A stretch of DNA of 21,724 nucleotides. Source: a virus. A program made the position numbers and the translations under genes. Where the stretch lies: IMG/VR virus record IMGVR_UViG_3300046524_000221, positions 1-21,724 of that record. One strand, written 5' to 3'. The notes under the pieces were generated by a model. The model saw only the letters and a program-made list of their open reading frames with translations. It did not search any database and was not told where the DNA came from. Each line of letters opens with the position of its first letter. Within the stretch, counting starts at the first letter, position 1. Shown piece by piece: positions 1 through 21,724 of this stretch.

Positions 1-45
1 GGGCTTCGTCCGCCGGGCGCGACGTACCTCGGAAGGACGTACTGA
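1..45 (+). CDS. C-terminal tail of an upstream gene (partial)
   Basis: Frame 1 is open from the first base and reads GLRPPGATYLGRTY before a TGA at 43-45. The stop overlaps the ATG of the next gene by one base (TGATG), the same coupling used by many gene pairs in this window, so this is probably the end of a real upstream gene. Fourteen residues are too few to identify the product. Confidence 0.45.
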   Translation, partial: GLRPPGATYLGRTY

Positions 46-386
46 TGCCCAGCACTACAGTGACACCTGCGCCCGTCGCTTCCGGCGAGCGCGATTTGAA
101 GCGTCACATCGAGCTGTTCTTCGAGGGTGTCAAGCGCATCAGCACCGACCACATGCAGGCCAACTTCCCGACGCTTTCGCTGCCCGTCTTCGAGCTGCAG
201 GAGTTGAACAAGCGCTATCGCATCATCCGCGATCATTCGGCGTTCTGCTTCGTGGACAAGGCGACGGGCGATGTCCTGAAGTCGGCCAGCTGGGCAGCGC
301 CCGCAAAGCACGCCCGCGGCAACATCTACGACGAGCACAACGGACTTTCCCGCATCACGCCATACGGCGTCGAATATCTGAGGTAA
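45..386 (+). CDS. Small conserved phage protein of unknown function
   Basis: The 113-residue product is soluble, with no signal peptide, membrane segment or cysteine cluster. The C-terminal half, roughly residues 65-100, has a compact stretch around FCFVDKATGDVLKSASW followed by PAKHARGNIYDEHNGL. I recognise this type of stretch from small hypothetical proteins in phage early regions, but no function is known to me. The ATG overlaps the upstream stop by one base and has a GGAAGGA ribosome-binding site about eight bases upstream. It sits seven bases before the DNA ligase gene and is probably co-transcribed with it. Catalytic residues cannot be identified. Confidence 0.8.
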   Translation: MPSTTVTPAPVASGERDLKRHIELFFEGVKRISTDHMQANFPTLSLPVFELQELNKRYRIIRDHSAFCFVDKATGDVLKSASWAAPAKHARGNIYDEHNGLSRITPYGVEYLR

Positions 387-393
387 AACGCCT

Positions 394-1512
394 ATGACCC
401 ACAAATCAATCCCGATCTACAAGCGCGACACCGCCGGCAAGATCCGCACCTGGCAGGTCGAAGTCGAAGGTCCGGCATACCGCGTGATCGCTGGTATCCA
501 GGGTGGCAACCTCGTAACCAGCAAATGGAAGACGGCCAAGCCGAAGAACGTTGGCAAGAAGAACGAGACCACACCGGAGCAGCAGGCGCAGCTCGAAGCG
601 CTCGCGGATCACACCGCGAAGCTCAAGCGCGAGTACCGCCGCACGATCCCGGAACTGGAGTTTGTCCCGAACGGCCCCATGCTGGCGCTGGGCTACGACG
701 ATCTGAAGGAGCCGCTTGAATTTTGGAAAGGCGTCTACAGCCAGCCGAAACTGGATGGTATTCGATCCATGAAGAACCTAAAGCTCGGCGCCTCGACCCG
801 CGAGTTACAGCCGCACCTCAACTGCGGACACCTGATGACGGCCCTTCAGCCGCTGTTCGCCAAGTATCCCGGCATTGAGTTTGACGGCGAGCTGTACAAC
901 CACGATCACCATGACGACTTCAACGCGATCGCACGACTGGTCCGCAAGGAAAAGCTGAACGCGGAACAGAAGGCCAAGATCGAGAGCACCCTGCAGTTTC
1001 ATGTCTACGACCTCCCCAGCGATGGCGATGTATTCGGAGGCCGGACGGCTCGGCTCAAGGACTTAATCGAGAGCCTGGGACATCCAATGATCGTCTACGT
1101 CCCGACCGAGAAGGTTAAAGACCAGGATCACCTGGATGCGCTCAATGTCCAGTATGTCGAATACGGCTACGAGGGGCAGATGGTTCGTCTGGATATCTGC
1201 TCTTATGAGTTCGACGTCCGGTCGAAATCACTGCTGAAGCGCAAGAGCTTCATCACCGAGGAGTTCTCCCTGATCGAGATCGGGGCCGGCGAAGGAAACT
1301 GGGGCGACATGGCAAAGTGGACGACGGTCCAATTGCCGAACGGCAAGACCTGCGAAACCGGCATGCGTGGTAACCAGGATTTTGCAAAGGAGCTGCTCGC
1401 AAACAAGTCGAAATACACCCAGGCAACAATTCGCTACTTCGGCTACACGCCGGACGGAAAGTTGCGCTTCCCGGTGGCGATCGACTTCCACGAGAACGGG
1501 AGGGTGGACTGA
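394..1512 (+). CDS. ATP-dependent DNA ligase
   Basis: This 372-residue enzyme would seal nicks in duplex DNA during phage replication and repair, via a ligase-AMP intermediate. The nucleotidyltransferase motifs are in order. Motif I is KLDGIR at 119-124, with Lys119 the expected adenylation site. Motif III is FDGELY at 163-168, motif IIIa is FHVYDLP at 202-208, motif IV is EGQMVR at 260-265, and motif V is LLKRK at 280-284. A predicted OB-fold follows from about 288 to the end. Residues 1-110 form an N-terminal extension beginning IPIYKRDTAGKIRTW, which I read as a separate DNA-contacting module, by inference. The length suits small viral ligases. The stop overlaps the next start (TGATG). All core motifs look intact, so activity is likely. 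Confidence 0.93.
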   Translation: MTHKSIPIYKRDTAGKIRTWQVEVEGPAYRVIAGIQGGNLVTSKWKTAKPKNVGKKNETTPEQQAQLEALADHTAKLKREYRRTIPELEFVPNGPMLALGYDDLKEPLEFWKGVYSQPKLDGIRSMKNLKLGASTRELQPHLNCGHLMTALQPLFAKYPGIEFDGELYNHDHHDDFNAIARLVRKEKLNAEQKAKIESTLQFHVYDLPSDGDVFGGRTARLKDLIESLGHPMIVYVPTEKVKDQDHLDALNVQYVEYGYEGQMVRLDICSYEFDVRSKSLLKRKSFITEEFSLIEIGAGEGNWGDMAKWTTVQLPNGKTCETGMRGNQDFAKELLANKSKYTQATIRYFGYTPDGKLRFPVAIDFHENGRVD

Positions 1513-1871
1513 TGCCGAAGAAAGAGCTGACGAAAAAGCAGGAGACGATCGTTACCACGATGCTCTCCGGCGGCTCACATCATTGGTCGGACTCCGGCGT
1601 ATCTAACTCGATGCGCCACCTACACGATGCAGGCTTAGTGACATCGCCCTACGGTGTCACGATCAACACAGAGGCGGTCACGGAAGCTGGCCGCAAGGCC
1701 TTTTTCCGCGACAATCCCGAGGTGTTCTGCATGCGGGATCTGGGAAGCTGCTGGGTCATTTTCGAAGCCGGCAAGGTCGTAACCAAGATGTACGACGAAG
1801 CTGTCGCCAAGCGGCTTGTCCAGGGGCTCCGGCTCCTTCGGACGGCTGAAGCTACTCCCCAGCCCGCCTGA
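1512..1871 (+). CDS. Small winged-helix-like protein, function unknown
   Basis: The 119-residue product begins with a lysine-rich segment (MPKKELTKKQ). Residues about 10-65 then have the rhythm of a winged-helix domain: a helix, SGVSNSMRHLHDAGLVTS as a possible recognition helix, a short beta wing, and TEAGRKAFF as a closing helix. It could be a DNA-binding regulator or a replication accessory protein, but the assignment rests on pattern alone. It is translationally coupled to the ligase by a one-base overlap. Its 3' end overlaps the 3' end of the convergent XRE regulator by 20 bases, with no terminator between them, so transcription from one side could interfere with the other. Confidence 0.75.
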   Translation: MPKKELTKKQETIVTTMLSGGSHHWSDSGVSNSMRHLHDAGLVTSPYGVTINTEAVTEAGRKAFFRDNPEVFCMRDLGSCWVIFEAGKVVTKMYDEAVAKRLVQGLRLLRTAEATPQPA

Positions 1872-2133
1872 GCTTCTTCGGCCTCTTGGGTACCAGGAGG
1901 CCGATACAGTCGTCTTTTTCCATAAAGATGACGCCATAATTGAAGAAGGCTCGTTCGACGCTGGCATAGGAAGACCGACGCGGGTCTCCGGTGTTGTTCT
2001 CAAGATCGATCAGCGTCGCTCGCGATATCGCGGCGGCCTGACACAGCTCTATCTGGCTCATCCCCAGCATCGCCCTAGCGGCCTTAATCTGCCGACCTTC
2101 GATGGATGGGGAATGAGGAAGATCTTCTGTCAC
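1852..2133 (-). CDS. XRE-family helix-turn-helix transcriptional regulator
   Basis: This 93-residue protein is mostly one Cro/CI-type DNA-binding domain. Residues about 14-48 (QIKAARAMLGMSQIELCQAA then ISRATLIDLEN) have the classic order of scaffold helix, turn and recognition helix. A short acidic stretch (FMEKDDC) and a basic tail (PKRPKKLRR) follow. The start is GTG at 2133, preceded by GGAG six bases upstream on the minus strand. It is the first minus-strand gene in the window and is divergent from the helicase operon. It probably controls the shared upstream region, where a minus-strand TTGACA (2267-2262) lies with CTTATT 17 bases on. It lacks a peptidase or dimerisation domain. Confidence 0.88.
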   Translation of the reverse strand: MTEDLPHSPSIEGRQIKAARAMLGMSQIELCQAAAISRATLIDLENNTGDPRRSSYASVERAFFNYGVIFMEKDDCIGLLVPKRPKKLRRAGE

Positions 2134-2224
2134 TGATTACTCCAAGTTGTGGCATTTGCGCCGGATGCCGAGAAATCTCGAAAGACGCAAAATGTCAAGT
2201 TCCGCGCCTTCGTTCGAATTATCA

Positions 2225-2251
2225 CTTGATCGAATGCAAATAAGTGCTAAC
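2225..2251 (+). promoter_or_regulatory. Repeated phage control element, copy 1, with TGCTAA box
   Basis: CTTGATCGAATGCAAA (2225-2240) is followed after four bases by GTGCTAAC (2244-2251). This is one of four near-identical copies on the + strand, ending 42 bases before the helicase start. It lies between a possible minus-strand -35 (TTGACA, 2267-2262) and the divergent XRE gene, so a bound protein could control both directions. Whether it is a promoter core or an operator cannot be told from one copy. The distance from TTGATC to the downstream box varies among copies. Confidence 0.55.
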
Positions 2252-2282
2252 GGTATTCCAATGTCAACGCACAGGACTCGTC

Positions 2283-3878
2283 ATGCTCAATATCACGTCA
2301 ATCCCGACGTCCACCTTCATCCCTTCGCCGCAGCAGGCAGACTTCATCAATTTTGCAGAGAGCGGAAGTGGTTCCTGCGTTCTCGAAGCCGTGGCCGGCG
2401 CAGGTAAGACGACTACCATTTTGCAGGCTGTCAAGAAGACGGCTGGTTCCGCGATCATCCTGGCCTACAACAAGAAGATTGCGGAAGAACTTAAAGAAAA
2501 GCTGAAGCGCGACGGCGTTGACTGGAAAAAGGCTGAGGCTGCTACAGTTCACTCGATCGGCTTGCGCGCGTTCCGAAAACGGTTCCCTGGTGCCGGCGTC
2601 AACGAGAACAAGATCGCCAACCTTTGGTCCGGCGAAGAGCAGGCTGGCAACATCCCGATCGCTCTCAAGCTGCACGTTTCAGCAGTCTGCCAGCTGATCT
2701 CACTCGCCAAGCAGAACGGCTTCGGCGTTCGCGGCATCATCGAGATCGATGACGTCGAAGCGTACATCGAGATGATAGAGCACTACGATATCCTCGACAG
2801 CGGCATCAGCCCGGGCGTCACGTTTGATATCATCTCGACGGCCATTCGGCTGCTCAAGATGTCCAACGATATCACCGACGTCATCGACTTCGATGACATG
2901 GTCTATATGCCGCTGGTCCATAACGTCCGGTTCTGGCAGTACGACATCGTCGTCATGGACGAGGCGCAGGATACCAATACGGTACGCCGCGAGATCGTGA
3001 AGCGACTGCTTAAGCGTGGCGGCCGGTTCTTCGCTGTCGGCGACAGCCGTCAGGCGATTTACGGCTTCACCGGCGCATCGTCCGACGCGCTGGAGATCAT
3101 CAAGCGTGAGTTTGGTGCGATCCAGATGCCGCTCACGGTCACCTACCGATGCCCCAAGGCCGTGGTGGAGTTCGCCAGGCGCTGGGTCGATCACATCGAG
3201 GCACACCCCTCGGCACCCGAAGGTAAGCTGTCGGCTTCTACCTTCGAGGACTTCATCACCCGCCAGGATCTGAACCGCGACGCCGCGGTGCACTGCCGGA
3301 ACACCAAGCCGCTGGTGAAGGCTGCTTTCGCACTGATCCGCGCCAAGGTTCCCTGCCGGATCGAGGGACGCGACATCGCCGAGGGCCTGAAGAAGCTGGC
3401 CCTTCGCTGGAAGTCTGCGAAGACGCTCGGCCAGTTGTCCGATCGCCTCAAGGAATACCAGGAGCGCGAGGTCGCCAAGGCGCTTGAGAAGAAAAAGGAG
3501 ACTCAGGCGCAGCAGATCGAGGACAAGGTCGACACGCTCCGGGTTATCATGTCCCGCGTGCAGGAAGACGGTCGCAACGACGTCGACGCGGTGGTCGCCT
3601 ACATCGACCAACTGTTCGGCGACAACGTCTCCAGCGTCCTGACGCTCTCGACGATCCACAAGTCGAAGGGCCGCGAATGGAAGCGTGTCTTCTGGCTCGA
3701 TCGCGTCAACACCTGCCCGTCTCGCTACGCCACTCAGGAATGGCAGAAGGTGCAGGAACACAACTTGTGTTACGTCGCGGCAACTCGGGCCATGGACGAG
3801 TTGATCGAATTACTGCCGCCAACAGAAAAGAAAGCAGCAAACGAGAACAACAAGCCGACGCAGGAAAAGGCCGCGTGA
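2283..3878 (+). CDS. UvrD/Rep-type superfamily 1 DNA helicase
   Basis: The 531-residue protein would translocate on single-stranded DNA and unwind duplexes using ATP, serving replication or recombination. Superfamily 1A motifs are in order: Q-motif region PSPQQADF (15-22), Walker A AGAGKTT (38-44), Walker B DEAQD (226-230), motif III GDSRQAIYGFTGA (253-265), motif IV YRCP (288-291), motif V STIHKSKGREW (456-466) and motif VI YVAATRAMDEL (497-507). A lysine- and glutamate-rich stretch at about 385-425 probably forms the 2B/coiled segment. I chose the ATG at 2283 because AGGA lies upstream at the right spacing and the Q motif follows directly. A longer in-frame start at 2244 would run through the control element. 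The stop overlaps the next ATG (TGATG). Confidence 0.93.
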   Translation: MLNITSIPTSTFIPSPQQADFINFAESGSGSCVLEAVAGAGKTTTILQAVKKTAGSAIILAYNKKIAEELKEKLKRDGVDWKKAEAATVHSIGLRAFRKRFPGAGVNENKIANLWSGEEQAGNIPIALKLHVSAVCQLISLAKQNGFGVRGIIEIDDVEAYIEMIEHYDILDSGISPGVTFDIISTAIRLLKMSNDITDVIDFDDMVYMPLVHNVRFWQYDIVVMDEAQDTNTVRREIVKRLLKRGGRFFAVGDSRQAIYGFTGASSDALEIIKREFGAIQMPLTVTYRCPKAVVEFARRWVDHIEAHPSAPEGKLSASTFEDFITRQDLNRDAAVHCRNTKPLVKAAFALIRAKVPCRIEGRDIAEGLKKLALRWKSAKTLGQLSDRLKEYQEREVAKALEKKKETQAQQIEDKVDTLRVIMSRVQEDGRNDVDAVVAYIDQLFGDNVSSVLTLSTIHKSKGREWKRVFWLDRVNTCPSRYATQEWQKVQEHNLCYVAATRAMDELIELLPPTEKKAANENNKPTQEKAA

Positions 3879-4234
3879 TGCAGGTCCACTATTCGTTCGG
3901 TCCGGCGCCGGCCGGCGTGGACGTGTTGTGGCGCTGCGAGGCCAAGCGCTACTCGGTCGTGATCGATGCCGATGCCGACATCTACGGCGTCAGCGATCCG
4001 CGCCTGGAGATGACATGGTGGCGCATCGATCGAAGGACACCGAAGGGTGCCTGGGTCGGCGGCCAGTTCATCCGTCTCACCGCTTTCAAGCGGTGGGCCT
4101 GCAACACTGAGGAGGAGGCGTTCGCCTCCTTCATCGCCCGGAAGAAAAAGCACATCGCAATTCTCTCCTCTCAGCTGAGACGGGCAGAGGCCGACCTGGC
4201 ACTTGCCTTGGCTCCCGCTCGTCTCGTCGCTTGA
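3878..4234 (+). CDS. Small protein of unknown function, coupled to helicase
   Basis: The 118-residue product starts at the ATG that overlaps the helicase stop by one base. The N-terminal part is rich in beta-prone, aromatic residues (VDVLWRCEAKRYSVVIDADA, then MTWWRIDRR). The C-terminal third, about residues 80-112, is a predicted amphipathic helix with many Lys, Arg, Ala and Leu residues. No catalytic motif is recognised. The tight coupling suggests it is made in step with the helicase and might be an accessory factor, but that is inference. Its stop codon lies inside the next copy of the repeated control element. Confidence 0.72.
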   Translation: MQVHYSFGPAPAGVDVLWRCEAKRYSVVIDADADIYGVSDPRLEMTWWRIDRRTPKGAWVGGQFIRLTAFKRWACNTEEEAFASFIARKKKHIAILSSQLRRAEADLALALAPARLVA

Positions 4235-4245
4235 TTGAATGCAAA
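4230..4245 (+). promoter_or_regulatory. Repeated phage control element, copy 2
   Basis: CTTGATTGAATGCAAA differs from copy 1 by one base. It overlaps the stop codon of the upstream gene (TGA, 4232-4234) and ends only 11 bases before the ATG at 4257. That leaves little room for a conventional promoter plus leader, so here the element is either an operator or part of a very short 5' leader. No TGCTAA box follows this copy. Confidence 0.45.
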
Positions 4246-4256
4246 CGAGGTCACCA

Positions 4257-5012
4257 ATGCAAGGTTTCGTCTTCTATCGCGGCCCGTCGATGATCGACGG
4301 CAAGCCCATCGTCGCTATCGCCTCCGGATACGAGTCCGGGGGCGCTAATTCCAAGACCGGCCACATGGTGCAGATCTACATCATGCGCGGCGACATGAAC
4401 CCGTTGAAAGCCGTCCAGACCGGCGAGGACGTTTCGATCTGCGGTAGCTGCAAGCACCGCGGTCAGATCGTCGCGGACCCGGTTACCGGCGAGCGCTCGA
4501 ACACCGGCCGGTCCTGCTACGTGACCCTCTTCCGCGGCCCTCGCGTGGTCTACGACGCGTTTCAGCGCGGCGTCTATTCAGACGTCACTCCGGCGCAGGC
4601 ACGCAAGCTGCTGGCCCGCAGGCGCGTTCGGCTGGGCGCCTACGGCGATCCCGGCGCAGTGCCTATGGCAGTTTGGGAGCTAGCTCTCGATCGCGTCGCC
4701 GACCTCAATGGCTACACCCATCTGTGGCGCGAGTTTCCGACGATGTCGGCATTCTCGATGGCGTCTTGCGACACCGAAGAAGAGCGCGCCGAAGCCAAGG
4801 CGCTGGGCTTTCGCACCTTCCGCGTCCGCGGCAAGACCGAGCCGGTGCTCAAGGGCGAAGGTCGCTGCCCCGCATCCAAGGAGATGGGAAAGGCCGTGCA
4901 GTGCACACAGTGCATGTTGTGCGGCGGCGCGAAGACCAACGCCAAGGCGGACATCACCATCATCGCTCACGGTGTCGGATCAGGACACTTCGAGCGCTCG
5001 CTGAAGGCATGA
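4257..5012 (+). CDS. Cysteine-rich Gp88-like phage protein, possible metal or Fe-S cluster binder
   Basis: The 251-residue protein has eight cysteines in three groups: CGSC at 62-65 followed by SCYV at 86-89, Cys171, and a C-terminal cluster at Cys204, 216, 219 and 222 (CPASKE, then CTQCMLC). Between them lie RLGAYGDPGAVP (125-136) and GYTHLWRE (152-159). This order of N-terminal Cys cluster, RxGxxGDP, YTxxW, then CP...CxxCxxC is the order I recall for the Gp88-type phage family. I infer a shared fold with bound zinc or iron-sulfur. Substrate and role are unknown. The ATG at 4257 has GAGG six bases upstream, while the alternative ATG at 4239 has none. It sits just after control element copy 2. 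Confidence 0.8.
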   Translation: MQGFVFYRGPSMIDGKPIVAIASGYESGGANSKTGHMVQIYIMRGDMNPLKAVQTGEDVSICGSCKHRGQIVADPVTGERSNTGRSCYVTLFRGPRVVYDAFQRGVYSDVTPAQARKLLARRRVRLGAYGDPGAVPMAVWELALDRVADLNGYTHLWREFPTMSAFSMASCDTEEERAEAKALGFRTFRVRGKTEPVLKGEGRCPASKEMGKAVQCTQCMLCGGAKTNAKADITIIAHGVGSGHFERSLKA

Positions 5013-5016
5013 TGCC

Positions 5017-5202
5017 ATGCCCGCACGCAAGAAGTTCCTCTGGGAAGACACCACCCGCATCGTCGACACCGACTTCGACAACGACGACCTGGGAGACCTG
5101 TTCAGAGTCTCAATCGAGGGCCGCGTCTCGTCGGCTCAGATCCGCGATTACGCCCGCAGCAGATCCCGCAGCGACAGCTACGACGAGGTGGATTTCGGAT
5201 GA
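5017..5202 (+). CDS. Small acidic protein, function unknown
   Basis: The 61-residue product has an acidic centre (DTDFDNDDLGD), then a short IEGRVSSAQIRDYARSRSRS stretch and an acidic end. It resembles no family I know. It begins four bases after the preceding stop and its own stop overlaps the next start by four bases (ATGA). That position in a tight chain is the main reason to call it a gene. A competing ATG at 5012 in another frame reads through low-complexity sequence and is rejected. Confidence 0.65.
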   Translation: MPARKKFLWEDTTRIVDTDFDNDDLGDLFRVSIEGRVSSAQIRDYARSRSRSDSYDEVDFG

Positions 5203-5459
5203 AGTTCAACGTCAACGATGAGGTACGCGTCAAGCTGACCTCCTTCGGCCGGTCCATTCATCGGCTGCAATGGGAAGCGCGAGAGCAGAGTGTTCGGGAG
5301 CTGCTCGGCGCCTACGAACCTCCGATCGAGGACTCGGAGGGCTGGTCCACATGGCAGCTGTGGGAGTTGATGCACAGCTTCGGCGCTCACTGCTTCAACG
5401 GCTGCATCATCCCGTTCGAAATGCAGATCGACATCATTACACGAGGAGAAAAACCATGA
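5199..5459 (+). CDS. Small protein of unknown function
   Basis: The 86-residue product opens with MKFNVNDEVRVKL, a beta-strand-like start of the kind seen in small SH3- or KOW-like folds. Its centre is rich in Trp and Glu (EGWSTWQLWELM) and two Cys lie near the end. No known domain can be assigned. It overlaps both neighbours by four bases (ATGA at each end), so it is translated as part of the five-gene chain that follows the Gp88-like gene. Confidence 0.7.
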   Translation: MKFNVNDEVRVKLTSFGRSIHRLQWEAREQSVRELLGAYEPPIEDSEGWSTWQLWELMHSFGAHCFNGCIIPFEMQIDIITRGEKP

Positions 5460-5770
5460 AGGTGAAGGAGAAGGACGAAGCGATGGTCCGTAAGGTCATC
5501 GCCGACGCCCTGGCTGCCGGCTACACGCTGAGCGTCTGGGACGGCGAGGAAGAAACGCTAACCAACAGTAGCGACGCAGATGCTCTGTTCAAAGCGATGA
5601 TGACGACCGACCAGGACCATCTCTACTTTCTGCGAGATGGAAAGAGTGTCGGCTGGGTGTTCTTCGTCTATGGTGAAAGTGGTTGGGACGTTATCAACGA
5701 CTACACCGTTAATCTTGAAGAGGTGCTGAAAGGTGCTGATGCGCTGTCCGACGAGTTGGCCGATGCTTGA
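5456..5770 (+). CDS. Small acidic protein, function unknown
   Basis: The 104-residue product starts at an ATG with the strongest ribosome-binding site of this cluster (AGGAG, eight or nine bases upstream), so it may be the best expressed of the chain. An N-terminal helix (KDEAMVRKVIADALAAGYTL) leads into alternating beta and helical segments with several aromatic residues (LYFLRDGKSVGWVFFVYG), ending in an acidic helix. I know of similar small proteins only as hypotheticals. Overall charge is strongly negative, which would allow a DNA-mimic role, but nothing specific supports that. Confidence 0.75.
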   Translation: MKVKEKDEAMVRKVIADALAAGYTLSVWDGEEETLTNSSDADALFKAMMTTDQDHLYFLRDGKSVGWVFFVYGESGWDVINDYTVNLEEVLKGADALSDELADA

Positions 5771-6056
5771 CGTCACAGCGTTTGGCTTCACGCTGGGTCA
5801 GCGCGTTCGAATGCTGACCGAGTCTGAGGGCGAGGATCATCTCGGTATCGAGCATAGGCTGCCGCCTGGTGCCATAGCCATCATCGATCAGATGGAGTTC
5901 AAGATCGGCGATCCGGATTGGTACAGCTTCACGCTGTGGATTCCGATCGACGAGTCGAAAGACCGAGGAATCGTTAACGTGCTAGACCCGAGTGATGGGC
6001 CAATCACCGATTTCATCACGCCAATTGACGCGCCGCAGCAGGAGAAAATCGCTTGA
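5763..6056 (+). CDS. Small beta-rich protein, function unknown
   Basis: The 97-residue product begins at the ATG at 5763, which overlaps the preceding stop by eight bases. The sequence GFTLGQRVRMLTESEGED then LPPGAIAIIDQ looks like a small beta barrel of the SH3/KOW kind, often a nucleic-acid or protein contact module. This is pattern reading, not homology. Its start lacks a clear ribosome-binding site, so it probably depends on translation of the gene before. Its stop overlaps the TTG start of the next gene. Confidence 0.68.
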   Translation: MLDVTAFGFTLGQRVRMLTESEGEDHLGIEHRLPPGAIAIIDQMEFKIGDPDWYSFTLWIPIDESKDRGIVNVLDPSDGPITDFITPIDAPQQEKIA

Positions 6057-6226
6057 GCAAAGAGAAACTTTACGTCGTGTACTCGCTAACGCCGGGCGCG
6101 AAGGAATGGGTTGAGGTGACCAAAGAGCCTGTGGCACGCGGTGCCGCAGCGCTGGCTGTTGCTAATGAATGGCAGAAGCACAACTTCGCCCGTGCTCTAT
6201 CAGTGCAGATTTCTAAGGCAGCCTAA
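6053..6226 (+). CDS. 57-residue small protein with TTG start
   Basis: The reading frame starts TTG-AGC-AAA and ends TAA at 6224-6226. The TTG overlaps the preceding TGA by four bases (TTGA), and AGGAG lies eight bases upstream, a strong ribosome-binding site. The product begins SKEKLYVVYSLTPGAKEWVE and ends ALSVQISKAA, a plausible beta-helix-beta mini-fold. Function is unknown. It is short enough to be missed by automatic callers. The frame, ribosome-binding site and coupling together make it a credible last member of the small-gene chain. Confidence 0.68.
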   Translation: MSKEKLYVVYSLTPGAKEWVEVTKEPVARGAAALAVANEWQKHNFARALSVQISKAA

Positions 6227-6237
6227 TCGTTAACGAT
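6226..6237. promoter_or_regulatory. Perfect 12-bp palindrome, candidate operator
   Basis: ATCGTTAACGAT is perfectly self-complementary over 12 bases. It starts on the last base of the stop codon of the 57-residue gene and lies 80 bases before the Cro-like HTH gene at 6318. Such a symmetric site fits a homodimeric HTH repressor. It has no loop, so it is not a terminator. The rest of 6238-6317 shows no convincing gene or strong -35/-10 pair. Confidence 0.4.
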
Positions 6238-6317
6238 AGAGGCACAGTTCACAAATCCCAATATGGACATCGAGAGCGTGATCACCCACATACGATCCTT
6301 ACTGATCGAGAATCAAA

Positions 6318-6605
6318 ATGCCGACAACCAAGAAAAAGGCGTCTAAGAAGTTTTTGAACGGTCAGGATTTCAGATCCTGGCGAGTAACGCGGGAGCTAAC
6401 GCTCCAGCAGGTTGCAGACATGCTCGGCATGACTGCACAGGGCGTGGCTAAATATGAGTCGCGGGGGGCCACAAGAACAACGGCGCTCGCTTTATCGGCA
6501 ATTGAGAAGGGGTTGAAGCCCTGGCATCCGAAGACCGACAAGGCCCGCACCACAATCAGGAGTGAACGGCCCAATGAAATCCAGCGCAAAGAAGGTTGTG
6601 GCTGA
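6318..6605 (+). CDS. Cro/XRE-like helix-turn-helix DNA-binding protein
   Basis: The 95-residue protein has a basic N-terminus (TTKKKASKKF), then an HTH domain at about 19-62. SWRVTRELTLQQVADMLG forms the first helices, and MTAQGVAKYESRG contains the recognition helix. The tail is basic. It probably binds operators in this regulatory island, perhaps as the Cro-like partner of the S24-type repressor encoded convergently. That pairing is inferred from position. The start has only a weak purine stretch upstream. Its end overlaps the next gene by 32 bases in another frame. Confidence 0.83.
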   Translation: MPTTKKKASKKFLNGQDFRSWRVTRELTLQQVADMLGMTAQGVAKYESRGATRTTALALSAIEKGLKPWHPKTDKARTTIRSERPNEIQRKEGCG

Positions 6606-6954
6606 GGAAACCAGTCCTCGGTATCGATCGATCAACGCTCAATTCGCAGCCCGGCTGCCGGCTATCGTCGAAACCATTGCTCAGGGATCGAGGTTCTCGA
6701 AAGAGAATCTGGACAAAACGGTCACGGCAGTCGAGGAATTTCAGGACTATATTACCTTCGAGATCAAGAAGGTGGAGCTGGATATTGCTCATCTCGAATG
6801 GAATTCGCGCACCAATCCCGAAGAGTTAGCACATGCGAAGGCTTGGCTTAGCCGACTGCGCGAGCTTCAGAAGAAGTACCAGGTTGACGGCATTCTTCAG
6901 TCGGTTGTTTTCCTCACCGAGCTGCGCCGAGCGATCCAGCTTGATTTAATGTAA
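6574..6954 (+). CDS. Helical protein of unknown function
   Basis: The 126-residue product is almost entirely alpha-helical in appearance, with heptad-like stretches (TVTAVEEFQDYITFEIKKVE, then AWLSRLRELQKKYQ) that suggest a coiled coil. There is no cysteine or membrane segment. I chose ATG at 6574, with AGGAG about 11 bases upstream. A GTG at 6562 is in frame but overlaps that AGGAG. It follows the Cro-like gene and precedes the bidirectional terminator, so it ends this rightward transcript. It may be a regulator or partner of the HTH protein. No function is assigned. Confidence 0.7.
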   Translation: MKSSAKKVVAEETSPRYRSINAQFAARLPAIVETIAQGSRFSKENLDKTVTAVEEFQDYITFEIKKVELDIAHLEWNSRTNPEELAHAKAWLSRLRELQKKYQVDGILQSVVFLTELRRAIQLDLM

Positions 6955-6957
6955 GAA

Positions 6958-6979
6958 AGGGCCGCTTGTGGGCGGCCCT
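6958..6979. terminator. Bidirectional terminator hairpin between convergent genes
   Basis: AGGGCCGC (6958-6965) pairs perfectly with GCGGCCCT (6972-6979) around the loop TTGTGG. It starts a few bases after the stop of the + gene and ends just before the stop of the minus-strand repressor. On the minus strand the stem is followed by TTTCTTAC, a short U-rich tail. The + side has only CAATT. Confidence 0.75.
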
Positions 6980-6982
6980 CAA

Positions 6983-7681
6983 TTACGCGGTCTTCATCGC
7001 AACCATGACGATGGCGAGTTCGCCGATATCGTCGAAGCCGATTTTCTCGTCATCCTTGGCAGGCATCGATTTCGAGAGAGTCAGGCCGTTCTCGTTGAGG
7101 CCTACCAATATCCGAACGCGAGCGCGACCAGACTTGTCGGTGACCACCAGAATGTCACCCGCGATCGGATCACGGCTCTTGCTGGCGAACATGAGCGAGC
7201 CAGCCTTGAACCACGGATCGAGAGAGTCGTCCGGCATATAGAAGCCGAACGCGGTATCGTCATCCTTGAGCTGCGGCGGGACCGCCACCTGACCTGTTCG
7301 CTTCGAACCCGTCGTACTCTGCAGCGACGTCGGCAGCGCAGAGAAATAGCGCAGATCGACCGTCGCAGCAGCGTGCGACCTGGACGAGCTGCTGGGCTTC
7401 TTCTCTTCACTCGTTGCAGGCTGAGCCTGGCGGAGCAACTCGGTGATCTCGCTCGGGATGGGAAGGTTGCTCGCCTCGGAGATCTTACCCAGCGTCTTCA
7501 TCGAGGGCACGAACTGATACTTCTCGTCGTTCAGGAGGCGCAGGATGGTTGACGGAGAGAGGCTCGCCTTTCGAGCCAGGTCCGTGCCTGTCCAATTCTT
7601 CCGATCGAGGATCGCCTGGATCCAGTCGACAACAACGTCCTTGGCGGACTTCATAGGGGTGGCAGCCATTACATCGGGCAT
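6983..7681 (-). CDS. CI-like repressor with HTH and S24-type C-terminal domain
   Basis: The 232-residue protein has an HTH domain at about 20-55 (LARKASLSPSTILRLLNDEK), a low-complexity Ser/Glu linker (88-105) and a LexA/CI-like C-terminal domain from about 140. There MPDDSLDPWFKAGS holds the usual Ser position (Ser153), followed by GDILVV. Where LexA-type proteins have the catalytic Lys (VKR), this one reads VRIL, with Arg190. Self-cleavage may therefore be lost and induction could use another route. I chose ATG at 7681, with AGAGA nearby. A longer in-frame version to 7768 lacks a ribosome-binding site. It is probably the lysogeny-type repressor of the phage, acting on operators around 7682-7962. 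Confidence 0.85.
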   Translation of the reverse strand: MPDVMAATPMKSAKDVVVDWIQAILDRKNWTGTDLARKASLSPSTILRLLNDEKYQFVPSMKTLGKISEASNLPIPSEITELLRQAQPATSEEKKPSSSSRSHAAATVDLRYFSALPTSLQSTTGSKRTGQVAVPPQLKDDDTAFGFYMPDDSLDPWFKAGSLMFASKSRDPIAGDILVVTDKSGRARVRILVGLNENGLTLSKSMPAKDDEKIGFDDIGELAIVMVAMKTA

Positions 7682-7962
7682 GGGAATCTCTATCGGTAGT
7701 CGCTGAATAAAAGTAGAGGCGCAAGAAAAAATTTGCTTTGGTTCGAAGACAAACGTCGTCGTTTGCACTCACCGAGCACACCCTTCGATCTTCTGCAGAA
7801 GTCAGTCTCGACTTGCACTTGCATTCGCCCCGTTTGTAATCAAGCTAACGGCCTGACATACGACAGGTTTCGAGCTAATGCAAAGAAAATTTCTGTTCAC
7901 GGAATGTTCTGCTATTGACTCCGAGAGCAAAATGCTCTCTGAGCCTTACGAAACAAGGGGTT
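7682..7962. promoter_or_regulatory. 281-bp repressor control region
   Basis: This is the longest stretch without a gene. It holds an inverted repeat CAAACG-N4-CGTTTG (7750-7765), a GCTAACGG box near 7844 that matches one at 2246, a GCTAATGCAAA box (7874-7884) shared with 11323-11333 and 18205-18215, and a hairpin with stem GAGAGCA/TGCTCTC and loop AAA (7923-7939). The minus strand carries TTGCAT-17-TATGTC as a weak promoter candidate for the repressor. The hairpin lies 24-40 bases past the stop of the RuvC-like gene and may end its transcript, though no U tract follows. A 61-codon frame at 7733-7918 looks spurious. Confidence 0.55.
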
Positions 7963-8592
7963 TTAAGCCGCGATGTTGGCGGCGGCCCTTAGCATTGGCA
8001 GAACGGCTTTGAACTCGGGAGTTCGAAGTCCTGCATGAACGATTGCACACGAATCAGCGACATGCTCGTTGTCATCATGCAAATCGCCGGCAGTTCGAAC
8101 GACCTTGCCGCGACTCGAGTCCTTCTCGTAGCGCTGCCATTCAACTTGTGGATAAAGATCGGCCGCCCAGGCGATGATCTCCGGCTTGTCCGCCTTTTTG
8201 CCGAGGCCAGTGGCCTCCTTCGTCTCAGAGGGCATGACCTGGAATAGTGGGATGGGGCACGAGGCAAGCACGCCGATCGCGATCCCGAAGCCCATTGCAG
8301 CCCGCGCCATCTGCGTCCCTGAAGGTATTTCGGCAAAGGCGTAGGTGCAGCCCTCCATCTGTTTGTGGAAGCCCTGATACAGCTCGACAGCGCGGCGCAT
8401 GTCGTCCGAGTTCTGCCGGATCACCTTGCGGGTCTGCTTCAGCTTCTCGGTGGTGAGCGTGGTGGCGCTCTCGATCTTCAGGCTGAGGTCAGTCAGGTCG
8501 AGATCGAAACGGGCAAAGCCCATGTTGGCGAATGCGGCATCGACTCCGACCACCTTGATGATGGAACCGGCAGGCTTTCTGAGGAGCTTCAT
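7963..8592 (-). CDS. RuvC-like Holliday junction resolvase (RNase H fold)
   Basis: The 209-residue protein would cut four-way DNA junctions made during phage recombination or replication. It begins with a beta strand carrying the first acidic residue, VVGVDAAFANMGFARFD (Asp18). The second conserved acid is Glu88 in AFAEIPSG, followed by the helical stretch AMGFGIAIGVL. The C-terminal motif is NEHVADSCAIVHAG (175-188), with Glu176 and Asp180. This acid layout is that of RuvC-type nucleases. I chose ATG at 8592 because AGGACAGCG precedes it on the minus strand. An ATG at 8625 lacks this. The gene diverges from the initiator gene and shares a 115-bp control region with it. Confidence 0.83.
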   Translation of the reverse strand: MKLLRKPAGSIIKVVGVDAAFANMGFARFDLDLTDLSLKIESATTLTTEKLKQTRKVIRQNSDDMRRAVELYQGFHKQMEGCTYAFAEIPSGTQMARAAMGFGIAIGVLASCPIPLFQVMPSETKEATGLGKKADKPEIIAWAADLYPQVEWQRYEKDSSRGKVVRTAGDLHDDNEHVADSCAIVHAGLRTPEFKAVLPMLRAAANIAA

Positions 8593-8650
8593 CGCTGTCC
8601 TTTGTGGGGCGTCGCAGGGTCGCAACTAAATATCGTGTCTTGCCCTGTCA

Positions 8651-8669
8651 TTCGAATTAGTGCTAATTA
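8651..8669. promoter_or_regulatory. Symmetric TGCTAAT operator-like site in divergent region
   Basis: AATTAG-TG-CTAATT (8655-8668) is a 14-bp inverted repeat that contains the TGCTAAT box found at other transcript starts here. It lies between the divergent RuvC-like and initiator genes. It overlaps a possible minus-strand promoter, because TTGACC lies upstream on that strand. TTCGAATTA (8651-8659) recurs at 2213-2221. A repressor binding here could control both genes. Confidence 0.5.
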
Positions 8670-8707
8670 CAACGGTCCATGCAAATGGTCAATCCCAGGA
8701 ACTGCAC

Positions 8708-9538
8708 ATGAGCTTTGAACAACTAGCCTGGGCTCGCCGGATCGATACCGGCAGCCCGACGAGAAAATCTGTCCTGATGGCGCTGGCCAGCTACTCAGAC
8801 GAGCGCTGGATGTGCTGGCCGTCGCAACGGACTCTCTCCCTCGATACCGAGTTCAGTGTCCGCGCGGTTCGTAAAGCGCTGTGCGAGCTTGAAGAGCTGA
8901 ACATCATTGATCGCCGTGGTCGTCGTGACCGCGAGCAGAACTACATGACGGACATCATCCGTCTAAACCCCAAGAACTGGCCGATGCAGACTCGCCGGAT
9001 CGATCCTGAGGATCGTGAAGACGGGTTAAGCGACGCTGTGGACGCCAGCGGCACCTCGTGCCGCAGCGATTTCGCAGCGGCATCTGACGACCGTGACAGC
9101 GGCACCTCGCGACAGTCGCAGCGGTACGTCACGACAGGTCCAGCGGCATCTGACGACACTGGCTCCGGCACCTCACGACAGTCGCAGCGGCACCAGGTGC
9201 CTCCTAACTACCAGATAGAACTACCAGCTGAAGAACCAGAAAGAACTACCAGTGTGAATGCGAGCACAGGCGATTGGCCGAAAGACGCATTCGAACAGTT
9301 CTGGACTCGCTTCCCCAACAAGGTCGGCAAGCCAGCTGCACGGAAGTCGTTCGATCGCATCGCCAAGACCGGCAAGGTTCCCTGGGCGACCCTGATGAAG
9401 GGACTCATGGCCTACGTCCGCAAGGACGATGACCGACAGTGGTGCAACCCCACAACGTTCCTCAACCAGGAACGCTGGGAAGATCAGCCGGCCCAGGTCA
9501 AGCGCCAGGGATACACCAAGCCAGGTGCTGCGATCTGA
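8708..9538 (+). CDS. Replication initiator-like protein with winged-helix N-terminus
   Basis: The 276-residue protein has a winged-helix domain at about 1-90, with WPSQRTLSLDTEFSVRAVRK and CELEELNIIDRRGR as the helix-turn-helix and wing. A hydrophilic repeated linker follows (113-168). The C-terminal domain (190-276) contains FEQFWTRFPNKVGKPAARKS and CNPTTFLNQERWED. This build matches lambda O-like and DnaT/DnaD-like phage replication proteins, which bind an origin and recruit a helicase. The linker has two 22-residue copies beginning AASDD..., encoded by a 66-bp tandem repeat. I chose ATG at 8708 with AGGA upstream. The stop overlaps the zinc-ribbon gene (TGATG). The initiator role is inferred from domain order and position. 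Confidence 0.82.
   Translation: MSFEQLAWARRIDTGSPTRKSVLMALASYSDERWMCWPSQRTLSLDTEFSVRAVRKALCELEELNIIDRRGRRDREQNYMTDIIRLNPKNWPMQTRRIDPEDREDGLSDAVDASGTSCRSDFAAASDDRDSGTSRQSQRYVTTGPAASDDTGSGTSRQSQRHQVPPNYQIELPAEEPERTTSVNASTGDWPKDAFEQFWTRFPNKVGKPAARKSFDRIAKTGKVPWATLMKGLMAYVRKDDDRQWCNPTTFLNQERWEDQPAQVKRQGYTKPGAAI
9047..9252. other. Candidate replication origin inside the initiator gene
   Basis: Two tandem 66-bp repeats (9077-9142 and 9143-9208) match at about 44 of their first 51 bases. They carry GCGGCATCTGACGAC and CGACAGTCGCAGCGG in the same places. Inverted repeats flank them: GGCAC-CTC-GTGCC (9050-9062) and GGCACC-A-GGTGCC (9189-9201). Three AACTACCAG copies follow (9206, 9219, 9244) in a more A-rich stretch. 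Lambda-type phages carry iterons and an A/T-rich region inside the initiator gene, so this arrangement fits an origin. A simple duplication in a flexible protein linker is the alternative. Confidence 0.5.
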
Positions 9539-9855
9539 TGGCGGTCGATGTCGGGAAGGTTCTTCGAGAGGAGCGGATAGTTCTCCGCTCCATCAAATTC
9601 GGAAACCAGTATGCGGTCTGTCCGCAGTGCTCTCACAACCGGAAAGGTTCGCACAAAAAAATCAAATGCCTGAGCGTCAAGATCGACGCCAGTGGGGTCT
9701 GTTGGAACTGCAAAAATTGTGGATGGGTCGGAAGTGAGAATGCTAAGCGAGAAACACAGCCGGGGTCTGGAGGACAGAAGCCTGTCGCCCGAACTGGCGG
9801 CGGATATGGGGCTCTACAGCGGGCGTCTCTTGCGCGATGGGTCAATCGAGCCTGA
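9538..9855 (+). CDS. Zinc-ribbon protein, primase zinc-finger homologue
   Basis: The 105-residue product is most of a T7 gp4-type primase zinc domain. CPQC (28-31) comes first, Cys44 lies in KKIKCLSV, and CWNCKNCGW (55-63) closes it. Cys28, 31, 58 and 61 are the likely zinc ligands. In gp4 this domain reads the primase recognition sequence. From about residue 64 the sequence is low complexity and is read from DNA that also encodes the next gene in another frame. The useful protein therefore ends near 63, and the tail is probably constrained by the overlap. It starts on the stop of the initiator gene. Either it works in trans with the downstream enzyme, or the two are joined by frameshifting. 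Confidence 0.8.
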   Translation: MAVDVGKVLREERIVLRSIKFGNQYAVCPQCSHNRKGSHKKIKCLSVKIDASGVCWNCKNCGWVGSENAKRETQPGSGGQKPVARTGGGYGALQRASLARWVNRA

Positions 9856-11293
9856 CGAGAACGGTAACGTCCTCTGCATCCCTTACTTCGAGCGCGAAGA
9901 CGAGGTGAACGCGAAGTATCGCTGGTCCAAGGACGGCGAGCGTCGCTTCATGCAGAAAAAGGATGCGACCAAGACGGTCTACAACGCCAATGTTCTCCTC
10001 AACGAGGAGACGCTGCTGGAGCTGGAGGCTGCGACGTCCGCCCTGCTCTGGACCGAAGGTGAATTCGACACCCTTGCGGCGATCGAGAGCGGCCACCCGC
10101 ATACGATCTCCGTGCCGGATGGCGCACCGCCTGCCCGCGACAAGAACGGCCGGCTGATTGCCGTGCCGGATGACGATCGCGACATCGACCCGAATGACGA
10201 CGACAAGTTCGCCTTCATGGGTCGACTTATGGAGCAGTTGCAGCGGGTCAAGATCCACATCATCGCAACCGATGGTGACGAGCCGGGCCGTCGGCTGGCG
10301 AAGGAGCTGGTGCGACGCATCGGCGCCGCGAGATGCCGATGGATCGAATACCCTACCGACGAAGTCGTGCCGGATCGTAAGACCGGAGAGCTGCGGGCGT
10401 GCAAGGACATCAACGAGGTCAAAAAATACTTCGGTCCAGAGAAGGTCCGCGAGCTGATCGAGCTGTCCAAGCCTTGGCCCGTGCGCGGCCTATTCCGCCT
10501 GTCCGACTATCCTGAGCAGGATCTGCCGGCCATGTGCAACACCGGCATCTCGAAAGACCTGGACGAGATGATGAAGATCTATCCCGGCCAGTTCATCGTA
10601 GCCACAGGCATCCCGAACGTCGGTAAATCCACCTTCTGGAACCAGGTTTGCGTCCAGATGGCGAAGGTCCACAAATGGCCGCAGGCGATCTTCTCCGGCG
10701 AGAAGGACGTCAAGCCGTTCCTGGCCCGCGAGCTGATGACTGCATTCCTGGAGAAAGAGCCTGAACGCTGGACGAGCGAGGACCGCAAGCGAGCGGAGGC
10801 CTTCGTCGAGCGCTACTTCCAGTTCATCGACTACGAGCCGGATGGTAACGGCCCGGAGATCGATGTCGAATACCTGCTCAATGCGGCGGCGACCGCAGTG
10901 TTTCGCGATGGTGTCAAGATGCTGACGATCGATCCGTGGAACGAGCTGGAGCACGAGCGGCCGGCGAACAAATCGCTGACGGAATACATCGGCCACTCGA
11001 TCAAGAAAATGAAGCGCTTCGGAAAGCAGTTCAGCTGTGCTGTTGCCGTCGTAGCGCATCCAACGAAGTTCGACTCCGAAGGCGTGCCCGGGCTGTACAA
11101 CATCTCGGACTCCGCACATTGGGCGAATAAATCGGATCTCGGCATCGTGGTTCACGCCAAGAAGGACGACGCACCGAATGCCAGAGAGATCCACATCAAG
11201 AAGGTCCGACTGAAGCGCATCGCCGGCAACACCGGCATCGTGACGTTGGACTTCAACGAGAACATCGGGCTCTTCCAAGAGTCACAATTCTGA
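9740..11293 (+). CDS. TOPRIM primase-helicase lacking the zinc domain (T7 gp4B-like)
   Basis: The 517-residue enzyme would synthesise primers and unwind DNA as a ring helicase. The N-terminus (LSPELAADMGLYSG) is the segment that follows the zinc finger in gp4. TOPRIM residues are TEGEFD (105-110, Glu106) and ATDGDEPG (176-183). RecA-fold helicase motifs are Walker A GIPNVGKST (290-298), Walker B MLTIDPWNELE (394-404) and VVAHPTK (437-443). A stretch ISDSAHWANKSDLG follows. GGAAGTGAG just upstream of ATG 9740 is a fair ribosome-binding site. This frame is open from 9674 and is +1 relative to the zinc-ribbon gene, with 116 bases of overlap. A GTG at 9692 is possible but duplicates zinc-ribbon coding DNA. 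Confidence 0.9.
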   Translation: MLSEKHSRGLEDRSLSPELAADMGLYSGRLLRDGSIEPDENGNVLCIPYFEREDEVNAKYRWSKDGERRFMQKKDATKTVYNANVLLNEETLLELEAATSALLWTEGEFDTLAAIESGHPHTISVPDGAPPARDKNGRLIAVPDDDRDIDPNDDDKFAFMGRLMEQLQRVKIHIIATDGDEPGRRLAKELVRRIGAARCRWIEYPTDEVVPDRKTGELRACKDINEVKKYFGPEKVRELIELSKPWPVRGLFRLSDYPEQDLPAMCNTGISKDLDEMMKIYPGQFIVATGIPNVGKSTFWNQVCVQMAKVHKWPQAIFSGEKDVKPFLARELMTAFLEKEPERWTSEDRKRAEAFVERYFQFIDYEPDGNGPEIDVEYLLNAAATAVFRDGVKMLTIDPWNELEHERPANKSLTEYIGHSIKKMKRFGKQFSCAVAVVAHPTKFDSEGVPGLYNISDSAHWANKSDLGIVVHAKKDDAPNAREIHIKKVRLKRIAGNTGIVTLDFNENIGLFQESQF

Positions 11294-11300
11294 TTTTGGA

Positions 11301-11333
11301 CTTGATCGAATGCTAACAGCATGCTAATGCAAA
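11301..11333 (+). promoter_or_regulatory. Repeated phage control element, copy 3, with TGCTAAT box
   Basis: CTTGATCGAATGCTAA (11301-11316) is identical to copy 4 at 18181-18196. It is followed by ATGCTAATGCAAA (11321-11333), 38 bases before the ssb start at its closest part. It lies just after the primase-helicase stop. It would give ssb its own transcript start or operator. A good -10 hexamer at normal spacing is not obvious. Confidence 0.6.
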
Positions 11334-11354
11334 CAGAGAAAGAGGAGAGAGTGA

Positions 11355-11993
11355 ATGGCCGGAACCGTTAACAAAGTGATCCTGGTGGGTCGCGTGGGCG
11401 CAGACCCCGAGATCCGTCAGGCTGGCGACAAGGACGTCGCGAACCTGCGCATCGCCACCAGCGAAAGCTGGAAGGATAAGCGCTCGGGTGAGTGGCAGGA
11501 AAAGACCGAGTGGCACAGCATCACTGTCTGGGCCGAAGGCACCATCAAGTACATCGAGAACAACGTCAGCAAGGGCGACCTGATCTACATCGAAGGTCAG
11601 CTCGAAACCCGCAAGTACGAGAAGGACGGCGTCGATCACTATAAGACGGACGTCGTGATCCCGGCTTTCGGTGGCGCGCTGAAGAGCCTCGTCAAGAACG
11701 ATCGCGATGGCGGTGGTGATGATCGCGGTTCGGACCGCGGTGGTGATCGCGGTGGCCGCAGCGGCGGTTCTCGCAACGACGATCGCGGTGCCAACAGCCG
11801 CAACAGCTCCCGCAACGATGATCGCGGCAGCAAGGACAGCGGTTCGGATCGCGGTGGTCGCAGCAACGATCGCGGCAACGACCGCAACGATGACCGCAGC
11901 AGCTCGCGCAACAGCGGTTCCCGCAACAGCGGAAACGGCAGCTCGTCGCGCGGCGGCGGAAAAAACGACATGGATGACGACATCCCCTTTTGA
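11355..11993 (+). CDS. ssb: Single-stranded DNA-binding protein
   Basis: The 212-residue protein has a bacterial-type OB-fold at about 1-112. It opens AGTVNKVILVGRVGADPEIR, followed by SGEWQEKTEWHSITVWAEG and GDLIYIEGQLETRKYE. A linker of about 90 residues built of Asn, Asp, Arg, Gly and Ser follows, with many NDDRG-like units. The end, DMDDDIPF, is the acidic tip that host replication and repair proteins bind. The linker is longer than usual, and its DNA repeats (AACGATCGCGG-like) make it prone to length change. AGGAG precedes the ATG. The gene has its own control element upstream and a run of hairpins downstream, so it is probably a separate, strongly expressed unit. It protects single strands and recruits partners. 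Confidence 0.96.
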   Translation: MAGTVNKVILVGRVGADPEIRQAGDKDVANLRIATSESWKDKRSGEWQEKTEWHSITVWAEGTIKYIENNVSKGDLIYIEGQLETRKYEKDGVDHYKTDVVIPAFGGALKSLVKNDRDGGGDDRGSDRGGDRGGRSGGSRNDDRGANSRNSSRNDDRGSKDSGSDRGGRSNDRGNDRNDDRSSSRNSGSRNSGNGSSSRGGGKNDMDDDIPF

Positions 11994-12006
11994 GGGAGAT
12001 GACCTG

Positions 12007-12061
12007 CTGACCCGATTGAGAACGGGTCAGTTCATCTAGAGCTTCCTCGCGTGCAGCGAGG
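12007..12061 (+). other. Two stem-loops directly after ssb
   Basis: The first stem-loop pairs CTGACCCG (12007-12014) with CGGGTCAG (12023-12030) around eight bases. The second pairs CCTCGC (12045-12050) with GCGAGG (12056-12061) around GTGCA and is followed by ATTT. Both stems are perfect. They lie between the ssb stop and a larger terminator, so the ssb transcript would end in three hairpins. They could protect the mRNA 3' end or form a small RNA. Confidence 0.5.
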
Positions 12062-12066
12062 ATTTC

Positions 12067-12109
12067 GGAGGGGCGCCTATTCCTGGTGCGTGCGTTAAGG
12101 CGCCCCTCC
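12067..12109. terminator. Strong terminator-like hairpin after ssb
   Basis: GGAGGGGCGCCT (12067-12078) pairs perfectly over 12 bases with AGGCGCCCCTCC (12098-12109), with a 19-base loop. It lies 40 bases before the next gene and is the most stable hairpin noticed in the window. It lacks a clear U tract on either side, so it may be a terminator aided by Rho or an mRNA-stabilising element. Confidence 0.6.
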
Positions 12110-12149
12110 ACCTGCATCACCCCCATGCACGATTTCGAACGGAGCTACC

Positions 12150-12491
12150 ATGAGAGCCTTTCTTCTCAGCGCTGAAGCACTCGCAGCTATGACTGCGCAC
12201 GCTGATCAATCCGACAACGCCCCGCAGGGTCTGTCGATCACCGACCTTCTGTCGTCGCAGACCAAGGAATGCGGCTGCCCGCCGGGCGCATGTGCCGCAA
12301 ACGACAACGACGAACTCGAAGAAGGGTTCGACAGCGCCGCCGGAGTCCTAGGCGAGGTCGCTGATCGCCAGGACCGCTTCATGCAGCACCATGCTGTCGG
12401 GCAGCTCGGCGCCATCCTCAACAATCTGACCTTCGCGACCGGCATCTACGCTCGGCTCGTCGATGAAGTGCTGGTCAACAGCGATGACTGA
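12150..12491 (+). CDS. Small acidic protein of unknown function
   Basis: The 113-residue product begins MRAFLLSAEALAAM, a mildly hydrophobic start that is too polar further on to be a convincing signal peptide. A CGCPPGAC cluster lies near residue 45, then an acidic stretch (NDNDELEEGFD). The C-terminal half is helical (GQLGAILNNLTFATGIYARL). A GGAG site precedes the ATG. It opens the long operon after the terminator. Its end overlaps the next gene by eight bases. No family is recognised. Confidence 0.72.
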   Translation: MRAFLLSAEALAAMTAHADQSDNAPQGLSITDLLSSQTKECGCPPGACAANDNDELEEGFDSAAGVLGEVADRQDRFMQHHAVGQLGAILNNLTFATGIYARLVDEVLVNSDD

Positions 12492-12837
12492 GAAGGTCGT
12501 CACACGGCTGGACGTCGCACCTGGCGTCCTCGCTGAATACTACGACTGGGTGAAGGGTTCGCAGCACGGTGACGTGCTCGTCTATTGGACGGGTGACCTG
12601 CAGTTCGATCGCTCTGTCGCGGTCCCGTTCGACGACGTGATGCGCAGCCAGGAGAGGCTGCAGATCACGTCTCTCAACATCATGGCCTCTCGCGTCCTGG
12701 ACGACGCGAAGGATGGGCTGATCACCCTGACGCAAAAGCGTCTCGGTCAGAACCAGTTCGAATATCGGGCCACCCGCGTGCGGCGGTCCTATGGCACTGA
12801 GGCAAACGCCCGCAATGACAACCTCGTCACTGCTTGA
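12484..12837 (+). CDS. Small protein of unknown function
   Basis: The 117-residue product starts at the ATG that overlaps the previous stop, which is a better choice than an upstream in-frame ATG at 12463. It has mixed beta and helical character (DVLVYWTGDLQFDRSVAVPF, then a helical QERLQITSLNIMASRVLDDA). The C-terminal third is basic (QKRLGQNQFEYRATRVRRSY), which could favour nucleic-acid contact. No cysteine clusters or known motifs are present. Coupling with both neighbours by overlap makes it a credible operon member. Confidence 0.7.
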   Translation: MTEKVVTRLDVAPGVLAEYYDWVKGSQHGDVLVYWTGDLQFDRSVAVPFDDVMRSQERLQITSLNIMASRVLDDAKDGLITLTQKRLGQNQFEYRATRVRRSYGTEANARNDNLVTA

Positions 12838-13396
12838 GACCAAGAACAAAGCACTGAGCTGGCTCACCCATGGTGGTGAGCTGGCCTTTGCCTTGAAGGG
12901 CGACCGCGCTCGGCACATCGACGTCATCTGGTCGCTGCTTAGCGAGGCTGTCGCAACCGTCGACAATATCCCCGATCAGGAAAAGCGCTGGCTCACGTCC
13001 GGCCATCGCTCCGGCGGCTGGAACATGATTGGCATGACCCGTGCGGACATGCTGGAGATCGACCGCATCCGCTTGCTCTCAGCGATGAAGCCTTATGACG
13101 GACAAACCAAGTGCGCGCCACAGCGCGATGACATCGATCGAGCCCTCGGCGTCCTCGAATGGATGCGGTGGTGCAACGCTGCACGCCTGCCAGACCGTCT
13201 TGCAAAAGCGGCTATCGCGCTTGCTCGCGGAGGAGATCAAGAACTTGTACATCGGCTTTACTGCCCGACGCGCAAGCCGAACCGCCAGAACGTCAACGAA
13301 ATTCGAGCCCGCACGGCCGGCTACATCATGACCGGCTTGAAGAATGATCATGGAATCATCCCATGCAACGGATGGTCCTTCCAGGAGACACACTGA
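12815..13396 (+). CDS. Unknown phage protein, possibly DUF6362-like
   Basis: The 193-residue product has a central stretch (TVDNIPDQEKRWLTSGHRSG, then MLEIDRIRLLSA) and a helical part around DDIDRALGVLEWMRWCNAAR. Phage proteins annotated as DUF6362 have a similar layout of a Trp-rich LxWLxW helix followed by a helix-turn-helix-like end. I offer that only as a resemblance. The C-terminus (RKPNRQNVNEIRARTAGYIM) is basic and could be the DNA-contacting part. I chose ATG at 12815. ATG 12791 is also in frame, but neither has a strong ribosome-binding site. It overlaps the previous gene by 23 bases and the next by one (TGATG). Confidence 0.7.
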   Translation: MTTSSLLETKNKALSWLTHGGELAFALKGDRARHIDVIWSLLSEAVATVDNIPDQEKRWLTSGHRSGGWNMIGMTRADMLEIDRIRLLSAMKPYDGQTKCAPQRDDIDRALGVLEWMRWCNAARLPDRLAKAAIALARGGDQELVHRLYCPTRKPNRQNVNEIRARTAGYIMTGLKNDHGIIPCNGWSFQETH

Positions 13397-14019
13397 TGAT
13401 GTTGCCGTTGCCCCTCTGCATCAACGTCGAAGAGATCGTCGCCAATTCCTTCAAGGATTTTCACACCAAGGGCTTCGATTACATCTGCCTGAAGCGCTCG
13501 CCGACTGAGACCGTGAAGCTCTACTTCTTCGATGGCGATGTGGCGAAGCTGCCGGAGGTCGTTGCTCCGCACGATCACCGCTACGATTTCGCGACTTGGG
13601 TCGCTGCCGGAGCCAGCGAGAACGTCTGGTTCAAACGTGACGACAAGGAAGGCGAAGTCTTCAACTGGTTCGAATACCGCACTCCCCTGAATGGGGGAGA
13701 CGGCTTCACCTTCGTCGGTGAGGAACAGTTGAAAGAGGTCGCGCGCCGACAATTCAAGAAGGGCGACAACTACTCCATGCACGCCGCCGATCTTCACACG
13801 ATCAGAATTGTCGAGAACGAGACAGTCCTGATGCTGATCCAGCACGAGGATCTGGTGCCGCTCGATCGACCTACGTCGACCTTCTCAATGGGGAATGCCC
13901 CATCGATCGACGGCCTCTACTCGAAGTTCAGTGCGGACCAGGTCATCGACCGACTGCGGAAGTTCGAGGAGCGGACCGGACACCTATTCAAGAGCGCTGG
14001 CGCCCGTGCAGCAGCCTGA
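13396..14019 (+). CDS. Cupin-like protein of unknown function
   Basis: The 207-residue product looks like a single small-molecule-type beta barrel. APHDHRYDFATWVAAG (57-72) carries His59 and His61. YSMHAADLHTIRIV (126-139) carries His129 and His134, spaced as the two metal-binding cupin motifs would be. Between them lie beta strands with FEYRTP and a Lys/Arg-rich turn. Cupin-fold proteins bind metal and often act on small organic compounds, but the substrate here is unknown. AGGAG lies eight bases before the ATG, which overlaps the previous stop. Similar cupin-like genes occur in other phages without a known role. The assignment rests on the His pattern. Confidence 0.72.
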   Translation: MMLPLPLCINVEEIVANSFKDFHTKGFDYICLKRSPTETVKLYFFDGDVAKLPEVVAPHDHRYDFATWVAAGASENVWFKRDDKEGEVFNWFEYRTPLNGGDGFTFVGEEQLKEVARRQFKKGDNYSMHAADLHTIRIVENETVLMLIQHEDLVPLDRPTSTFSMGNAPSIDGLYSKFSADQVIDRLRKFEERTGHLFKSAGARAAA

Positions 14020-14254
14020 AAGCAAAGCTGTCGCCGACGCTCAGCTTCGGATGCATTCCGCGAGGGATGTGTTCGAGGCAAGCCTCTTTCATCTGAAGGC
14101 GATCTTCGAGAGCAATCACACGCAGGAGAAGGTCGAGATGGCCAGGTCCGCGGTGGTCTCCGCCGGAGAAGCAATCGCCGACTGCATGCTCGACATCCTC
14201 TGGATCAGACTCCGTGAAGCGGGGCACGACCCAGCACAACGGAGACGGAAATGA
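14006..14254 (+). CDS. Small helical protein, GTG start
   Basis: The 82-residue product from the GTG at 14006 is helical, with the core RDVFEASLFHLKAIFESNHT and a long second helix. The C-terminus is basic (DPAQRRRK). The start overlaps the end of the cupin-like gene by 14 bases. An upstream open frame exists but reads low-complexity Ser/Arg sequence and is not credible. The stop overlaps the next ATG by four bases (ATGA). Function is unknown, and the exact start is less certain than for its neighbours. Confidence 0.6.
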   Translation: MQQPESKAVADAQLRMHSARDVFEASLFHLKAIFESNHTQEKVEMARSAVVSAGEAIADCMLDILWIRLREAGHDPAQRRRK

Positions 14255-14448
14255 AGGACTGCCTGAACTGCATTTACAGCACCTACGTCGGGAACGTCAT
14301 CCGCGTTCTTGGTTGCACCGCCCCTGGTATCGGCCAGGGCACGAAGGTCCGTCCCGCCGGTATGGAGCGGCATGACCAAGCTGGCGTCTGCGGCCCGGAC
14401 GGCAAGATGTTCGTCGAGACGGCGGTGCCGGCGCAGGATGTCGCGTGA
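14251..14448 (+). CDS. Small cysteine-containing protein, possible zinc binder
   Basis: The 65-residue product has four cysteines. MKDCLNCIY gives Cys4 and Cys7, VLGC gives Cys22, and AGVCGPDGKMF gives Cys47. CxxC plus two more could hold one zinc ion. GGAG precedes the ATG. It overlaps both neighbours by four bases. It comes right before the exonuclease gene and could assist it, though that is inference from position alone. Confidence 0.65.
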   Translation: MKDCLNCIYSTYVGNVIRVLGCTAPGIGQGTKVRPAGMERHDQAGVCGPDGKMFVETAVPAQDVA

Positions 14449-15143
14449 GACGGATCGTCCTCGATACAGAAACGACCGGCCTCAACTTCGCTGAGGATCG
14501 GATCGTCGAAATCGGTTGCGTCGAGATTGACGGTTTCAATCCGACTGGGAAGACCTATCACGCCTACGTCAATCCGCTTCGTAAGGTCCATCCGGAAGCG
14601 TTCCGTGTCCACGGCCTGAGTGACGTGTTCCTGGCGTCGAAGCCGACCTTCAAGCGGGTCGTCAATCGCTTCCTGAAGTTCATCGGCGATGCGCCGCTGA
14701 TCATTCATAATGCGCCGTTCGACACCCGCATGTTGAACGGTGAAATGAAAAGGCTCGGTCTCCCTAACTTGGAGAACGAGATTATCGACACCCTGAAGAT
14801 GTCGCGAGACCTGCGACCGGGCGGTAAGCACACGCTCGATGCGCTTCTCAGCGCCTACAAGATCGACGGGAGCCGTCGTAGCCAACACCACGGCGCGCTC
14901 ATCGACTCAGAGCTGTTGGCTGAGGTCTACGTCGAGCTGTGCGGCGGACGACAGATTGGCTTCGGCCTTGTCGTCGAAAAGGCTGTGGAAGAGGTGATGC
15001 CGGTTCGTCGGCGCTCTGCTCCGCTGGCAAGCCGGGTGACTGACGAGGACCGCGCGGCACACCGCGCTTTCGTTGAGACACTCGGAGAGAAGGCGATCTG
15101 GAACGAGTATCTGGCGCCGAAGGAAATCGACAAGGCGGCCTGA
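14445..15143 (+). CDS. DnaQ-like 3'-5' exonuclease (DEDDh family)
   Basis: The 232-residue protein would remove 3' terminal nucleotides from DNA, as in polymerase proofreading or end trimming. All DEDDh residues are visible. Exo I is VLDTETTGL (Asp7, Glu9). Exo II is IHNAPFDTRML (Asp93). Exo III is HHGALIDSELLAEVY, with His149 and Asp154. The domain covers about 1-165. The remaining 65 residues are charged and unassigned. The start is GTG overlapping the previous TGA, with AGGA seven bases upstream. No DNA polymerase is encoded in this window, so it may work with a host polymerase or on its own. The next gene is a 5' end exonuclease, suggesting a shared role in DNA ends. Confidence 0.92.
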   Translation: MRRIVLDTETTGLNFAEDRIVEIGCVEIDGFNPTGKTYHAYVNPLRKVHPEAFRVHGLSDVFLASKPTFKRVVNRFLKFIGDAPLIIHNAPFDTRMLNGEMKRLGLPNLENEIIDTLKMSRDLRPGGKHTLDALLSAYKIDGSRRSQHHGALIDSELLAEVYVELCGGRQIGFGLVVEKAVEEVMPVRRRSAPLASRVTDEDRAAHRAFVETLGEKAIWNEYLAPKEIDKAA

Positions 15144-15207
15144 TTGGCCGCTCCAAGGGCGGAGCTGTGCCCGCTCACTTGCACGAATTGAAACAAGGAG
15201 AACGACA

Positions 15208-16167
15208 ATGCAAACTGCACGATATCGTACTGGCAATATCGGTATGTCCGACGCCGCCCGCGACGCCCGTCGTGGATCGCTCGGCGGATCCGATGCCCGC
15301 ATCATCATGTCCGGCAACCAGTCGGCAATCGAAGAGCTGTGGGCGCAGAAGCGCGGAGAAGCGCCGGACACCGACCTGTCTGACGTGCTGCTGGTCCAAC
15401 TCGGCAATATCACCGAGGCGATCAACGCCGACTGGTTCGAGAAGGAGACCGGTCTGTTCGTCACCAACGAACAGGACAAGGTCCACTATGCCGAGTGGGA
15501 GTTCGCTCACACCACTCTCGATGGCATCGTCCGATCGGCTCGCGATCTGACAGCGCCGAGCCGCGGCATCGTCGAGTTCAAGTACATGCTGCCCTTCAAC
15601 TTCACGAAGGAAGGCGCTGTCGAGAAGTATTTCCCGCAGCTGCAGCACAACATGATGGTCACCGGCGTGAAACACGCCTGGATCTCCATCATCACTGGTG
15701 CCGGCGGGTATTACCTGGCCGAGGTCGATGCCGACATCTTCTACCAGATGAAGCTGCTCGATGAGCTGAAGAAGTTCTGGGATTGCGTCCAGACCGGTCG
15801 CCTGCCCGGCGTTCCGGAGGTCGTCATACCTCAGATCGAGCGCGTCAAGAAGATCGACATGACTGGCGACAACCAGTGGGGCGATCTCGCTGCCACGCTG
15901 ATCGGCACGAAGACCTATGCCGAGCGCCATGAGAAGGCGAAGAAGGACATCAAGAAGATGTTCCCGAACGACGCTCAGGAGGCGTCCGGCTACGGCGTGA
16001 AGATCAGCCTGTCGAAGGACGGCAAGACGCTGATCAACCTCGACAAGAAAGAGATCGAGAAGTTCGACAACGACAACGGGCTCGCTCCCGCTGTCGAAGC
16101 CAAAGAAACGAAACCGAAGGCGCCTCGCAAAAAGGCAGCCGCCAAAGCCACTGAAGAAGCGGCGTAA
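15208..16167 (+). CDS. YqaJ-type viral recombinase exonuclease (lambda Exo-like)
   Basis: The 319-residue nuclease would resect double-stranded ends 5'-3' to give tails for annealing. The PD-(D/E)XK core is seen. RRGSLGGSDARIIMS (21-35) is the usual N-terminal signature. Glu70 is in GNITEAINADWFE, Asp105 in TLDGIV, and Glu123 and Lys125 in IVEFKY. Gln144 and Gln146 lie in the motif PQLQHNMMVTG. The C-terminus is Lys/Ala-rich (APRKKAAAKA), a likely DNA-contacting tail. AAGGAG precedes the ATG, which I preferred to an upstream ATG at 15073 inside the exonuclease gene. A 64-bp gap separates it from the DnaQ-like gene. It probably forms a recombination pair with the next gene. Confidence 0.92.
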   Translation: MQTARYRTGNIGMSDAARDARRGSLGGSDARIIMSGNQSAIEELWAQKRGEAPDTDLSDVLLVQLGNITEAINADWFEKETGLFVTNEQDKVHYAEWEFAHTTLDGIVRSARDLTAPSRGIVEFKYMLPFNFTKEGAVEKYFPQLQHNMMVTGVKHAWISIITGAGGYYLAEVDADIFYQMKLLDELKKFWDCVQTGRLPGVPEVVIPQIERVKKIDMTGDNQWGDLAATLIGTKTYAERHEKAKKDIKKMFPNDAQEASGYGVKISLSKDGKTLINLDKKEIEKFDNDNGLAPAVEAKETKPKAPRKKAAAKATEEAA

Positions 16168-16178
16168 GGAGAAAGACA

Positions 16179-16895
16179 ATGGCAGGACGCAGCAACAAGA
16201 GCGCCAAGCTGGATGCGATCTACGACGTGTTCGAGAAGCACGGCGTCAAGCTGGATCGCGACTCGATCTGGGATGTCCAGGGCACGCCCGTCGTCAAGCA
16301 CAAGGACGTCGAGCGCCTCGGCGCCAAACTGAACATCAAGTACGACATCCCCACCCTCATCCGCTCCGAGCGTGATGAAGCTGTGATCATGGTCGTCGGC
16401 CGGCTCGGCGACCGCATGGAGTGGTCGATCGGAGAGGCGCTGATCAACAAGGAGGGGCAGCCGGGTGGCAACTACAAGGTCACTGGAAAGCAGGCTGGCT
16501 ACGTCTACGCTATGGCCGAGAAACGCGCCAAGGACCGCGTGATCCTGAAGCTCGCCGATCTGCATGGCGACGTCTACTCCGAAGAGGAGGCTGATGATTT
16601 CAAGGAAGAGGGTCGCAACAACAGCCGCAGCAACGATAGCCGCTCGGCGAACGACAACCGCCAGTCCGGAAAACAGTCGGAAAAGTCGACCGATGACGAG
16701 ATCGTGGAAAAAATCCGCGACTTCAAGATCGAGGTTGATGAATGCAACAGCCGGCAGGATCTGATCGACCTGATGACCAGCAAGGATACGGGAAAGTTCT
16801 TCTCGACCCTGACTCCCGACGAACATCAGGACATCCGCAAATATGCGGAAGATCGACTGGCCGAGGTTGATCAGCCGAAAGCCGCCAACGGCTGA
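16179..16895 (+). CDS. Candidate single-strand annealing protein, partner of the YqaJ exonuclease
   Basis: The 238-residue protein follows the exonuclease by 11 bases with its own AAGGAG. The N-terminal domain (about 1-140) is mixed alpha/beta and ends with KVTGKQAGYVYAMAEKRAKD followed by RVILKLADLHGDVYSEEEA. That basic helix resembles the Arg/Lys-rich helix in Rad52- and ERF-like annealing proteins. A Ser/Asn/Asp linker (145-170) and an acidic helical C-terminus follow, a common build for phage recombinases that contact SSB or the exonuclease. The annealing role is inferred from gene order and the helix pattern. No motif proves it. The stop overlaps the next ATG by one base. Confidence 0.72.
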   Translation: MAGRSNKSAKLDAIYDVFEKHGVKLDRDSIWDVQGTPVVKHKDVERLGAKLNIKYDIPTLIRSERDEAVIMVVGRLGDRMEWSIGEALINKEGQPGGNYKVTGKQAGYVYAMAEKRAKDRVILKLADLHGDVYSEEEADDFKEEGRNNSRSNDSRSANDNRQSGKQSEKSTDDEIVEKIRDFKIEVDECNSRQDLIDLMTSKDTGKFFSTLTPDEHQDIRKYAEDRLAEVDQPKAANG

Positions 16896-17164
16896 TGGCC
16901 ACGCGGTCCAAAGCTGACGCTTACATGGAACTGGCAGTCTGGGGGATCGGCATGGCGCAAACGCCTGCCTTTCTCAGATCGACGTGGGCTCACGAAGCTC
17001 GCCATCGAGAAGAGTACGGTCTCTCAGACGACCAGATCGCGGAGTTGGTCAGGCTCTGCAAGCTCAGAGTCATCGAGCTTGAAGAGAACGCCGCTGCCAT
17101 TGCAGCAGATCAGAAGCCGACGAGGTCACGATCGAGACCCGCGCGGCGTGGTGCAGCAATCTGA
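16895..17164 (+). CDS. Small basic protein of unknown function
   Basis: The 89-residue product has two helices (LSDDQIAELVRLCKLRVIEL and the preceding AHEARHREEY) and a strongly basic end (RSRSRPARRG). The tail could bind nucleic acid. It is coupled to the candidate annealing gene by a one-base overlap, so a recombination accessory role is possible, by inference only. No family is recognised. Confidence 0.68.
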   Translation: MATRSKADAYMELAVWGIGMAQTPAFLRSTWAHEARHREEYGLSDDQIAELVRLCKLRVIELEENAAAIAADQKPTRSRSRPARRGAAI

Positions 17165-17170
17165 GGAACC

Positions 17171-17629
17171 ATGTCGAACAACAAATCGAAGAACCAATGG
17201 ATCCTCGTCCGCAAGGTTGAGGGAAAGCTGGTGGCGCATGCGCCATACGACGAGGCGATGTTGGATCGCTTCCAGGACAACGTGCCGCTGCGCATCCAGT
17301 TGGCGCAGCCCCGCAGCGGTCCGCGTCACCGACTCTACCGCGTGATCCTGCGCATCATCGTTGAGAACACCCACCTGTTCACGACCGAGGACGCCCTGCA
17401 CAAGACCCTGCTTGTGGCGTGCGGGCTGGTGGAGCCGGTCATCACGACCCGTGGCGAGATCATCATGTGCCCGTCGTCAACGGCGTTCGAGGCCATGCCG
17501 GAGGAGGAGTTCAAACCCTACTTCGATGAAGCCATGCAGGTCATCGCGTCGGAGATCATCCCCGGCATCGATCTCGAAGAGCTGCTGTCGGAGGCCCGGG
17601 GCCAATCGAAATACAAGGAGGCGGCGTAA
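17171..17629 (+). CDS. Conserved phage protein, possibly DUF1367-like
   Basis: The 152-residue product begins with short beta strands (QWILVRKVEGKLVAHAPYDE). RSGPRHRLYRVILRIIVENT (48-67) and EDALHKTLLVACGLVEP (73-89) follow. Then come PSSTAFEAMPEEEF (101-114) and a helical end. Phage proteins of the DUF1367 kind have a similar order of an RxxxxHRLxxAxL helix, an ALH helix and a PSSTAF stretch. I recognise the pattern but cannot confirm the family. Such proteins are usually found in phage recombination and replication regions and have no settled function. GAGG lies upstream of the ATG. The stop overlaps the next ATG (TAATG). Confidence 0.78.
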   Translation: MSNNKSKNQWILVRKVEGKLVAHAPYDEAMLDRFQDNVPLRIQLAQPRSGPRHRLYRVILRIIVENTHLFTTEDALHKTLLVACGLVEPVITTRGEIIMCPSSTAFEAMPEEEFKPYFDEAMQVIASEIIPGIDLEELLSEARGQSKYKEAA

Positions 17630-17916
17630 TGACGCCGATCGAGATGGCGCAATCATGCGCCCAGGCCATTCAGGCCACCCAGCAGTTCGGCGGCGACATG
17701 AAGGAGGCGGCGTTGCGCCTCACGATGCCAGGCCCCTGGAAACCCCCGAAACGCTTCCCGCGGGGCCGTCTGGATATCGTCCATGACGATGGCCGGCGGG
17801 TGTTCTGCTTCAGCGCCGTCAACGTGCTGGCGTGGCTCGTCGGCAACGAGATGGTCGAGGTGAAATACGTGCCTGTCGAAGGCGGCACCCGAATGGAAAT
17901 CAAGGAACTGAGCTGA
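17629..17916 (+). CDS. Small protein of unknown function
   Basis: The 95-residue product has an N-terminal helix rich in Ala and Gln, a Pro/Lys/Arg-rich middle (PGPWKPPKRFPRGRL) and a beta-like C-terminus (VEVKYVPVEGGTRMEIKE). The ATG overlaps the previous stop by one base and its own stop overlaps the start of the membrane protein gene. The Pro- and Arg-rich middle could contact DNA or a protein partner. No family is recognised. Confidence 0.66.
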   Translation: MTPIEMAQSCAQAIQATQQFGGDMKEAALRLTMPGPWKPPKRFPRGRLDIVHDDGRRVFCFSAVNVLAWLVGNEMVEVKYVPVEGGTRMEIKELS

Positions 17917-18167
17917 TGTTCATAGCGTGGCATGACACCCTCACCGTCTTCGTCTTCGTCTGGTTCTTGATCGGCGCGCTCGCATCGGGAGGCATGATCT
18001 GGGTCTCGATGGGGTTCACCGGCAAGTTTCCTTGGGAGGCGATCCCGATCTTCTTTTTCGCGCCCATCATCCTGCTGGTCCGCATCTGCGGCCCGGCGCT
18101 TCCCATCGTCCTGGCGCTGGTGCTGGCAGGGGCCATTGCATGGCTGTTCAGATGGGCGATTGCATAA
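17916..18167 (+). CDS. Small integral membrane protein
   Basis: The 83-residue product is mostly hydrophobic, with three likely membrane helices at about 9-31, 41-58 and 60-82. Short polar turns (GKFPW and RICGP) separate them. It has no cleavable signal peptide. Its size and topology would suit a holin. It is far from lysis genes and sits at the end of a recombination operon, so another membrane role such as superinfection exclusion or replication-complex anchoring is equally possible. The ATG overlaps the previous stop. It is the last gene before the next control element. Confidence 0.75.
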   Translation: MFIAWHDTLTVFVFVWFLIGALASGGMIWVSMGFTGKFPWEAIPIFFFAPIILLVRICGPALPIVLALVLAGAIAWLFRWAIA

Positions 18168-18173
18168 ATCCGC

Positions 18174-18215
18174 TTGACCGCTTGATCGAATGCTAATATC
18201 AAATGCTAATGCAAA
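18174..18215 (+). promoter_or_regulatory. Promoter candidate with repeated control element, copy 4
   Basis: TTGACC (18174-18179), a 17-base spacer and TATCAA (18197-18202) form a reasonable housekeeping promoter. The spacer is filled by the element CTTGATCGAATGCTAA (18181-18196). ATGCTAATGCAAA follows at 18203-18215. Transcription would start near 18208-18210, on or next to the ATG at 18209, which implies a leaderless or nearly leaderless message. Confidence 0.6.
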
Positions 18216-18697
18216 GAGAGCTTCCCAAGGGTCCGCCGATTGGCTGGCGTAAGGCCATTCCGGTCCTTGTGAAGCTCAAGGTCGTCGTCCGCCAGGATAG
18301 CAGATGCACGACCTGCGGTGAGCGTCTCGGTCAAGTCGAAGATACGGAGTTCGACCACATCCCAGCTCTCCAGCTGCGGATCTGGTGCGATGAAACGAAA
18401 GACACCATCCCGCCTGCCAACGACGAGAGCAGCATCTTCGCGAAGCACTCCGACTGCCATGCGGTGAAGACCTTCGGCACCAAAACCACCAAGCGTGGTG
18501 CCGATGTGACTGAGATCGCCCGGACCAAGCGGATCGCCAAAGAGACGGAAGAGTTTCGACGGCGGATGCTGGCCAAGGGTGATCCCGATGCGCCTTCGGA
18601 AGAGGTGCGCAAACCAAAAAAGAAATGGCCGAGCAGACCGTTTCCGAAAAAGGGATCGCATGGATCATCACATCAGGGACGTGAAGAAGGAGGCTGA
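18209..18697 (+). CDS. HNH-type nuclease
   Basis: The 162-residue protein has a zinc-supported HNH fold. CTTCGERL gives Cys33 and Cys36. EFDHIPALQLR holds the His50 that starts the active site. Asn71 is in PPANDE, and SDCHAVKTFGTKTTKRG gives Cys83 and His84. A basic helical tail (ARTKRIAKETEEFRRRM, then KPKKKW) would bind DNA. It could be a homing-type or packaging-associated nuclease. No terminase is present here to support the second. The start is uncertain. ATG 18209 or 18203 has no ribosome-binding site, and both fall at the predicted transcript start, so leaderless initiation is likely. The 3' end overlaps the next gene by 38 bases. Confidence 0.82.
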   Translation: MQRELPKGPPIGWRKAIPVLVKLKVVVRQDSRCTTCGERLGQVEDTEFDHIPALQLRIWCDETKDTIPPANDESSIFAKHSDCHAVKTFGTKTTKRGADVTEIARTKRIAKETEEFRRRMLAKGDPDAPSEEVRKPKKKWPSRPFPKKGSHGSSHQGREEGG

Positions 18698-18881
18698 GCT
18701 TCTCATTGCTGCCGGCGAGATCGACGAGTTCGAACTCGCACACAACAAGAAGCACAACGTCATCCGCTTCAGAGTGAGAGGCGCATGGAGATCGGTCTCC
18801 TTCGCCAAGACACCTCGCACCGCATACTGCAACAACTTTACCCGCCAACAGATCAGGCGGGTGATCAGAACTATGCCCTAG
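18660..18881 (+). CDS. Small basic protein of unknown function
   Basis: The 73-residue product starts at the ATG at 18660, with AGGGA a few bases upstream. An N-terminal helix (VKKEAELLIAAGEIDEFELA) leads into a basic, beta-like stretch (HNVIRFRVRGAWRSVSFAKT) and a basic helix at the end. This looks like a small nucleic-acid contact protein, but no family is recognised. It overlaps the HNH gene by 38 bases in a different frame. Confidence 0.66.
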   Translation: MDHHIRDVKKEAELLIAAGEIDEFELAHNKKHNVIRFRVRGAWRSVSFAKTPRTAYCNNFTRQQIRRVIRTMP

Positions 18882-18908
18882 CGTTTGTTCGAATTGAAAA
18901 GGAATATC

Positions 18909-19268
18909 ATGAGAGGCTTCAACGACACGACACTCGGGATGCTGCATGCGCATCATCTGATCACCGAGCAGCAGAACCGCCGCGCCGCTGCGCCGCGGAA
19001 GCCACGCTACACCTACGAGAAAGCCGGCACCGCGGTCCACGCCACGCACTGCATCTCGCAGTACAAGCGCGATCAGATCAACGGTCTGCTCAACGAGCTG
19101 TCGGGCGTCGATCCCGACAACGGCGACCTGGTCAAAGACCTAATCACCCAGATCACCAAGTTGCCGACGAAATTCGTGTCGATCAAGCGGGCAATCCCGA
19201 TCGCTCGCGGAAAGACCTATCCGTATCGCTCGGCGAAGCGCACCGCGCCGCTCCTGCAAGCAGCGTGA
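18909..19268 (+). CDS. Small basic protein of unknown function
   Basis: The 119-residue product starts at ATG 18909, which has AAGGA seven bases upstream. An in-frame ATG at 18885 lies inside the leader and lacks one. The sequence is basic, with helical segments HAHHLITEQQNRRAAAPRK and QINGLLNELSGV and a Lys/Arg-rich end (RSAKRTAPLLQ). The leader contains TTCGAATTGAAAAGG. Its stop overlaps the GTG start of the next gene by four bases. Function is unknown. Confidence 0.68.
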   Translation: MRGFNDTTLGMLHAHHLITEQQNRRAAAPRKPRYTYEKAGTAVHATHCISQYKRDQINGLLNELSGVDPDNGDLVKDLITQITKLPTKFVSIKRAIPIARGKTYPYRSAKRTAPLLQAA

Positions 19269-19537
19269 TCGAGGTCACCGCGACCATCGGCAATGGTCAG
19301 CGAGTGACCCTGCCCGGAGGCGGGTTCGCTCTGCGTGGTGTCGTCTTCGGCGACATCAAGGGACGCTATCGCGACGGCTGGTTCGTCTACACCTCGCAAG
19401 TCGTCGAGGAAGTCGAACAGAACGTCTTCAAGACAGCGTCCGGCAACATCTACCGCGTCGAGGGATGGTTTCCGCCATCCAAGGCGACGGCCAATTACAC
19501 CACGCTCCCCCACGACCTGGTGCTCCCACCAGTCTGA
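19265..19537 (+). CDS. Small beta-rich protein, GTG start, function unknown
   Basis: The 90-residue product starts at GTG 19265, overlapping the previous TGA (GTGA). It is made of beta-like segments (VTATIGNGQRVTLPGGGFAL and GRYRDGWFVYTSQVVEEVEQ) with a proline-rich end. A small beta barrel is likely. It lies 13 bases before nrdJ and could be co-expressed with it, though nothing links it to nucleotide reduction. Confidence 0.66.
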   Translation: MIEVTATIGNGQRVTLPGGGFALRGVVFGDIKGRYRDGWFVYTSQVVEEVEQNVFKTASGNIYRVEGWFPPSKATANYTTLPHDLVLPPV

Positions 19538-19550
19538 ATATTGAGGCCCA

Positions 19551-21724
19551 ATGAGAGTTGATCGGAAGTTCACCGTTGCAGGGCAGTCGCCCTATAGCGG
19601 CATCGAGTTTCGGAAGGCGACCAGCGAAATCCGCAAGCCGGATGGCACGGTCGTGTTCCGCATGGAAAATATCGAGGTGCCTGCGGCGTGGTCGCAGGTT
19701 GCCGTAGACGTGCTTGCGCAGAAGTATTTCCGCAAGGCCGGCGTCCCGCACAACCTGATGCGCGATGACAGCGAGCCGATCGTCCCGACCTGGCTGCGTC
19801 GCAACTACGGCGCACCATACCCCGCCGATCAAGAAGCGCAGCACACCGGACCCGAAATGTCCGCCAAGCAGGTGTTCAATCGCCTCGCCGGCTGTTGGAC
19901 CTATTGGGCGTGGAAGGGTGGCTACTTCAACGAGTCCATGAGCACCCACGTCACTCGGGCCGACCTGAACAGCTCCGCTGAAGCCAATGCGCTCGCGTTC
20001 TACGACGAGCTGGTGTTCATGCTTGCCAGCCAGATGATCGCACCGAACAGCCCGCAGTGGTTCAACACGGGTTTGCATTGGGCATACGGCATCGATGGGC
20101 CAGCTCAGGGTCACTACTACTTCGATCCCGACGTGGTTTCTTCGATCACCGTCGAAAACGGTTTCCCGGCATCTGACCCGGTGATGGGTAAGCTGATGGC
20201 TTCGGCCTCGTCTTACGAGCGACCGCAGCCGCACGCCTGTTTCATCCAGTCGATCGGCGACAACCTCGTCGAGGATGGCGGCATCATGGACCTGTGGGTC
20301 CGCGAGGCTCGCCTGTTCAAGTACGGCTCCGGCACCGGCACCAACTTCTCCAACCTTCGCGGGACCGGCGAGAAGCTGTCCGGCGGTGGCACGTCATCAG
20401 GCCTGATGTCGTTCCTCAAGATCGGCGACCGCGCTGCTGGCGCCATCAAGTCGGGCGGCACCACTCGCCGCGCTGCCAAGATGGTCGTGATCGATATCGA
20501 CCATCCAGACGTTGAAGCCCTGATCGACTGGAAGGTCGAGGAAGAGCAGAAGGTCGCCGCGCTGGTTGCTGGTTCGAAGTCGATTAATAAGGCCATGCAG
20601 GCCATCAACGACGCCGTTGCTGACGGCCACGAGTTCGACCCGAGCGAGAACGAGGCACTGCGCAAAGCGATCCGCGACGCCCGCCGCGCCAACGTGCCGG
20701 ACACCTACATCAACCGCGCTCTGCAGATGATGCGGAATGGGGAAGATCCGACCAAGTTCCCGGTGTTCGATACGGACTGGCAGTCTCAGGCCTATGAGAC
20801 GGTGTCGGGTCAGAACTCGAACAACACCGTGTCGGTCACCGACCAGTTCATGCGTGCCAGCGAGAACCCGAACGCACAGTTCGATCTGAAGGGGCGCATC
20901 ACTGGTGATGTGATGAAGCGAGTGAATGCCTACGATCTGTGGGACAAGATCGCCTTTGCGGCGTGGCAGTCTGCTGATCCGGGTCTGCACTTCAACACGA
21001 CAATGAATGACTGGCACACCTGCCCGGCCGGTGGTCGCATCCGCGCGTCCAATCCGTGCTCGGAATACATGTTCCTCGACGACACCGCCTGCAACCTGGC
21101 GTCAGCGAACCTGATCAAGTTCCTCAAGAACGGTCAGTTCGACACCGTCGCGTTCGAGCATGTCTGCCGGCTGTTCACCATCGTGCTGGAAGTGTCCATC
21201 TATATGGCGCAGTTCCCGTCGAAGGAGATTGCTCAGTTGTCCTACGACTACCGCACCATCGGTCTTGGCTACGCCAACATCGGCGGTCTGCTGATGACCA
21301 TGGGTCTGCCCTATGACTCTCCGGCTGCTCGGGCTCTCGCTGGTTCGATCACTGCGATCATGACCGCGACCTCCTATCGCACCTCGGCAGAGATGGCGCA
21401 GGAGATGGGTCCGTTCGTGAGGTTCGACGAAAACGCGGATTCGATGCTTCGCGTGATCCACAACCATCGCGCCGCGGCAACGGGTGCGCCGTTCGTGGGG
21501 CTTTCGATCAACCCGCCGTACCTCGATTGGGGTAATCAGCCGCAGAAGAACCTCGCCGAGCGCGCGGCGACGCTATGGAATGAAGCCTACGAGCTGGGCA
21601 GCCGACATGGTTTCCGCAACGCCCAGACGACCGTCATCGCCCCGACCGGGACGATTGGCCTCGTCATGGATTGCGATACCACAGGCATCGAGCCCGACTT
21701 CGCGCTGGTGAAGTTCAAGAAGCT
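19551..21724 (+). CDS. nrdJ: Class II (B12-dependent) ribonucleotide reductase, 3' end outside window
   Basis: The first 724 residues are present and no stop occurs before the window ends. The enzyme makes deoxynucleotides from ribonucleotides using adenosylcobalamin and needs no oxygen and no small subunit. Landmarks are APNSPQWFNTGL, QPHACFIQ with redox Cys230, FKYGSGTGTNFSNLRG, SGQNSNNTVSV, NPCSEYMFLDD with Asn501, Cys503 (thiyl radical) and Glu505, DTACNLAS with redox Cys514, and APTGTIGLVMDCDTTGIEPD near the window end. All active-site residues are intact. From memory the sequence resembles rhizobial NrdJ closely, with insertions around SMSTHVTRADLNSS and after HYYFDPD, so host-to-phage transfer is likely. 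GAGG lies five bases before the ATG. Confidence 0.95.
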   Translation, partial: MRVDRKFTVAGQSPYSGIEFRKATSEIRKPDGTVVFRMENIEVPAAWSQVAVDVLAQKYFRKAGVPHNLMRDDSEPIVPTWLRRNYGAPYPADQEAQHTGPEMSAKQVFNRLAGCWTYWAWKGGYFNESMSTHVTRADLNSSAEANALAFYDELVFMLASQMIAPNSPQWFNTGLHWAYGIDGPAQGHYYFDPDVVSSITVENGFPASDPVMGKLMASASSYERPQPHACFIQSIGDNLVEDGGIMDLWVREARLFKYGSGTGTNFSNLRGTGEKLSGGGTSSGLMSFLKIGDRAAGAIKSGGTTRRAAKMVVIDIDHPDVEALIDWKVEEEQKVAALVAGSKSINKAMQAINDAVADGHEFDPSENEALRKAIRDARRANVPDTYINRALQMMRNGEDPTKFPVFDTDWQSQAYETVSGQNSNNTVSVTDQFMRASENPNAQFDLKGRITGDVMKRVNAYDLWDKIAFAAWQSADPGLHFNTTMNDWHTCPAGGRIRASNPCSEYMFLDDTACNLASANLIKFLKNGQFDTVAFEHVCRLFTIVLEVSIYMAQFPSKEIAQLSYDYRTIGLGYANIGGLLMTMGLPYDSPAARALAGSITAIMTATSYRTSAEMAQEMGPFVRFDENADSMLRVIHNHRAAATGAPFVGLSINPPYLDWGNQPQKNLAERAATLWNEAYELGSRHGFRNAQTTVIAPTGTIGLVMDCDTTGIEPDFALVKFKK

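Follow-up and report, generated by a model that had tools for sequence, protein, structure and literature searches.

Which factor reads a 16-base element that recurs along one strand of a viral DNA, and to what effect? In the 21,724-nt stretch analysed here (the window), the copies of the element described in an earlier note were found exactly at 2225-2240, 4230-4245, 11301-11316 and 18181-18196, every one on the + strand. Copies 3 and 4 share one sequence, from which copy 1 departs in one base and copy 2 in two, in line with the note. With up to three mismatches the window contained five matches (the fifth, at 6940-6955, has three), whereas shuffled sequences gave a mean of 0.43 and a maximum of 2. 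This confirmed that the four copies are real and that repetition at this level is beyond chance. The copies precede the helicase, Gp88-like, ssb and HNH genes by 42, 11, 38 and 12 nt, respectively, in agreement with their reported location near the starts of these genes. The element is one phage's variant of a dispersed site, very probably the operator of its S24/CI-type repressor, which would silence the prophage at many points.

Dispersed copies are present in a group of large phages to which BDU-MI-1, a Bradyrhizobium phage, and a prophage integrated in B. hipponense belong. In the relatives the element reads TTTGCWTGAATGCAAA: it is 16 bp long, partly palindromic and directional. Ten virus records of 101-128 kb carry 15-49 matches each, with only 15 in G005 (both strands were counted, and palindromic sites may count twice). 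Of the 27 matches with at most two mismatches in the genome of B. hipponense, 26 lie on the prophage contig, and this concentration led us to discard a host regulon. On that contig the prophage is flanked by host-type genes and has an integrase gene near its left end. A search of all viral contigs with the exact motif of the window returned at least 118 stretches, with a single match each among the matches listed; these were regarded as chance background and were not used. A search with the repressor of the window alone found no close relatives of the window, and no description of the element was found in the literature searched.

A weight matrix trained on BDU-MI-1 found nine sites above 10 bits in the window; in the reversed-sequence control the highest score was 8.6. 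Two of the additional + strand sites were judged more credible: a weak site, CTTGCACGAATTGAAA, at 15178-15193 (11.1 bits with the unadapted matrix), and TTTGTTCGAATTGAAA at 18884-18899 (12.9 bits). The matches at 7738-7753 (+) and at 8068-8083 (-), the latter within a RuvC-like gene, are uncertain.

The distance to the following start codon separated the sites into two classes. Among 174 sites in 21 dereplicated sequences (7 near-duplicates of 28 dropped, sites below 14 bits left out) the distances peaked at 10-14 nt (n = 47; 2 on the other side) and at 35-44 nt (n = 29; 10 on the other side). Sites of the promoter class, approximately 35-44 nt before the start codon, overlap a sigma70-type promoter. 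Among the matches listed, they hold a -35-like TTGCWT, followed about 17 nt on by a -10-like TAAT or TATC; a TA was found at a spacer of 16-18 nt in 34/60 sites, compared with 3/60 in an offset control. The start-codon class, 10-14 nt before the start codon, leaves no space for a promoter, and among the matches listed the ribosome-binding site adjoins the element and falls outside it. Copies 1 and 3 of the window belong to the promoter class, copies 2 and 4 and the sites at 15178 and 18884 to the start-codon class. The earlier description of the element as lying at transcript starts suits the promoter-like copies 1 and 3; it does not suit copies 2 and 4, each of them right next to a start codon. 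The accompanying remark that the position of copy 2, only 11 nt from a start codon, argues against a standard promoter proved right and applies to a whole second class of sites.

In the 121 kb of BDU-MI-1 we counted 35 strong sites (those below 17 bits left out). None of them lies fully inside an annotated gene, as opposed to 85% of all 16-mers. A gene start within 120 nt was found on the strand of the site for 28 and on the other strand for 3; 26 sites had a start on their own strand alone, and one had it on the opposite strand alone. In BDU-MI-1 the sites are thus not equally common inside genes and on both strands, the pattern named in the earlier note as refuting its reading. Eleven sites lie within 16 nt of a start, and each of them follows a co-directional gene; at 6 of the 11 the upstream gap is 76-355 nt, in which another promoter could fit. 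In a second complete relative (G009, 127.6 kb) 16 of 34 strong sites were inside ORFs, compared with 82% of 16-mers, and 14 sites had an ORF start within 120 nt on their own strand, 4 on the opposite one; this replication relied on a crude ORF caller and was not counted as support.

The individual sites of the window have the following surroundings; counts of homologous sites refer to the sequences scored and, for genes compared across the set, include the window. Site 1 (2225-2240, +), of the promoter class, precedes the helicase gene and has a homologous site in 14/14 sequences. Its promoter reads TTGATC (2226-2231), a 16-nt spacer and TAACGG (2248-2253). The likely start of the helicase, chosen by homology, is ATG 2283, 42 nt past the site as in BDU-MI-1; the longest ORF begins at GTG 2244. 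Site 2 (4230-4245, +), of the start-codon class, overlaps the stop codon of an ORF ending at 4234 and is followed by GAGG (4247-4250) and by ATG 4257 of the Gp88-like gene. Its homologues (18/19 sequences) are always 10-13 nt from the start of this gene. Site 3 (11301-11316, +; promoter class; 19/19) combines TTGATC (11302-11307), a 17-nt spacer and TAATGC (11325-11330) with the ssb ATG 11355 at 38 nt, the distance also found in BDU-MI-1. Site 4 (18181-18196, +; start-codon class; 2/2) is 12 nt from the likely ATG 18209 of the HNH gene, as in BDU-MI-1; ATG 18203 is an alternative. The weak start-codon-class site at 15178-15193 (+) lies 14 nt before ATG 15208 of a RecE/YqaJ-type exonuclease gene, whose homologues are preceded by a site in 12/17 cases, and the site at 18884-18899 (+; start-codon class; 2/2) lies 9 nt before ATG 18909. 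Homologues of repO have a site in 18/20 sequences, the window being one of the two without a called site, and no sites were found before homologues of primase (0/21), the small XRE gene (0/19) or polIII epsilon (0/17). At gp88 conservation is concentrated in the element: over 17 sequences the site is 85% pairwise identical, the adjoining 16-mers 47% and 31%.

The promoter geometry raises the question whether the element is simply a conserved promoter element for the host RNA polymerase or for a phage polymerase or sigma factor. The -35-like and -10-like motifs of the promoter class fit this explanation, and so does the polarity of the sites, which follows transcription. In the 55 sites located 8-17 nt before a start codon, however, a -10 at this distance would coincide with the start codon or lie beyond it, and a TA at promoter spacing was present in only 6 of them. 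No ssRNAP or sigma70 region 2 match was found in ten records (nine relatives and the window, which is a fragment; an unknown type of polymerase would be missed). PF00940, which detects phage T7 and is silent in 14 control genomes, matched 0/10 records, and Sigma70_r2 (PF04542), detected in 10 of the 14 control genomes, likewise 0/10. These searches agree with the earlier observation that no sigma factor or RNA polymerase is visible, and lend no support to a promoter read by a polymerase or sigma factor of the phage. The two-fold half-sites and the presence of the element in the repressor promoter also suit an operator better. A promoter element is therefore very unlikely.

An operator implies a DNA-binding protein, and occurrence of the sites coincides with that of the S24/CI-type repressor (6983-7681, -; alternative upstream start at 7768). 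All 18 whole records with such a repressor carry 12-62 matches with at most three mismatches, whereas the ten relatives of 38-72 kb that lack it have 0-3 (whole records, same threshold). In four short records (5-23 kb) there are 4-8 matches, and no repressor was found within those stretches. Among 65 loci, partly from the same contigs as the records, the 27 with a repressor contain 207 sites (6 in the reversed control), at least 3 in each; the 38 without a repressor in the stretch covered contain 30 (control 5), and 23 of these have none. The recognition helix of the repressor is nearly invariant, but has Ser in the window where the other aligned rows have Ala. Four of 5 window sites have A at position 5, at which C or T stands in the remaining 20 sequences; together with the Ser this represents a single event, which was not counted as evidence.

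Operators are commonly shared within Cro/CI pairs, and the sites could be bound by the small Cro-like XRE protein (6318-6605, +), either by itself or competing with the S24 repressor. This protein is encoded in 19 of the 21 dereplicated sequences. Yet three whole records (L194-L196) that have the small XRE and no S24 repressor gave 1, 3 and 1 matches against 2, 1 and 0 in controls, G009 has the repressor and 49 matches with no small XRE at E <= 1e-3, the recognition helix of the small XRE varies while the sites stay constant, and its own gene lacks a site in 19/19 sequences. We consider the small XRE a highly unlikely binder. The other XRE protein (1852-2133) was found in 0/20 other dereplicated sequences. 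Of the earlier proposal of an operator for an XRE or the S24-type repressor, the S24 part is strongly favoured by the co-occurrence, by the conserved recognition helix and by variant sites at the repressor's own promoter; both XRE proteins fit less well.

Judged from its predicted fold, the repressor has an N-terminal Cro/C1 HTH and a C-terminal S24-fold domain. PF01381 was above the cut-off (24.7 against 23 bits), whereas PF00717 was below it (21.6 against 23.3; 12.2 in BDU-MI-1). The best Foldseek match was the lambda repressor (3bdn, E 3.5e-5) with a TM of 0.36, so the domains are placed differently. In VIA-align the C-terminal domains of LexA and lambda repressor were matched, and comparison with T. 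maritima LexA gave a Z of 11.5 (rmsd 3.0, 114 aligned). A sequence-profile search of solved structures yielded no match, and hhalign to E. coli LexA was weak, stopping short of the region expected for K156. Self-cleavage of the RecA-stimulated type, for which a Ser/Lys dyad is expected, appears doubtful: 7/17 repressor rows have Thr or Ala in place of the Ser, and the window repressor has no Lys from 184 to 203. Near the place expected for LexA K156 it has Arg 188 and Arg 190; the latter is invariant, and Lys occurs at 188 in 6/17 rows.

The repressor promoter (-) consists of a -35 TTGCAT (7878-7883), a 17-nt spacer and a -10 TATGTC (7855-7860). A candidate variant operator (7833-7848, -; 18.6 bits) lies just downstream of the -10, and a second operator-like variant (7868-7884), recognized in an alignment of 21 upstream regions and below the matrix call in the window, covers the -35. 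These two variants suggest autoregulation. Directly upstream, at 7895-7909, is GTTC-N7-GTTC, the LexA box reported for Caulobacter and the sole exact one in the window.

The repressor would thus recognize the element at many gene starts and silence the prophage. At promoter-class sites, where the -35 is formed by the left half of the element and the spacer takes up the rest, RNA polymerase would be kept out by the bound protein. Sites of the start-codon class follow a co-directional gene and stand just before the ribosome-binding site; there the repressor would have to act on the elongating polymerase, by analogy with the stoperators of L5. Two observations count against an operator for a dimeric repressor: the dyad symmetry, on average 5.3/8 positions over 148 strong sites, is 2.8/8 over 5 window sites, making the window variant nearly asymmetric, and a symmetric dimer offers no obvious reason for site polarity. 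That the element acts in RNA, in translation control or processing near the ribosome-binding site as do the Cluster K start-associated sequences, is the least likely explanation: sites 10-14 nt before a start codon and a palindrome that could fold as a short stem would suit it, but in the promoter class and at the repressor -35 the element is upstream of the expected (inferred) transcript start, and the low symmetry of the window copies breaks the potential stem. A terminator hairpin as general mechanism was rejected, the 55 start-codon-class sites having a median folding z (mononucleotide shuffles) of -0.25 against -0.28 for 178 control starts of BDU-MI-1. A strong GC hairpin does occur directly 5′ of a start-codon-class site in several genomes (e.g. 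L146, L138, L155, L157, L158 and L159).

We tentatively propose, with somewhat more doubt than confidence, an independently arisen Gram-negative stoperator system: a CI/LexA-fold repressor may silence a 120-kb prophage through polar, half-symmetric sites at promoters and as elongation road-blocks, self-cleavage having been lost and SOS control handed to the host via the LexA box at the repressor promoter. For a group of large phages and prophages the analysis also supplies a regulatory map, with dozens of sites in each genome, and a path from the host SOS response to prophage induction that can be put to the test.

Several known repeat families resemble the element. T1/Stevie, TLS, Cluster O and the Nostoc phages A-1/N-1 have many mostly intergenic repeats, several of them likened to stoperators; in the cited passages T1 and Stevie are called lytic, Cluster O yielded no stable lysogens, the Cluster O and Nostoc-phage motifs follow gene direction inconsistently, and no proven binding protein is named (PMC4319613, PMC11447400, PMC4351075, PMC4916379). 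Their sequences differ from the element described here. The SAS/ESAS of Cluster K are, as portrayed in the source, likewise repeated, oriented and just upstream of start codons; the SAS are typically 3-7 bp from the start and contain the core Shine-Dalgarno sequence (PMC3203893), whereas our element is 10-14 nt away, beside the Shine-Dalgarno, and occurs in promoters too. With lambda CI and LexA-type (S24) repressors the proposed binder shares the predicted HTH and S24 fold, but these have few clustered operators instead of dozens of dispersed sites. To our knowledge, stoperators have been experimentally established in Cluster A mycobacteriophages only. Cluster A phages (L5, Bxb1, TipsytheTRex) are described as having 20-30 dispersed operators/stoperators in promoters and short intergenic gaps, which follow transcription, include one at the control region of the repressor and vary between genomes (PMC9283540, PMC6550527). 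The present system agrees in having some 20 or more dispersed sites in a genome (35 strong ones in BDU-MI-1), mostly intergenic and oriented with transcription in BDU-MI-1, with genome-specific variants and with sites in the promoter of the repressor gene. It differs in its 16-bp sites with partial dyad symmetry (13-14 bp and asymmetric in Cluster A), in its hosts, which are Gram-negative where known, in an elongation block that is proposed by analogy, and in its predicted CI/LexA-fold repressor, where Cluster A has a monomer carrying a second DNA-binding (Stoperator) domain; the HTH and S24/LexA fold indicated by model and fold searches speaks against a Stoperator-domain repressor. In the account cited for Cluster A, it is proposed that a monomeric repressor with two DNA-binding domains accounts for the control of elongation as well as initiation (PMC9283540). 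Should a lambda/LexA-type repressor act likewise at polar, partly symmetric sites, elongation silencing would need no special two-domain protein, and the polarity of the sites could be tested in a repressor whose architecture is well known.

The four copies of the 16-bp element described in the earlier note were found at 2225-2240, 4230-4245, 11301-11316 and 18181-18196, all on the + strand of the window, a viral record of 21.7 kb. With up to three mismatches allowed the window contained five matches; shuffled sequences gave a mean of 0.43, and none of 100 shuffles reached five. The nearest isolate within the phage collection was Bradyrhizobium phage BDU-MI-1, whose gene order resembles that of the window: helicase, Gp88-like gene, small XRE gene (+) and S24-type repressor gene (-), followed by a (-) gene where the window has the RuvC-like gene, and then replication initiator, primase/helicase, ssb, polIII epsilon, RecE-like gene and ribonucleotide reductase. 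A close variant of the element, TTTGCWTGAATGCAAA, is present in many copies in BDU-MI-1 and in the related locus L126. A weight matrix trained on BDU-MI-1 found 44 sites above its control threshold in this phage, 35 of them strong (≥17 bits); the number is partly circular because of the training, position and orientation are not. In the window the matrix called nine sites, among them 15178-15193, 18884-18899 and 7833-7848 (-). The symmetry of the window's sites was lower than that of the relatives' sites.

The earlier note had named equal frequency inside genes and on both strands as the outcome that would speak against its proposal. BDU-MI-1 showed the opposite: none of the 35 strong sites lies wholly within an annotated gene (16-mers generally: 85%), and 28 of them are followed within 120 nt by a gene start on their own strand, 3 by one on the opposite strand. 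In an ORF-based count on a second whole genome (G009), with a crude caller that always took the longest start, 16 of 34 sites fell within predicted ORFs (16-mers: 82%); 14 of the 34 had a start at up to 120 nt on their own strand and 4 on the other. Among 174 sites from 21 dereplicated sequences, 123 had a start with an RBS-like sequence no more than 80 nt away on the 3′ side, and 50 had one on the other side. The site-to-start distance peaked at 10-14 nt (47 sites, 2 on the other side) and at 35-44 nt (29 and 10).

These two classes were compared for promoter elements, with limits of 25-70 nt for the far class (n=60) and 8-17 nt for the near class (n=55). The far-class site appears to span the -35 element and half of the spacer of a sigma70-type promoter, because TA was found at a 16-18 nt spacer from the site's TTGCWT in 34/60 cases and in only 3/60 at the offset control. 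In the near class a -10 element cannot fit at promoter spacing, and TA was present in 6/55. In BDU-MI-1 each of the 11 near sites is preceded by a co-directional gene, which lies within 30 nt in 5 cases and at 76-355 nt in 6. The promoter class includes copy 1 of the window, 42 nt before the helicase start (taken as 2283), and copy 3, 38 nt before the ssb start; both distances are as in BDU-MI-1. Copy 2 (11 nt), which overlaps the stop codon of the preceding ORF, and copy 4 (12 nt, with ATG 18209 taken as start) belong to the start-codon class. In six loci (L146, L138, L155, L157, L158 and L159) a strong GC-rich, terminator-like hairpin ends at a start-codon-class site; such hairpins lie within 40 nt before one site of this class per genome and are not general.

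Conservation was assessed by scoring, at 11 bits, the 150 nt preceding homologues of the window's genes, the window included. Sites were present before the homologues of the helicase (14/14), ssb (19/19), the Gp88-like gene (18/19, 10-13 nt from the start), the replication initiator (18/20, with no site in the window and in one other sequence; many of the 18 sites read better in the opposite orientation), the RecE-like gene (12/17), ORF 12150 (2/3), HNH (2/2) and ORF 18909 (2/2). At the same threshold and distance no site preceded primase (0/21), ORF 6562 (0/20), the small XRE gene (0/19), polIII epsilon (0/17), ORF 16895 (0/13), ORF 16179 (0/12), ORF 13393 (0/7), ligase (0/4), reductase (0/2) or ORF 5017 (0/1). 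In 17 sequences of the Gp88-like gene the 16-bp site had a mean pairwise identity of 85%, and the adjoining upstream 16-bp stretches 47% and 31%. Before its replication initiator the window carries a degenerate palindrome-like sequence at 8650-8667, ATTCGAATTAGTGCTAAT, which the matrix did not call; most relatives have a clear site there.

The element was found together with the S24-type repressor. A profile of three repressor proteins (window, BDU-MI-1, L126) had hits in the genome of one bacterium, Bradyrhizobium hipponense, and in 25 viral loci, which include the contig of L126 itself. All 26 loci had at least one element match (≤3 mismatches) and 25 had at least six; the reversed control gave 0 or 1. 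Whole records were scanned for 16 of the 26 repressor loci and for 7 of 10 loci of another set, on both strands, so that palindromic sites may be counted twice. The 16 repressor records had 12-62 matches each, the 62 belonging to an entire 8.8-Mb genome with 20 matches in the backwards control; the other seven had 0, 0, 1, 0, 0, 0 and 0, and a repressor match in none. Among 65 helicase- and primase-related loci, whose contigs are partly those of the whole-record scan, the 27 with the repressor contained 207 sites (6 reversed), at least three in every locus, and the 38 without it in the stretch examined contained 30 (5 reversed), 23 having zero. Five of the 38 had at least three sites (L167, L184, L186, L187, L189), and their whole records were scanned together with those of L188 and L194-L196. 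The repressor was present in the records of L187 (122.9 kb, 39 matches) and L188 (18 matches). It was not found within the 5-23 kb records of L189, L167, L184 and L186, which had 8, 6, 6 and 4 matches, and was absent from the L194-L196 records (47-61 kb), which had 1, 3 and 1 matches against 2, 1 and 0 in controls. The sites of L187 follow a variant consensus, YTTGCAGGAATGCAAA, which offers a natural test of repressor-operator co-evolution.

The earlier note had suggested, as one of two possible readings, an operator for XRE or S24-type proteins. The S24 protein (6983-7681, -) is the best candidate binder, because the XRE gene at 1852-2133 (-) occurs in the window but was detected in 0/20 further dereplicated sequences, and the small XRE (6318-6605, +) is uncoupled from the dispersed set of sites and has a variable recognition helix. 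The L194-L196 records, which are without the set, encode the small XRE but not the S24 repressor; in G009, which has the set, no small XRE was found. The 1852-2133 gene and the helicase gene with its site are oriented divergently. The S24 protein combines a Cro/C1 HTH with an S24-like domain that scored under the Pfam cut-off. For its AlphaFold model (mean pLDDT 76, pTM 0.49) Foldseek ranked lambda repressor 3bdn first (E 3.5e-5, TM 0.36), and VIA-align matched it to the C-terminal domains of LexA and lambda and to HTH domains of C proteins. Both the helix containing PST(I/V)LR and the right half of the site are nearly invariant. Alignment of 21 upstream regions showed the repressor promoter (-35 TTGCAA in most, 17-nt spacer, -10 TATTTG in BDU-MI-1 or TATGTC in the window) flanked in most by operator-like sequences, one on the -35 and the other just past the -10; L137, L149, L154 and L159 are divergent there. 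Binding by a presumed dimer would leave the polarity of the sites unexplained. L154 (record G007) has three repressor-like matches, one of them a C-terminal piece that directly follows the complete gene, a pattern resembling partial duplication. In L155 (G008, 18863-19159, -) and the B. hipponense prophage a second protein, in a 365-aa open frame, matches only the HTH half of the profile (E 7e-23) and is possibly a second regulator of the same sites.

In 14/21 sequences a GTTC-N7-GTTC box immediately precedes the repressor promoter (300 shuffles: mean 0.22, maximum 3). The consulted parts of two articles report this box for Caulobacter LexA (PMC9578287, PMC12700426). The window has a single exact copy, at 7895-7909; BDU-MI-1 (121 kb) has two, one at the repressor promoter. 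Hypothetically, host LexA could link DNA damage to the prophage, in either direction. Self-cleavage of the repressor is uncertain, as its residues look incomplete: the Ser is replaced by Thr/Ala in 7/17 rows, and the window has Arg instead of Lys at 188 and 190 (Lys at 188 in 6/17 rows).

BDU-MI-1 encodes a tyrosine integrase (PF00589). The phage region of the B. hipponense contig is, judged by the genes around it, an integrated prophage: the left end of the contig carries an integrase gene (PF00589) and an MFS gene, and to the right of the phage region lie genes for MoeA, MFS, molybdopterin oxidoreductase and periplasmic-binding proteins. A tRNA-Met at 124.8 kb (L220 12757-12832), near the prophage's right end, is a possible attachment site. 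Both ends of the G009 contig (127.6 kb) carry the same site pair with equal spacing (L222 4400/5871, L228 1711/3182), which suggests terminal redundancy.

No earlier description of the element was found in the portions consulted of the open-licence PubMed Central literature, nor relevant repressor or operator text in those of two Bradyrhizobium phage papers. Other dispersed phage repeats, as far as the sources consulted describe them, differ in position, sequence or lifestyle. The element was not assigned to the L5 stoperator family because it is longer, with a partial dyad, and its repressor appears to be of different architecture. By analogy, the set would nevertheless work most like the L5 stoperators, which, in the parts consulted of PMC9283540 and PMC6550527, share with it many transcription-oriented sites at promoters and in short gaps and a site in the repressor's control region.

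Follow-up and report, generated by a model that had tools for sequence, protein, structure and literature searches.

The locus described here raises the question of how a phage makes a primase-helicase resembling the gene 4 protein (gp4) of T7 when the zinc ribbon and the remainder of the enzyme are encoded in different reading frames. The window, by which we mean the whole stretch of DNA that was analysed, is a virus record of 21,724 bases, and the features on which the argument turns are as follows.

8708..9538, plus strand: upstream replication-initiation O-like gene (HTH_36; PF13730, E 1e-12; phrog_270 replication initiation, E 1e-35)
9538..9855, plus strand: ORF of the putative zinc-ribbon subunit, 105 aa (ATG 9538, stop 9853-9855)
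9619..9726, plus strand: zinc ribbon CPQC...CLSV...CKNCGW (Cys codons 9619, 9628, 9667, 9709, 9718)
9730..9738, plus strand: Shine-Dalgarno-like GGAAGTGAG for the helicase (pairing energy -6.1 kcal/mol at ATG 9740; family-wide enrichment here)
9740..11293, plus strand: T7-gp4-like TOPRIM/RNA-polymerase domain and DnaB-type helicase without a zinc domain, 517 aa (ATG 9740)
9740..9855, plus strand: dual-coding overlap, 116 nt, of the helicase N-terminus and the C-terminal tail of the zinc subunit
9802..9843, plus strand: predicted (AF2) C-terminal helix of the zinc subunit, GYGALQRASLARWV (residues 89-102)
9853..9855, plus strand: conserved zinc-ORF stop, made by helicase CCT-GAC (Pro-Asp), the T-ending codon being kept

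A primase-helicase divided between two frames

A sequence-only reading had identified this pair of ORFs as a T7-gp4-like primase lying in two frames with an overlap of 116 nt; these coordinates are confirmed, and profile and fold comparisons agree on the identity. The product of the downstream gene matches T7 gp4 residues 79-536 by profile (E 1e-24 to 8e-26), with its TOPRIM primase domain and DnaB-type helicase colinear with those of T7 gp4, and it matches PHROG 239 (phrog_239) with an E of 4e-60. In its AlphaFold2 (AF2) model (mean pLDDT 87.7) a confidently predicted helix begins at residue 4, and the PDB entry closest to the model in fold is T7 gp4 itself (5ikn, E 4e-22). Helicase residue R13 aligns with T7 R84, which places M1 at about T7 residue 72, eight residues beyond M64, the internal start of T7. 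The helicase occupies the +1 frame relative to the zinc ORF, and its open frame extends back to 9674. The zinc and primase domains thus do not lie on one polypeptide, being in different frames in the window and in all 119 of the split loci described below.

The zinc ORF begins at a TGATG (9536-9540) in which its ATG overlaps the TGA stop of the O-like gene. The frame of the latter is open from GTG 8660, and we place its probable start at ATG 8708 (residue 17), judging from where its family matches begin. The CxxC...CxxC ribbon provides zinc-binding Cys ligands encoded directly 5′ of the primase domain, and C28, C31, C44, C58 and C61 are invariant (alignments A2/A3). A profile made from zinc segments of this kind recognises, in addition, the zinc domains that fused relatives carry in frame. 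Against Pfam and NCBIfam the zinc protein gives nothing above threshold, the zinc domain has no significant match to solved zinc domains by sequence or fold, and comparison of the zinc protein structure with the PDB yields nothing significant, the top rank being a T4 primosome chain (E 1.9). The AF2 model of the zinc protein has a disordered linker followed by the helix at residues 89-102 (pLDDT about 60-70). An amphipathic character for this tail helix was considered and rejected, its hydrophobic moment being low (0.15).

Other genes in the window

The window also carries a set of replication and repair genes, comprising an ATP-dependent DNA ligase (394-1512), a UvrD-like helicase (2244-3878), an SSB (11355-11993), an RNase T-type exonuclease (14445-15143) and a YqaJ-like recombinase (15073-16167). 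A class II B12-dependent ribonucleotide reductase (19551-21722) runs off the window, and its residues 327-393 match the TACO1/YebC N-terminal domain with a score, 33.3 bits, that falls below the cut-off of 36. The minus strand encodes an HTH repressor-like protein (6983-7768), which is consistent with a temperate phage.

The frame relation is conserved among relatives

Relatives were collected from viral contigs, bacterial genomes and annotated phages, giving 226 loci in the junction census. Removal of near-copies left 119 split loci (the window included), 35 called fused and six without a recognisable zinc ribbon. One of those called fused, L224 of Geminicoccus flavidas, was recounted as a decayed split copy, reducing the fused loci to 34; an additional frameshift interrupts its helicase gene, and the junction between zinc and helicase is still in the split frame. 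There are three prominent features of this census. First, in 119 of 119 non-redundant split loci the helicase is read in the +1 frame relative to the zinc ORF, never in the third, and in every one the spacing between the last Cys and the invariant R13 is correspondingly 1 mod 3. Second, this relation has been kept through repeated changes in length, with a parsimony minimum of 54 between the last Cys and R13 and 39 between the last Cys and the start codon, counts that are approximate because some lengths (values such as 154 and 166) are motif-search measurement errors. Third, the 34 fused loci are more distant relatives, each a single in-frame fusion, and on a FastTree tree from which the first 45 helicase residues were left out they are separated from the split loci by a single change. 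A single origin of the split, from a fused gene, is the most likely.

The same split is carried by the cultured Bradyrhizobium phage BDU-MI-1 and by bacterial genomes. The split arrangement is evolutionarily conserved, being found in more than 100 non-redundant relatives. In none of the frames over the roughly 600 nt that precede the helicases of L053, L202, L206 (clade 6) and L196 can a zinc ribbon be recognised; it may have been lost, moved elsewhere or become too diverged.

The helicase has its own start signals

In 102 of 119 split loci (86%) an ATG is present between -15 and +18 nt relative to the helicase start, as against 23% of control windows, and GTG or TTG is found there in seven further loci. 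The Shine-Dalgarno signal, scored as pairing with the 16S tail, has a median of -6.8 kcal/mol, whereas internal Met codons give -2.5 kcal/mol (p 8e-48, a value that overstates independence as the loci are related). Among the fused relatives an ATG lies within 30 nt in only 6 of 35, mostly without a strong ribosome-binding signal. Separate translation of the helicase, which the sequence-only reading had favoured from GGAAGTGAG, is therefore well supported by the comparison of start regions: the ATG is common, the pairing energy strong, and such starts few in fused relatives.

In ten of the 119 split loci ATG, GTG and TTG are all missing from the region where the helicase would be expected to start. 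One of these, L056, does carry an ATG at -21, and L045, L158 and L168 have CTG at the homologous place (codons read by eye). The remainder (L051, L116, L166, L171, L172 and L173) often have a helicase frame that stays open throughout the zinc domain. The notion that the Shine-Dalgarno sequence arises from a conserved Gly-Gly motif was rejected as a general account, that motif being present in some clades only.

Selection in the overlap

Selection in the overlap was examined in 22 close sequences (<95% identical) using 38-codon windows. Third-position divergence of the helicase gene is 0.239 in the overlap and 0.390 elsewhere, lower than in every other window of the same size, and second-position divergence is higher in the overlap (0.204 vs 0.155). 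Read in the zinc frame, the overlap has an amino-acid diversity of 0.286; windows taken in the same frame from the rest of the helicase gene average 0.500 and never fall below 0.389. The zinc tail LQRxSLAR is fixed, with LQR and LAR invariant or nearly so, and the helicase residues encoded there vary (R/L, L/S). The stop codon is maintained as well: T is the last base of the Pro/Ala codon at the zinc stop in 16 of 22 rows, compared with 9% of Pro/Ala codons elsewhere, and the rows without the T are mostly those with a nearby insertion; (P/A)(D/E) pairs elsewhere give 16 of 248. These patterns of divergence indicate that the tail and stop of the zinc ORF are under purifying selection of their own in the window's clade.

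It is in this clade only that selection is seen in both frames, as expected of an overprinted pair. Clades 9, 13, 18 and 3, which are more diverged sets in which the test has less power, give no dual-coding signal, and clade 17 gives a weak hint of tail selection. The overlap ranges from 86 to 527 nt across clades 9, 13, 18 and 3, with wide variation in clades 13 and 3. Basic charge in the tail was rejected as a cause of the frame conservation, the value being 0.116 both there and in the same-frame control.

Two probably separately translated genes and the alternatives

We consider it very probable (about 0.85) that two overlapping genes encode this T7-gp4-like primase-helicase, each started separately, with the zinc module supplied in trans. 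The upstream ORF would yield a small zinc-ribbon protein, begun at the TGATG junction with the replication-initiation gene, and the helicase with its TOPRIM primase domain would begin at the internal ATG, using its own ribosome-binding site within the last codons of the zinc module. The zinc module is probably a separate primase specificity subunit; the linker and C-terminal tail would hold it on the helicase, so that both proteins would be made, bind each other and prime together. Because the zinc-module codons would extend up to and include the helicase start, beyond which the helicase frame itself would bar other indels, the frame would be locked, with only indels of three tolerated, and in the window's clade selection on the tail would add to this locking. 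We count in favour of the two-gene reading the frame relation in 119 of 119 loci, its single change on the tree, the in-frame fused relatives, the conserved ATG and Shine-Dalgarno signal, the selection on the zinc-frame tail and stop, the helix from helicase residue 4, and a helicase start at about T7 residue 72 that adjoins the internal T7 start M64. Against it we count the ten loci without a canonical start and a tail selection that is clear only in the window's clade. A more elaborate version, to which we give somewhat less than even odds, is that a phage lineage has made of a single-chain primase-helicase an obligate two-subunit enzyme in which the overprinted docking tail of the zinc specificity subunit is encoded inside the helicase gene, allowing the subunit its own dosage and exchange on the helicase ring.

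The other explanations differ in what they make of the frame relation. Programmed +1 (or -2) frameshifting, which the sequence-only reading invoked for making a full-length protein, would fuse the zinc domain to the helicase, alone or beside separate products, as in phage tail chaperones. It would equally demand that the frame relation be kept strictly over at least 39 changes in junction length, several loci lack a canonical helicase start, and in the window's clade, though in no other, GGGG is found repeatedly in the zinc frame, in 14 of the 22 rows. Nevertheless, slip-prone tetramers are not enriched (0.68, vs 0.61 of control windows) and no site is common across clades, the RNA structure is not unusually stable (z +0.2 to +1.7 for single-strand folds against shuffles), and a stop directly precedes the helicase ATG in L094 and L095. 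The downstream frame, with ten exceptions, has its own start and ribosome-binding signal, and in the window's clade the zinc frame is selected right down to its stop. With no positive support from slip motif or RNA fold, frameshifting seems improbable.

A little less probable again is that the two genes overlap by neutral accident, the zinc tail being functionless and the zinc protein perhaps active outside priming. The absence of a dual-coding signal in clades 9, 13, 18 and 3 and the range of overlap lengths there would fit this, but the tail and stop are selected in the window's clade, relatives carry a homologous zinc domain fused to the same helicase, and the frame never drifts to a simple ATGA overlap. 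A sequencing error or a recently acquired frameshift in a gene that is normally fused, which had also been entertained and would accord with the single frame of the distant relatives, can be set aside with near certainty: the split is shared by all close and intermediate relatives, in many assemblies including BDU-MI-1 and bacterial genomes, and continuous frames, which in close relatives would have pointed to such an error, occur only among the more distant ones. We thus favor two separately translated genes.

Comparison with known systems

The split, overlapping arrangement of a phage primase seems new, in that no earlier description was found in the literature searched; searches for a split or frameshifted phage zinc primase returned nothing relevant, subscription papers being mostly outside their coverage. 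It is also a clear example of a split gene in which the relation between the two frames has persisted in many lineages of phages. Among the annotated phages of the collection, only the record of Bradyrhizobium phage BDU-MI-1 (KY940711) contains the zinc protein; this phage has the same split and frame (helicase 68% and zinc protein 81% identical). It differs in that its annotation has the helicase only, the zinc ORF having been missed, and annotation thus overlooks the small zinc subunit.

The fused primase/helicases of PHROG 239 (Flavobacterium phages lillamy and elemoA, Cellulophaga phi10:1 and gut phages) have a homologous helicase and, in several, a homologous zinc domain, and the annotated ones also follow a replication gene. 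In contrast to the split loci, each is one continuous ORF, with roughly 13-41 codons from the end of the zinc profile to the helicase start.

Another close parallel is T7 gene 4, whose 63-kDa and 56-kDa forms have the same zinc-binding, TOPRIM RNA polymerase and DnaB-type helicase domains. T7 makes long and short forms of gp4; translation of the short one begins internally, at M64 (PMC9484634), where a separate ribosome-binding site is used (PMC12593628). Hexamers mix the two forms, and why the mixture works better is debated (PMC12593628). The likeness to the short form drawn in the sequence-only reading is an apt one, as the zinc-less helicase here starts at a nearly matching place, about T7 residue 72. 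The difference is that the internal start of T7 is in frame and a fused form exists, whereas here a fused form would need frameshifting; a natural group of phages whose zinc module is always separate would allow a direct test of zinc action in trans and of the ratio of the two proteins.
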